DNA of 64,000 nt from Trichostrongylus colubriformis (taxonomy: Eukaryota; Nematoda; Chromadorea; Rhabditida; Trichostrongylidae): contig OZ022256.1 in assembly GCA_963978905.1 (NCBI GenBank), forward strand, positions 55,950,646 through 56,014,645. Direction: 5' to 3'. A model generated the notes under the pieces. The model made no database searches, had not been told where the DNA came from, and saw nothing but the letters and a program-made list of their open reading frames with translations. The position numbers and the translations under genes were made by a program. How positions within the stretch are numbered: position 1 is the first letter of the stretch; every line of letters starts with the position of its first letter. Shown here in pieces: positions 1 to 64,000 of the stretch.

Positions 1-149
1 GGAAGGATGAATCGCAAAATTTTTATTTTCTCAAAAACTAGGGTGTCATAAAAATAAAGATTTATCTAGCTTTTCTACCTCACTTCTGTCTTGGTAGGGA
101 GTGTAGAGATGATATGTTGATGCCTTCTCTGAGTTTGCTCTATAGTGCC

Positions 150-870
150 ATTCCACGCCGAGAGCACTCATCGGAGCATTGAAGGGAACTAATAAGGGAT
201 TACAGGACTTTGGAACCCGGCAATACCAAAAGCTGAAGAAGCTGAGTCAGTCCCTCACCTTGATCAATGACTTCTGCTGCAAAATGAAGCTGTGCGACAC
301 GAAAACGAGAAGTGAGAGACCGCGACAACTTTCTGAGAGGCGGAAGCGTCGAATCCTAAAGGCTGCTCCAAAACCGCGAAGGGTTTTCGACGGCTGTGCA
401 TGGACTTGATTCCTAGTCTGTGAAAATTTCTGTGCACCGCCTGCCGAAATCGTCATCGAGCGAAGACGATTTCCGTCCATGACATATCTCACCGCGCACA
501 AAAAGGTGCGAGTCCTTTTCGCCAAAGAATATTTAGCTGTAAGCATCAGCGGAATGGGGTAGTTTGCATGATTTCCTCATTGATGTAGTATTCGTATTAC
601 AATCGCGGCGTATTACAACCAGCGTTATAGGTGATATTTTCTGATGAGAAGATTCAAATTTGTTGAATCCGATGGCTTGACAGGTTATAGAAGAGATTTG
701 AGGAAAGAGTCACGCCACTTTCCAAAGCGTTGGTTTGCTGGTGGTGGTTTGAGTCGTCTTCTATTGCTTCGGTGAGAGCCATTCAACAAACATCACAAAT
801 CCGATAGGCTCATCTGCCTGCCATCTATTCATCATTGAAAAAGTACGAAATCCTAGGTGAATCTGTCCTT
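150..870 (+). pseudogene. Tc1/Tc3-like transposase remnant
   Basis: Degenerate DDE transposase of the Tc1 family, with no intact frame. Around 300-360 the translation has the GRPR-type linker (ERPRQLSERRKRRILKAA). Around 470-540 it has MTYLTAHKKVRVLFAKEYL, matching the Tc1/Tc3 stretch before the first catalytic Asp. Around 640-745 the pieces FSDEK, DGLTGYRRDLRKESRHFPKR and GGG follow, the usual catalytic-Asp and glycine-rich region, split by a frameshift and stops. The end containing the last catalytic residue was not found. Inverted repeats were not located, so the limits are approximate. Recognition is from motif order only. Confidence 0.6.
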
Positions 871-1550
871 TTGGGACACCCTGAAAGGAGCAAGTAACGT
901 CTCTTCGCTTTCAGTTTCCTGGTGCGTCGCGGTGCCATCAGGTACAATTGGCGAAAATTCGTGAGGAAGACGTTGGTCTTTTATCGAAATATAGACCATG
1001 CTGCTGTATTGAAGAGTCTCTCGCCTTATTGAAGTACACCAGATATTTTGGGCTATCGAGTCTCCGTCGTTCGTGGGTCGCATTGTTGGGGCTGGACTAG
1101 TACTGTTTGTGAATTGCTTTGAAATCTAAGGCATTTGGTTATTGACCCAAGTGAGGTAGATACTCCTTAAATCACAGAGGAACCAAATCCATGACGGTTT
1201 GGCATTGTAGAAACGGAGATACAGTAGAACATGTTCGGATTTTTTTCCACAAATGGAGCTTGCACTTTCTACGACATTCTATTCGAATCATAAAGCATCG
1301 CTGTTCAATTTCATTTGCAGCGCTTGGATTGATTGATTTTGCAGAATTTAGAGTTCGGCGGAAGCCACTTCAAAGCACCACTGCATAATCTCCTCCTAAT
1401 GGTCCAGTACATTGGTAATGGGTTCCACGATACAAAATTGTATTATTGACCATTTATGCTGTCATACATATGCATAATACTGACGAGACATGGTGACACG
1501 GAAACCTTTCAAACACAGACCACCTTCCGTTTAACTTATTACGCTGCATA
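871..1550. other. No gene recognised
   Basis: Short open frames on both strands match nothing I recognise and lack splice context. The stretch lies between the Tc1-like relic and the first mariner. Confidence 0.4.
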
Positions 1551-2729
1551 CAGTGTTTCCCAGAAGTATAAGTCGGTCCTATTTTTTAATTATATCTCTA
1601 AACCCAATGATGTCTTCTCAGCTTTTTACCAATGGTACCTGATGAGCTACAGTGCCCATAGTCGATACCCACCCCACACTCGGTGTCATCTACTATGAGT
1701 GTGCTTGGGGAAGCAAAGCGACGGAAGCTTGGAACTCCATCAACGCTGCATTGGACAAGGGATGTGCGAGCTACGAGACCGTGCGCTGCTCGCTCATCAG
1801 CTTCAGCAACCGCGAGATAGGCATGGAAGGCAAGCCACGCACGGGACCCCACTCGCATTCGACGACGAGACGCTGCTCTCCGCCGTTCGCACCGATCCTG
1901 AAACCAACATGCACGAGCTGGAGGAGAGGAATGGGCAACACACATAACGGAAATCCGCCTCCACGAGCGCGGTTATCGGAAGGTGTTGTCGCGATGGACC
2001 TCATGCCCTGACGGATGCTCACGAAAGTGATCGTGTGAGCATCTGTCCATCGCTGCTGCTCCGCCCGCATCGCAACGACTTTCTCGTCTATCTGGCTGCG
2101 GGCGATGAAAGCTGGGACATGTACATACTAACGCACCCCGAGCCTTTTGACGCCGAGTTGCCAACGCAGCCCATGTCCGACCACCATCCGAAGAAGATTC
2201 TATTCTGCTGCTTCTGGACGCGGAAGGAATGTTTTTCCAAGAGGTGCTGGTAGAAGGCGAGACAGTCACCGCTGCCGTATGCACCCACCAGCTCCAGCAG
2301 CTCACCGTCGCTGTTCGAGAAAACCGCCGGAAAAGGTCCGCGGTCACCCTACTTCATGACAACGTCGGCTCCCAAATCGCGAAGAGCACCCAGGCCAAGC
2401 TACAGGAGCTCGACTGGGATGTGTTGCCCCACCAGCCATACTCTCCAGGCATTGCCCCTTCTGGCTATCACCTTATCCATCCTCTTGAATCCTTCCTGGC
2501 CAAGAGAAAATTCGTTGATTATGACTTGCTTGCAAAGGCGATCGCTGACTTCTTCGACTCTCAGAACCCAGAGTTCTGGGAAAAGAGAATCAACGATTTA
2601 AATACGAGGTGGCAGAGTGTTGTCGATAACAATGGTGAATACGCTGCTGCCTAATTGTTGGTTGTTGGAAGAAAAAATAATAAAAAGTGATGATCGAAAA
2701 AATCCTACAAGACTTTTGGGACAACCTAA
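1551..2729 (+). mobile_element. mariner element 1, about 1.18 kb
   Basis: Degenerate terminal inverted repeats bound the element. The left end (CAGTGTTTCCCAGAAGT) matches the reverse complement of the right end (ACTTTTGGGACAACCTAA), and the similarity continues inward past 30 bp. A TA dinucleotide lies outside each end (1549-1550 and 2730-2731), the mariner target duplication. The interior holds a decayed DD34D transposase. About 1.2 kb is close to full mariner length, so this is a mutated full-size copy rather than an internal-deletion derivative. Confidence 0.8.
1640..2654 (+). pseudogene. mariner transposase, frameshifted
   Basis: Pieces lie in all three frames. The N-terminal helix-turn-helix region (1690-1790) reads KATEAWNSINAALDKG. 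The linker is around 1850-1920. VSICPSLLLRPHRNDFL and GDESW, with the first catalytic Asp, lie near 2035-2115. The C-terminal piece (2229-2654) has LLHDN with the second Asp, but the motif normally reading SPDLAPSDYH has Gly for the third catalytic Asp (APSGYH). Frameshifts plus loss of this residue make it inactive. Confidence 0.8.
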
Positions 2730-3205
2730 TACCGTATGGCCATCAAATCGAGTGGAGATAGTGGCAGATGTGGGGGTTCTCATGTTCCAGAGGCGCATGC
2801 TTCGAAACTTTTGCCATTAACTGATTGAAAAACGTTTCCACCTATGCTCGAAACCCCAATCGATTAGGTTCGAATGTGGACCTCGACGTCTCTCCCCTCA
2901 TCTTCGAACGGTCTTCTTTGCAGATGGTTGAGTGAGTGAACCTCCAATATGGCTAAGTCGGAATTCCATTGCATTTTATGCATAAAGGTATCCTCACAAA
3001 CAGCCGATAACGCTGATTTTGTGTCATGAAAAAACTTGATCTACCCGAGGGATCAATTAATGCAGCAGCACTTCGTATGCGGGCGCAGTCACGCAATCAT
3101 TGATTGCGCTGTTTGTCGTCTATCGTTCGTCATAACTGCTCATTTTTCAGTGATATTGTTTTGTTGGTTCTTCTCATGATAATGGATTTCATTGATGTTT
3201 GATTA

Positions 3206-3430
3206 GGGTCAAATAAAGTCGGAGGGGAGACGCAATTTTGCGTCAACGTTTCACCTACGTCAAAGCTTCTTTCCCTCCCTAGGCTTAGGTTAAAGCAGAT
3301 GAAACCTATGCTCTGACAGATGCTTTTTCATGTAGGAGAAGGGGATATCAATTTTAACCTAAGCCTAGGGAGGGAAAGGAGCTTTGACGTCGACGCAAAA
3401 TTGCGTCTCTCCCCCGACTTTATTTGACCC
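3206..3430. mobile_element. 225 bp foldback MITE with 9 bp target duplication
   Basis: The ends are inverted copies (GGGTCAAATAAAGTCGG and CCGACTTTATTTGACCC), and the inverted similarity runs deep, including GACGCAATTTTGCGTC and CCCTCCCTAGGCTTAGGTT. The 9-mer GTTTGATTA occurs directly on both sides (3197-3205 and 3431-3439). A 9 bp duplication is usual for Mutator-like elements; assigning the family on that basis is inference. No coding capacity. Confidence 0.85.
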
Positions 3431-3624
3431 GTTTGATTATTAAACGTAATCGATCACAACTGAATGGCCGATTTTTATCGCTCACTTTGAGATGGCCCTT
3501 TTCCTTTCATCAGTACCTGTATGACGTTGACAAGTTAGTCATGTGAAGGCATACTACTGTTACCATTTCTTCTCAGGTCATAGCACTAAGAAACTAAGGT
3601 CCTCCCTGAACAACTGCTCGCTGT

Positions 3625-3945
3625 TCTTGGGACGCAGTCGAGATTTGCGCATCAACGCCGGCACTATCGTCAATCATGTACCTGCCGCCGTTAACGATGG
3701 CACACGGTAGCGCCCTCCTTTTGCAAGTTCTTGACCCAATCACGCTACGGTATAGCGATCGTGACTGCTTCGAATCTTGGCACAGTGCCAAGGTAAGAAG
3801 TAGTCACGATCACCATACTGTAGTGTGGTTGGGTCAAAAGCTTGCAAACGAAGCGCGCTACCGTGTGCCATCGTTAACGGCGGCAGGCACATGATTGACG
3901 CTGATGCCGGCTTCAATGCGCAAAGTATGGCCGCGGCCTTAGACT
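3625..3945. repeat. Foldback repeat, family A (TCATACTTTGCGC ends)
   Basis: Imperfect palindrome centred on CTTGGCACAGTGCCAAG near 3785. The right arm ends CAATGCGCAAAGTATGGCCGCGGCC. Related ends or halves occur near 7163, 14890-15146, 16175-16343, 27660-27892 and 51611-52033, so this is a dispersed non-coding family. The left end is degraded. Confidence 0.6.
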
Positions 3946-4244
3946 CTTGAAAGACTCACCGTTTGGTTGCTCCTTCAAAGATATGCTTTTTTGCTTTCAG
4001 TTATGATATGATTTTAATTTTGATATCACTTTGATTTTATATGTCTCAACCAACCACGGGGAAGGTTCATTTTTAGAGTCGTTCCGTGTGCTATAGTATG
4101 TCCATATTTCACTATCCCAAAGAGTTTACGTTAAGAATTCCATTTGAAATCTACTTATGCTGTTTCTTCTTTATCTACACGACATCGGTGATGGTCGAAT
4201 ATGAACCGAGGACTCGTAAGCAAGGCAAAGGTGTGTAGCGTTTT

Positions 4245-4640
4245 AATTTAAAAACTCGGACTTTAAGACACCGGAAGGGGGTAAAGGAAAACTGAAAACT
4301 TGAGTATGGGGTAAAGGAAAACTGAAAACTTTGAGTATATGTTCTCTGGAAACAAACCCTCCTCTTAAGAAGAGGTGATGTATGGCGAAACTCGCATTGT
4401 AAGCGCTCGGGATTTTATCACGATCCCGTAGCACGACTTGCCGTCCAGCATCCTGGAGCCGGGCGAGTTGCCGGCCAAAGCGGTACAACGTTGGCGGTTG
4501 GTTGATTTAGCCTCTCCTCCGGACTCCTATTCTTCAGGTTTTCGCCGTTTTGTCTCGTTTTTGCTCTACTGTTATGCTGTTACGTTGCTGAACAGCGCTA
4601 CTTTCATATCCTTTAGTCTGCCAAATATACCCCTCCCGTG
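4245..4640. repeat. Dispersed repeat, family B copy
   Basis: The order AAACTGAAAAC, a GTTCTCTGGAAACAAACC-like block, AAGAGGTGAT, a GC-rich middle, then TTTTCGCCGTTT and CTGTTATGCTGTTA also occurs at 10690-11080 and 32050-32540, with fragments at 40756-40830 and 42250-42570, all on +. A short internal duplication (GGGGTAAAGGAAAACTGAAAAC) lies at 4268-4330. No coding sequence or terminal repeats recognised. Confidence 0.55.
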
Positions 4641-4681
4641 TCTCGAAATTGCATAGTGCTTGCTCTTTTTAACAGTTTCAG

Positions 4682-4815
4682 TGATCGATTCCAGCAAACT
4701 AGTCGGATGAAGGGTGAAAAACCGCTTGAGGATGGTGTTAACGAGTTGTTCTCCAAGTATGGATGTACAATATGGCTTCTGCCAAAACGAGATAATGAAA
4801 ATGGTCACCTGCGAG
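4682..4815 (+). CDS. Possible upstream exon, function unknown
   Basis: Open segment after a TTTCAG acceptor (ends 4681) and before GTTACT. It enters in phase 2 and leaves in phase 1. The frame reads DRFQQTSRMKGEKP then LEDGVNELFSKYGCTIWLLP and looks protein-like, but no domain is recognised. It may be an N-terminal exon of the Ig/FN3 gene beginning near 8192. No other exon chains to it and the donor is weak. Confidence 0.25.
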
Positions 4816-7800
4816 GTTACTGTGTGTAGGCAAGAAACTCGACTTAACCTTCTTGAAATGATAGCGTTGCGCACCATTGTTTGCAAACACATACAAGAGA
4901 AACATGGCCGAAATGATGCCAGTTTTAGCCTAAGCTTGGGGAGGAGCGAGAAGCCATTTGTGGGTAAACTAGTAGGGATATCTGAAGGGTCAATCTGCAT
5001 GATCAGTCGAATATTTTTGCCAAAGCCATAGTGGAGGAAAGAATGAGTTCTTTCCCCTGTCAGGTTAGATAGAAATAATGTCTATAGTGGGATCTCCCAC
5101 CTCATTGTGATAGCACTCTATTTCCATGAACAGTTGGAAGATTTTTTGCACGCGCGTTTTACGCACGCCCAAGCAAATTTCTTCGTCCAAGGTTCAGGAT
5201 CAGATACAAATTGATCATAAACTTTCACTCTCGATTACTATTCGAGAATACTTATGGGGCAGAGAAGATCCCTCAGCTGAATCCGAAGCTTTTCGTAGGA
5301 AATCCAAGCATCTGAAAGCGTCGATTAGGAGAATTCTAACGTGACGGAAATGTCGTTTATTTCGTAGATTAGATAAGCGATGACTGACATGCGATGGAAT
5401 CGATGCCAAAGGTACAGCAGAAATACCGTAACTGAAGAATGGGCCCGTGCTGACATCTGGTCAGTCATCGCTTTTTTTAATCTGGAAAAAGTAGGGGAAT
5501 TATCGCAGCGTTACGTGAGACTCAAAAACCATTACAAAAAAAGGGGAACATTGTTATTAGATGTGGTTGGGCCCGCACAAATGTTAGCTGTTCATCCGGC
5601 TAATTCAGTTGTAAACAGTCGCCCCTCTCAACAATGTGCAGTAGAATTTGGCTCATCTGTATCACATTCGAAATCAGCTGATAAGGCTGATGAAAAACAT
5701 TAGAATGCGAATATAACCAGCTGTTCACAGTGCAGGTGACCCACCGTTAATACTCCATACGACCCCCTATATCAGTTGTAAGATTCATGATCCTATTACT
5801 GCTGCAACGTGGGCGGTTATTCATTGCAAAACGCGATCCGCAGAATCGTGCAATTCAAACGCGCACTCACTTGAGCATGTTATTTTCCGCCACGGTCGCT
5901 TACCCCTCATGGACCTCCGTGAACGAGTGAGAAGTGTAAGCGCAATGAGATTCTGTGATTATGCGATGCATCGGGCTCTGACCTCAGCCATATGAATTTC
6001 CAGTCGAACAAACAGACGCATACATACACCAACAGACACAATAATCTTCTATTATATGAACCACTAGTTTTGTGCGTCTGTTTATCGCGGAAACGAATAG
6101 TGGGAATCCAAACCAGTGAGGTTGGGGGGTACAATCGCGGAATTCTGATCGCTATAACTAATGGGTGGCCATTAGATTCCAATGGATGGCCAATCAGCGA
6201 TATGACTGATAAGGCCATCCGCGTGAAAGTGAATTGAATGAAGTTATACACCATCTTCGCTAAGCCACATCGTTGAGTTATCTGTTCATATCCCTATGAA
6301 TACGTATAGATACCCTTTATCGTCAGTGTCGTGTTGCGCGCGAGATACATCGCGTAGCTAACACTGGTTTTATACAAAGTATTACACATCTATTACACAA
6401 AGTAGGTTATCATTCTATGCTATCGTTTGGATCACCCCGTACTTCTATCATCAGAGAGTTTGTCTGCAGCATGAGAGTGGTTCATGAACTGGAATACGTG
6501 CGTGCTGATCAATCTCACAGACCGCGCTCAACCATGACTTGCGCTGCCTTGTTTCACTGGACCATCGCTTCTGAGTATAGTGAGCACGCTTACTCTTCAT
6601 GAATTATAACAGTGGAACTTAAATGACAAAATGTGACATCCTGTCCCTTGTGTGTTCGCGTCACGGCTTTCGTACTGGGGCATATTATCTTCCATGCCAT
6701 GTGGTCCTGCTCGAAGTGGGCGTCTTCGGAATCGTCTTTTCATTTGGTGTTCAATCTCTGAATATCTTCTCTTAGACTGTATTTAATGCAGAACGTACCC
6801 TTTTCGTAAAAAGAGAACGAATTCATGCATTTCACCGTACCTCTGTAGGGCTCTGCTTGTGCGTCAACAAAATGTGTAGAAATACTGTCAAGTAACAAAA
6901 TGTGCTAATTAGTGACTTCATAATTTCCGAGGTACTGTTCGAAGCTGTTTCTCTCGCTTGGAAGAATTGTTCCGAAGAAATGCGATGAGGGGTTGCGTGC
7001 ATACTATATATCGGTGTAGTAAGTAAGGCAGCTGTCGCATAGTATGAGTCAGTAGGCGCATCGTTTTTCTCTGGGTTCTTGGGTGGTTTCCATTTGTCAC
7101 GAAGACCCAGACCCAGTTTGTACGAGACCTTTTATGCGTTCCTCTCCGTCGATGAGATTAGGCCGCGTTCATACTTTGCGCACTGACGTCGCGCCGCCGG
7201 TGCCGGCATCAATTTGACTTATGAACTGGACACATTAGGACACGTCTTCATACTCTGGACACATTAGGACACTTCAAGAGGAGGATATTCCTGCAATAAG
7301 CAGCAAATGGAAAGGTAAAGCTAGAGACATATCACTCATCCCAGAGAAAATCAAAGACATATCGCGCGGGAGATGGACGCATTCGAGGAGATAAAACGCT
7401 CCGGTACAGAAACCGCGACGCGACCTTTCGTACAGGAGCGAGTTCGATTAACGAGATGGACGGTTTTTGGTGAATTGTGCTCAGCCAGTCTTTCCCTTCA
7501 CAGGTGTTGAAGCTTTATATTGGTATGCGGGAAGGTCGTACAGCTCCGCGGTGAAGATTAGAATGTATGTTCTACAGACAAACATAGAATTGCTTATTGA
7601 GAACGAATATCATCAGTGATACCAGGCAGGGCCAAGTGAGCTCCTCTCCTTCCAGCAGACGGCAGACGGTCAGCCAGCTTAGTCGCTCAGGGCCTGAATG
7701 AGCAGATTCACAAAGAATCTCCCAGGGGAAGAATACTGATCACTTGCGTGGACGGGACGTGTGCGCGCTTAGCTGATGCTGCGATTATCGGCCTTCGGAT

Positions 7801-8191
7801 CGGTAAAGATCAGGCTGGAACGCAGGAAGCTGCGAGGAAGCGGAGATGATCGAGAACTCCCCGGTAGTGACGCTATTGATATTGAATACAGCCGTAAGGG
7901 CGATCAATTATAAGAATACCAGTTGGAAAAATCTGAAGGAGAATGAATCTCTATTCCTCAATGATGCCTTTGCTAAGCTTTCATACTCGGTGGCTACCTA
8001 ATCGTACCTAATCGGTGCAAGTCTCCTTCCCAATAATTTTTCCCATGAAGACTCGTATTTTGTAAGCGACGACTTCTCGCGCATTGGCAAACCGCTTTAT
8101 GTTTTCAAAAACCAAGATTTCGCTAATGCTGTCTCTAAAAGAGTTTTTCAAAGAATGTAAGCAGCTATCTACCTGCTTGAGAATATTGCAG
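4816..8191. other. No confident gene; repeat fragments
   Basis: Holds a family C fragment (about 4960-5120, sharing GATAGCA and the CAATCTGC block with copies near 25740 and 43385), unassigned open frames at 5126-5341 and 5380-5703 on +, a short inverted repeat at 6160-6195 (GGTGGCCATTAGATTCCAATGGATGGCC) and a family A end near 7163-7230. A possible exon at 7814-7893 (phase 2 in, donor GTAAGG) was seen but does not chain to the next exon. Confidence 0.4.
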
Positions 8192-8402
8192 AAGTCGCAC
8201 TTTGCGACAGGGTAGGTGGAGAGAAATTGAAATTTGGAAGCGATTCCTGGAACAAACTGTTTCAGATTTCTTTGATTTACTCGCTGATCCGTCTTTGAAA
8301 GCAGAAAAGTCTGACGAAGAAGGAAAACAGTATCCATGGCACCGTATGGATTGCAGTCCGTCGAATCAATCTGAATTTCGCGTCATTTGGTACTTCACCA
8401 AA
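8192..8402 (+). CDS. Ig-domain exon, first half (first-series exon 1)
   Basis: Begins after a TTGCAG acceptor (phase 2) and ends in phase 0 at GTAACG. The N-terminal two-thirds is charged and probably helical (WKRFLEQTVSDFFDLLADPS). The end carries an Ig B/C-strand pattern: the Cys in MDCSPSN and the core Trp in FRVIWYFTK. The exon at 9579 enters in phase 0 and supplies the rest of the Ig fold, including the YSC Cys, so the two join into one plausible I-set-like domain. That continuity is the main evidence. The true start of the gene was not found. Confidence 0.6.
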
Positions 8403-8887
8403 GTAACGGTAAATTTGAAAGGATTACTTCATGATTACTGATTGAAGTGACTAGAATGAGTGGTAGAGATTGTATCTGTCATAGTGCAGTCAAAAACTGC
8501 TATGAATTTATGTCGATAAGGTTTCTGGTCCCTTACTTTGCGGCCTACAGGCCCTCGCCGAGTGCCGCAGCGTAGTGATTTCTTTGTGAAGTTCAATGAT
8601 TGCCGGGACACAGTACCACTCTTGCTGCTCCTGTTGCTGCTGCTGCCGCTCGCTCTGTACAACACAGCTAGCACAATGGATGCCTGATGTCTCCTCACGA
8701 TAATGATTCTCATGTCGAAGCTTGCTGTTTTGTACGAAGTCTCATAAGGCTTTCCAAGGTTTGGGACAACCCAAAAAAATGTTTCCATTGCCATCAGTGC
8801 ACCCATGTAGTCATAAGCTGTGTCAATGTATCGTCAGGCTAGTACCCCCGCGGCGCGTCTGTAAAAGACGGCCAACTACTTCCGGAC

Positions 8888-9150
8888 GGGTAGGGGAAAT
8901 ACGCCAAAAAATCGCGTGGCCGCCCGCGGCGAGCGGCGCGGCGGGTGCGAGTGCCAGTGGCATGCTGGCAGCCTTCAAGCGAGACAGTGTGGCAAAGGTG
9001 GAGGAGACAGGGTGGCATGGCTGGAAGTGACGCAGCCACGCTCTGCCGAGCTCCCAAGAGCAAAATCGATTTGCAAGTCGTGCTGGTGGCGCCGCGAGTG
9101 CGACGCCGCTGACGCGATTTTTTGGCGTGTTTCCCCCCCCCCCCCCTCCC
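8888..9150. mobile_element. GC-rich MITE, family D, 9 bp target duplication
   Basis: Inverted ends GGGTAGGGGAAATACGCC and its counterpart GGCGTGTTTCCCC, flanked on both sides by CTTCCGGAC (8879-8887 and 9151-9159). The core, with GGCGGGTGCGAGTGCC and CAGCCTTCAAGCGA, recurs at 26610-26834 (inverted) and 52680-52920. A run of 14 C interrupts the right arm (9133-9146). No coding capacity. Confidence 0.8.
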
Positions 9151-9578
9151 CTTCCGGACGATGTATGACTGCCTATTTGTATGCGTTTTGACCGTCCTGT
9201 ACACTGTACACTAAATACCGAGTGAAGTGTATGAAGGGCGGAAACGGCTCACGGTGTTATAAGGCGGGGATTTTGTGTCAACGGACCGTTAAACTATTTT
9301 TTGAGTGCTATCCGCAGTTTTTGACAAATCACCTTTCAATGGTGCCCTGCAAATTATTGTAACTGGCCTTGTCGCGCACTGGCGCACATTTAGATGCGCG
9401 TTCTGTTATTTCCAGTAGTTCCTCTAGACACATTTTTTCATTCTTTACCTCTTTTTATTCTTTTACTTGCTCACGAGTCTCGAGTGTTCGTCGATAGCGC
9501 AAAACGCGCTCAGCGAACCCGTGCTCGGACCGAAAGGACCGTGAATTTGATATGATTTAATTCCATGCTGATTTTCAG

Positions 9579-9756
9579 CTAGACGGTGTTTCTGAAAACA
9601 AGACCGTGCTTCGGGATCCTAACGAGAATCGATATTTGGAAAATCCCTCCGTGCTACGTGTTCGGCATGTGCCTGGAAGCGAGGGTTTTTACTCCTGCCG
9701 GATCGTAGACAGTGAAGGAAACTATCAAGAAGCCCGTTCTGCTTTAGTTTTTCCAG
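9579..9756 (+). CDS. Ig-domain exon, second half
   Basis: Follows ATTTTCAG and is open in phase 0, leaving in phase 1. It contains the Ig E-F-G signature: LENPSVLRVRHVPGSEGFYSC, with the second disulphide Cys, then RIVDSEGNYQEARSALVFP. With the Cys and Trp of the preceding exon this completes one Ig domain, usually extracellular adhesion or sarcomeric. The downstream boundary is CCAG followed by GCGAGT, so the intron appears to be GC-AG. The next exon (10372) enters in phase 1 and begins a second Ig-like domain. Confidence 0.8.
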
Positions 9757-9878
9757 GCGAGTATTTGTTCAGTTTCACGACATGAGAAGCTTCCATTTGA
9801 TGCGGTTTTGAGTGCGTATGTTACATTCCATTACACACATTCTTCACAGTTTGACGCTGTGTGACGAAAGCAAACCTA

Positions 9879-10024
9879 CAGTCCATTGCGGAGCGCCTGG
9901 CAAGGCGAGGCCTACGGACTTGGATGGACGTGTGTCTGACTCTCTCACCCCACCACACACTCTCACTCTCACCACTCACCCAAGTCCGTAGGCCACGCCC
10001 TGCCAGGCGCTGGGAAATGGACTG
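9879..10024. mobile_element. 146 bp MITE, family E (CAGTCCATT ends)
   Basis: Hairpin-forming element with arms of about 45 bp including GCGCCTGGCAAGGCGAGGCC and its near reverse complement. The left end has TA outside (9877-9878); the right flank has GT, so the duplication has decayed on that side. A related copy lies at 20750-20876. The middle is a CA/TC-rich tract. TA targeting suggests mobilisation by a Tc1/mariner transposase (inference). Confidence 0.75.
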
Positions 10025-10371
10025 GTGGACCAGAGCACGTCAGTGACTTGAACAGTCGCTGAATTTTATGCGCGAGGCAAGCGAAAGCCGCACGTCGACC
10101 TGTTCCGCTCGTAAGCTATTCCACAGATTTCCAAAACTTTCACCAATTCTTGCTGCTACACCCTTCAAACATTTGCTTTGCGGGTGAATACTCACGCGGC
10201 GTACGTGAGAGAAGCTATCGTTTGCCTTCATCTCCTGTAGGTAAAGCTAGGTAAAGCTGTTGAATAATTTCATACAACTGGATAAGCGTAACTTTCAGAT
10301 TACCCATTAATGAACTTGTACTGGGATAATCGCGTTATCCTACGGAAATCACATTTATATAGACCTGTCAG

Positions 10372-10431
10372 GTAAGCCGAAAGTGTCATTCGAAATCAGC
10401 AAGAGAGGCATTTTTCTCGTTGAAAGTGAAG
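10372..10431 (+). CDS. Exon starting a second Ig-like domain
   Basis: Sixty-base exon, phase 1 in and out, joining the phase-1 end of the exon at 9579. It encodes KPKVSFEISKRGIFLVESEG, a typical linker plus A/A' strand of an Ig domain. The donor is GTAATG. The chained phase and the pattern after a complete Ig domain support it, despite its length. Confidence 0.62.
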
Positions 10432-10689
10432 GTAATGGTGCAACTGCACTGAGAAGAACACACCAAAACGAAGTGACCAGATCTTGACAAATGAAGTGTG
10501 CGAGAATCTTGCACGTGCGAAGAAATACTTCGCCCTATTCAAGATCTGCAATCATTCGTGGTGTCTTCAACTTGCTCAAAACGAAGATCTACTGACTTAT
10601 GCGACTACGACAGTATACTCAGCGCATAAGCTTATGATGCAGGCCTTTCTAGGGTGTTGCGAGTAAATCAAGGCGAGCACCCAAAGGCA

Positions 10690-11080
10690 TCGGGAGGGGT
10701 ATGGGAAATTGAAAACTGTGAGTACGTTTTCACTGAAAACAAGCCTTCTACTTCAGAAGAGGTGATATGATGCGAAACTCGTACTGAGAAGGGCGGCTTG
10801 GGCAAGGCGCGTCGTTCTGCAATCCCGCAACTTCGCCGGCGGGTTACCGGAGGAAGGCAGCCAAAAATTTACGGCTGGCTCATTTACTCTCTCCGGCCAT
10901 TAGCAGTTAACCTCGGCCCCGGCTAGTGACGGAGAAGGGTGCAAAAGAGGGGGGAAAGGGGGTTTTCGGATTCCTATTTCTTGGGTTTTTCGCCGTTTGC
11001 TGTCATTCTTTCTTTACTGTTATATTGCTAGGCATCCCTACTTTCATACTACACAGTCTGCCGAACTTAAGGTATTTTCT
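10690..11080. repeat. Dispersed repeat, family B copy
   Basis: Same order of blocks as at 4245-4640: AAATTGAAAACTGTGAGTA, CTTCAGAAGAGGTGAT, a GC-rich middle, then TTTTTCGCCGTTTGCTGTC and TACTGTTATATTGCTA. Upstream, 10432-10690 holds an unassigned 60-codon open frame (10484-10666) and nothing else recognised. Confidence 0.55.
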
Positions 11081-11283
11081 TTGCATTAACCTTGATCACA
11101 CATCTCGCACTCTCACTATGAACCCGCGCAGAGAGCAAGGTGTTTTCTATATTCAACCATCAATCATATTCGCGTTGTCTAATAATTCAAAAAGCGCTTT
11201 ATGGTACTGTGCCGTAGCCTTAGAAAGCTTCCTGAGTAGTCTTTGCAATGCTTCCCGTCACATCAAGCTCGAAATCCATCCAG

Positions 11284-11488
11284 GTAAAACTCACCAGAAA
11301 GAGAAGTTTTTTGAAGGGTATGGTTTGCACATGAAAGCTCAGTGGTCGAAGAAGCCTCCTCATGCGCTGCTTCGACCTACCCCGGATGCCATGCCTTTCT
11401 TTGTTACCGTGGGCAACAAACCCATTACCGAAATCAGCCGTCACCGCAGTCGGACGAGGCCATGTTCAAATTTTCAACGTCTTGTTCA
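11284..11488 (+). CDS. Possible exon, unassigned domain
   Basis: After ATCCAG the segment enters in phase 1, matching the exit of the exon at 10372, and leaves in phase 2 at GTGAGC, matching the entry of the exon at 15421. It reads KEKFFEGYGLHMKAQWSKKP then MPFFVTVGNKPITEI, plausible protein but without the Cys expected for a canonical Ig B strand. It may be the rest of a divergent Ig-like domain. Phase continuity on both sides is the only real support. Confidence 0.35.
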
Positions 11489-12060
11489 GTGAGCAGGTTG
11501 ACTCTCAGACCTAGGACAAGTGTTCAGTGTCCATCCCACCCACCATCAGAGTACAGATGTGAGACGTGCAGTAACATTAGTCCATAGGTGTTAAATAGAG
11601 TTATAATGTATTCCCTCACCTCTTAAATAAGTGCGACGCTGTGAAGGAAAATTTAAAAATAGCCAATCGTTGGGACTGGTCTCTCTGAATTGGCCGCTAA
11701 ATTTGGCTTCACACACCTGAAGTAATGCTAGTAAAGCGCTGTTGATAAGACTGTATGAAGAAAAGTGCGAGTGCTCGTTCAAAATCAAAAGACCCTTAAT
11801 CAGTCGCTTCCCGGGGCACACACTAAATCCTCGATTTTGCAGATTGGTTTCTAATACCATACGTCTCCACACTAACGAGAAATACTTTATGAGTGAGGAG
11901 ATAATTATGCACCAGTATGCAAGCACAGCGGTGGGCTTTCTTTTCTGTTTCTCGAGGATCTCGATTAGCACATACATCCCATACACCTACACTCCACAAA
12001 CAATTTCTAACTGAAAAAAACCGAAAAAAATTTCAAACACCCCTAAATAAGGTACCCTTC

Positions 12061-12458
12061 CTAAATTTTGTTTTCGATTATCGCTGAAGTGGGCTTCTCG
12101 GCCAGTTTCCACGATGTACCACTCGAAACCCGGGGTTGCTTCCTGTTTTCACTGCTAACATCGACTTTGTGAATATTGCATCTTATCGCAATCGATAACG
12201 ATCCTCTTTCACCAAGTAGTTGCCCCGCTACCCAGCTCGTTAAATCGGGAATGGGTTTTGGATATCTTGAAACATTAGACGCCATTGGCCCATAGGTAGC
12301 GTTTCGTATTGTCTCCGCGCCGCCATAAAGTGTAAAGGTTCTCTGTAGTTGTGGAAGAGGGTATTCATTCACGAATGGTAGATGCAAATTATTCTGGAAT
12401 GTTCCATTGAAGTAAGAAGGAATGAAGTGCTTGGCATCAAAGGCAATACGACAGGTCA
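12061..12458 (-). CDS. Antisense nested exon, probable terminal exon, unknown
   Basis: On the minus strand, after CTTTCCATCAG, an open frame of 132 codons (phase 1 in) runs to TAG at 12061. It has protein-like composition: TCRIAFDAKHFIPSYFNGTF, LPLPQLQ-like and YGGAETIRNATYGPMASN segments, with NxS/T sites suggesting a secreted or luminal protein. An alternative donor GTGAAA lies near 12195. No family recognised. It lies in a first-series intron, opposite strand, with the exon at 13695-13887 as likely partner. Confidence 0.4.
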
Positions 12459-13018
12459 CTGATGGAAAGAAGTGTTTTTCATAGATTAGCACTTCGGTCT
12501 AAGGATGGTATTTGTGGCAACACGCGGTTAATTTAAGTCCCTTTCACTGGCCGTTACTCACTTGATCGATTTGCCTTTATCCGCAATTATGGTTACCGTT
12601 TCGAAGTGAAAGGGACTGATCGAGGGAGGAAAATATCACTTTTTCGGGACATTCGCTGCTTTCTACGTTCTTTCTCTATTAGCACTCTACTGTGCACCTA
12701 TACTTTCCACTCAGCGAATCACTGAATTATCCTTAGCGGTGCCTTGCAAGCCTTCATTTCGAACCCATGGACCCATCCGCTTTAGCCGAATTGTTAGCAC
12801 ACAGGGAGCTACTGGCGTGAATAATTTGTATTGTTGGGTAGGTGTTTGTACCATTATCACCAAACCAATAATTTATCACGATTCAGCTGCATTTCTCTGT
12901 GTTCATAATTATGAAGGTTCTGAGCATTCAGATTGAACAGGCACCATTATGAAATTGAAAACGTTGACCCAGCAATCGTCATGCTTTCGCAAACCACAGT
13001 TCATGCCTCATCCACATA

Positions 13019-13525
13019 CAGTAGCGCTTAAAAGTCTTCGGCCAAAACTCTTTTGTCATAACTTTTTTTCTACTTGACCAAATTTGACAAAATTTTAATA
13101 TGTGATGCCTGAACCTATTGCCAACATTTCCTTCTACTTGAGTGCCGCTTCACAATTTTTATGGTTTTTTACAAGAATTTACTACAAGACCACCCAAAAA
13201 AAGTAAAAGGCTTGGTCAAGGGGAACGGCTTTCTTTACAAAAACAAAACGAGCAAGCCTCAAAGAACATTAATATATTGTAGAAAGACCACGACTTTTGA
13301 TGAAAGCGGCACAGCGGGACGGCATAGCGATGGCACTCCAAAAACAAAAAATTTCATATAACCGCGTAACCTATACCTTTGAGCGCCAAAATAGTATTTT
13401 AAGTATGCAGTGTATCCAAGTACAACATACTAAAATTTCTCTTAGATCGGTGCAGTTGCAAAAAAGTTACAAGTGAAAAACTCTAAGTGAAAGACCATTT
13501 CGCCGAAGACTTTTGAGCGCTACTG
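13019..13525. mobile_element. Tc1/mariner-type element, 507 bp, intact TIRs
   Basis: Ends CAGTAGCGCTTAAAAGTCTTCGGC and its near-perfect reverse complement, with TA on both sides (13017-13018 and 13526-13527). CAGT after TA resembles Tc1-family termini. The interior has no recognisable transposase, so this is a non-autonomous copy. It sits between the two antisense exons. Confidence 0.85.
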
Positions 13526-13694
13526 TAAGTCAGCTGTGGAGAATCAATCAGTGCTACCGCTTTATTACTGAAACTCATGATGGTGTACCATTGCCCTTTG
13601 TCAGTAAGGTGGAGGGACCTGGAAAAAATGCGTGTGCAAGTACCACGGCACCGTTTTCACTCGGAATCTTCTGATTTTGTGCTCCCGGCGATAC

Positions 13695-13887
13695 CACACA
13701 CCAGTATGTATCTTTCGTTTTGTCGTTCTTCTCGGTACTGTCTTCATGCTTCACGATGGTCAATTCTCGTGTTGAGAGTTTGCACCAGTACGAATCCGCC
13801 TTAGGAGGTTTCCACTCGACATCCTCTTGATTCTTCGCCAGTTTTGCCTGGTATTCCAATGATTTTCTATCAGAGAATTGCAGCATA
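13695..13887 (-). CDS. Antisense nested exon, unknown
   Basis: On the minus strand, after TTTTTTCAG, phase 2 in and phase 0 out at GTATCG. The frame reads YQAKLAKNQEDVEWKPPK, DSYWCKLSTRELTIVKHED and DTYWCV; the repeated YWC pairs suggest a small disulphide domain. No family recognised. Its exit phase does not match the entry of the exon at 12061-12458, so an intermediate exon is probably missing. Confidence 0.4.
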
Positions 13888-14094
13888 CTGAAAAAAGCTC
13901 AGCCAAGTCATGACAAGATGAACAAAAGAAGAGGGCGATGGTTCAAAACTGATTCTATCCCGTAGTAGAGCTAGTACACTGCGAAGTGATAGCGCCACCC
14001 TCGCATGCATGTGGGCCTAATCTTTAATGGAGTGAAGTCACTTTCTATAAAGTCATATCTTTCCTACCGTGCCTCAAACACAGTCTTTCCCAAA

Positions 14095-14531
14095 GCATCA
14101 AAGGCACACTACGCGATAATCAGATTAGTGGCTTACTTTTTGGGGCAAGTAGGTCCTGGATAACCGCTCAGACTGCCTCTTTGTTGCGGCTGCGCGATGC
14201 ATCCTTACGGTGCTGTGCCTGCTTGAACACAACCGAGCCACGTTCACCCAGCCAGATCACACCTGGCCTCAAACATTTTCCAATGTAGAAGCTGCTTTCA
14301 TCATCGAAATGGCTGTCTCATCAAATTCTTTTTCTTATCGCATATTTCCTTCAACACGTGAGTGCTAACTGTGACTTGATTGGGTCTCGGTTGTATTCAC
14401 GAGGCACAACATCGTGAGGGTGCATCATGCAGTTACAACAATGGTGCAGCCTGAAAAGTTATCCAAAGGCCTACTTGTTCCAAGAAAGTAAGCCATCAAT
14501 CTGATTATCGCGTGGTGTGCCTTCAAGCTGC
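14095..14531. repeat. Inverted-repeat element, family F
   Basis: Arms of about 42 bp: AGGCACACTACGCGATAATC on the left and the near reverse complement GATTATCGCGTGGTGTGCCT on the right. Single-arm fragments occur near 23690-23770, 57960-58000 and 63010-63110. Target duplication not resolved; no coding sequence. Confidence 0.6.
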
Positions 14532-14889
14532 ATTCACGAGAATCGTCTCAGCACTTTTCAAAAACGTTTTACGTTTCCTGCAAGTCAACTAAGTGTCCCT
14601 TTACTCTCTCAATCGAAATTCCCTCGACTCAAAGATTCAACTGAGATGGAGACTTATCGGAACTGATAACGAGTTGGAAAGGCTGATAAGAGCCTCTAGA
14701 AAGGGGATAGGATGAAATCCTATACACCACTCACCGACAATCATTATAGTTGAGGGGTAGTTATAGTCAGTCCTAATGGATGAGCATCAGTTGCATCATC
14801 TGATATTTGTAGCGATGTTTAAACTGTCTGGCCTTCGAAATGATGCCACAAAATACGAACGCAGTACTCACTCCAGCCGAATATGGCTT

Positions 14890-15146
14890 GCAGTTTTATG
14901 ACCTTATTTTGAACGCACAGTGAACCATCGCATGCTTCGGGTTATCAAAAATTACTACAAACAAAGTGAACTGGCTGTACGCCAATATTTGGAGCGGACT
15001 CTCGCTACGGTAAAAATACTTCAGTGTGATTGGCTCAAAAATTTTGCAAACGGTGCGCGCCAGGCCGCCGTGGTCGGCGGCAGGCACATGATTTTGACAC
15101 CGGCAAAGCTGGCGTCGGGGCGCAAGGTATGACCGCGGCCTCGCTG
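14890..15146. repeat. Family A half copy
   Basis: The right half (TTTTGCAAACGGTGCGCGCC, GCGGCAGGCACATGATT, GGTATGACCGCGGCC) matches the right arm of the copy at 3625-3945. The left half is divergent. Confidence 0.5.
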
Positions 15147-15420
15147 CCGAGTTTGCCTACATGTGAACCTGTGCATCCTTCCCATGTGAGCAGTCGGATA
15201 CGGGTCCACGAGTCGTGTGCCAAGCCTACTTCGTAATAGGAAATTTCGCATGTTTATTTCCTACAGTTCAGGCTGTTTGTATTTTCTGTCACTGACGGTT
15301 TACCCGTACACACGCTTGTTTTCTAGCACGTAACTACATCTAGGTAATCGCAGCGTGTATCTTCCGAAATGAGTTAGTTCAGATGTCTCATCTACCGAGT
15401 AATACTCTAATGTGGTACAG

Positions 15421-15467
15421 TTACTACGATTCCAACAAAATTAGTTTTATGGAGACATATCCGAATG
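15421..15467 (+). CDS. Short linker exon before FN3-like region
   Basis: Forty-seven-base exon after GGTACAG and before GTGAGT, phase 2 in and phase 1 out, reading YYDSNKISFMETYPN. Entry and exit phases match the candidate exon at 11284 and the exon at 16754. The TYPN-VPTN junction resembles the start of an FN3 A strand. Confidence 0.48.
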
Positions 15468-16174
15468 GTGAGTTCCTTTTTGAACAGTGAATACGGATAT
15501 TCTTTGCGTATTCATATACATAAAATCAATTTGTGGCTAATAAGGGAAGGTTTGTAGCTTGTAATGGGCTTTCGAAATGAAATTTATACCAGTGTTAAGA
15601 GAGTCCCATTTACCGATCTGTCTTTATCCACTGCCCACCTAAAGAACTAGAAATGCACGGTTGTTGATTGCTTTTCTTGATTCACGTCCCTACGCGACAT
15701 CAAATAACAAAGACGTCGGCCTTCTGTGCCCGCTGCCGGTAAACAACTCGGCCACTGAAGCGCGCTCATCAACGCGGGTATCGCTGGACATTATTTCACC
15801 TGAGCGGAAATTTGCATTCTTTGCATACATGTCTTGCTGCAAAATGCAGTTCTTCAAGAAGTGGGTCCATGTTAGAAGTTGAGATCATCATCTGCCTCTT
15901 TAATAGTTTTGCATGACCAGTATTCCGTGCGACTGTTCAGAGCAAACCCTTCAGTTCATTACAGTGTCAATTTTTTGAATTACAAATCAAATTATGAGAC
16001 AAACTTCATCCATATAGATGCGGAGACAAGTAGCAGATGTTAGGTAGACTAGCCATTACAAGAGAAGGTATCTCAGCAGCATCTTTATGCAGCTGCCAAA
16101 GTATGTAAAGATTTAGCAAGAGCTCAAAAGTGTGGATATACGCAAAGGTGACGTCACATGAACGGTAAGGGCAC

Positions 16175-16343
16175 GGTCGTATTCTGCGGTGCGGGCGGCA
16201 GGGCGTGGCTGCGTATCCCTGCGTCTCCGCTTATGTCAAACTGCCTCGTTGTCTTTGATCTCTGCACTTCCCCCGTGCCACTCTCCCTTGCTGCCTGTCA
16301 TCGCAGCCACACCCTGTCGCCGGTGAGTATGACCGCAGCCTAA
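16175..16343. repeat. Family A copy
   Basis: Inverted ends GCACGGTCGTATTCTGCG and GAGTATGACCGCAGCC, with a core (CTGCCTCGTTGTC, TCTCTGCACTTCCCCCGTGCC) shared with the palindrome at 27660-27892. TAAGG occurs directly on both sides and may be the target duplication. Confidence 0.55.
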
Positions 16344-16753
16344 GGCATTTACCGACGATAGCAGGCCGTTACGTTTGAAAAATTTTCTGGAGATCTGTCA
16401 TCTCTTGTTCCTGCTAGGTCGGTGAGATGTTAATCCACAAATTTCCTGTCCACACAGTTGATTGGAGTAGGCGAAACGCATGTCAACCTATTGATGCGGA
16501 GCCTTTTTTGGGGCATGCAATCGAAACGACTGCGTCACATACGAATGCAGAACTCTGTAGCGTCGGAAGCTCCCCATTCCGGCGCTACAAGGTGTTCCTG
16601 TGACGTTATCTGTAAAAGTGGCTCATGCTCGCCCATCCGTGGAGGTGACATATTAGTATTATATTATCAGACATTGTATGCACTGTTTTATTTTTTTTTT
16701 CGAGGAATCGTTGCTCCATAGCACTTCAGCCACTGACATCTAAATGCTCTCAG

Positions 16754-16884
16754 TTCCAACAAATGCGATGGAAATCGTGGAAGGCCGTGCGATTGCTGCA
16801 ACCGTATCAGTCCTACGCCTCGAACTGCATAACGCTTTTCTGAAAGACGTCAAAAACGATTCAACGGAATTAATGCCATACGAG
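16754..16884 (+). CDS. FN3-like exon, N-terminal half
   Basis: After CTCTCAG, phase 1 in and phase 0 out at GTAATA. It reads VPTNAMEIVEGRAIAATVSV then ELHNAFLKDVKNDSTELMPYE, ending where an FN3 C strand is often interrupted by a phase-0 intron. The next exon (17588) supplies the E/F strands. The same phase pattern recurs in the FN3 domain at 48961-51514. The fold is divergent; core Trp is absent. Confidence 0.58.
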
Positions 16885-17159
16885 GTAATATATAATTTTC
16901 TTACCAAAATCAAAATCATTGACTCGAAGCCTTAGCACGTATGGGAGAACTAAGAAGTATGAGCTCGCTAAAATAAGAGTGCATTGATAGTAAATGGCCT
17001 TTCTTTCGGAAAAGGATTGATGTAGGGTATTATTGTCATGAATTACCGTTAGACAATGTTCAAGGTCAGATCTGTATTCGAGGTTTGCAGCTTGATCAGT
17101 ACGGCGAAAAGACAGGTGGATGTGAAGTGTGTGTATGCTTGGTTAAGGGACTGTATGCA

Positions 17160-17400
17160 ATGCAAAAGCCCTGTTCCGTCGTCTGCTTATACAGTTGTCT
17201 ACGACTGTGGTGGACGATGGGTGGGCACCTGCTTGGAGGCCCCGCCCACTCAGTCGAGACTTTGTGGCGCTGTATCTTAGCCGAATTCCCAATTTTTCTG
17301 CATAAAACTTTGCATTCGGCCCCTATTAGGCATATACAACATAAAGATATGGGTAACAAAGAAACTTATTTCTCCGTGGACGATTCCTTCAACGTTTGGT
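17160..17400. repeat. Single arm of foldback family G
   Basis: GTATCTTAGCCGAATTCCC, GCATATACAACATAAAGATA and the GGTAACAAAGAAA block are shared, same strand, with the right arm of the element at 24243-24681. The partner arm is missing here. Confidence 0.6.
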
Positions 17401-17587
17401 TAGAAGTAGGACAAATGGCTCACATATGGGCCCCTGTTGCTGCTCCAATGTGTGTGTGTGTGCATGTAAAGGGTGAAGAATCCGAACTAAGTGATTTATG
17501 TAAGATTTAGATCGAATGCTCGAGAGGTCCGTTGAAACATTCTCGAACGTCCGCTCATGAGTTTCTCTTTATAAGATGGTATTCCAG

Positions 17588-17732
17588 ATGGTTCTTATCC
17601 GCGCATATGATCCACAGGATTCAAAAAAATCATTTGTGAAAACATTTCACAAGGACGAATACACGTGTTGTAAACCTGCGAAGAACTGCATATCGTGTTT
17701 TACCGTGGATTTTTACGGCCTTTCGCCAAACA
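17588..17732 (+). CDS. FN3-like exon, C-terminal half
   Basis: After TATTCCAG, phase 0 in and phase 1 out at GTATGT. It reads MVLIRAYDPQDSKKSF, a Cys-rich piece (EYTCCKPAKNCISC), then FTVDFYGLSPN. The last segment is the FN3 E-F pattern (hydrophobic-x-GL-x-P), completed by REFAV in the next exon. The four Cys are unusual for FN3 and may form a local disulphide loop. Confidence 0.55.
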
Positions 17733-18092
17733 GTATGTAATCACTGATTGTGGAAAAAATTAATCAATACGCATACCGATGTGTACACCTTTGCTTAGGG
17801 GTTTATAACTTCACCACTCGTTGGGTTCATCGGCGAATGATGGGAAACGAGTCTATACCGAAGACGTTACGTACACCGAACAGTAGCAGGAGGCCACCTT
17901 CTGTCAGCAAAATTCAAGTCATATCCGTGAGTTTTCTGAGTGTCTGATACATTGTTCTCTAGCAGCATATCACAGTTTGTGTCCTTACATACACTCAGGA
18001 AATCTCATTTCACAATGCTCAGTGCTGTAGTTGCCTAGATCAACGCATGCTGTGTCGTCACCCCAATAAAATGCGTTCCGTTCCTTTCCTAG

Positions 18093-18106
18093 GAGAGTTT
18101 GCCGTT
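18093..18106 (+). CDS. 14-nt microexon completing FN3 F strand
   Basis: TTTCCTAG is followed by 14 bases and GTGAGT. Joined in phase 1 to the previous exon it gives GLSPN then REFAV, matching the FN3 consensus L-x-P-x-x-x-Y/F-x-V, and leaves in phase 0 as the exon at 19760 requires. Readthrough to a weaker GTGCAA donor near 18155 is possible. Support is phase and motif only. Confidence 0.42.
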
Positions 18107-18779
18107 GTGAGTGTGCCATCATCCGCAGTTGCCACGGTGCAAAAGTGGAGATGCTTATAGTGAAGAAGTGGTCAGTTATCGAGGTGGATTAATGGTTAAC
18201 GATTTTGATTGCATCTGTAACACGTTCACCAGATCTGCAACTCGCATGGATTGTTAAAGAGTAAAACTAATCCGAATGAGATATCAATCAGCTCGCTGCT
18301 GGTGAAAGTTAGTCTAATAGTCACAACTTGAAGCTCTTGGGCGAATGCGCCGGATGTCTTCTGGTACTAAATGAACATAGCGAATATGTAGATGGCAAGG
18401 GATGAAAGCTACCGATTAAGTAGCAAGAAGAACAATGTCTGCCTTGGGGAATGATTTTGGGCCGTGGTCTAGAACATTTTGTGTAGATCGTCGTGAAAGG
18501 GCCCCATGAGTGCGTGTACTTCAGCGGGTGGGGGGTGGGGGGTGGGGGGACTTATGAGCGTTTCTCTGTAAAGCTAGCACTACGGCCGAAACGAGAATCC
18601 TGATGGTAAAGAATGAGTTACACCGGAAATGTCGCTACTGATAATTTTTGATCAAATCAATACAATTGTGATAATAGTGATAGTATCAATATCACTACAG
18701 TAGTAATGATCATTATTATATCCCATCCTCCTAACTATATGAAATTCGCTAAGTATATCTGTTTATGTATGTATGTATG

Positions 18780-19350
18780 TATGTGTCTACTTGTAATGAA
18801 ATTCATGTCTCTTGTTACAGCAGTGATGGGGCTTGATTTGCCAAGTAACCTCAGACGTGCCACAAGAACTTGAGTGTGGGGTGATCCAAACTAATTCGTT
18901 TGATAAGGCTTGATGAGGGGCGTCGAAGACAATTGTCGCTAAATTCAGCGCTTTTTCGGTCAACGATGGCGCGTTGACACCCACGGAAGCTGTGTGGGGT
19001 GGTACGGGGACATCATTGGTGGCTGACGCGATGATGATAACTGATAGAAGCTGATGCTCCGAAGGTCACCAACTCCCTTGCGCTTTTCTGACTGTTCGTG
19101 GAGTATTTACACGCTTGGGCGTTGCAGAGGGTGGTGGAAATTGGTAGATGGTTCAAAATAGCAACGATTGTTAAAGGTTGATCAGGAGCGCCAGAAGACA
19201 AGTGTCAGCAGTCCGTTTTGATTTGCGGTTGGCAGTGGAGTGTCCACTTTCATAGGTGTTGTGTAGGGCAGTGAGGTTCTTAACGGCGACAACGACAAAT
19301 AAGGGCCGATAAGAGGCAACATGTACACCACTTTCTACTACTGCAGGACC
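18780..19350. repeat. Low-complexity dispersed repeat, family H
   Basis: Diverged blocks around GAAGAC, CAGTCCGTT, GCTGATA and GGGGACAT also occur at 32980-33190 and in part near 14640-14780. No ends or coding potential recognised. A (GTAT)n tract lies at 18765-18784 and GGGGTG repeats at 18522-18550. Confidence 0.3.
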
Positions 19351-19759
19351 ATTATAGTTGGAGTGTCCGATGCTAAGTGCTACCGCTGAGCATAATTCGT
19401 CATGTTCTGATCAGTTTCAGCCACGCGATATGCCTCGCCCATCATACGGTGATTATCGGACCACCCTTAGAATATCCTGGACATGAGTAACTTAGCGATA
19501 TGGTTTAGCTTATCACGGTGTCGTGTTATGCGGATTTTGAACAGTTTTTGCTTGGTGCATCTTTGGATCGGGGCTTGACATCTTTGCGGGAAATTGTCGA
19601 ACTACGCTGCTCATCGAGAGGGAGTATACTTTCAGCCCGTAATGGCCACTTCACAATCGGACTCCTTGCTATAGAATGACCTACTTGATGTAGTTCTAAC
19701 GATCTGCATCCTATGAAAAAACAAAGTTTTCACAAACACTTTGAAACTACAATTTTCAG

Positions 19760-19831
19760 ATAACCGGCACGTCCTTAAGAATTGCATGGTATCCTCCCGC
19801 GCACCGGACTTCTTTTGATATAGGCTACCTG
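19760..19831 (+). CDS. FN3 B-C strand exon
   Basis: After AATTTTCAG, phase 0 in and out, donor GTGAGG. It encodes ITGTSLRIAWYPPAHRTSFD then IGYL, a textbook FN3 B strand with core Trp, PP turn and C strand ending at the usual phase-0 intron. The preceding A strand and following strands were not found, so at least one exon each side is missing. It is the clearest FN3 signal in the first series. Confidence 0.75.
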
Positions 19832-20077
19832 GTGAGGGGTGTCAATTTTTCTGACGTTTCTCGCATAATTTTTTGTAGTCATGAAATCAAGTGTAAACAA
19901 ACATATAGTATCAAAGGCATTTGCGGCAGTGGAGTGTCCACTTTCCTGCGGGTCTTTTCTGAACATACAAAAATCCTGTCGAATTGCGATCCTGTGGAAA
20001 ATGCCGTTTCTCGAATTTCCAGACAGCTAAAGCTAAATAATTAATCTTTTATGCTTTCTCTCTCATCTTTTATGCCT

Positions 20078-20695
20078 CTATGCTTCCCTAGATGTAATTC
20101 CTTTACTGGAATTCAGAAGCTTTGAACGCTTTACTCTCTGCTGTACATTCAGTGATTGTGCACATAGAATACTGATGAATTTCTCGATTGCGGAGACATT
20201 GCGCTTTCGTGAGGGATATCTGTGATAATGAAGGAGTTGGGCTATGAGAACGGCCGGTATGGGGTAGACATTGTTTATGCCATTGGCACAGGAAATTCGC
20301 GTGGCATCTTCAGCGCGTGACGTGATAGCACGAGCTACGGACGGCGTATTGGTTGAGCCCTGAAGTGACCACACCTAGAATGAGGCATAGAGTATAGTCA
20401 TCTCTTCAGGACCCATTCTACACGGCGTGCATAGCTCGCACCATCGCGTCGCTGTTTTCTCAATGTTAACTGGTTTATCCTGCAATATGACTACGCATGT
20501 TGTTGGTTTGTTACAAGGTAAGGGAGGAAATAAAAGAGCAAAACTGGGAAGTTCTGCTTCATATTGCTTGTTCTTCCCCGCTCCCTCCCACTTTCGCCAC
20601 AAGTATTCCATACACTTATCATGAGCCTTGAGCGTTGCAGAGTAGGCGAGAAGTTCGATAAACACTCGGCGACTGCACTCCACTTTTATATCCAT
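20078..20695 (-). other. Two adjacent minus-strand open frames, unassigned
   Basis: Open frames at 20375-20695 and 20078-20374 are nearly contiguous on the minus strand. The first reads CSRRVFIELLAYSATLKAHD and KCMEYLWRKWEGAGKNKQYE, which looks protein-like. No family, splice pattern or terminal repeats recognised. It could be an old retrotransposed fragment or chance. Confidence 0.2.
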
Positions 20696-20749
20696 GGGTT
20701 ACTAAAAGCGTATCTCATGAACACCTAGACAAAGGTCACTGAGCAGCTA

Positions 20750-20876
20750 CAGTCCATTTCCCGATGCCTGGCAATGCGTGGCCCACGGATTTGGGTGTGT
20801 GGCGGAGTGAGAGAAATCGATACACGTTCATCCAAGTCCGTGGGCCTCGCCCTGCCAGGCTTTGGGAAATGGACTG
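20750..20876. mobile_element. 127 bp MITE, family E
   Basis: Perfect outer ends CAGTCCATTTCCC and GGGAAATGGACTG with TA on both sides (20748-20749 and 20877-20878). Arms share TGCCTGGCAATGCGTGGCC with the copy at 9879-10024. Confidence 0.85.
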
Positions 20877-21170
20877 TACCCAGTCACTGGGGTGGGTGGT
20901 AGCAGGCAGAGGTGATTACTATGTATATTGCTAATCTATACCTACGAGCCTAATAAGAAGACGTCCTGAAAAATTCAAATGTGTTGCAAGACTTGTGCCA
21001 ACCTAATACAGGACTGCAAGATCCAGGAACATGACTGTCAAACTTCTGACGTACTTCTCGGCCCGGTTTTTTTTTTTGCTATCTGGTTGTGAATTCAACT
21101 CCCGAGGAACTTCCTCTTTCTTTCTCTCCTTTCTCGGGAATGCCAAAGAATTGTGGACCTATAACACAAA

Positions 21171-21321
21171 ATGAAGGAACTGGTTGATGTACAATCAGAG
21201 AAACTGGAAGAAGTTCGTGAAATCACAAGCTTTCTTCATTCTTCAGAAGCCACGCGAAACCAGGCCACCCTTTTCGTGCAGACAATGACTGAATGCGCAC
21301 AGTACAGAAAGTTGTCACTTG
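21171..21321 (+). CDS. Possible helical exon
   Basis: ATG at 21171 opens a 59-codon frame: MKELVDVQSEKLEEVREITS then ATLFVQTMTECAQYRK, strongly helical. An in-frame TAA lies upstream, so it is either a first exon or entered by splicing. Candidate donors (GTTGTC near 21319, GTTCTC near 21330) are weak and the join to 21367 is unresolved. The right end given is approximate. Confidence 0.35.
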
Positions 21322-21366
21322 TTCTCACATACACTTTAACGCTACCATAAAAAGTGTATTTCTCAG

Positions 21367-21465
21367 GTGACAGTGGACTCGGGCAAAGATGAAAGATCCC
21401 AACAATTCGGACCAGATGCAACTTACGCCGAGTTCAAAGAGCTGTATTCTTCTAATAAAAGAAGG
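21367..21465 (+). CDS. Charged exon before the coiled coil
   Basis: After TATTTCTCAG, open only in phase 0, reading VTVDSGKDERSQQFGPDATY then AEFKELYSSNKRR, ending at GTTCGG. Composition is that of a polar linker or helix. Its exit phase does not match the phase-1 entry of the coiled-coil exon at 21671, so a small exon may lie between, or the donor differs. Confidence 0.42.
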
Positions 21466-21670
21466 GTTCGGTTGTTGACACTTTGCTTTTTTTTGCGTCT
21501 TCAGTTTTCGCTATCATGCACAATAAAAATGACATAACATAGTTTTGTGGTTGGAAATATTATTATAGTATGTAGATAATGGAAAATTTTTAAGGTGAAC
21601 ATCAGTATATTGAGTACCGACACAAATGCTACTTCGCAAGTTTTCATACTTAGCACTCCCGATATCGCAG

Positions 21671-21838
21671 GAAAAGTGTCTGATTCTTTGACGGCGATTA
21701 TCAAGAGAGTTGCATTACTAACAGAATCAAAAGCTAAGTTTGAATCGCGGTTGAATGAAATCTCAGGATCTCTAAATGAAGGAACAAAAGAAAAAGGGCG
21801 CCTTCAACAGGAAGTGGAGAAACTAAATCGATCAATAA
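21671..21838 (+). CDS. Coiled-coil exon
   Basis: After ATATCGCAG, phase 1 in and out, perfect donor GTAAGT. It encodes about 56 residues: GKVSDSLTAIIKRVALLTES, KAKFESRLNEISGSLNEG, then KGRLQQEVEKLNRSI, with regular hydrophobic spacing and many E/K/R/Q. It joins in phase to the hydrophobic exon at 21894. Coiled coils of this kind mediate oligomerisation; no specific family recognised. Confidence 0.7.
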
Positions 21839-21893
21839 GTAAGTAAATGATTTTTATGCTCATTCTCTAACAAAGTATTATAATAGTTTTCAG

Positions 21894-22027
21894 AGGACAC
21901 TGTCGTAGAGAGTCATGGTTTGAAGAGCTTCCTCATAGTCCTAGAGACAATCGCTATCGCTTTATTATTGTCTCTTCTACATTTTACGGTAACTGATAAT
22001 TTATTATCAATCACTCCGTCTGATTAA
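21894..22027 (+). CDS. C-terminal exon with one transmembrane-like segment
   Basis: After AGTTTTCAG, phase 1 in, continuing the coiled coil with KDTVVESHGLKS, then SFLIVLETIAIALLLSLLHF, about 20 uncharged residues bar one Glu, then a short tail to TAA at 22025-22027. A good donor (GTAACT at 21989, phase 0) could continue the gene, so the stop is not certain. If used, the product ends in a single membrane anchor just after a coiled coil. Confidence 0.6.
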
Positions 22028-22161
22028 TCGATGCCTACTACTTTGACCGATATTGAGATGTGCATGTGTTCAAAGGGAAACAGTCTTGTCTGCTAGAAGC
22101 ACGCCTCGACGCGCTGAACGCTGTTAACTTCTTATCGCGTTACCGCTTCATATGTGACTGA

Positions 22162-22638
22162 ATGCACCTATCGGTATTCCTCGCGTTCCCTCACAATAAC
22201 ACTAACATTTCCAAGACCATTAAGGGCTCAGTAATTTACACAGAAACATTGAGAATCGCAAACACATGTTCCACTCTAGAAGTTTTCATTCAAAAAATTG
22301 AAGAGTTGGTTGCAATACTTAGTAATAATGAGTATTCCAAAGAGTTTATTATGGCCAATATCATAAAATGTCTGTATAGAAATAAATATGTTTGTTATAA
22401 ATTTTCGATAACAAGTAATCTAAAGACCATAACTAATTTTGTTAGAAAGTTCATTACATGTTTCAATGACCAATTTCGACATTTGTTCCTGTTTTGTAGT
22501 ATGGGGCTAGCCTTTTCGTTTCTAAAATCAATTTTGATTCACAATAGTTTCACAGGTAATATAGTATTTCATTTATATATACATATATTTGCTCACACTT
22601 GTATTATTCGTTGCTCCACAGCCAAAAACATGACATAA
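22162..22638 (+). pseudogene. Reverse-transcriptase fragment, Penelope/LINE-like
   Basis: An AT-rich 158-codon frame contains KGSVIYTETLRIANTCSTLE, then VFIQKIEELVAILSNNEYSK and EFIMANIIKCL. The order 'E-L-LR-x-C-S, F-x-x-x-I-x-x-L, L-x-x-x-x-Y-x-x-x-F-I' resembles the region after the RT palm/thumb in Penelope-like and some other retroelements. The rest is low-complexity hydrophobic sequence. No catalytic motif is present, so it is a 3' relic. A pyrimidine-rich tract and two hairpins follow. Confidence 0.4.
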
Positions 22639-22689
22639 TCGTGGCTGCGTATCAAACGTAGCAATTTCATATCTATTGGCCTAATTTCT

Positions 22690-22960
22690 TCATTTCATTG
22701 TTCATTTTTACTTACTTTTTCCCCTTTTTATTACATTTCCATAGTTTTTCTCCAACCCTTCATTTCTCTTTATATTTCTACTTTATTTTTAACCTTTCTA
22801 CTCTTTCTCTTCTAATTCCATCATCTTCTTCCCTTTGACTTTCTTTCTCTGCTCTTTTTCTCTAATCTATCTATTGTTTACTTCACTTCTCTCTTTTCAC
22901 TACTTTCTAACCTTCTAACTACTCTTTCTTCTCTGAATACATTAGATTATTAATCACTCA
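22690..22960. other. Strongly pyrimidine-biased tract
   Basis: About 270 bases almost without G on + and dominated by C/T runs (for example CTTTCTACTCTTTCTCTTC), lying between the RT fragment and the paired hairpins. It looks like a structured or simple-sequence 3' region of the same element. Confidence 0.6.
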
Positions 22961-22966
22961 TTTTTT

Positions 22967-23050
22967 CACCAACCCCACCTCACTGAGGAGCCTCGGGGGT
23001 TGGTGAAGACAAATGGTTCGTTTGAGGTTAAGAGGCGAAACGAACCATTT
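22967..23050 (+). other. Two adjacent perfect-stem hairpins
   Basis: Hairpin 1: CACCAACCCC (22967-22976) pairs with GGGGTTGGTG (22996-23005). Hairpin 2: AAATGGTTCGTTT (23011-23023) pairs with AAACGAACCATTT (23038-23050), followed by T-rich sequence. The span also contains CTGAGGA (22983-22989), GCCTC/GAGGC (22990-22994 with 23032-23036) and GAAAC (23037-23041), the order of a hammerhead ribozyme core, though the two perfect hairpins compete with that fold. Confidence 0.7.
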
Positions 23051-23059
23051 TTTAATTGT

Positions 23060-24242
23060 TGTAATTTTAACAATTGTAATTAACTTTTCTTCATTCAACA
23101 TACACTATTATTTTTGAACTTTAAGATAGCAAATTGCATGGGATCGTCTTTTTGAACATCTCGAAGCCAATTCCAGTTTCGATTCGTTATGCAGTCTGCA
23201 TACCTTTGGTGTCGGTGCTTTGCTGTTATGATAGTACATAATAGTCCATTTCTAGTAGAAGGCACACCTCGCGACAAGTTGTATCTTGAAGCACAATTCC
23301 ACCTATTACTAGATGCCCCTATTACTGGAAGTAGAGGTCTTGGTTCACACACCAGAGAAGACAAATCAACGATAAGCTCGAGGAACGCCGAAAACGAGGT
23401 TCCTTGAATACATTCTTCGTACCAGTACTACTGCTTAGAATCGAGACCTCGCTTTGCAGTTACACTCGAGTTTCAACGATATCACCTGCTTCGTCCTGCT
23501 AACGCGGTCCTCATCATTAGAATTTCTGCCTTGCCTTAACTTTTCATGATGTTTCGCGAGCTTTCTTATCTACGTTGGAATTTGCCTGGCGTTGGTTCAC
23601 CCAACGCCTGGCGTAAATCGGTTCTGTGGGTGCGACTGATCGAGGTCGAGTGGGTCTATCGTAGCGAGCGAGGATGCGCCTTGTAGCCGGAAAAGTGTGT
23701 GACCTACCCAAGGGTCTACCTGCTCCAAGATAGTAATTGTCTGTTTTGATTACCGCGTGGTGTCCCTCAAATTAGGAAGAGTGGAGGGATCGGTCAGTCT
23801 GTATGAGTATTCGTCCACAGATCATAAGCTGAGAATGGAGCCGTTACCTTTACATTACTCACCGTTCGAATTATTTGTTGATCGTGAAAATTTCATACAT
23901 ATGCAGCCTTGTGATGGCAAAATGCCTAAACTGCTGCGTAAAAAACTGTTGAGAGTGGATATACATAGAAAATATTACAGACACAAAAGCATCCCCTGCT
24001 AAGTAGGGAAAAAGCAAGTGATGAGGGAATCAAAACTGTGACGGCGAACAAGGGAGGTGAGCTGTGACTTAGTGATTGAATTATTCAACTCAGTAGATAC
24101 AGTAATTATATTACTCTGACCAACTATTTGTTATTTACTTATAAATGTGCATGGAGAGCGCAGAGGAAACGGGAACGGAATTTCAGAGTTCAACATACAT
24201 ATGATTGAGAACTCTCAAACGCTTCCAGAAAGATGTCACCCA
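23060..24242. other. No gene recognised
   Basis: Contains a family F arm near 23690-23770 and unassigned open frames at 23189-23404 and 23757-23999 (the latter starts in the family F arm). No splice-bounded coding island was convincing. Confidence 0.4.
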
Positions 24243-24681
24243 TTAAAGGAATCGTCCACAAAGAAAGGAGTTTTCGGTTACCCATATACCAATGTTGTAT
24301 TTGCCTAATGTGGGCCGCATGCTAAGTTTCACGCGAAAAATTATATTATGAATCCCGCCAAGATACAGCACCATAAAGTCTCGGCCGGGTGGGCGGGGCC
24401 TTCGGGCAAGTGCCCACCCCGTCGTCCGCCGTGGTCGGAGACGTATTGTAGGAACAGAAGGCTACGTAAACAGTCCCACTATCCGTTCCCAACGGTGGCG
24501 GAGGACGGGACGGGGCTATTACTCTGAGGCTCTGCCTACCCGGCCAAGAATTTGGGGGTTGTATCCTAGCCGAATTCTCAGTTTTCGGCGTAAATTTTGG
24601 CATGCGACACTTATCAGGCAAATACAACATAAATACATGGGTAACGAAGAAATTCCTTTTTTTCGTTGACGATTTCTTTAA
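24243..24681. mobile_element. Foldback element, family G
   Basis: Arms of about 130 bp in inverted orientation: left TTAAAGGAATCGTCCACAAA then GGTTACCCATATA and TTGTATTTGCC; right GGCAAATACAACATAAAT then GGGTAACGAAGAAA and CGTTGACGATTTCTTTAA. The centre is GC-rich. A single arm of the family is at 17160-17400. Target duplication not identified. Confidence 0.7.
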
Positions 24682-24689
24682 GAGGGCGG

Positions 24690-26609
24690 ATCTTCTGCAT
24701 GGCACTATATGGAGTGTGTACCTACATACAACTTTAAATAGCCAAGTGAGGTGCACGACGTGATGGCTGCTATCAATGGGCGCTGTATTATTGAGGCCCT
24801 ACAGCGATCGCGCCTAAATTAGGTTGTAGGACACCTCTGCTCCTTTATAGTCCACCAAATAAGGTGCCCCTAGGTCGAATCTATTGCACGGCGGACCCCG
24901 CAGCGCGTTTATTCTCTCCTGATAGCACACACCAGCACTATGTGGGTAGTGCCATAACGGCTCTGATAAGCGAAAATATAGTCGGCTGACGATAGGAGGG
25001 ACAAGTGACAGTTGAAGTCTCTGTCAACCACGTTTCCAGAACCTTGATGGAAAAAGTTTTCGTAGTATTTCACGTGTTAAGACCATTGATGGTGAAATGA
25101 GAAGTGCAGGCGATATGACCGTGTGCAGCTGATTCACATTTGACATTTGTAGAGAAGGTACCGTTATGCGCTTCAACCTAATGGTAGATACGGAGCGTAT
25201 GAAACTGTAGTGAAGTGTTAGGAGTGTAGTTAACTCACCCACTAGAAATTGCAATGAGTTTAGCTGTCTAACGTACATAGGCAACATGCAACGCCCAATA
25301 CGGGGCAATACCAGAGATGTAGACGGAGATCCGGGGCCCGCGTCTACACTTGGCCCGAGGATGACGGCAGAGTAAGGCAGGAGATTACGGGTTCTCAGCC
25401 AGTCTGGTTGTATCCGCGCAGCCATCGTTGTCTTCGAGAAGTCCAATAATCGGTTGTCCCGCCTCCTGTAATCAACGAAGTTCATGGGGATAGGAGGAAA
25501 ACGGCCAGTTGAACACATATCGATATCCCTACACTGCTATGCTAGACTAATAGAGTAAAAGTAAAAGATGAAACAAACTTTCTGAACTCCTCATAAAACA
25601 GAGACAAATTTTCTCATCTTTTCAAACACTCACTACAAGATACAGTGGTCTCAAAGCAGGAACGTTATTCACAAGTATATCGCTCAAACGTTCCATGGTG
25701 CTATCGGAATGAAGGACCCTCATACAAAAAGTTGCCAATCTAAGCATTTCGGAGTGATCTTTGGGGAGTCAATCTGCTCACTCAGACATATATTTGTGCC
25801 CAAGCTTCAGTGCAGGGAAGAAGGAATTCCTTCCTCTTATATGTAGGCTTGGATAAAAATAATGTGCTTGGTGGGTTGCCCCTTCCCCCCCCCCCCCGCC
25901 CCTCCTTGTTGCGATAGCATCCGCTCTACTTTATTTCTTCCTAAATATTTGTGAGTGGCTCGAGTACACGAGATTTTCAGCATTGCGACTTCGGACCAAT
26001 CGATAAAGCCTTAAAGCCTAATGATTTGCAAGAAATGTTGTTGTGGAAGGAATAAACTGTATAAAGTTTTCAAAACTGCGAGCACAAGACATGCATCTGA
26101 CCATGTCACCTTTATTTATCGCAATACACAGGAAAGAGCTGATTTGTACTATCTTTAGCGACCGCCAAACCATCACAATTCGTAAAATCTAATTTTTTTG
26201 ATAAAAAAATGAATAAGTATGATCCAGTCTACAGATAATCTATTGTGTGTAAAACAAAATATGTCTGAGGAGTTTTGCCACTGATGATTTAGTCCTAACG
26301 GTTAATTCTACACAGCGAAATTGGCCCTTCAGAAGTATCTATTCAGACAGTTATAAAGAAGACTATGACATCACTCAGTGTAGTCAGATTTTTCTTTTTG
26401 TACCTCCTGCATGTCTATATGACGCTGTCTCGTTATTTTTTTTGCAAAATATTCTTTATTTTCCTCTGATGACTCATTGTAACAATAAGAAAAACCAATC
26501 TCCTGGCTCATCAGGCTTGAAGAATGTGATTATATCTTTCTCCGCCCATGAGACATCGTATATAAGACGCCATAAGCCCATAGCGTGGGAGTTCTCCAAC
26601 TCTCACGTT
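24690..26609. other. Mostly unassigned; family C copy and one long minus frame
   Basis: A 164-codon minus-strand frame (25024-25518) has no recognisable domain, start context or splice sites. A family C copy covers about 25740-25925 (AATCTGCTCACTCAG, GCTTGGATAAAAATAATG, TTGCGATAGCAT) and includes a run of 13 C. Confidence 0.4.
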
Positions 26610-26834
26610 AGAGTGTGTGCAGATATGACATCGAATCGTTTCGCGGCGCCACCAGTACGAATTGAGAATCGATTGCTTTTGGAAGCTCGGCAGAGCGTGA
26701 CTGCGTCACATCAGCGCTTCCACCCATGCCATACTACCTCACTTGAAGGCTGCCATGCCCCGCCACTGGCACGCGCACCCGCCGCGCCGCTCGCCGCGGG
26801 CGGCCACGCGATTCGCTGCCATATCTGCGCAGCC
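26610..26834. mobile_element. Family D MITE, inverted copy
   Basis: Inverted ends around GCAGATATGAC and CATATCTGC; the core is the reverse complement of the family D core at 8888-9150. CTCACGTT occurs directly on both sides (26602-26609 and 26835-26842), an 8 bp duplication, possibly 9 with one mismatch. Confidence 0.72.
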
Positions 26835-28813
26835 CTCACGTTGTCTTCTGAGTGCCCACAAAAAGGACTACAAGAACCTCTTAAAGAAACCGCGTGGCAA
26901 TATGTGATTAGAATTTTATTCACTCTTCCTTTATCGTTAAGCGGATCCGTGGTGCCCAGCTTCACCCAGTTTCAGCGGAAATCAAGAGTTTGCTCTGAAA
27001 ATGTTGTATCAGACTTATACAACAAGACTCTAACTAAGTCGAACAATTAAGGTTCTGTGGTGTAGGTGAGATGGATATTAGCTCGCGATATTCAATTATG
27101 TTTGGAGAGTGTGATAGGGGGAAAGTGGGTGATAAAGACCCTCTAAAAAATTTCATTCACTCAAAAACCAGGGGTCCAGGAAGTCTATCTGCGGCGAAAT
27201 CGCCCGGGACGCTGAACTGCGACGGTGGCGGCCTTTATAGCTCCAGCCGCCTTTTAAAGAGCGTCAATTACGCCGTCATCAGCATCTCAGCTTCAAAGCT
27301 AATCCCAGTCAAGAGCTCCCCAGAAAACGGCAAGTGAGATAGCATGAGAAATACCCTCAACCATGAAACGGCTTGCATTTACTCCTCTGTTCAAAGCTTG
27401 CTTCCTACTTTAATCTTCTAACTTTTACAAGCAAATTTCTTTGCCTCAAGACCAGTTAGTACTTGATTCAAGGAAAAATTAATACCTTTTCTTCTTTACA
27501 GTAAAAAAGACTGGTATCAACTTTTTTTATCATAAGCTGACTCATTTGAACCTTTGATGCAAGGTAACATATCTATTGCAACCGAGTAGAAACAAAAATT
27601 AAATAGCTATTCAGCACCTGCGGCCAACCAAAACGCAGCCCATGGTGTCCAATGTGGTAGGCCGCGGTCATACTTTACGTGTCTGCGGCAGGGCGTGGCC
27701 GCGTATCTTGCGTCTCCACACTGCCTCGTTGCCTGCGTCATCTCTGCACCTCCCCCGTACCACTCTCTCTCACAGGCAGCGAGAGAGAGTGGCACGGGGG
27801 AGGTGCAGAGATGACGCAGGCAACGAGGCAGTGTGGAGACGCAAGATACGCGGCCACGCCCTGCCGCAAACACGTAAAGTATGACCGCGGCCGTAAAGAC
27901 ACTAGAAGGGGACAAATTTCATTTACGATGAACACTTGCAGTTCGTTTAGTTTACCGCATCCGCGCACACGATGCCTCGGCATCGTGCCAAAATGTCGAA
28001 TGTGTAATTAGTTCCGCGTCTTATTTGAATTGCATTTTCTCGTGAACTTTTTACTCTTACTCTCGCTAATTCTTCCTTCCTTTGTTTCAGTCGTTCGTTG
28101 TTTCTTGTATCACACAATCATGAGTGGAATCAAATTACTTTACGCGACATCAAATGACGGTAGCGTCAGCCTTTTCTTCTCGGCGCCAGTATGCAACTCG
28201 CTACCGGAGCGCTGCATCGAAAGGTAGCGAGCGCAACGGAATCGTAATGCACCCACTATCTCGCCTGCTTGATTCAAAGTAGGACCCTAAGACGCCAATT
28301 TCATGTTTGAGGGATCTCTGTCGGGTCAATTTGCACACTCAAGCGTTGTCTAGGCCGTAGAGAAGACTCGCAGGGGTTCCTCTCCCATATACGTCTGGGC
28401 GAAAAAAGCTTCCTTATCGGGATGCCCTCATACTCGATCCCGCGATAGCACTGAGAGGAGTATTGAGTCACACTAATTAATGAGCCCACTTGCATAAATG
28501 TGAATTCCATGAGGTCATACCTCTTTGCCGAGACGCAACTCTGGGTAAATATTCCTAACAGTATCTCATGAGTATAAAAACCCTAATTAATGCCGTATGA
28601 CGCGCAAGGTACATCGCGTGGCTAGAACTGGTAATGAATATTTGAGGTCTTTTAAGGATTCGGTGTCTAGAAGTAGCTCAACTTTGGAGAGTAGGTGTCT
28701 ACTCCCTTGCTAAATTGTCAAGGTAGTGCACTAGAAAGTGATGTTTGTACGGAACATGGATGATCAACAGCTCAACATGTGAATGTAGCCTCGAAGAGAC
28801 GGAGTTTTGCCAG
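26835..28813. other. No gene recognised; family A palindrome and family C copy
   Basis: Apart from the palindrome at 27660-27892, a family C fragment lies at about 28290-28470 (GGGTCAATTTGCACACTCAAG, CGCGATAGCACT). Open frames at 27071-27334 and 28030-28224 have no recognisable content. Confidence 0.4.
27660..27892. mobile_element. Near-perfect 233 bp palindrome, family A
   Basis: The arms are almost exact reverse complements over about 110 bases: GGCCGCGGTCATACTTTACG at the left end and its complement at the right, with TGACGCAGGCAACGAGGCAG in the inner right arm. The arms are far better preserved than in other family A copies. No open frame of interest. Confidence 0.85.
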
Positions 28814-28980
28814 AAGGTATAAAAGGATTTTTTGTAAGCTCTCACCGAGAAGCTGGTGACCTAGTCAGCGAAATTCGGTATTTTATACATCGCTCTCATT
28901 TCTTTCTTCTCATTGTCCACTTTGGAGTTATGACGGTGCGACGGCTTGCCGAGGTTAACCCGATGTCCATTGATCAAAAG
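28814..28980 (+). CDS. Second-series exon 1, N-terminal region
   Basis: After TTTTGCCAG, phase 1 in and phase 0 out at GTGAGC. It reads EGIKGFFVSSHREAGDLVSE, then a hydrophobic HFFLLIVHFGVM, then MTVRRLAEVNPMSIDQK. The ATG at 28930 could be the actual start, making only MTVRRLAEV... coding. The exit phase matches the exon at 29111. Confidence 0.42.
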
Positions 28981-29110
28981 GTGAGCGGTATCCTAGATGA
29001 GAGCAGTTTTTCGACTGGGCTAATATTCGCATTGAATAAACTCGCTTGAGAACAAAATCAATGACTTTCGGATATTGAGGTCGAAGCTGAGATACGCTAT
29101 CGTTTTCCAG

Positions 29111-29207
29111 CTATCTCCATCAGAAACCACATCCGCTGGTTCAGTTCAATCAACAGCTGTCGACATTACAGGCGGTGGGTTCGGTTTGAGTAACAAGCAA
29201 GTTGCAA
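29111..29207 (+). CDS. Second-series exon 2, Ser/Thr-rich
   Basis: After CGTTTTCCAG, phase 0 in and phase 1 out with donor GTAAGC. It encodes LSPSETTSAGSVQSTAVDIT then GGGFGLSNKQVA. Strong splice sites and chained phases on both sides support it. Low-complexity Ser/Thr sequence suggests a disordered linker. Confidence 0.6.
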
Positions 29208-29573
29208 GTAAGCCATGCTAAGTGAGCCAAACGCAACTTCACCTCCCATGTCGTTCACCATTGCTCACAAACACGTAAGGAGAAGAAACATGGCCAGAAG
29301 GATAAGAGTTTCAACATAAAAGAGGAGAAAGGAAAGGAGCTCTGAGTAAGTGGCCATGACCCTTCCTGCACATGCAAGTTGTCTGAAACGACTACGTCGA
29401 TTCTCCTTCTCCTCCATAGGCTCCGGCTAAAATTCATTTCCCATTTCTTCCCCGTCCCAAGCAGGACGCTAATTTCTACAGTGTCTGTCAAGTGTTGTCA
29501 GATCTGTGTGGTGTAACGCTCAGTTATTGTATAATATCATGCCTACCTTTCATTGAGCAGAACCTTGTTCCAG

Positions 29574-29623
29574 GAACTTCTCACGTCAACGCATACGATG
29601 AAACGTGGAGCGCCATTCATAAT
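29574..29623 (+). CDS. Second-series exon 3
   Basis: Fifty-base exon after TTGTTCCAG, phase 1 in (matching 29207) and phase 0 out at GTGAGA, reading TSHVNAYDETWSAIHN. No domain recognised. Mariner 2 lies in the following intron. Confidence 0.5.
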
Positions 29624-29695
29624 GTGAGAATCTAGCAATATACTCTCATAAGAGGAATGAGATAGTTTTTTTTGATACGATCAGTCATCGTACTA

Positions 29696-30925
29696 CAGGT
29701 TGTGCAGAAAGTCTTGACCGGTATCTCACTTCTATTCAAAAAGCCACAGTTTTACAACAAAACAAGCTCAATCAAGTGTCCGTCATTGTCTAGAACATAT
29801 GTCCAACAACCGGGAAGCTTTCCGATCCTCTTGGCCAAGAACTGCGACGAGTGCGACTCGAAAAAATGGACGACTTCGGTTTCGAGAACCGACTGCTCAT
29901 TGTTCGTGTTGTTGTTCGTCGCGGGAATGAAGCTTCAAGGCGCGAAAAAGGTGGTAGACGAATGGAGGCAAGTCTGGAGAATAAGAGGGGTGTGGTAGGA
30001 CTTCCCATCCAAGTTCGGCAATTCTGGCGGCTCTCTTCCGCGATGTGGGGACGAGCGTTGTCGTGGAGTAGGCAGACTTTGAAACGTTTGGGGCGTTTCA
30101 CGCGAATGGAATAGGCCAACTTTCAAAACTGGCGGCGTACATCTCAGCCGTTACTGTGGTGCCATAAAAGAAACTCGTAGAAAAGCATTCCCGTGAAATC
30201 CCACCAACAACAGAGTAGGACCTTACTTCCGCGTTGGGCACCTTTACGCTTTGCTGCAGGTGGTACACGTGAGGCAACCACTGACGTTGTCGCGTATCGT
30301 TGATATAATGGACCCAGCTCTTGTTCCCAGTGACAATGTCCTTTAGCAGGTTGTTTCTGCGTGGACGGAAAAGCAAAGACTCACATACGCTGATTCTCGA
30401 CGCTCTGTCCGATTGACGCAGGTCCTGTCTGATCCAGCCCGAAAGTACATTGCGATAACCGAAGCCGTGAAGGCGATCCACTACGGTCCTTGGGCTGCAT
30501 CCGAGTGTCGTCGATAATTTCCGAGTGGTAGCATACGGCTCCTCTTCCAAGTCACTGCGTGGGGTTTCATCGTCCACGACAGTAGGGCGTCCGGAACGAA
30601 GTTGGTCTCGAAGGATATCTACTCTTCGGAAGCGCTGGTACAAACGGCGAACCCTTGAATTGGAAATGACGTTCGCCTCGAATACAGCGCAGATATTGGG
30701 TAACAGCAGTCGTCGATCCGTGGTCTTGCAAGAACTCGTAGTAGACAATTGCTCGCAGATGGCTTTGATCGATTGAGATCATGATTACTTCATAACAGTA
30801 CGCATGCGTTTATATAGGTCTCTAGGTGGAGCTTTGAGAACCTTCTATCAAACCTTGGTGCTGCCGCATCATCACATCGTTTCTTAGAAATTAGAGGAAT
30901 GTAGAAAAAAGTTCGGAACTACCTG
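29696..30925 (-). mobile_element. mariner element 2, about 1.23 kb, inactive
   Basis: Degenerate inverted ends CAGGTTGTGCAGAAAGTC (left) and the complement of CAGGTAGTTCCGAAC (right), TA at 29694-29695; the right-hand TA is lost. The minus strand carries the whole transposase in broken frames: MISIDQSHLRAIVYYEFLQ at 30782, SGRPTVVDDE, then VTGNKSW where the first catalytic Asp has become Asn, and LLHDNARPH with the second Asp intact. Frameshifts separate the N-terminal, middle and C-terminal parts. Confidence 0.82.
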
Positions 30926-31008
30926 CTCAAACCAGAATTGCTTAGCGATGTGATTGTGCAAAGGCAGCGTATAATTTTTTGGATTTCTGGTGTGACGGAT
31001 TAGTTATA

Positions 31009-31861
31009 TTAGGATGTCCACATAGTTCGTTGGCCATTTGTAAACAGCGTCGCGTTACGCAACGCGTTGTGATTTTGCATAATGGTTTCGCAATACTGAA
31101 AGTACTCGCGATGGGCTATCTTCTGAACTCGCTAGCTCTCAGTTTCCTTTCCTGCTCTTCCCACAATAAAGCAAAGAAGATGAGTGATAGTCACCACTAC
31201 TACTACAACCTGGGTATCTCCAGACGTCAGGCCATTACCAGGAGTCAGCAGTTTGGTGATAACACCCCTTCTAAGAACTGAATGTCAAAATGGTGGAATC
31301 GCTTCACCAATGGAAACTATGGCATCGAAGATAAAAATCAGTGATCAGTGATAAAATCAGTGGCGTCGTCCACTACAGCATCCTATCCAACAATGCCACA
31401 GTGACGGCAGAGACCCTCTCTTAATAATTGCAGGAGGTCAAGGTGAAAGCTGCCGCCTTGTCCAGAAAGTTGCGAATCCGTGGTTGCTTTGGGACAACGC
31501 GCGCCCCCACAAAGCGAAAGATACTCAGGCCGTCCTGGACAGGCTGGGCATCAACACGGTCACGCATCCACAGTATAGCCCGGACATCAGTCCATGCAAT
31601 TACCACATCTTCCGGTCCATGCGAAATTTCTTGGACGGAAAACAGCTGAAGAACGAGGGCGACCTCGAGGACGTGATCGAGGAATGGGTCGAGTCGCGCC
31701 GGGGCTTTTGTGAGGATCGAGTTGCCTCTCAACCCGTTCGCTGGCGAAGGGTGCTGGGTATGTATGGAGATTATTTCATGGACCGGTAAGTTCAAATTGG
31801 TGAGTTATCTTTACAAGCTCTGGAAAAAACGAATGGCCAACGAACTTTGTGGACACCCTAA
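31009..31861 (+). mobile_element. mariner element 3, 853 bp internal-deletion copy
   Basis: Well-kept inverted ends TTAGGATGTCCACATAGTTCG and CGAACTTTGTGGACACCCTAA with TA on both sides (31007-31008, 31862-31863). The 3' part encodes WDNARPHKAKDTQAVLDRLG and HPQYSPDISPCNYHIFRSM, a DD34D-type C-terminus in which the third Asp is Asn. The first-Asp region is absent, consistent with a roughly 0.4 kb deletion. It belongs to a different subfamily from elements 1 and 2 by TIR and protein. Confidence 0.85.
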
Positions 31862-32049
31862 TAAAAATTAGTTCTGCGAGTGTATTCCATGATAATGAGG
31901 TCTGTTATCTTTACTTGGCCTTCTGCGCACAATATTATGGCTGACTGCGCTGACCATGACTTTCAGAAATGGTAATTGCTTTCATCTACTCACTACTTTA
32001 AAGACAGTGTTCGCGATAATATGGGTGACAGGGAACGCCAAAAGAAGGC

Positions 32050-32540
32050 ATGCACTGAAAAATTACGGGGCTAAAAGGCCGATGTATGGCGAAATCCCCC
32101 GCAAAAGGCGCCCCCTTGAGCTGTGGCGGAGGCGGCCTCGTCAGGGCAAGCCGCCTTGGACAAGGGCAGCCCGCCTACAGGCGACGTGATTAGGGGTTGG
32201 TCACGGTGCGGTTGGTCAAGGAGATCGGCAGGATTGAATGTATCGAGCGCGCTTTCTCACTTTTAGCTTGAAACTGACCACATGAAAATAGATGCTGTCG
32301 CATTTCCGAACATCCCTTCATGCTTACGTCTTGGTAATGCCAGTGGAAAACCTATGCGGACTACCCGCGTCTTGACGGAAAGGTCGTCCGCGCCCAGAAC
32401 CAATGGTGGGAAGGGGTTCTATTTCTTGGGTTTTTGGCCACTTCCGTTCGTTTTTTCTCCACTTTCCTGTTACTAGGCATCTTGGCTTTCATATTCACTA
32501 CTTCTTATACTTCTCGTCCGAATTTTCCCGAAAGCTGCCT
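32050..32540. repeat. Family B copy
   Basis: ATGTATGGCGAAATCCC, a GC-rich middle, then GGGTTCTATTTCTTGGGTTTTTGGCC and TTTCATATTCACTAC follow the same order as at 4245-4640. Confidence 0.5.
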
Positions 32541-32633
32541 TTAACTGGCCTAGTCCAAACCGCACTGTACTTCCAACAACCCGACGTAAATATCTGCACC
32601 CCGGTGTGCTGACACTGCACTGGTGCACTGCAG

Positions 32634-32745
32634 GCACCGCAGAATGACTACGAGAGTACTGAATACGTGCTCATACGATCGGAAAGTGCTATCACAACGG
32701 AAACAGTCTTTCACTCATACTCCAACACCCATCAGTTTCTTCCTA
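32634..32745 (+). CDS. Possible second-series exon, Ser/Thr-rich
   Basis: After GCACTGCAG, open in phase 0, reading APQNDYESTEYVLIRSESAI then TTETVFHSYSNTHQFLP, to a weak donor GTTCGT in phase 1. Composition matches the exon at 29111. Entry phase fits the phase-0 exit of 29574-29623. The join to 33208 (phase 2) is unresolved. Confidence 0.4.
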
Positions 32746-33207
32746 GTTCGTGTGGCTGCTTTGCCTTTTGCATTCCCGAACCACTTGCGGACAGACGGAC
32801 ATACAGTCCTTCAAAAAACACACGAAGTAAATGCTTTTCTTTATAGAAAGATGTTTTGCTAAAAGTCTATCTTTCGCTCTCTGAATGCGTGGTCTGTTGT
32901 CACGAATTCCATAACTCGCGTTGCAGCAACCCCATCCCAAATTGGTATCCCAAATTCTGGGAATGGTATCGCAGGTGGTAAGGATACATAAGTGGTGGGG
33001 TCCGGAACTGATAAGAGCTGATAAAGACGTCGGAAGACGAGAATCATCAGTCCGTTCCACTTTTCGGGTTGGTGATAGAGTTTTGACACTCTCAGCTGTA
33101 CATAAAGTGGTAAGGGGACATCGACGGTGATCGAAGGAGCAACTGATAAAGGCAGATAGAAGACATGGCAGTAGATGCCGTTGAATTCGTTGCACTCTCT
33201 TTTCTAG

Positions 33208-33652
33208 GGATTCTGCAGAGAAAGAAGGGCTGGGTGCATCACTCACTCAAAAACCTTCTCTTGCTAAGAAGAACAGCGCAACCCAAGAGGTGGGCGCGTT
33301 CGTTCACGATGTACTCGAATGTATTCAGACCGTGAGCCGTTCGCTTCTTCAAACTCAGCTCTGCTGCTGTTTTTATTCTATTTCCCCTATTGTTGAAACC
33401 GCATCATCAAAAATCCGCTATTTCTCCGGACGTGGAATCCTACTTGAGACACCCTCTTCCGTGGCCTTCACTTCAGTGAGCTCGCCACATCGTTCTGAGG
33501 ATCCATTCGGTTGTGTCTTACTCAAATATATTTCAAAGCAGAACGTGTCACATCCCATGTCCTTTCGATATATACATAGATGTGACATCACCTATGAATG
33601 GGTGTGCTACGAATTCTTGGACACCATAACAAGTAGACAAATTCGTTTGTAA
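33208..33652 (+). CDS. Open segment after strong acceptor, possible exon
   Basis: After CTTTTCTAG the phase-2 frame stays open to TAA at 33650. The first part reads DSAEKEGLGASLTQKPSLAK then KNSATQEVGAFVHDVLECIQT, plausible linker plus helix. A donor GTGAGC at 33332 (phase 0) would end the exon at 33331, which I favour. The remainder may be intron, or a terminal exon of a separate transcript. Confidence 0.35.
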
Positions 33653-34017
33653 TGAAGGAATCATGAACTCTTTTGAATAACTTTTATCTTTTTATTATAC
33701 AACTCATGTGTGTTTTCCTTTTACTGTGCTCAATTTGCCATCGCAACGTGACTGTGAGGTTCTCTTTTCTTCCTGCGAATATTGTCTTCTGATTGCTATT
33801 GCTCCGCGGCAGGCTGTAGGCTTGTACGTAGCGTATCAATAAAGAAGGTGATCAAAGTAGAGCATTCGCGATGATTCTTCCATGGTAACCCTTGCCGGCG
33901 ATTTTCTGCTTGCCCTTTGCGCCGTCCGCAGCCGTAGCCATACTATCGCTGGGAGAGATGGAGTGTTGCAAGGCTGCTTAGAATTAAGTACTGTGGAGTT
34001 TCATTCTTCTTCTCTTA

Positions 34018-35362
34018 CAAGGGAGGTCTTTCAGGTCATGACGCGCTTTTGGGAAACAGTTTTTTCCATTATATGGGGGTACCTACATGAAACATATAAC
34101 TGACTTCCATTTTTGCTGTGCGTTCCTACAAATGCCAAAAAAGAAGTGAAAAAATTTTTTCTCAAAAAGGCGATTTTAACCCACTTATTGTAACGCATAC
34201 TCCTTGTAACTTTGATCACGTGCAGATCCAAAGGTGTTCGTCTATTTCACATCCAAAACAAAGTCAAACACGGTAAAAAATAAAATCTTGTCTCCATCAT
34301 GTACTAAAAGTGCGTAGCAGTTTAATAACGGTTCCCCGATGTACGGCTACTGCGGCGACCGGGTGGCCTACTGGATACGACGATGGACTCTCAAACGGAC
34401 GAAGTGCATAGGTTGGTGGTTCGTACCCCGGCGTTGCAGAACCTTTGCATTTTTTTTTGCCTTCACTGTTTCATCTTCAGATATGTCTGTTTATGCCAAA
34501 TGACTACGATTTTCGTTGACAGCATGCCAAATTGACTCTATTTACAAATTGTCAATGAATTTGGTGATGTGACCTTCTTGAGCATGAAAGGGCCCGTAGC
34601 GCTCGAATTTCGCGATTTCGCACAAAATGAGTGCCATATTCGTTTTTAGGGGGTCAAACTACCCCTAGGTACACATTTCTAGCCAATTCCAAATTTTGAC
34701 CCTAACTTCGAGAAAGACGTTTGGTCATGGATACATGGTGCCCCTTCTATTTGTAGAAGTGAGTAACTAACAAAATCGCTGAAAATCAGTGGAATATGCA
34801 CAGCATGGATGCCTATCACTATAATTTCAGCTATCAAGCACCAGGCAAGAGAAATAGTCAGGATTTCTTGACAAGTGATACCGTCCTCCTTCTTGAACGT
34901 GCAGTCGAAGGTATGTATACCCAACGCCCAGCCCAAATTTTCGAATTTGGGTCAAAACCCCGATTGGGCTGGAAACTTGTCCCTAAGGGTAGTTCGACCT
35001 CCTGAACACGAATATGAAATCCGTTTTGCGCAAAAACGCCTCGTTCGTGAGCTATGAGCGCAGAAATGTCAAAAGGCTGGCCTGTCAAACTTGCTGAAAA
35101 CTGACAGTAGAGGGTAGTCTGGAATTCTAAATGTGATTACTGCACTTATTTTTCATATTTAAGTGTTTTTGAGCCCAAAAACTAAAAATCCAAATTTTGC
35201 AAAAATTTGACCTCGGCGGGGATCGAACCATCAACCCCGTTTTTGGCATTCGTAAGGGTGCGCAGCAAAAATGGACATCAGTTATATGCTTCCTGTATGT
35301 ACCCCCATACATGCAAAAAGCGGCATTCAAAAAGCGCGTCATGAGTTGGAAGACCTTCCCTG
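34018..35362. mobile_element. Tc5-like TIR element 1, TTA duplication
   Basis: Long inverted ends beginning CAAGGGAGGTCTTTCAGGTC; the right end is CAGGGAAGGTCTTCCAACTC on the minus strand, and similarity extends beyond 120 bp (TCATGACGCGCTTTT, CATATAACTGA, CCATTTTTGCTG). TTA flanks both sides (34015-34017, 35363-35365) in the context CTTAG. C. elegans Tc4 and Tc5 duplicate TNA within CTNAG, hence the assignment. No transposase frame, so non-autonomous. Collinear over its length with 59393-60731. Confidence 0.85.
34359..34437 (+). other. tRNA-like module inside Tc5-like element 1
   Basis: A-box-like GGGTGGCCTACTGGATACG and B-box-like GGTTCGTACCCCG about 50 bases apart, the spacing of a class II tRNA with a long variable arm. 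The acceptor stem does not pair convincingly, so this is a relic or mimic rather than a tRNA gene. Confidence 0.4.
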
Positions 35363-36239
35363 TTAGAGACTTGTAGGAGGCTCACGGGCGCGGTGCTCCT
35401 CAATCCCGTTAGGGAACGAAGGGTGGTGGTAGCGGGAATGGCCTGGGGGGTTACGGCAGGTGCTCTGTTCTGTTGCGTTACAGTAGTTTGGTTCATACTT
35501 ATTGTTAGTATAAATTTTCCTCGATATTGAGCCACGCGATTGCGCAGCGTTTTCCACGATTGTTGGAGGCACTGCACGCGTCGTTGAGTTCACGCCATGA
35601 AGTTGGGGAGGGGGGGGGGGATGTGTACCTTAATGTCAGGATGCCGCACTGCGGAATGTCGCAAGCGAAGCAATGCGGACGAGCTAAATTGTTGGGTCCC
35701 GAAGCGATTAGAAGTCAACTGCGTATCGCACTCCTAGCATTACGTTGTAATCGTTTTGAGACCCAACTACCGCGACGCCCATAGCTCGCACACACTGTGT
35801 CGCACGCCGCTCGCCATCGTGCGGCATCCTGACATTAGGGTACATATCCGGGGGGGGGGGGGGGGGCGTGGTGTTTTCAGTTGACTTGTCATAACCGTTC
35901 CGTAGCCATTTACGGGTTTCCTCCATCGTCCACAGCTGAAAATTCGGCAGCACTGCTTTCTCTGCTTACACTCCATTTTCGTAATGAAGTGTTACATAGA
36001 CATAACTGTTCATAGCAGTTCTACCCCGTCTTGTCTTCTCATTGTATAAAAATGAATAATTTAAAAGGTTTATTCCAGAATAAAGATTACGTGCTGTTTG
36101 CTTTCTGTGGCGTCATGGGACCTTTCCACTGAGTCATGGGATATCAGAAAGGAGTATCCACCTGGATTTTTGAGGGCAGGATATTGGAGAGGTAACTAAT
36201 GAAAATCTTCCAATGAAAACTACTTCGCGTTCAGGATAC

Positions 36240-36700
36240 CGGAGTATGAAAACATTTTCTGAACTATAATTGGATGTAAAAGAAGAGTGGTATCATCTTG
36301 TAGAGCAAGAAAAGCTCTATAGAATGCATATATGCATATTCTCTCCAATCTCGACGATAGGCGAGGAAGAGGAGATAACCAAAATGCACACTTTTGCGAG
36401 TACTGCATTTCTGAGTCTTAAAAACAGCAAAAAGCTGAGCGATTTGAATGAAAAGTACTACCATTCTGTGGAGCTGAAAAAGCTCTATCGAGACATATGT
36501 ATACACATACATGTTTTAGTCTCAATGGCAGACGAGAAAGTTGAGGTGCGCAAGTGCCAATTTTCTGCCTTCAACGTACTTCATTTCCAAACTTCATAAA
36601 TATTGCGTAGTCGAAGGAATCGAAAATCAGATAGTATTCTTTTGTAGAGCAAAAAAAGCTCTATCGAAATCACATATAAGCTTCGTTGAAAAAAGTGGGA
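36240..36700. repeat. Tandem repeat with hairpin core, period about 175
   Basis: Three diverged units each contain a small hairpin of type TGTAGAGCNNAAAAAGCTCTAT (near 36292, 36467 and 36643), with shared flanks such as GAAGGAATC and CAGACGAGAAAG. Related units occur at 53930-54350. The open frame at 36270-36596 is a consequence of the repeat. Confidence 0.6.
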
Positions 36701-36714
36701 AAAAACGTTTTCGG

Positions 36715-36786
36715 TGAGGAATCAAATTCGCGACCTCTCGAACTTAAGCCCGAGCAGCTATCCACTCGGCTCTCCAGCAACGAAGT
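36715..36786 (-). other. tRNA-like segment, class II, degenerate
   Basis: On the minus strand: A-box GAGCCGAGTGGATAGC, an anticodon-like arm CTCGG...TCGAG around GCTTAAGT, and a T-arm-like AATTTGATTCC. The loop is one base too long and the acceptor arms do not pair. Ser/Leu-type ancestry or nematode long-variable-arm tRNAs are possible. Confidence 0.35.
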
Positions 36787-37183
36787 CTTTCTTCTTGGTT
36801 TTCCTATATGTACAAACTTAATTGCACCTCTTTGAACACCCGTGATTCTGCTCCTATAAACTCGCAGCAGATATGGAATGCAGATTGGTGAATGGCATCC
36901 CGAGCCCTATCACTGATATAATTCCCATTGCAAACGGCTACTTTAAGCTACCATACTTCCGTTAGTAGGATCTCCAACCTGTTAGATTCTAACTTCTACC
37001 CGATTTTTGACTTATCTTCGGATGGGAGATGGTGAGTCATGATGGCAGACATTTTGATGATGCGGCATGATCATTAGACGATGAAAAGTACTGAACATGA
37101 GAGCTTTGAGTAGTCACACAAGAGATTGAGTAGTCATAATCCAATCATACCCTTCCATTCGTATCAGTTCAGTTATGTTTCAG

Positions 37184-37263
37184 ATCGCCATTTCGAACAA
37201 AACAAATGGGGTATCTTGACACGTGATAAGTTTGTGGGTTCCGATATAGACATTTTTTTCGAG
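37184..37263 (+). CDS. Second-series exon upstream of FN3 region
   Basis: After TTATGTTTCAG, phase 1 in and phase 0 out at GTTAGT, reading RHFEQNKWGILTRDKFVGSD then IDIFFE. It joins in phase to the exon at 37488. The Trp and alternating hydrophobics suggest part of a beta domain; no confident assignment. Confidence 0.58.
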
Positions 37264-37487
37264 GTTAGTTTCCACGTGCACAAAAGCATAACGATAAGTC
37301 ACAACCATATGAACATGTACGCTACGGAGTATAAACTTTAAAGGTTCTCTCAATTTGTCTGAGAAATCACATTGAAGGTACAATATCGCTCCAAGCTCAA
37401 TGAAACCGAGCTAGTGACAATTATTCGAAACCATGATTCCAGGGCGGATAGCTGCAAATCGAATTACTGGAATAATGTTTGATTCAG

Positions 37488-37650
37488 GGCAAAAAAATAA
37501 CAAATTATCGATGGGATTTCTATGTGAAGGATAATGAAGTCAGGCTATTCGCACATCGTGGGAACACGGGTCGTTATGATTTTGTAGTGTACAGCAAGGA
37601 AAGAGATTATGCAGAGCTTTATCCAATTGACGTTTTCTTCGGAAATCAAC
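37488..37650 (+). CDS. Second-series beta-domain exon, FN3-like or unknown
   Basis: After TTTGATTCAG, phase 0 in. It reads KKITNYRWDFYVKDNEVRLF, AHRGNTGRYDFVVYSKERDY, then AELYPIDVFFGNQ, a run of alternating beta strands. The favoured donor is GTGGGT (phase 1). An alternative at 37766 (GTCAAG, phase 2) would chain directly to the exon at 37873. Clearly protein-like, but domain identity is not certain. Confidence 0.62.
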
Positions 37651-37872
37651 GTGGGTTTCTAATATTTACCTTTCATTATATGCATGAAGGTCCTGCATAC
37701 ACACTCCCATTATCGAGCCTCTTCTCAACTTGCGTTTTGAACCGTAACTACTACATGGGATCCAGGTCAAGCATGGAATGACGGAATCTCATGTAGGATT
37801 GTATTCTAGATCGGGAAGGGGGAAGGGCTGTGCTTTTTTAGATTTTCGCATATCCTGTCCTACACCTTTTAG

Positions 37873-37966
37873 CCTTTCTGGCTTGAAGAGGAGGTCTTCA
37901 GATGGTTATTCGATCACCGTATTTCGTTCTATCGATGACGACATTTTTAGGAGTTGGAGAGACGAT
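37873..37966 (+). CDS. FN3 E-F-G strand exon
   Basis: After ACACCTTTTAG, phase 2 in and phase 0 out at GTATGA. It encodes LSGLKRRSSDGYSITVFRSI then DDDIFRSWRDD. 'L-x-G-L, then GY-x-I-x-V' is the FN3 E-F strand signature. The other two frames contain stops. Confidence 0.65.
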
Positions 37967-38619
37967 GTATGACGTAGTCGCTTCGGGGAAAAGTTGTATT
38001 TTTCAAGAATCTTACTCAGCACAACGCTTGATGCACGATGATATCTGGTCTACGCAATGATGCCTCGGTGTAATGTCGTACAATAAGCTATCGCTTTCTG
38101 GTACTTTGAACTCACTGTTGCGAAGAAACCCATCCCACACCCGACTACACGCATGAAGTAATAATTGCTCTGCATCGAAGGGATTCAGCAGATTACAGAG
38201 CGGTCTCCGGTGACGGTAGTAAGGTAACCGAATCAGGCAGTTATGAGAATACATTCAGTCCCAAGTATGCTGTAGATTTCATGCAATGAGTTAGTTTGGC
38301 ACAACAAGCTTTCCCACTACATACATATATATACAGTATAAAGTTGTGAGAAACTGGGTATATTGAAGCGATCGCAAGCCTTATAAGAAGTATACTGTGC
38401 ATAGTTAATCGTCGTACTGTACGGAGAGGGCCAAAATATTGACGGAGTGGAGTATTGGATCGCATCATTGGATGAGCCCAAGTTCATGACTGTGAATTCC
38501 ATAAGACTATGACTATGTCAAATCAGAAAATTACCGGTCTAAACTACCGATGCCGCGAACTCAGTGAGCCTGTAGCAACGCACACTATGTAATACTCTGA
38601 TCCCTCGTTTGAATTCCAG

Positions 38620-38673
38620 TATGGAAGTGGAAGTCGACATTCCGAACAGCTCACAGAAATTAGTTACTCGAAT
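38620..38673 (+). CDS. FN3 A-B strand mini-exon
   Basis: After TTGAATTCCAG, phase 2 in and out at GTATTG, encoding MEVEVDIPNSSQKLVTR. Joined in phase across Tc5-like element 2 to the exon at 40587 it forms one FN3-like sequence. The preceding exon ends in phase 0, so one exon between may be missing. Confidence 0.45.
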
Positions 38674-38777
38674 GTATTGATTGCGTCATAATAAAAAATT
38701 CAGTTCAGTACTGCTCAGCCACCCTCCTGTGTATTCAGTAGGATTCTAGATTTTCTACATCTTCTTCACTACCCTTA

Positions 38778-40118
38778 CAAGGGAGGCCCATCAGGTCAAG
38801 GTGAGCTTTTTCAAAACGGTTTTTTGCATTTTATAGGCTCACATACATAAGCAAAAAACCGGTTTCAAAATCGGCTAAATGGTTTTGGGGGGGGGGGGGG
38901 GGGGGGAAGAAAATGGTTGATGGTTCGATCCCCACTGAGGACAAATTTTTGCTTTTCTCTAGTTCTCATCCATTTATGCTCATGTATGACCACACGTGCA
39001 AAATGTGTGCGAAATCATTTTTTATTATGTCGGGGGACCGCTATCTTCAGTATTTTTGCGTATTAGGCGAATGATTTGTTTGGATCTGCCAACGCTCATA
39101 ACAGGAAAACTAGGCGTTTTCCCGCAAAGTACGTGTGATACTCATATTCAGGAGGTCGAACTACTCTAGGTAACAAGTTTTCAGCCTAATCGAGATTTTG
39201 ACCCAAACTCGAATTTGGGCGACCACTAGTACTACTACTACCATAGTGTGAACGCTCAACGAAAAGAAGTCGGTAGCCCATATAAGGAAATTTTTGCTAT
39301 CTTTCGCCGTCGCATGGTGTTGCTAGGTGCAGTTCACTTGGAATGCGTTGATTCTGCACATGCTCCATTGCATTTAATCGAGGCTGTAAGTTGTTCGTGT
39401 GTACAAGTAGTGCAGTGACTGTGTGCCCATGTCCACCCCACTGTCTCTAGTTTGGGTGAAGATCTCAATTTGGATAGTGTTTTGTATCCAGGGCTATTTG
39501 AGTCTCCTGAGCACGAATATCACACTAGTTTCGCACGAAAATGTCTGCCAAGCGTGCTAAGAGCGCCGAAGTGTCCAAACACGTTGACCACTGAAAGCTT
39601 GTAAATGAGGTCACTTTCGTGCACCAGCGATGAAAATTGTAGTCATTTTGCATGTGCGCAAATAGTACAGCACTGGACAAAGAAAAGGAAAGCGAAAACG
39701 TCGGGAGGAGTTGAACCGCAAACGCCTCCTCCACCGTGCCAACGCCAGTCCGTTCCCCTATCCATTCGGCCATCCAACCACTGCGAGAACTCTGTCCTGT
39801 GCAGCCCCTATGAGTCTTCTTTGCTTCGTTTAGTAATTACCATAAGCGATTCTGCATTTTTGAACGAGCTCGCAGTGGTTTTGGCGTAGGTTTGATGACA
39901 GTCTTCCGATATTCATATACTGAACGCCGCAGCTGGAAAGCATTGCAGTAAACTGGTCAAAATTGTTTCTTTCTACACAACTTTTGGCACTCATTTTCTG
40001 GGCCCCCCAAAACCATTTAGCCAAATTTGAGACCGGTTTTTTGCTTCATGTATGTGACCCTATAAAATTCAAAAAACCGTTTTGGAAAAGCTCACCTTGA
40101 CCTGATGGGCCTCCCTTG
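38778..40118. mobile_element. Tc5-like TIR element 2, TTA/TCA flanks
   Basis: Inverted ends CAAGGGAGGCCCATCAGGTC and its complement, extending through CAAGGTGAGCTTTT and AAAACCGGTTT. Flanked by TTA (38775-38777) and TCA (40119-40121), CTTA left and TCAG right, as expected for a CTNAG target with one later mutation. Contains a run of 22 G (38887-38908) and a tRNA-like module. No transposase frame. Lies in the intron between the exons at 38620 and 40587. Confidence 0.8.
39704..39783 (-). other. tRNA-like module inside Tc5-like element 2
   Basis: On the minus strand: A-box GGATGGCCGAATGGATAGG, a long variable-arm-like GTGGAGGAGGCGTTTG, and B-box GGTTCAACTCC. T-stem pairing is imperfect. This is the most tRNA-like of the modules (Ser/Leu-like class II). 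Confidence 0.45.
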
Positions 40119-40586
40119 TCAGCTGAAAAGCACCTTCATGATTATTTTTCGAACTACGTGATTACTTTTGTTACCAGAACATTTCTGTAGAGCATGCGTC
40201 GTGACATGAGGTCAAGTTGCCTCGCTCTAACTTGAAAGATGAAGTTAGTGGCCATGCCTCCGTTACACCTCAGCAGAAATTAACTCCACTCCTACGTCCG
40301 CTGAATTACAGGTCATGTTCCGTACGCTTTTCATGTAAGTGCCCAAACTACATCTGCAAGAGTGTTTTTCCGCAAGGAGGAGTCATATGAGGATATAAGC
40401 GATAAAACGAAGTGCGCAATTTGCAACGATCTGAGGTGAATGTTAATTGCCATCAATTCCTAATTTGTGCTATTAACTTTTGTACCTCACCGGGTCAGAG
40501 GGTATGATTTGCGAGACTGACTCCATAGCTTTTCCTTCAAAACCTGTCGTTGTTACTCCTTATTTCTTTCACTTTCATCTTTCCAG

Positions 40587-40680
40587 TGCGATAAATTATT
40601 ACAATGAATCCGACGTCGTTAAACCGCTAAGCAATTCATTCAACATCAGCCGATTTGATGCAAGACAAACCACGTACATG
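40587..40680 (+). CDS. FN3 exon, D-E-F strands
   Basis: After CATCTTTCCAG, phase 2 in and phase 0 out at GTATGG. It reads AINYYNESDVVKPLSNSFNI then SRFDARQTTYM, matching FN3 'F-x-I-x-x-h-x-x-x-T-x-Y'. The following intron runs nearly 8 kb to 48557 and holds the LINE and Tc5-like element 3; at least one exon is expected there. Confidence 0.7.
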
Positions 40681-40755
40681 GTATGGTTTATGCAGATTCT
40701 AGATTTGCAATTTAATCTCGTAATTGGACATAATAGTTCATTTTGTTAGAGGCAT

Positions 40756-42570
40756 CATTAGGGGTAAGGGAAAACTGAGCTGGAGGTAAATGTTCTCTGA
40801 AACGAACCTTCTACTTCAAGAGGGGTCACATGTGGTGAAAATCCCATAAAAAAAAACGCGAGTTGGGGTCTTATGGGCAGGGTCAAGCTTCCAGTTGAGG
40901 AAAATTTTCAAAAAATACGACCCCCCACCGAAAAAGGGCCCCGATACGACCCCCCACCCTCTTTTTGCACAGAACCCATCAAATTAGCTTTTCTTGATTT
41001 TTTGAATACTAATCACCAATATAGAACTAAATGGACGCAAAAACCCGAAAAATATGTGGTACAGGTGGAATTCCCAATAATATAGGCCAATATATAAACT
41101 ATGAATCCTAGATTCTAGATCGGATCACGCTTCTATCTCATAATCGAACAATTGCAAATAATAATCCAGAATACCCTACACATCTACAGAAGTTCAGGAT
41201 CTCATGTCAGGCGACGGCTGCGACGCGGCGATCGAAGGAGCGCGGTATCTTCCCCATACTGAATTCCGACATTATTAAAACACTTCAAACTTTACCTAGA
41301 GCCCATCTTTCGAACAGCTGTAAACTGTTTTCCTAATAACTCCCTTAGACCTATCTATTGGCCGCTTGCTTTCCTCAATTGTTGCTTAGTTCTCGATATG
41401 GAATTCTAGTTGAGGATTAGTTGAGGAAAATTTCAAAGTGTTCCACGGAAATGGCCATAACTTCCTTCAAACTTAACCGCATGAGTTCCTTTTGGTGAAG
41501 CAGGGTCTGTTAGGTTGTCGCTTTCGAACGACTACCTGAGCTATGCCATATCTTCAAAACGAAGAAGGTTATTTTGAGAGAAGTCAGTTGAGGATTAGTT
41601 GAGGAAAATTTCAGTGTTTCACGGAAATGGCCATAACTTCCTTCAAACTCAACCATATGAGTTCATTTGAGTGAAGCAGGGTCTGCTAGGTTGTCGCTTT
41701 CGAATGACTACCTGAGCTATGCTATATCTTCAGAACGAAGCAAGAAAAGTTCAAAAAAGCCAGTTGAAGGAAGCTTTTCTTCGTCGAATTTGCGAGATTC
41801 CACGAATCTTCCCAAAAATCGATTCATTGTTACTGAAATTTATTTAGTACGCATACTTCGCTCTCGAGCGCCTACTTGGAGAGCGAGAAGCGTCGGTCAG
41901 CTTCTTTGTGGGATGCGCCATGCATGAGGATTTTATCTACACCCGGTACCCGCTGATAGATGTTGCTTTTTACGGCTTATCGGTGAATTCCGGAGGTGTC
42001 TCTGTACGTGATTTCGGTGTCAGCGGACCAACGAAAGAGTTATTGGTACTGGCCGGTTTCGTTCTGGATTGCGCCATGTATGAGGTTTCCATGGTTATTA
42101 AGTTAAACTAGTTTTGGGTTCGACCCATTCAGTCAATTTAATCACTTCTCCCCTTACACTTTAGACCCTAAGCCTGAGAAATTCTGCTGATCACTGCCTA
42201 CCTCAACAATTACGACCCCCCCCCCCCTCCTAGCGGACCACATACGACCCCCCTGTTGAGGATTCCTCAACGGAAGCTTGAGCCTGCTTATGGCGGCCCC
42301 GCAGCTCGTCATGCCGTTATGCCGTTATGCGCCCGGGGGAGTCGACATGGAGGGGCGGGACAACAATCGCGGCCGGCTGGTTGAGACTCTGGCTTGTCTT
42401 CAGTCCACTCCGACCAGAGACGCAGAGGACGAGAGAGAGAAGGAGGTATTTCGGGTTCCTACTTCTTGGTTTTTTTTTTTTTGCCGTTTTATGTCGTTCT
42501 TTTTCTACTGTTATACTACTGAGCGCCTCTACTTTCGTGATTCCCCCCATTTGCCAAAATTGCCCCTAAC
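40756..42570. repeat. Family B fragments and a 178 bp tandem duplication
   Basis: Family B fragments lie at 40756-40830 and 42250-42570. Two direct copies of a 178-base unit start at 41410 and 41588 (TTGAGGATTAGTTGAGGAAA, GGCCATAACTTCCTTCAAAC, GCAGGGTCTG). A run of 12 C is at 42216-42227. The open frame at 41908-42108 contains its own internal repeat (GCGCCATG-ATGAGG) and is not called a gene. Confidence 0.6.
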
Positions 42571-43604
42571 GGTGTCTTTAAGACTTCTGAAGCGCCTAAC
42601 TTTATTCATACCTGTTCGTGAGGTAGATCAGTATCGGTGATCCATCCTTCTTAAATTGATCGGTCCGTTCGAACGATTGAAATGAACGAAATGCTAAAGT
42701 CTTTAACGAAAGTTTATTTTACTGGGTACTAGTCAGCGGAAACTCACAAAGAGCCATTACCACGATCTGTCCCACGATACAGAATGGCGGCCAAGTTGCA
42801 GGAAAAAAGGAGTAATTGTTTTCAAGTCTTAACCGATAGATAGTAGGATTTCTGCTCGCGATAAAAAGATGCTCAAGAGCGCCAGTCTGTTGGCAATCGT
42901 ATAGGCAGCGGTCTGGGGAATAAGTAACACTTTGCAGTACTTATTCTTGAGAGTTTCCCACATTGCTAGTGGTTTAATTCGCTGAACAGATGGTTGCTGA
43001 AGAAAAGCAGGCAGACAGTGTCATTGGTCTGAGGTGCCCGAAAAGTTGCGCCGCCCAACTTCTGCATGATGTGTACATTTCAACTTTCACTAAAATTCGA
43101 CAGAGGGGAGTACGATTCGTTGGATCCAGTCAACAGATGTAAATCCAATAACGAAGCAAATTCTACTGTATACACATAATCCACTTGATATACCTGTCTG
43201 TGTGAGTGTGGGTGTGTGAACGTCTGTTTGTAGCTTTATGATCCATCGATACCACACGCAGATCTCCAGGACGACTGCCTCTTCTTCTACGCTCATGTTT
43301 ACTATCTCGAGAAAAAGGAGTGGTTAAAAAGCGAGTTGGAATACCTGAGTATTATTGCAATGAAGAGGAGCATCTCATAAAATGTTGCACACCTGAGTAC
43401 TCTGAAGAATCTCTGTGAGGTCACTTTGCACAGTCAAGCGTATGTTTTTGCCTAAGCCACAGAAGAGGAAGCAATTCCTTTACCCTCCTTGGCCTAATTA
43501 GGAATGGCGCCCCACCCCCTCATTGCGATAGCACCAATACCCGCTCATCAAGCATTTGCAGAGCTCTTATGCTGAGGCTCCAGAATAACTGGAAATGGCG
43601 CTTA
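42571..43604. other. No gene recognised; family C copy
   Basis: A family C copy lies at about 43385-43550 (GTTGCACACCTGAGTACTC, CAGTCAAGCGTATGTTTTTGCC, ATTGCGATAGCACC). Another partial copy is near 57890-57970. A small hairpin (GAATAAGTA...TACTTATTC) lies at 42919-42948. Confidence 0.45.
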
Positions 43605-45835
43605 CTGTAATACCTACTTACTTAGGTTACTTAGGCGACCCATTCCTCAGCAACCGATGGGCTTCGCGCGGGTCCCAACTTCTATTCCTTCTGTAACGAT
43701 CTTGCGCCAGAGTCGTCCAATGGGCGATCAGCTGTAATGAGGCTGGATCTACGACATTGTTTCTGAGTGCGATCGAGTCGAACCATCGCATAAGCGCTCG
43801 GCCGTCTGGGCGCATAAGGTCGTTTGGGTACCAACGGATAGTGGCAGCACTCCATCGGCCATCAGTGCGCCGCATCAAATGCCCTGCGTAGCGATGTTTT
43901 GATTCGTCGGCGTATGGGAGCGCATCCTTTACTCTAGACATTGCTCTGATGTCGGAATTGTGCAGGCCAAGTTCCCGTTGCCGGCTAAGCGTGAACCCCA
44001 GCAGCCGCCGTTCGAGTGAAGCCTGTATCGTTTTCAAGTATTTTTCCATCGACGCCGTCAGTGTCCAGGTCTCGCATCCGTGGCACAGCGCCGGTAGCAC
44101 AGTTGAATTGAACAGCTCCGCTCGAAGTTTAATGTCCTTGGTGTCGTCGATCACACACTTGAAGCAGTTGAATGCAGACCAACCTGCCTTTCGACGTCTC
44201 TGGATCTCCGGCTTGAGATCGTTTCTCATATTGACAGACCGGCCTAGATATACATATTCCGCTACTTCCTCGAGTGCATTCCCGTTGAGGTGCACTACGC
44301 CTGGTGGAGCGAACGAATTCCGCATAACCTTCTTCTTTGCGACGTTGATAACGACGCCTTGGCTCCCTCACGGTTGAGGCTGCTAAGCATTTCCGATGCG
44401 TTGCTTGTCGTATGTGTGATCAGCACCAGGTAATCCGCGAACCGGAGATGATTTAGCTCCTCACCATCTATATTGATACCAAAATCGGTCAATCACACCG
44501 ACGTATGGCGGTCTCCAAAAATGCCGAGAACAGGTTTGGCGGAATCGGATTTCCTTGTCGAACCCCCTTTCCGATTATCACCTAGCAAACATCATTTGCA
44601 AAAGGTCGTATGGTTGTTGTACAGCCAGTATAGCACCGTTGTAGAGCACGTATATACCGTCTTTCCACGCCCTGCTCCTCCAGCGAATTCCATACATAGG
44701 TTGGTTCCACAGAATCAAATGCCTTCTCATAGTCGATCAATGTGAAGACGAGAGGCATTTGATGTTTACGAGCTACCTCTGTCAAGCGGCAACACGTAGT
44801 GATATGGTCTAGGGATGCTGAATGTTCGGCAAAATCCTGCCTGCTCGACCGGTTGTGCCTCGTCTAAAGTTCTTCGTATACGGTTTAGGATGCAGCGGGT
44901 GAAGATTTTATATATCACTGGCAGTAGAGTGATAGGGCGGTAATTTGACAAGTCCTCTTTGTCTCCCTTCTTGAACAGTAGAACTGTCTTCGATCGCTTC
45001 CAAGCAGTTGGTACCTCGCACTCCGTTAGATAGCGGGTGTATCTCTCTACTAATGATGACTATAGTAGCGTACCGCAAGCCCGTAAGAGTTCCACTGTGA
45101 TTCCATCACTGCCAGGCGATTTCCCCGAAGGCATGTTATCGATGGCATGGCGCACTCCTGAGGACAGGATAGGTAGAACGTCGTCTCCAGTATTCGAACT
45201 TTGCGGGGCGGGTACGTGGCTTGATTTGTAAAGATCGGAGTAAAAACCGACAACCAATCCTTCCATTTCCGGCCTCGACGAAGTGCGGGTGCCATCGAGA
45301 CCCTTCACGGAATCGTCAGGTGGTACTCGGTCAAGCTTCTTCTAGCCCTTCTTGGACTGCTTTTCTCCTCGGCTGCCCTCAGCAACCTGGTGCGTGTGTA
45401 GTTGGTATGGTCTTCGATGACTTTTTTCCTGCACAACCTGCTGAGGATCGTGTACTTCACAGATTGGCGCTGCGATCCATTTGTCTTCGCTTCTCTAGCA
45501 GAGCCCGTGTAGGCGAGGAGATGCGGCACCCGCGGTGAGTGGGGGCGTTGTGGCGACAGCGATTCCTTATTCCACTTATTGTGTTCACAAGCGATTCGTA
45601 GTCGTTGTCGAGATCCTCTTGCATCGCGAAATTCTCCTCCATTGCCATCGTGCCTGCAGCAGCTGTAATAAGCGTCAAAACCGTACTAAACCTGTACTTT
45701 GGATCCAGCGTCATACGATATAGCTGGCGTTGTGTGTATGTCGTCAGAACAGAAAAGTCGCGCGGCCGCGTGCGGCGCGCGACGATCGCGCACAAGTTGT
45801 CCAATCGGCTGGGGCAGCACATTTGCGTCAAAGCT
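43605..45835 (-). pseudogene. RTE-type LINE, 5'-truncated, broken frames
   Basis: Minus-strand reverse transcriptase in several frames: SGKSPGSDGITVELL near 45120, NYRPITLLPVIYKIFTRCIL near 44950, FTLIDYEKAFDSVEPTYVWN near 44750, and FADYLVLI near 44440, where the second catalytic Asp of F/YADD is Tyr. A long intact C-terminal frame (44325-43627) has YVYLGRSV and LPALCHGCETWTLTASMEKY, typical of RTE-like and related elements. The endonuclease domain is absent. After the stop the 3' end consists of short TAAG/TAGG repeats, as in RTE-clade tails. Confidence 0.85.
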
Positions 45836-46203
45836 ATAGTGCTCCTACAAAAGAAAACGCGACTGTTTCATGAAAATCATTATTTCCGAGCCACATATCA
45901 TTGTTGGTGTGCAAAAACAGTAATTCAGCGATCTTCTGCCTCAAAAATGTCATTCGCCATTACCAAAAAGTCTTATTAGAATTACGTAACTTCGTTATCC
46001 AGTGTAAAAAAAACACGCTATAGTAGAAATTTTTCATTCAGACACAGTTCGGGGAGGACTTCTTGCAAACCACAAAATACTCTGTATTCGTACACTCAAA
46101 TGAATATTTTTACCTAAGCCTCACTATAGGAAGCTAAGAGCTTTTCTCAAACTAAGGCTTGGGCTAAAGACCAAGGTAAAAATAGCGCCGAACTCTCAGC
46201 TTA

Positions 46204-47254
46204 CAAGGGAAGGACCCCAGGTTGAAGTGGCCATTCGGTATTGGATGCATATGGTTCGACGTATTTTCGGACGCTGATCCCGAATCTGTACTCAAAATTT
46301 GCAGAACGATTCTCTGAGCGGAGTTATGGAGGTTTTTCTGAATGAACGGCTACACGTTGGACCTCATTAGTGAGGCACTACTTCATCAGCACGGCCGTTG
46401 CTTGGCTAGCAACGGCACCAGTGGCTGACTGGTAGTGTTCCAGATTTGCAGGGCAGTGGTCATAAGTTTGCTCCCCACGGGTGCGGGTTTTTTGCATTTT
46501 GTGTTTAATTGCCTGTAAGTGCTTTAACTTTATTTCTGGACGTTTCCCTTGTACTGGAACCTATCGCACCCAACATTTACTCTGCCACTTTATTTATAAC
46601 TAGTAACATTACTCACAAGGAAAGGATACCAAGTCGAAGAGATTCCCGTACCACACGAATTGGGCGTTGTTGCGTAAAAAGATGATGATATTCGGGCACT
46701 GGAGGTCGCATTACCCCTCTGTGCAAATTTTCAGCCAAATCCAGTTTTTTGTCCAACTTCGGAAAATTGGGGTGACCAGGGGATAAAGTGGCAGTTTTTG
46801 AATTTTCTTCTTTATAAAACCCTGCAACCCGATCAGGATATCCTACACATACCTTTCACACTTGCCCATCGCACTCAATGTACGAAACAAGCGTAAATTA
46901 GGAGCATTTCCCAGGCAAGGGTCAACGACTTCTACTTTGTTCAATTTACTGCCACCCTATAGCCCGTGAATTTTTCCGAAATTGGTCAAATTCTCGAATT
47001 GGCTAAAAACTTGTCCCTTGTGATAGTTTGACTCCCTGAACACGAAAATCGCTCTGGTTTTGCGCAAGAACGTCTGGCTCGCGTGCTATGGCCTTCCGAA
47101 CCTACCATGAAATAGTACTGTTCAAAAAAACCTCCATAACTCCGCTCAGAGAATTGTTCTGCAGTTTCGAATACAGACTCTAGATCAGCGTCCGAAAATA
47201 CGTCGGACCAAATGTATCCCATTCCGAATGGCCCGACCTGTGGTCATTCCCTTG
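46204..47254. mobile_element. Tc5-like TIR element 3, TTA duplication
   Basis: Inverted ends CAAGGGAAGGACCCCAGGTT and CTTACAAGGGAATG-type complement; arms of about 160 bp share GACGTATTTTCGGACGCTGA and AGCGGAGTTATGGAGGTTTT. TTA on both sides (46201-46203, 47255-47257) in CTTAG context. Shorter than elements 1, 2 and 4 and with different arm sequence beyond the tip. No transposase frame. Confidence 0.85.
46420..46484 (+). other. tRNA-like module inside Tc5-like element 3
   Basis: A-box-like AGTGGCTGACTGGTAGTG and B-box-like AAGTTTGCTCCCC, about 45 bases apart. The weakest of the four modules; B-box GTTCGA core is degraded. Confidence 0.3.
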
Positions 47255-47257
47255 TTA

Positions 47258-48556
47258 GTCTGGTGACCCTCCTCCCAACTACTTAGCACATGAATGTTAA
47301 GATATGAAAAAAGATACAAAAAGGTCAACGGATCATTGACTACATATACATTGAAGCAAAAGGTTGCCTCAAGCAGAAACGGGCGACTCGTAGGCGGATG
47401 TCGCGGGGGCGACGTCCCATCGCGATTTTTCTGTCCCAACGACATATGAGTTAAGAGATGGTGTGCCAGATGAGCGGAAGAACTGTCCATGGACGCAAAC
47501 TTCCAACCTGTCTTTTCTGGCGTGGTTCAGTGGATGTATTCTTCTTACTCATTTACCTGCTTCTGGGTTGACAGCCAAGTTTTTTTTTTCTGGTTACAGA
47601 CCATCTCTGAGTGCAGTGGTGAAGAAACTTCTTTGCTCTGTCGCTGAGCTATACTGACTCCAGCTGCCCAGATCGTTCGCTCGATTATCTACTTTGGAGC
47701 CTTCAGGGCGTCCCTTCCACTAAAAGTTAGTAGAACTGAAGATATTGTTAGACGAGGCACGTATGATAGGTAATGGAGGACTGAACCGTTCGAGAGGGCA
47801 CGCTTTTAGGTTTCGGAAAAAAATGGTTTATCTATATAGTTAATAAACGACAAGTGAGACGAAAACGGGTTCAGATATGAGATACGAGATAAATTTTGGC
47901 TCGTAGCCACCAGTATATATGTTAGTCCCTGAAACATCTGAGATGTGTGGTTTCCCCCAATAATCTCTAACTTAAGAGATCCTCATAGAGATCAGAGACA
48001 GTATCGTACTTTTTTACATGACTGTCGAGGTTGCCTACCAATTTCGTAACCTATATCCCTCGACAGCCCTCATCGCCATGTGGCACTGAATAATGTCTAT
48101 ATACATCATATTCTTAAGCTTTTACATATGCCTTATGGCATTTCATCACTATCATCATTACATTTTTGCATGTACTTGCACAGTTACATTGGCCTTCCGT
48201 CAGCCTTATTAGTGGTGCGGAAGTCTTTCCTCACAACATACACCTGCTGGCATTTGCAGCTGTGTCTCTTGTCCCTCCCTCTCTCTGTGACTTTCTCTCT
48301 CCCTCCCTCTGTGACTTTCTCTCTCCCTCTCCACCTCAGCAAAGGCAAAGCAAAGAATGAGCTCCCAAAACAATTCATATAAGGCACTCCAACAGCAAGT
48401 TCTGCCTTATATTATTTAGGGGACTCATTGGTTTTTACTGGTGAGTCGCTAAAATACTTTTTTCTACTTTTATGTACAATACAGCACGCAAGTTTAAAAC
48501 ACTTTTGAAGCCCCTTTTCATGTTCTTTGTCATATTTTCGTCTTTACTTGCTGTAG
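47258..48556. other. No confident exon; microsatellite
   Basis: Contains a 20 bp tandem repeat (CCCTCTGTGACTTTCTCTCT) at about 48278-48332 and an open frame made by it. A strong acceptor at 47600 (TTCTGGTTACAG) followed by a possible 19 nt exon in phase 0 to 1 would fit the phase-1 entry of 48557 but is too short to trust. Confidence 0.35.
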
Positions 48557-48832
48557 AAACAACAAATTTGACACTGGAATTCTGTTCATTAAGAACACAA
48601 ACCTCCGGAAACCAAGCTAGTGTCGAAAAGGTCGCTGCAAATATGTGTTCAGTAGTGGAACTTTCTACGAAAATTGGAAATTCAGCTGAAGCATCGGTTA
48701 GATTTCAGGTGACCTTCGAAGGTCTTAAGGCTGACACTTATTACAAGGTGGTGGGTCTCCGTTCATTGTGGTGGGAGGACAAACCTAAAGAGGAACCATT
48801 TCTCATCTTCAAAACTTACCGAAAACCAATAA
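48557..48832 (+). CDS. FN3 exon, most of one domain
   Basis: After CTTGCTGTAG, phase 1 in and out, donor GTAAGC. It encodes about 92 residues: TTNLTLEFCSLRTQTSGNQA near the start and RFQVTFEGLKADTYYKVVGL near the end, then SLWWEDKPKEEPFLIFKTYR. 'F-x-G-L-K-A-x-x-Y-Y-x-V-x-G' is a clear FN3 E-F region; the final strand precedes the next FN3 domain. Three Cys and two adjacent Trp are unusual. Confidence 0.85.
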
Positions 48833-48960
48833 GTAAGCAATACTAGTGATACCGTCATACCCCGTTTTCTATCTATTTCTTGATTATGTGTATCATTACG
48901 TTTAGTATCCCACATTTGTTCCTCTAATTTTTTTTTCGAAAGGGTAAGTACTAATTTCAG

Positions 48961-49100
48961 GCAAACCTCCGGATATTATTTCCATCAGTCCTTTTCCATC
49001 AGAACTTCTTGTGCAGTTCACCTTGGATACATCAGTTAAAACACGATTCACTGGTGGCCCTCCCATAAAAACGGAAGAAGAGTCTGTTCAAGGATACATT
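48961..49100 (+). CDS. FN3 exon, A to C strands
   Basis: After ACTAATTTCAG, phase 1 in and phase 0 out at GTTAGT. It encodes KPPDIISISPFPSELLVQFT, then GGPPIKTEEESVQGYI. The start is a canonical FN3 linker (KPP) and A/B strands; the end is the C strand with GYI at the classical phase-0 intron. The domain is completed by the exon at 51189. A nested transposon (49217-50711) fills the intron. Confidence 0.85.
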
Positions 49101-49216
49101 GTTAGTACATGATACACCAAATACAATACCTGCTGTAACTTTTTGGGAAAAATTCGGGTCCGCGTTTTTTTGTTTTTTTTTTACTATAATTGGGTTCGTC
49201 TTCATCTATTTCTCTA

Positions 49217-50711
49217 GTAAGTATAGATTTTTCAAATCAACCCATCGAGCTCAATAAGAAGGTCCTTTCATATTTCCAGAAAGATATTTTTTACATTCTT
49301 GCATGCCTAAACTGCCAATGGGCACTCACTTGCGAGCGGCGCACGCTATAATTATATGCAGAAGGCAAAGCTGCTTCCAACATATCAGGTGTATGCAGAA
49401 TAAATGGCCGTTTCATGATAAGCCTTTTTCCGGCGCTGTTTCACGGCTCGAGTCAATTTGAATATACCATCATGTAAGTCATGCTCAGCCCTTTTCAATT
49501 CACACTTCCTCTGGTAGCCGCCTTTGGTAACAGGCTCTAAAATTCAGAATGAAAAGGTACGGTTTTCGCATGATCATGCTTCATGAGTTTGAACTGGATC
49601 ACTTCGCAGCCGAAGCCAGTTTGAACCTCAGCCATGGGGGGGGGGGGCAAGAGTCCCCTGCCAAGAGAACCGTGCACCATTGGTTTACGAGGTCTGCTTC
49701 TGGAGACTTTAATCTTCAAGATGAGATCAGGGGTGCTCACTGTTTGGTGGTGTTGTAAGGGCGTAATCCACCTTAGCCTGCTGCAACATGGTCAGATCAT
49801 CACAGCAGAGTCCTATTGCGGTGATTTTGTTCTGATGTATGAAAACTTGCAAAAACTGTGGCCGGCGCTGGCAGACAGAAGTGATCCTGTCATGTTGCAG
49901 GATAACGCAAAACCCCACACTTCGCTAGTTACCCAGCAAAAACTGATGCAGTGACGCATCGAGACTCTCCCTCACCCTCTCATTTCCCTGATCTATCCCC
50001 AACGTATTGCCACTTTTTTCCGGGTACTCCATGCAAACCTGCGTCAGAAGGAGTTCGCCGATACTATGCAGGTTGGAAAAGTCAATGTTGACATTATCAA
50101 TTCTCGCAATCCACAATCTTATCATGATGGCATATTTTCTCTACCACATCGTTGGCAAAGTTGTGTAGATTCAAATGATTTTTATTTTGACAAATAAATT
50201 TGTGTGTGAGCGAAGTTATGACGTTTAGAAGAAAGTGGTCTATTTCGGCCATTTATTATGCATACACCTAATTGCTGCGAGACTGAGGGGTCATACAAAC
50301 GGCAAGATATCTGAAAAGGAATGAGAACTCAAGATCGTGATATATGAGCTTAATACATAGGTCATTATACGGTTATCTGCAGCAGTTTTAATTTTATTGA
50401 AAGAAGTAAGATTGTTAAAACCTTAAAAAAGCATGTATTCAACCAGTCACGGCTACCAGCAATTGGATGAACTGACATCCAAGTGATCAATGTCACCGTT
50501 AGCGAATATAAACCTAATTTTCACCTAATTATGAGTAGGATAACAGGTCCATGGCCTCCTGGTTATAATTATAACGCGCACGCTCGCTAGTGAGAGCCCA
50601 CTGGCAGTTTTTGCATGCAAGAACGTAAAAAATACCTTTAAAAAATTTAAAAGACCAACTCAGCGAGCTCTATAGAGCTCGATGAGTTGTTTATAGAAAT
50701 ATATACTTGTA
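49217..50711. mobile_element. TIR element hosting mariner 4
   Basis: Inverted arms of about 140 bp: left AAGTATAGATTTTTCAAATC, CATCGAGCTCAATA and TTTTTACATTCTTGCATGC; right arm is the diverged reverse complement (GCATGCAAGAACGTAAAAAA, TATAGAGCTCGATGAG, ATATACTT). Mariner 4 (49385-50271) lies between the arms. Without it the element would be about 0.6 kb. Target duplication not resolved. Confidence 0.75.
49385..50271 (+). mobile_element. mariner element 4, 887 bp, nested, internally deleted
   Basis: Ends TCAGGTGTATGCAGAATAAA and TTTATTATGCATACACCTAA. TA at 49383-49384; the right copy has become TT. The interior has the N-terminal helix-turn-helix (FRMIMLHEFELDHFAAEASL, then HHWFTRSASGDFNLQDE) joined almost directly to the C-terminal region (VWWCCKGVIHLSLLQHGQII, VMLQDNAKPHTSLVTQQKL). 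The segment with the first catalytic Asp is deleted, and the third is lost in later frameshifts. Sequence is nearest the cecropia/HsMar-type subfamily (from memory). Confidence 0.85.
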
Positions 50712-51188
50712 AGAAGAATAAATAATGAGTTATAGTAGTAGTGAGGACCGAAAGAAACGAGGATCTGCGGAAACTCACGGGGGGTATTGTATAATAGCTC
50801 CAACAGATACATTCACTCACATTTATTGTTGTGTATATGTTTTCTGTTACGTCGATGGGATGTCCAGTCCTTTTTCTCGAGGGGTGTTCGAAAGTCGATT
50901 TTCAAAAGTTGAGCGTTGCAGTTCCTTTGAAGCCCTTACTGACACATGTGATTGAGACGTGAGCTGCTGCTCCGCTGGTAGAATCTTGGGCTTTTGAAGA
51001 AGGCGAGAAGGTTGAAACGTTAGGCCAATAAAGGTTCCACATCTAACCTCGTGTTGGCATCCAAAAGAAAAAAACAGGCAACTATGCCCAAACAAACCGA
51101 CACCGACAAACAGACTAACAGACAACTATGAGGTTCTAACTAGGGAGAACATGGGGACATGGTTGCTATTGAAATGCTTATTTTCCAG

Positions 51189-51312
51189 GCGAAAGTCTTC
51201 AATGGAGCGGGCAAATTTTTAAGAGAGATTGATGTACCTGTGAAGGCACTTCACGTTAATCACTCTAGTGAACTGACGGGAGTTATTTTCATAGACAATC
51301 TTGAGCCGAAGA
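51189..51312 (+). CDS. FN3 exon, C' to E strands
   Basis: After TTATTTTCCAG, phase 0 in and phase 1 out with donor GTAAGT. It encodes AKVFNGAGKFLREIDVPVKA then SELTGVIFIDNLEPK, the FN3 C' strand through E strand with the L-x-P turn. It fits between the exons at 48961 and 51381 without gap. Confidence 0.85.
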
Positions 51313-51380
51313 GTAAGTCATCGTTCTGCTCACACATTATGTATAATGTTGCAATTGGAACGATTCCTATATTTTTGAAG

Positions 51381-51514
51381 CTACTTATAATGTGGAGCTG
51401 CAAGCCTACGATGAATCGCTGAGAAGAAGTCCAGCCAGCTCTCGATTATCTGGAACCACCACCGCGAAATCGGAAGTTGCTGATGCTCTCATAGAAGAAT
51501 TCACTATTCGATCG
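51381..51514 (+). CDS. FN3 exon, F-G strands plus linker
   Basis: After ATTTTTGAAG, a less usual acceptor, phase 1 in and phase 0 out at GTATGA. The joined frame reads TTYNVELQAYDESLRRSP, the FN3 F-G hairpin with the invariant Tyr, then SGTTTAKSEVADALIEEFTI, the linker and A strand of the next domain. Joins in phase to 53183. Confidence 0.8.
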
Positions 51515-51610
51515 GTATGATTGTCACAACTTCTGAAAACTGTTTATCTGTCTAATTCAATGCGCGCAACTGAATACAGCTTACGGTATTGTCCATCCCA
51601 CTTTCTTTAG

Positions 51611-52033
51611 GATGCGTTCATACTTTACGCACCTACTCCGGCACCCTGGCAGCGGCGACGGTAAAGTCATGTGCCCGCCCCGACAACGGCGACACTTCAG
51701 TGATGCGATCCGCTTGCAAAACGCCTGACCCACAGCAGTACAGAAAGGTGATCGTGACGGCAGCCACGAATTTTAATTCGAATCTTGGCACACTGCCAAA
51801 CTATGCATGATGATCGCGGCGAAACTCACGACTTCGAATTCGATTCTTGGCATAGTGCTAAACGCAGGCAAGATTCTAATTTGAATTCGTGGGCTCTAGC
51901 CACTGTCATAATACTGTAATGTGGTTGGGTCGAGCGTTCTGCAAACGGAGTGCCGCCGTGGTCGGTGGCAGGCACGTGATTCTGATGCCGTCGCTGCCGG
52001 TGCCAGTGGCAATGCGCAAAGTATGAACGCCGT
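51611..52033. repeat. Family A full copy
   Basis: Inverted ends GATGCGTTCATACTTTACGC and GCGCAAAGTATGAACGCCG; internal blocks GGTTGGGTCGAG and GGCAGGCACGTGATT match the copy at 3625-3945. Central duplication of AATTCGAATCTTGGCA-like sequence. Confidence 0.65.
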
Positions 52034-52679
52034 TTTATTGCACAGTAGATCCATGGATGACCATCTGGGATGCGCCTTTGTTACGCCGTTGCAGTGCACC
52101 ATCACGGCATACACAATTTCAAACCGGACGAGCTGGCCATGCCCACCTACCTTGGGTTGGCCTGGCTCGCTCGGTTTCAAGCTAAGGTATCGCCATGATG
52201 GCGCACCGTGGTGTCCCAACAAAGGTGCAGCCAGGATACTAATTATCTAAGTATTTAGTGCGCCTTTGGGATAAGCGGACCACTTCATTATCGCGAAGCA
52301 TGTCTCTGAGCAGAAAGCAATTATTCGGGCACGCATTAAACAACGCCATTTGCTGCCACGCGTCAGTGCATGGGTCACAGATGGCATCGCGCGCGTGGCC
52401 TTAGCTTAGCGGAATCTTTACATCTGAATTTGCTTCGTCTAAGTTGTTTTATAGAAGTTCGGAAGTCGAATATCATCTAAGCATACATCCGTCTTTTTTT
52501 TGTAGGGCAGTAGCACATTCGCATGTTACAGACTATAAATTACACTTTTTATGGTAGGTGCCACAACTAGGCACCATGACAGGTTGGCAGACCGTCCAAA
52601 AAGCCATACAAAGTCAAGCCGAACGCGAGCATTCCTGACCTCGACTGGTGCCTCGTGTCACGCCCACACCAGTGAAATG

Positions 52680-52920
52680 GGTGGGGTCCACGAGGTCGAA
52701 TTTCAGCGCGGCCGCGCGCGATGAGCGGCACGGCGGGTGCGAGTGCCGGTGGTAGGGCATGGCAGCCTTCAAGCGAGGCAGTGTGGCATGAGTGGAAAGC
52801 GCAGACGTGACGCAGTCACGCTCGGCCGGGCGACCAAGGGCAATCGATACGGCGAGTCGTACGGGGGCGCCGCGGGTGAAAGGCCGCTAAGGGGAAATTC
52901 GACCTCGTGAACCCCACCCC
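52680..52920. mobile_element. Family D MITE, 9 bp target duplication
   Basis: Inverted ends GGTGGGGTCCACGAGGTCG and CGACCTCGTGAACCCCACC, flanked by AGTGAAATG on both sides (52671-52679 and 52921-52929). The core GGCGGGTGCGAGTGCCGG and GCAGCCTTCAAGCGAGGCAG is shared with 8888-9150. Confidence 0.82.
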
Positions 52921-53182
52921 AGTGAAATGAGGGGAGACGAACCAACGGTATAGCATGTTGCAGGTCACTGATGAAAAAATAGAAGTCAGTTGGAAAGGAA
53001 AAACTTCAAAATATTTAGTATGTTTTGCTGGAAGTTTTTTTTCATAAATCTTTTTCACTGGTTCTATTGATCTTCTATTACAAGGTATTAGAAGCATCTA
53101 AGGAGCAGTGTTTCAAAATATTTCCTACGGATAAGTTTTGAACTGATGAATTGTTACGTTTTAACTCGTTGTTTTGATTCAG

Positions 53183-53293
53183 CTTTCTTTCAAACAAACA
53201 ACTCCTAAACCAGAAATTGAGTTACTAAAGAAGCAACCAGTAATGAAGACAGACTACATTTTCACTGGACTGCAATCGTCAGCGACTTATGAG
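53183..53293 (+). CDS. FN3 exon, B to E/F strands
   Basis: After TTTTGATTCAG, phase 0 in and out, donor GTGGGT. It encodes LSFKQTTPKPEIELLKKQPV then MKTDYIFTGLQSSATYE, ending with the FN3 'L-x-x-x-x-x-Y' motif. It follows the linker in the exon at 51381, making the last FN3 domain of the second series before the coiled coil. Confidence 0.8.
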
Positions 53294-53703
53294 GTGGGTA
53301 CTAATGTTTCACCTATGAAAGAGTTCCAACATGGGTAAAAAATTTTTACGATTATTTTTTATTGTTGGCTACTTTGCTTCAATGGCAAATCACAAACGTG
53401 CGAAGTTCTGCATGGGCGTTGCGCGGTACATCGAACCTGTGCAATTCAACTTCATGCCAAATGTTTTATGTACGAAAAGAAAATACAATAAAAAAGCAGA
53501 GTAGGTTGGCAGAGTTGCTTTTCCTGGAGAATAGTGGCTGAACCTAATGATGTGCTAAGTTGTAATGCAGTGGTCCCGAACCCCGCTGATAAGCTTCGGT
53601 ATTGTACATGTTACAATTGTCTCAACGATAATCTCACAATCGCAGGCAACATTTTACAATACGTTTACAAAAACACAATACTCTCATTGCAATAGGCTTA
53701 CAG

Positions 53704-53791
53704 AGAGTCCTTCTGCTGTGAAGGATGATGTGATGGAGAGCACTGAACAGATGAGGCGAGCGTTAGCTAAAATGGAAGGAGAGGAACGAAC
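53704..53791 (+). CDS. Charged helical exon before second coiled coil
   Basis: After GGCTTACAG, phase 1 in. It reads ESPSAVKDDVMESTEQMRRA then LAKMEGEERT, acidic and helical. A weak donor (GTCATA) gives phase 2 out, matching the exon at 57607. Entry phase does not match the phase-0 exit of 53183-53293, so one small exon is probably missing. Confidence 0.48.
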
Positions 53792-53929
53792 GTCATATTG
53801 ATTTGTAGAGGTGTATTGAAGGCGAAAAGGAGATGTTGAAGGAGATGAGCTGAATCGGCGAGATGTATAAGGTTGAGAAATAAGTTTCCGCTGTTTTTTT
53901 TATTCTCTGTGTTTCGCAACGTTCTCTTC

Positions 53930-54350
53930 ACCTTTCGACGAAGTTTTTATATGTTTTCGATAGAGCTTTTTCAGCTCTACAAAACGATTTCATATTTTTT
54001 AACGTTTGATTTTTTTGCTATTTTTAAGGTTTAGAAATGGAGTAATTTCTAGGGAAAAAAACCTGCACTTTTACCGTGCGTGCACACTTTTGCTGGGCGC
54101 TGTATTTGTGTGTTTTAGAAACAACAAAAGTCGAGCGATTCGAATGAAGGGAAGTTCCCTTTTGTGGAGTCCAAAAGGCCCTATCTGCGCATAAATTTTT
54201 TGATCCCGGTGGCAGACAAGGAAAGTGAAGCCTTCTGCCTACTTTATCAAAGCTCATAAATATCAGGCAATCGAAGGGATCTAGAAACAAAATGCAGCAC
54301 TGTGTAGAGCAGAAAAAACTTTCGAAAATATCTATAAGCTTAGTCGAAGG
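53930..54350. repeat. Hairpin-core tandem repeat, second locus
   Basis: Units with GATAGAGCTTTTTCAGCTCTAC near 53957 and degenerate forms near 54155 and 54305, with AAGTCGAGCGATTCGAATGAA and CAGGCAATCGAAGGGATC shared with the array at 36240-36700. Confidence 0.55.
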
Positions 54351-54517
54351 ATGAAGGGAACAATGTGAAAAACATAGAACAAAAAAAAAACGGCGGGAAC
54401 GTATTCCTCAACCTGATAGATGAATGTGAGCGGCAAGAAATAGAGAATGGTTCAGGCTGGGTGAATCGAAATGGACACGAAAGTGGGAATAATCGTTCGA
54501 AAAAACACGGGAATAAG

Positions 54518-54650
54518 ACCGCCCACATACTCTGCAGCGCCGACGATAGGGCGTGGCTGCATTGTAACTTGTCACCGCACGTGCCCTTCTGTCATACCAC
54601 TGTAAACGCAGCCACGCCCAGTAGCCCTCTGGCACGCCGGGGCAACCGCA
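54518..54650. repeat. GC-rich inverted repeat related to family A core
   Basis: GATAGGGCGTGGCTGCATTG and GCAGCCACGCCCAGTAGCC form inverted arms; GGGCGTGGC is shared with the copies at 16175 and 27660. Ends not resolved. Confidence 0.4.
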
Positions 54651-55505
54651 GAAGGCTACCAAAAAAGAAATGCAGTGGACGGTAAGTGGAGAAAGGGACT
54701 GTTCCACCCAATGCAATCCTTCTCCCTTTGCAGTGTTCTCATTTGCAGTTTACTCCGTTGCTACTCTACTAAACTAAAACTAAAAGTGGTGAAGCGAAGT
54801 CATCCAAAAGTGTATCCTTTACTGGATGCTGTATTCGTCTCAATAATTTGAATTTCATATGGGAATTATGGGAAGAGTCATATCTGGGAAGCAACTTTTA
54901 TCAATTCACGGGGCCCGTCAGAATCAATGATCTAGGATGACGCGCTTTCGAACTGGATTAATCTAATGAATTCGAATACTGGCCGAAAAATAATTTGCTT
55001 ATAGGAGGTTCTCCGATATTGGCCCAGGCAAAAACCTACACCCCTTTCAGATGAGACATCTCAGGGAAGATACACGAAAAATGAGTATTTCGTGACGCAG
55101 GGTGTGTGTCATTGGAAAGGGAAATTCGCTCTCCGGTGTCCGGCCTGCAACGCGATTGGTGCGAGATAAGTGCGTCGTGCTGGATGAGTTTCAACGCCAT
55201 GACGGTATACGCCTCATTACGGGCGTAATCGGTCCAGGACTCATCTGAAAGTGCGCATTGCTCGCACCCATCGCGTCGCGCGCCAAACGCGTCCACGCGT
55301 ATTTTCTGCCCCAGTGGCAGGCACCCCGTTGTGCATTCTCATACATTTCGTTTATTGCACATTCACACATAAGAGCACGTGAAAGACATTGCGACCTTCT
55401 TTCCTGCACGATTTCATAACAATAGAGTGTCATGAGGGTGAGAATGGGTATTTACCTTACGCCCAGGGAGGAAAAATGATAAGCCATTGTGTGTAAGGTG
55501 GACGA
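54651..55505. other. No gene recognised
   Basis: No splice-bounded coding island or repeat family was recognised. Minus-strand open frames at 55036-55430 have no domain content. Confidence 0.35.
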
Positions 55506-56082
55506 ATTCAAATATTCTACAGTATCATCATCGTGGCGGAAGAACCACCTCTTGTCATCATGCCAACCTTTTCAACTACCTGCAGTGTGTGCTCTGCGTC
55601 TCAATTCTGCACAGAAACGATTCTGATGAGAAAATTCGTGCTTTTTTCCATCCCATGTTAGCCTAATCCTTAGGGACTTAGGGAAGAAGACTCCCTTCCC
55701 CTAGGCTTAGACGAATAGTAAGTGGTTACTCCAAGTTAAGCGAATTTTTTTAACACACTAATGGAAGAATTATTCAACCGTTTTCTCAGTTGGCAAGTTG
55801 TATTTAGGCATAAGACCTTGAGAAAACCTATCAGCAGAAACTGGGCGCGACTCATGCTTTTGTCGAGTGCCCCCACCCCCCCCCCCCCCCCCAACTACCT
55901 TAGCACCTAAGGTCGTAGTCATACACTTGATGGCGACATACCGGCAGAAGAACGCGCGAACATAAAGCAAACCTGATACGAAACCATCGGTCAATACGCT
56001 GTACGATGGTTGAAAAAGTTTGGCGTGATGCCAAGATGTCAGGGGCTCCCGCCACGATGATATTACTGTAGAATATTTGAAT
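55506..56082. mobile_element. TIR element of about 577 bp
   Basis: Inverted arms of about 75 bp: left ATTCAAATATTCTACAGTAT, ATCATCGTGGCGG and GCCAACCTTTTCAAC; right arm is the complement (GTTGAAAAAGTTTGGC, CCGCCACGATGATATTACTG). The interior includes a small hairpin (CCTAATCCTTAGGGACTTAGG) and a 17 C run (55876-55892). No coding capacity; target duplication not identified. Confidence 0.72.
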
Positions 56083-56243
56083 TTGTCTACACTACACGCA
56101 AAGGCTTATGGAAAAATGAGCTCTGCTGTTGGGTAAAAGTTGGATATGCAAATGAGATGTGGTTCCCCTTGTTCTTCTTCGACTAACCATAATAAATACG
56201 CATTATGCATAAGCAGTGAGTGCTCCGTGAGTAGAAAATACTA

Positions 56244-56323
56244 TACCTTCTACCGCATAATATCAGCCAAAATCCATACTAACACGTGTATGGATTTTGG
56301 CTGATATTATGCGGTAGAAGGTA
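56244..56323. repeat. Perfect 36 bp inverted repeat, 8 nt loop
   Basis: TACCTTCTACCGCATAATAT begins the left arm (56244-56279); the right arm (56288-56323) is its exact reverse complement throughout. The loop is TAACACGT. Confidence 0.95.
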
Positions 56324-57606
56324 AACATGTTGTGTTTTCGTCACAACTATTGACATATTTATAGATAACACTCGCTGCAACAGATGGATCTTTCTTACCA
56401 TTTAAAATGGTCATCAGTACTGTGGAGAAACTCGAACTTCAGAGGTTGGTGCATAAGTGTTGCGACACATGTGACTTTTTTTCAAAGCTATCACCTTGAA
56501 GCTTTTAGAAATATGCAGGTGATATAATCATCGCTATCTCTTACTACTTGCCCACAATGACTAGGTAGCTGCTCGATGTCCTATGCTAGGAAGTTTACGA
56601 GCCGCGATTCGAAAAACCCATGAATATGAGATTCGAGTGTGGTTAGGCTTCAGTCTAACTTCTCACTTTTTATGTGAAGCGCGGGGCCCCGATTGAGTAG
56701 TATTCGGAACATTCAGGATAACAGAACCCGTAGGATGAAGCGGAATTTCAGAGTCCAGCTTTTTCTTCCATTCGCCTTATCCTTGGGACACGCTGCTATA
56801 GGCGTCCATGTACGAAGGCAAATAAGCTGATTTTTGAGAAGCGGTGAAAGCAAGTATAATCTAATTTCTGGAGTTGTTTTTCACACGGATTAGTCGTTAG
56901 TACAAGACGATACATCTCTGGTTGCGGCATCCTGAGAACGTCTGGGGCAAATAGAACTGACCTATGGTTGATGTGTACTACTCAAATCTCATCTCTAATT
57001 ATGTGTCGACGGTCTTTTGTCAATAAATGAAAGCACAACAAAGATTTTGAGCCACTCATACTGCTGCCTTGCAGGACTCACTGTGTCGGTGAGACACCTG
57101 AACCGCGTATAGTTTTTAGGAGCAGTAACAATTTAGTAATGTGCCAGTTGCCGTATAGGTAAAGTAAGTATCGCTGTTACTCATCGCATGAGTACTTTTG
57201 GTTTTGCTTTCAATCCTCCGAGAATATCATCCTATTTAGGGGGTGCCTAGCACCTGTAGGTGGGCGAACAGTATGGTTCGTATCTCTTGATCCAAAGCGA
57301 GTGGAGCAGCGGGGCTCTATATAATACTATCTCAGTCACTGCAGCACAAAATAAGCAAATGCTCTCCAACTAGGGATCCTGAAGACACTTGTAAAAAGCT
57401 GGTGTCTTAATATGGGATTTCCAATTTGAGGCGATTCTCGCTACAACTAAGTAGGATCGCCTTATAAACATACGTTTTCAGAAAATTGACGAAGCATGCT
57501 CATATTCACTGTAGTAATCGAAACACGATAAAGCTCAGAAGTAGCGAATCCACAAGAAATTTTGGATGTGTCTCATATATGCAACGCCGAATATGAAATA
57601 TTACAG

Positions 57607-57797
57607 TAAATCGATGCAAGAAAAACGTGCAGAAATCAAGCGTGTGGGGGTCGAGTTGCAAGGATTGGAGGAGAAAATTCGTGAGAACGAGAAAATGATA
57701 GAGACGTTTGAGCAAGAACTACGTGGAGGTGAAGCAACCATTAATGAGACAAGCATAGAGATGGCAAAAATGGCGACGGAGTTGAAATCAAGAAAAG
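57607..57797 (+). CDS. Second coiled-coil exon
   Basis: After GAAATATTACAG, phase 2 in and phase 1 out at GTTGAA. It encodes about 63 residues of pure coiled coil: KSMQEKRAEIKRVGVELQGL, EEKIRENEKMIETFEQELRG, then GEATINETSIEMAKMATELK. It parallels the exon at 21671, which also follows FN3 exons. A hydrophobic C-terminal exon was sought: 58510-58568 after GCGCGCAG opens in phase 1 (LLGTCLGIHSATCIVL then stop), but support is slight. Confidence 0.68.
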
Positions 57798-59392
57798 GTT
57801 GAAGAAGTGTTTAGTTCTTTTTTATTTCTTAAACATGCTCTTTACCCTTTCCCAATATCGCCGCAATGACCGCAGTGATAGGGGCTTTTATAAAAAGTTG
57901 CACGCCTGAGCATCTCTGAGTGGTTTCTTAGAGGTCAATTTATACACTCAAGAGTATATTTGTGTTTAAAGGCACACCACGTGATAATCAGGGCAATCAC
58001 TCATCTTGTTAAATGCTTAGGATGCACCATTGTTGTAGCATTACAGCGCATCCTTACTTCGCTATACCCGCTCGAACTCCACCAGGCTACATCCACACAA
58101 GCAAATCACGCCTGCCACTAGGTGAATCTGTTTCTTGAGTAAAATATACGTGCGAGGAAGGCTTGCGAACCAGAGATAAGATAGTATGAGACGGGAATCC
58201 TAATGGTTAATACGACGTTATCACGGCGATACTGATATACCGTTGGGCTATGTCTGATACCATCGAGTAAAGACTCGTTTCTGGGATCAGTACTCTCATT
58301 CTTGCTGTTTCTAGAGATTTTCGTTCGCTTTCTCTTCTCTGTTTAGTGAATCAGAACCTCAGCTTTCAGTAGTGTGCACGATAACACTTTCGATTTATTG
58401 TGAGGTGAGCTTTTCAGCTTCAGAGGAGGAGACAATGGATCCCATCCTCTTCTAGGCATAAGTAGAATAGCATCTATCTCTCTTTCCTATTTTACTTTAT
58501 TGCGCGCAGGACTTCTTGGGACATGCCTTGGGATCCACTCTGCTACTTGTATCGTTCTTCCTTCATAACTCATCAGGTACAACAGTTAGATGGTACACCA
58601 CTAGCAATAGTTAGATCGTAAACCATTACATTGAGATGGAGGTGAGGCAATGAACTTCAAAGGGATAGTTTACGATAATATGAGTGTCTTGGTTCCATCC
58701 GCGAGTAGATAGGCCCTACCACAACGGCAAAGTGTGTGCCATCTCCGCGGCGTGAGGGTTGAACGCCAAACGCGTGGAGAACCCGTAAATCAGCTGGCGG
58801 CCACCGTCTCAAGGTGGCCCACACCCATTCTACGACTTAGCCAGCAGAGCAGCGGTGGCATCTACGTAGATAAGAGGCAAGATATGGACTGCGATAAGAT
58901 AGGATAGGGAGGATTCCCTTAGTAGCAACCTTATCGAATGTTATTATCACGCAAGAACTTGTTCAACGGCTTGCTTCTAAGTTGAAAAACTCGCCGAATC
59001 AAAAGGTCAGAAACACCTTATTTTGAGCATTTTCGGAAATTTCTTCGGCTGCATCTTCGCTTAAGTAATCTTCAGCACCCTCAGAGTCTTTAGGGAACGC
59101 GAAGACGCATGAAAATTATCGTGAACTGTGCCTTTAATACCGCCATGCTAGCTTGTAATATGTAGGAAGGCAAAATCGCTAACTTGTACATCCGATGTCC
59201 ACTCAATTGATTGTTCGTGGAAATAGCATTTAGAGACACATATCGCGATAAACGGAATCGTCGACTCTCGGAATAGCAGATGCTTAGGTAACTATCCAAG
59301 TCATACCCTTTTTATTCAGCGATACCCAAACACGAAGCAAATCTGCTCAAACTCACGCCGACCACGCCCGTTTAGCTTAGCTGTCCAGCTCA
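57798..59392. other. No confident gene
   Basis: Holds a family C fragment (57890-57970), a family F arm (57965-58000) and the weak candidate terminal exon at 58510-58568. A GC-rich stretch at 58730-58870 has no recognised origin. Confidence 0.35.
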
Positions 59393-60731
59393 CAAGGGAG
59401 GTCTTTCAGGTCATGACGCGCTTTTGGGAAACGGTTTTTCCATTATATGGGGATACCTACATGAAACATATAACTAACTTCCATTTTTGCTGAGCGACCC
59501 TACGAATGCCAAAAAAGGAGTAAAAAAATTCTTCTCCAAAAAAGCAATTTTAACCCACTTATTGTAACGCATACTCCTTGTAACCTTGACCATGTGCAGA
59601 TCCAAAGGTGTTCTTCCATTTCACATCCAAAACAAGGTCAACTATGGGAAAAAATACGATCTTACCTCCACCATATACTAAAAGTGTGCAGCAGTTTCAC
59701 AACGGTTCCCCGATGTGAGTTGGTTCAGTGATCGGATGGCCTACCGGATACGACGATGGACTCTCAAACGGTCGAGAGGGATGCGTTGGTGGTTCGGTAC
59801 CCGGCCTTGCCAAAACTTTGCATTTGTTTTTGCCTTCACTTTTTCATCTTCAGATATGTCTGTTTATGCCAAATGACTATGATTTTCGTTGACAGCATGC
59901 CAAAATGACTCTGTTTACGAATTTTCAGTGAATTTGGTGATATGACTTTTTTGGACACATAAGGGCCCGTAGCGCTCGAAATTGGTGATTTCGCGCAAAA
60001 TGAGTGCCATATTCGTGTTCAGGGGGTCAAACTACCCTTGGGGACACATTTCTAACCAATTCCAAATTTTGACCCTAACTTCGAGAAAGACGTTTGGTCA
60101 TGAATAGATAGTGCCCTTTCTATTTGTAGAGGTGAGTAACTGACAAAATCGCTGAAAATCAGTGGAATATGCACAGCATGGATGCCTGTCGTTATAACTT
60201 GACCAACCAAACATCAAGCAAGAGAAATAGTCAGGATTTCTTGACAAGTGATACCGTCGTCTCCTTCGTTGAACGTGCAGTCGAAGGTGCCCAGTGCCCA
60301 GCTCAAATTTTCGAATTTGGGTCAAAACTTCGATTGGGCTGGAAACTTACCCTTGGGGATAGTTCGACCTCCTGAACACGAATATCGAATGCGTTCCACG
60401 CAAAAACGCTTCGTTCGTGCGCTATGAGCGCTAAAAGATCAAAAAATTGGACTGTCAAATTGCTGAAAATTAGTAGTAGAGGGCAGTCCGACGTTCTAAA
60501 TGTGATTACTGCACTTAATCTTCACATACAAATGTTTACGAGCCAAAAAACTGAAAATCCAAATTTTGCAAAAATTTGTCCTCAGTGGGGATCGAACCAT
60601 CAACCCCTTTTTTGGCATTCATAGGGCCGCTCAGCAAAAATGGACATCAGTTATATGATCTTTGTACGCACCCCCATACATGCAAAAAACAGCTTTCAAA
60701 AAACGCGTCATGAGTTCGAAGACCTTCCTCG
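59393..60731. mobile_element. Tc5-like TIR element 4, TCA duplication
   Basis: Ends CAAGGGAGGTCTTTCAGGTC and the complement of CGAGGAAGGTCTTCG; TCA on both sides (59390-59392, 60732-60734) in CTCAG context. Collinear with element 1 (34018-35362) through its whole length, same orientation, differing by scattered substitutions and small indels. Contains the same tRNA-like module at 59728-59810 and no transposase frame. Confidence 0.87.
59728..59810 (+). other. tRNA-like module inside Tc5-like element 4
   Basis: A-box-like GATGGCCTACCGGATACG and B-box-like GGTTCGGTACCCG. Homologous to the module in element 1, with an extra G in the B box. Confidence 0.4.
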
Positions 60732-60734
60732 TCA

Positions 60735-61719
60735 GTGAGATGTATTATATCTAGTTTGAGCGGTTGGCCCATCGTGGAGGATCATAAGGGGCACAGCTCG
60801 GTCACTTCTTCAAGGCTTGGAGAGTTGAGTCGACCGATCTGAACATCGCGAGATGTGCTTTCAATTGTCTTTACGGTTTTCATAAAAGTAGAATGCGTTT
60901 TGCATTTCTTAGCTCAACAACAAGCCATCTGCTTAATGAATGTGGCCCTTGTAACTCTGTCGCGGATAGCCGCAACGATGTCCTCGATGGCAACGCGCTC
61001 CCCGGCCCGTCCGCGCTGCGGCATCGCTTGTCGCGTCACGCGACATGGGTGGCTCCGCCCTCTAGGGTCAGAGCCGGACTTAAGGCCGGCTGCCAGGGCA
61101 GCGGAGCGCTGGCACATGAGTTGGTCGGTGTCTACCCCTGCCTCCCGACTGGGAGCAATCTTGGTTAAGATCCCCATGCGAGACACCGTCGACCATATGG
61201 CTACTTAGCACCAACCGGACGGCGGTCTACTACGTCAGCCGACTGTCGGAAGTCGCCCTAGCCGAGGCGACTTCGGGGGTCAGATATCAGATTATATTAT
61301 AGTGTTGTTAGTGCGTAATAAATGTGTTATGTATATGTTGTGCATGTGTTTTATATCCATGTTGTGCTTTGTCATGTTTGGTACTGGGGAGCAGGTTGTC
61401 AATGATGTGACGGTCAGGGCGCGACGGTCATTTGATGAAGGAGGTTTTTAGCACACAGTTATAGCATGGTATAGGTCGGTAAGACCCTTGGGTCCCCAGG
61501 GTGGGTCCCATCTGTTAAAGGATGCCTGTGATCCGCGACAAACTCACTATGGAGAGCTTAGTGCAAAAGTCCTCTATTTCTGTTGAATCTAGTAAATAAC
61601 GCTCACTACATTTACTTAATACTTTTTTTACGTCTAAGAAGCATCGATACTGTGTCACCTTTTTCTCTTTTTTTAAAATTATAGATTTGCGTGCATACTA
61701 ATTATAGCTTCGCTTTCAG
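60735..61719. other. GC-rich segment, unassigned
   Basis: 61000-61260 is GC-rich and open on the minus strand (60914-61186, reading MPQRGRAGERVAIEDIVAAI and RDRVTRATFIKQM), possibly a retroelement ORF fragment. A TGT-rich stretch (61325-61380) follows. No gene called. Confidence 0.3.
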
Positions 61720-61811
61720 CACGTATAATACGTATGTTTCGATCACCATACAGCATCCGAAAAACTGTTATTATCATGGAAGTGTTTATGGCTCTGGTAC
61801 TGCTCTTAGCG
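61720..61811 (+). CDS. Possible ADAM-prodomain-like exon
   Basis: After TTCGCTTTCAG, phase 2 in and phase 1 out, donor GTGAGT. It encodes TYNTYVSITIQHPKN then CYYHGSVYGSGTALS. 'CYYHG-x-V-x-G...ALS' resembles the M12B/ADAM prodomain sequence that normally precedes S-T-C-x-G-L. The next exon does not obviously supply that Cys; a strong acceptor at 62910 (TTTTTTTTCAG) in matching phase reads EGVHEIVVIVEAG. An FN3 F-G reading (TYNTYVSITI) is the alternative. Confidence 0.4.
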
Positions 61812-64000
61812 GTGAGTCTTGCGAATACATTCTTCTGCATGAGCTGAGGCAGACATCAAAGCCGCTATCTGTACAGTACCACTCACTACCGTACATTAAC
61901 TGGTGGCATCTGTGAAGCTGCAAGTGCGTAAGATCAATGCATATTCTATGTATAGTATGTCGCCAGTGAGACCTGAAGGCGTGTGGGTGCAGCTTTAGCA
62001 CGTGTCACTGGAGTTGCAGACAAGGTTTTTACGGGGAATCGTTATAAGAGTTTCTAAATTTCTCAAGAATAAAATATTTTTTGAGGTGGTAGTGCTTAAA
62101 GAAATCGTTGTTCCTTCAAGCTTGTTTCCGTTCCCTAATGATTATCGGTCGTACTACAAGGAGGGAGAGGGACAATCTTGCGATTTGAAGATCTAATCGC
62201 CTGCTCAGAATAAAGGCTGCTCTAATCATCATTGATCAATCATTACTCAGAATTTCGGTTTTTCGGCTCCCCTCAGATTTTCCATATGTGGCGCGGTGTC
62301 ACTACACTTGCATCAAAAAGATAGGTGATACCTCCGGCGTCCTATTTAAAATGCTCCACAGCTGGCTTAGGCTCAGTGATCTATACGGTGTCGTGTAAGG
62401 GTCAGCCGCTGTAAAATTGGCCGTGATTTTATAGTTCACACGAGCTTCAGCGTCAGTGGACCCCATAATCATGCAAGTCTTGGATGACGTATGTGCGGCT
62501 GATCCATGGCCTTGGAACTGATTGCAACGCCAACACACAATCTCTCATCCCCACGCTTTTTGCCATTATACGTGATGGATGTTGTTTCAGATTTTAGCAC
62601 GGGTGATGTCAAGGCCAAGACCAGTATTTGGGTTAGTACTCAGGATATAGGCTCAATGGAACTGCGTCGAGTCAATATGTTTTCGTAGCGATTTCAGCAG
62701 AAACAACCGTCATGCGATTCAATATTAGACGCCTGCAAGGTCGCACTGCCTGGATAAAGGATAAAGAAGCAAAATCTAGTCAATTTCTAAACATCGTTTT
62801 TCTACTTTATTTAGCTTATAAAGTGTAATGAAATTGAACTATTCACATTTCCTTCGATAGTACGAGTTTCAATCATGCTGAGCCAAATCTCACAAACCTT
62901 TTTTTTTCAGAAGGAGTGCATGAAATTGTGGTTATTGTTGAAGCGGGGATTCGAAAGGGACACAGCTCAAAGCCCATGGCACTAGTCACTGTACACTTCC
63001 TGCTGAGCGTAGAATGGACCCTTCAAAGAACACCGCGCGACAATCAATCTAGCCGCTCACCAGTGCAAGTAGATAGACCCTTGGATTACTGCTCACGAAG
63101 CACCCTTGTTGCGGCGTCAAAGCCTATCCTCATGCCGCTTTGCCTCGCCTCCGCAATACCCCGCTTTCCCAACCAAATCACACCCGGCGTCGGACGAACC
63201 GTTTTCCAATGTGACAAGGGAGGCCTGGAATCTTTGCGCTGATTTGAAAAGAGGCAGAAATTTTGATGGTGAGCGCAACCTAGCAGGGTGATACAGGTGA
63301 AGTAAGTGCTGTGCCCATACAAGAGGTGGAGTAATTATATTTATTGTAATAACGCAGATTAGAGTAGCTACAGAAAATGAACAGAACTAAGTGACCAGCG
63401 AAGATATCGCGCACTCGGTCTATAAATAGACGGCGACGAGGCGAGTACACGATAAGTATCATTCGAGGCGTGAGGTCGGACGTGGAGTACGGGCTGAGGG
63501 CTCCATTTGTGGCGGACAGGGCGACTAGGCGGCATCTCCGCGGGTGTCTCGACTGCCTCCAGCGTTGTTGTCATTTCCTCCGGTCACGCCCTTATCTCTG
63601 GCTAACATCTCGAGCCCGGCAGCCTAGATCGTTTTATGTTAGTATGAGTATGCTACCGTAATCATCCCTTTACAGTGATATCGTTGAAATTTGAGTGATA
63701 ATACTAAGCAAAGACTCGCTTCGTTGTAGTACTCGAGCGACGACAGTGTTAAGGCCCTCATTTTGAGTGTTTTCAGAGCGTGTCACTCGTAAAGCAGAGC
63801 TTTATAAAAACCACAAAAAGTACGTACCGTCATTGGTGCTAGATCTAGACCAAATCTGCTAGAAATCGAACATGAATCCGTTGTGATTATCTGCATCCTA
63901 AGGCATTCCATACAAGTAAAGAATTTTTAGGTTGTTGGTTATGAAGATACTTAGATACTTAGATGGCCCGTCTTCACTGGTTGTGCGAGCCCCAACACGA
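61812..64000. other. No confident gene to window end
   Basis: Candidate exon fragments at 62600-62639 (after GTTGTTTCAG, reading DFSTGDVKAKTSIW, donor GTTAGT) and after 62910 are both in phase with 61811, but only one could follow it. A family F fragment lies near 63010-63110. From 63250 on nothing was recognised. Confidence 0.3.

Follow-up and report, generated by a model that had tools for sequence, protein, structure and literature searches.

A tRNA-like A box/B box module in Tc5-like transposons of Trichostrongylus colubriformis: a possible Pol III/TFIIIC promoter with a substitution hotspot

Elements and modules in the window

The window (the whole stretch of T. colubriformis DNA that was analysed, 64,000 nucleotides) contains four non-autonomous Tc5-like transposons, E1 to E4, which have a TNA target duplication and CAAGGGA ends and belong to three repeated families. 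A sequence-only reading of this DNA had assigned all four to a single Tc5-like family; given that E1 and E4 are 86% identical, these two form one family, and E2 and E3 represent the other two. No open frames of at least 120 codons overlapping E1–E4 were found. As counted by eye, the 3-bp TNA duplication is present in 27 of the 29 E2-family copies L030–L058 (L034 and L047 differ) and in 24 of the 27 E1-family copies L002–L028 (among the remainder, L013 and L016 are cut at the left and L022 is unclear), and within each family the copies are young and resemble one another. The E2 copy in the window has an inexact duplication, TTA on one flank and TCA on the other. The elements and the features within them are as follows.

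34018..35362, plus strand: element E1, Tc5-like non-autonomous transposon; TTA target duplication at 34015-34017 and 35363-35365
34336..34363, plus strand: E1 upstream segment, about 28 nt 5' of the A box, hypervariable across the family
34364..34377, plus strand: E1 A box, TGGCCTACTGGATA
34418..34428, plus strand: E1 B box, GGTTCGTACCC (family majority GGTTCGAAACC)
34450..34458, plus strand: E1 T-run, terminator-like; variation is back to baseline about here
35219..35229, minus strand: E1 right-arm consensus B box, opposite orientation
38778..40118, minus strand: element E2, with the module on the minus strand; flanks TTA and TCA
38922..38932, plus strand: E2 right-arm consensus B box, opposite orientation
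39695..39698, minus strand: E2 TTTT, terminator-like; the family's T-rich tract is 11 nt shorter in this copy
39707..39717, minus strand: E2 B box, GGTTCAACTCC, a consensus match
39759..39772, minus strand: E2 A box, TGGCCGAATGGATA
46204..47254, plus strand: element E3, third family; TTA target duplication
46422..46435, plus strand: E3 A box
46465..46475, plus strand: E3 degenerate B box, AGTTTGCTCCC (family majority GGTTTGCTCCC)
46488..46493, plus strand: E3 T-run, followed by GCATTTT
59393..60731, plus strand: element E4, E1 family; TCA target duplication
59737..59750, plus strand: E4 A box
59791..59801, plus strand: E4 B box, GGTTCGGTACC, at a spacing of 54 from the A box
59827..59831, plus strand: E4 T-run
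60588..60598, minus strand: E4 right-arm consensus B box, opposite orientation

The A box, B box and T-run follow each other in the order of a Pol III type 2 promoter, the B box of E3 being degenerate. The claim of the sequence-only reading that every element carries an A/B module thus holds, with both boxes in E1, E2 and E4 and a good A box plus a degenerate B box in E3. The A-to-B spacing is 54 in E1, 55 in E2, where 19 of 19 scored positions matched, and 43 in E3, which is a class I rather than a class II distance.

The pattern GGTTCRANYCC, to which the B boxes of the modules had been likened, has four matches in the window, all inside elements (shuffle mean 0.48; none of 100 shuffles reached four). 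Only the E2 match falls in one of the modules previously listed; the other three, which had been missed, lie in the opposite arms, with no good A box beside these right-arm B boxes. The A pattern TGGCYNANYGGNTA, composed after the modules had been seen, has three window matches, all in modules (shuffle mean 0.09; 0 of 100 shuffles reached three). The best A+B pair is that of E2, with a score of 19, compared to maxima of 16 or 17 in 60 Markov simulations of the window. The scores of E1 (17) and E4 (16) are, taken alone, within the chance range, and E3 is unlisted at scores of at least 16, so that support for these three comes from position and family conservation.

Conservation of the module and its likeness to tRNA

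Across the families, at least 12 of the 14 majority positions of the A box are matched in 38 of 39 E1-family rows (in the remaining row, extraction truncated the sequence before the module) and in all 39 E2-family rows, and at least 9 of the 11 B-box positions in 38 of 39 rows of each family. The module region is seen in all 21 rows of the E3 family, throughout which the B box is degenerate. Between the E1 and E2 consensus sequences, identity reaches 0.86 in the A box and 0.86 in the right B block, against 0.36 in the 25 nt upstream and 0.60 overall.

Two families linked to a Tc5 transposase contain a related module within their terminal repeats. In L110 and L111, which have ends of the same kind as E1–E4, the Tc5_C domain sits between the arms and the module is present in both arms; in L108 and L109, a related module is partly decayed. 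The A-to-B spacing of the L110 module is 44, that is, class I, and a class II assignment is not supported. A fixed offset was used to place 20 further transposase-linked stretches of 401 bases: 11 of these did not match the L110 arm and 6 matched outside the module only; 2 were used, and L132, which fell below the coverage limit, gave the same picture when examined additionally. Viral contigs scanned for the module and for the terminal repeat yielded 0 matches each.

We compared the modules with tRNA genes from the genome itself; the nearest of those tested were the class II genes for Leu(UAA/CAA) and Ser(GCU). The E1 consensus aligns to a genuine tRNA-Leu with a local score of 44, a value that none of 1000 mononucleotide shuffles attained (maximum 33), and to tRNA-Ser(GCU) with a score of 38 and 26 of 33 ungapped identities (0, 1 and 0 shuffles per 1000 as high for three gene copies). 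Judged by these alignments beyond shuffles, the E1 module is tRNA-derived; for E2, the case for such an origin is weaker. The derivation of the E3 and L110 modules is unproven: against tRNA-Leu, 46 and 578 of 1000 shuffles, respectively, scored as high, which is unconvincing, and against tRNA-Lys, 2 and 22 of 1000. The class II resemblance proposed earlier therefore applies to E1/E4 and, more weakly, to E2, but not to E3, given its spacing of 43.

A tRNA fold, for which an Infernal check had been proposed, finds no support. The RF00005 tRNA covariance model gave no match in the window at the gathering score and, at E-values up to 10, none in 30000-64000 and none on four 201-bp stretches; over the genome, it scored 63 of 25793 candidates, mostly in one tandem tRNA-Lys array. 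ARAGORN at default settings called no tRNA in the window, and at an 85% threshold the E2 and E4 modules were 2 of 8 window calls, lowered thresholds being too noisy. RNAalifold covariation in the E2 module was no better than in any of 81 windows, and the E1 module ranked 30th of 81; by consensus-fold energy, the two modules ranked 55 and 9th of 81, respectively. The absent RF00005 and default ARAGORN matches, along with the absent covariation, rule out a surviving tRNA gene. A conserved RNA stem was likewise rejected: the E1 module alone can form a long stem, but the covariation is unsupportive.

A substitution hotspot around the boxes

Substitutions run about threefold above baseline in three families, in a stretch that opens about 28 nt upstream of the A box and falls back to baseline at the T-run, as measured by parsimony steps per site (E1, n = 39; E2, n = 39; E3, n = 21). 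In the E2 family, the upstream and downstream segments accumulated 4.08 and 3.10 steps per site, compared to a mean of 1.23 and a maximum of 2.08 in 1116 overlapping control windows. The corresponding E1 values, from copies picked by module likeness and hence not an unbiased sample, are 1.36 and 1.35 against a mean of 0.40 and a maximum of 1.08 in 1115 control windows. In E3, 2.04 steps per site were counted upstream, 3.31 before the B box and 1.83 after it, against 0.70 in the control stretch, where the highest 25-base window had 1.20. The right-arm B boxes show no hotspot (1.22 and 0.22 steps). tRNA genes and their flanks are known to mutate fast.

Within the hot region, the A box is at or below baseline in E2 (1.14 vs 1.23) and E1 (0.21 vs 0.40) and elevated in E3 (1.29 vs 0.70). 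The B box is up in E1 (1.00 vs a mean of 0.40) and E2 (1.73 vs 1.23) and cold in E3 only (0.82; the E3 T-run has 0.53). With regard to boxes against flanks, then, the A box is indeed conserved above its upstream flank between the E1 and E2 consensus sequences, but the boxes are not uniformly cold. That E3 is hot despite its degenerate B box strains the expectation that no hotspot should form where boxes are broken.

The families differ in the makeup of the signal. In the E2 hot segments, C>T exceeds G>A (p 0.001; 18 C and 33 G sites), compared to p 0.22 in the rest of the element; E1 shows no strand asymmetry (p 0.77), such that E2 alone is asymmetric. The E1 signal stems from singletons, at a level that 0 of 999 control windows reached; shared variants are not in excess near the E1 boxes, where 341 of 999 control windows reached their level, and E2 is the reverse, with singletons hardly up. 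Ten-base windows elsewhere in E1 reach 1.6, near the hottest in the hot region (1.7). CpG decay was rejected as a full explanation, the E2 hot segments remaining high with CpG sites removed. The consistency index is 0.45–0.49 in the three E2 hot segments and 0.58–0.82 in the other segments; homoplasy could also arise through gene conversion.

Interpretation and relation to known systems

The presence of a Pol III-type module inside a DNA transposon family, which had been suggested from the letters alone, is supported. The explanation that we favour, and consider probable, is that a tRNA-derived Pol III promoter was inherited by a Tc5-like lineage and is engaged by TFIIIC/Pol III in the germline, leaving the hotspot. 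Under this scenario, a promoter comprising A box, B box and T-run would have been passed down the lineage, kept in both long terminal repeats of the transposase-linked members and as one full module in the non-autonomous families, with an additional right-arm B box in E1, E2 and E4; the tRNA fold would have been lost and the DNA-level promoter retained. TFIIIC, and at times at least Pol III, would engage the module in the germline, with a short RNA, around 100 nt long, or a site bound by TFIIIC as the outcome. The trace of such engagement would be a mutation hotspot reaching from about 28 nt upstream of the A box to the T-run, in which the A box itself goes largely untouched in two of the three families. 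The element might benefit by lying in accessible chromatin, by escaping silencing or through an RNA. The sequences themselves show how the modules are built, that they recur family-wide, that the E1 module resembles real class II tRNAs, that no fold is supported and that three families have the hotspot; a single origin, binding, transcription and function of the module we infer, and we read the hotspot as a putative trace of Pol III/TFIIIC activity.

A module binding TFIIIC without Pol III, as an insulator-type extra-TFIIIC site by which the element gains from staying at heterochromatin borders, has a smaller but appreciable chance of being the answer. The right-arm B boxes without a good A box fit this alternative, as does the precedent of C. 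elegans, where, in the available text of PMC6950938, extra-TFIIIC sites carry both boxes and include CeRep3. The end of the hotspot at the T-run and the strand asymmetry in E2 point instead to transcription. This alternative overlaps with the favoured explanation, and the chances of the two are not exclusive.

The hot region could have arisen independently of transcription, through recombination or gene conversion between diverged modules or through a fragile structure of the DNA, and the high homoplasy in E2 and a hairpin upstream of the E3 A box are compatible with this. We nevertheless consider it unlikely: the balance of transitions to transversions is similar to that in the rest of the element (68:57 vs 620:431 in E2; 36:25 vs 240:159 in E1), the edge of the region coincides with the T-run, the A box within it stays cold in the E1 and E2 families, strand asymmetry is seen in the E2 region, and the E2 module is not unusually stable.

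It is also improbable that the module is a passive passenger, a tRNA gene captured once and hitch-hiking since as an inert pseudogene, with boxes conserved merely through recent copying. The absence of a supported fold and of a tRNA score, the youth and similarity of the copies and the boxes that are not uniformly cold agree with that notion, but an inert piece is expected to change at the background rate of the element, so that the raised rate in three families, two of which keep the A box at or below baseline, counts against it, as does the A box identity between E1 and E2, far above that of the upstream flank. A SINE inserted into a Tc5 ancestor, the chimerism raised by the sequence-only reading, would account for a tRNA-like head plus T-run but is very improbable because the module lies inside both terminal repeats of the transposase-linked relatives; an unsystematic look, moreover, noticed no SINE-type tail or inner target duplication.

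More broadly, we tentatively propose, as a possibility somewhat short of probable, that the terminal repeats of a cut-and-paste transposon took in a tRNA gene as a permanent component, serving the element as a Pol III/TFIIIC promoter, and that several repeated families have carried such tRNA-like Pol III or TFIIIC sites across the genome, recognisable from the sequence by a mutation hotspot shaped like a transcription unit. If the modules bind TFIIIC, tRNA-like chromatin sites would be scattered over the genome by these elements, and the repeat-borne extra-TFIIIC sites of nematodes could have originated in this way. The hotspot would allow Pol III engagement of repeats to be read from DNA alone, and such a readout would make the role of extra-TFIIIC repeats testable in many genomes.

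The relationship to the Tc5 family (PF04236 transposase domain) is apparent from the Tc5_C domain in L110 and L111 and from ends of the same kind; the TNA target duplication and CAAGGG-type ends common to the elements here are what we take to be Tc5 features. To our knowledge, Tc5 elements do not carry tRNA-derived modules in their terminal repeats, and among the literature matches listed, none describes one in an inverted-repeat or Tc5-like DNA transposon. SINEs are known to have tRNA promoters as their heads; we know of no such promoters as inherited parts of DNA transposons. tRNA-derived SINEs resemble the modules here in keeping the A and B boxes as the cloverleaf decays, but the elements here, as whole elements, have terminal inverted repeats, which such SINEs should lack, together with the 3-bp TNA duplication. 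The nev-tRNAs, class II tRNAs of nematodes, share the class II A-to-B spacing with E1, E2 and E4; in the available text of PMC4300185, nev-tRNA genes form a perfect cloverleaf, unlike the modules here, which form none.

By analogy, the closest known case is that of the TFIIIC-bound CeRep3 repeats of C. elegans, which, in the available text of Stutzman et al. 2020 (PMC6950938), make up 214 of the 225 repeat-overlapping extra-TFIIIC sites and are suspected tRNA pseudogenes. The likeness is one of description, and the same text leaves it unstated whether CeRep3 is of the Tc5 type. TFIIIC binding was measured for CeRep3, whereas the modules here are known from sequence; as described there (PMC6950938), CeRep3 is, like the modules here, an interspersed, many-copy repeat and a suspected tRNA pseudogene, and it overlaps sites having both an A and a B box.

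Box pairs in the four Tc5-like elements

The four Tc5-like elements in the window, each with CAAGGGA-type ends adjoining TNA, occupy the following positions (strand is that of the tRNA-like module, which comprises an A box, a B box and a T-run):

34018-35362, plus, E1
38778-40118, minus, E2
46204-47254, plus, E3
59393-60731, plus, E4

E1 and E4 belong to a single family (86% alike), and E2 and E3 represent two further families, alike in their end motif and in an inverted-repeat block inside the element; no open frame of at least 120 codons overlapping E1-E4 was found. The A and B boxes that the sequence-only reading had placed within all four elements were found at the same positions when the window sequence was read. 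The A-box motif TGGCYNANYGGNTA occurs three times in the 64-kb window, always within a module (E1, E2 or E4), against a mean of 0.09 in shuffled sequence. The B-box consensus GGTTCRANYCC has four matches, all inside these elements (shuffle mean 0.48); within the modules named by that reading, it matches the E2 B box only, and the other three matches lie on the opposite strand in the right arms (those opposite the module) of E1, E2 and E4. The A+B pair of E2 attains the full score of 19/19, the maxima in 60 simulated windows being 16 or 17, whereas the pairs of E1 (17) and E4 (16), taken singly, would not stand out, and that of E3 falls below the listing threshold of 16.

Several other features were observed in the window. 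The E2 right arm carries a 20-nt G-run (38887-38906), shorter in the other family copies shown. A direct repeat at 41437-41767 consists of a 155-nt unit (86% alike, 176 nt spacing). Near-perfect palindromes are located at 27660-27892 and 56243-56324, the latter with sub-threshold miRNA-model matches that are probably a mere reflection of the hairpin. By eye, open frames at 1646-2654, 31355-31789 and 43627-44367 resemble remains of mariner-type transposase or retrotransposon reverse transcriptase.

Module anatomy across families

The genome (G000; 331 Mb, 52 contigs), which its Tc5 content suggests to be that of a nematode, contains many copies of these elements: 40 of the 644 (E1), 1959 (E2) and 3684 (E3) first-look candidates were scored in each search, and these numbers are not totals. 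The E1 copies were chosen by a module query. The alignments comprise E1 or E2 with 38 of the 39 other scored copies and, for the module region only, E3 with 20 of 39. In all three families, the A box is followed by the B box (A-to-B spacing 54, 55 and 43 in E1, E2 and E3, respectively), about 12-20 variable nucleotides, a T-run and, usually, GCATTTT. At least 12 of the 14 A-box positions of the family majority are present in 38/39 E1 rows (extraction of the remaining row ended short of the module) and 39/39 E2 rows, and at least 9 of the 11 B-box positions in 38/39 rows of each family. A short hairpin with a loop hypervariable in the family (46394-46417) lies directly upstream of the E3 A box.

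Two loci of a transposase-linked family, L110 and L111, show TNA duplications and a Tc5_C domain flanked by two terminal repeats that are about 445 nt long and 97-98% alike. By eye, both contain in each arm TGGTGTACTGGATA, then a B box at spacing 44 (GGTTCGRGTCC in L110, GGTTCGGATCC in L111), then CTTTTGC; only one of the four B boxes in these arms fits the strict consensus. Loci L108 and L109, from a second such family, have a related, partly decayed version (by eye). The module is thus present in all five families examined, which were reached via the window or the Tc5 domain only, with the third domain locus, L107, left out. Over 44 nt, the E1 left B region matches the reverse complement of the right-arm block of E2 at 73% (E 0.018), a weak hint that an ancestor might have carried one module per arm.

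Resemblance to tRNAs and absence of the fold

Using a class II pattern (at most 2 mismatches), we located the tRNA-Leu(UAA/CAA) and tRNA-Ser(GCU) genes (109 forward and 64 reverse matches; 0 in the reversed control), with identities assigned by ARAGORN. Aligned to tRNA-Leu, the consensus module of E1 reaches a score of 44, which none of 1000 mononucleotide shuffles equalled (their maximum was 33); its alignment to tRNA-Ser is ungapped, with 26/33 identities and a score of 38 (as high in 0, 1 and 0 per 1000 shuffles for three gene copies). Against class II tRNAs, E4 scores 32-34 and E2 30-31 (0 to 2/1000 shuffles as high). Alignment gave no link to tRNA-Leu for E3 (22; 46/1000) or L110 (16; 578/1000); against tRNA-Lys, these score 26 (2/1000) and 24 (22/1000), respectively. 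Because L110 and E1 have in common, by eye, TACTGGATACGA followed by TGG, one origin of their modules with later indels is plausible.

Tandem arrays were encountered among the tRNA genes: tRNA-Lys(TTT) at G000:C1:29424695-29436656 (L100-L106; unit about 200 bp; at least 53 among the matches listed; ARAGORN run on L099, L100 and L106 only) and, with few units checked, two class II-pattern arrays, one of tRNA-Leu with a unit of about 145 bp at G000:C5:41349162-41356114 and one of tRNA-Ser(GCU) type with a unit of about 163 bp at C7:4840887-4849198.

A covariation-supported tRNA fold in the family consensus, one of the two signs that the sequence-only reading had asked for, was not found: an Rfam search of the 201-bp module stretches gave no tRNA match even at E 10, and, compared with 81 windows across the element, the E2 module surpassed none in RNAalifold covariation, with the E1 module ranking 30th of 81 (by fold energy, E1 ranks 9th and E2 55th). 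Given that the fold is lost while the A box, B box and T-run are retained, an RNA gene describes the module less well than a promoter or binding site does.

Raised substitution rate around the boxes

For each element, a tree was computed from the sequence outside the region of the boxes, and substitution steps per site were counted on it. In E2 (n=39), they reach 4.08 in the 25 nt upstream, 2.51 between the boxes and 3.10 in the 20 nt downstream, with 1.14 in the A box and 1.73 in the B box (1116 overlapping control windows: mean 1.23, maximum 2.08). The E1 values (n=39) are 1.36 upstream, 0.48 between the boxes, 1.35 downstream, 0.21 in A and 1.00 in B (1115 windows: mean 0.40, maximum 1.08). 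In E3 (n=21), the counts are 2.04 over the 28 nt upstream, 3.31 over the last 13 nt before B and 1.83 over the 12 nt that follow B; A has 1.29, B 0.82 and the T-run 0.53, against 0.70 in the control stretch (maximum 25-base window 1.20). As to box conservation, about which the sequence-only reading had asked, A lies below the control mean in E1 and E2 and B below its flanks in E3, but B exceeds the control mean in E1 and E2, as does A in E3.

In ten-base profiles of E1 and E2, the baseline is regained at the T-run; away from the module, isolated windows of this size have values of up to 1.6 in E1 and 2.4 in E2. The right-arm B blocks lack the hotspot (1.22 and 0.22 steps per site). Gap-rich columns as its cause were ruled out by checks in E1, E2 and E3. 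The E1 excess resides in singletons (0/999 control windows as high), with none in shared variants (341/999), and the E2 excess in shared, homoplasious variants (0/1000). The hot segments of E2 are strand-asymmetric (C>T versus G>A, p 0.001; rest of the element, p 0.22); those of E1 show neither asymmetry (p 0.77) nor any excess of C>T. E4 is 56% identical to the E1 consensus over the 25 nt upstream, compared to 85% overall, and equally low at one other stretch, near 689-731. L110-type arms (7 arms, 5 loci) present a similar picture, with 0.051 upstream and 0.034 downstream, compared with 0.004-0.009 in the near flanks and 0 in the A box; the B box, at 0.065, is unlike the cold A box, and a more distant stretch in a 6-arm set is at 0.026.

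Transfer RNA loci mutate fast. The raised rate, together with the transcription-unit shape of the stretch that shows it, fits mutagenesis tied to Pol III or TFIIIC engagement. E3, which is hot although its B box is degenerate, is left unaccounted for by this explanation. The nearest known case, by description, comes from Caenorhabditis elegans, which has 504 TFIIIC sites without Pol III, with both boxes present; of the 225 such sites overlapping repeats, 214 are CeRep3, suspected tRNA pseudogenes (PMC6950938).
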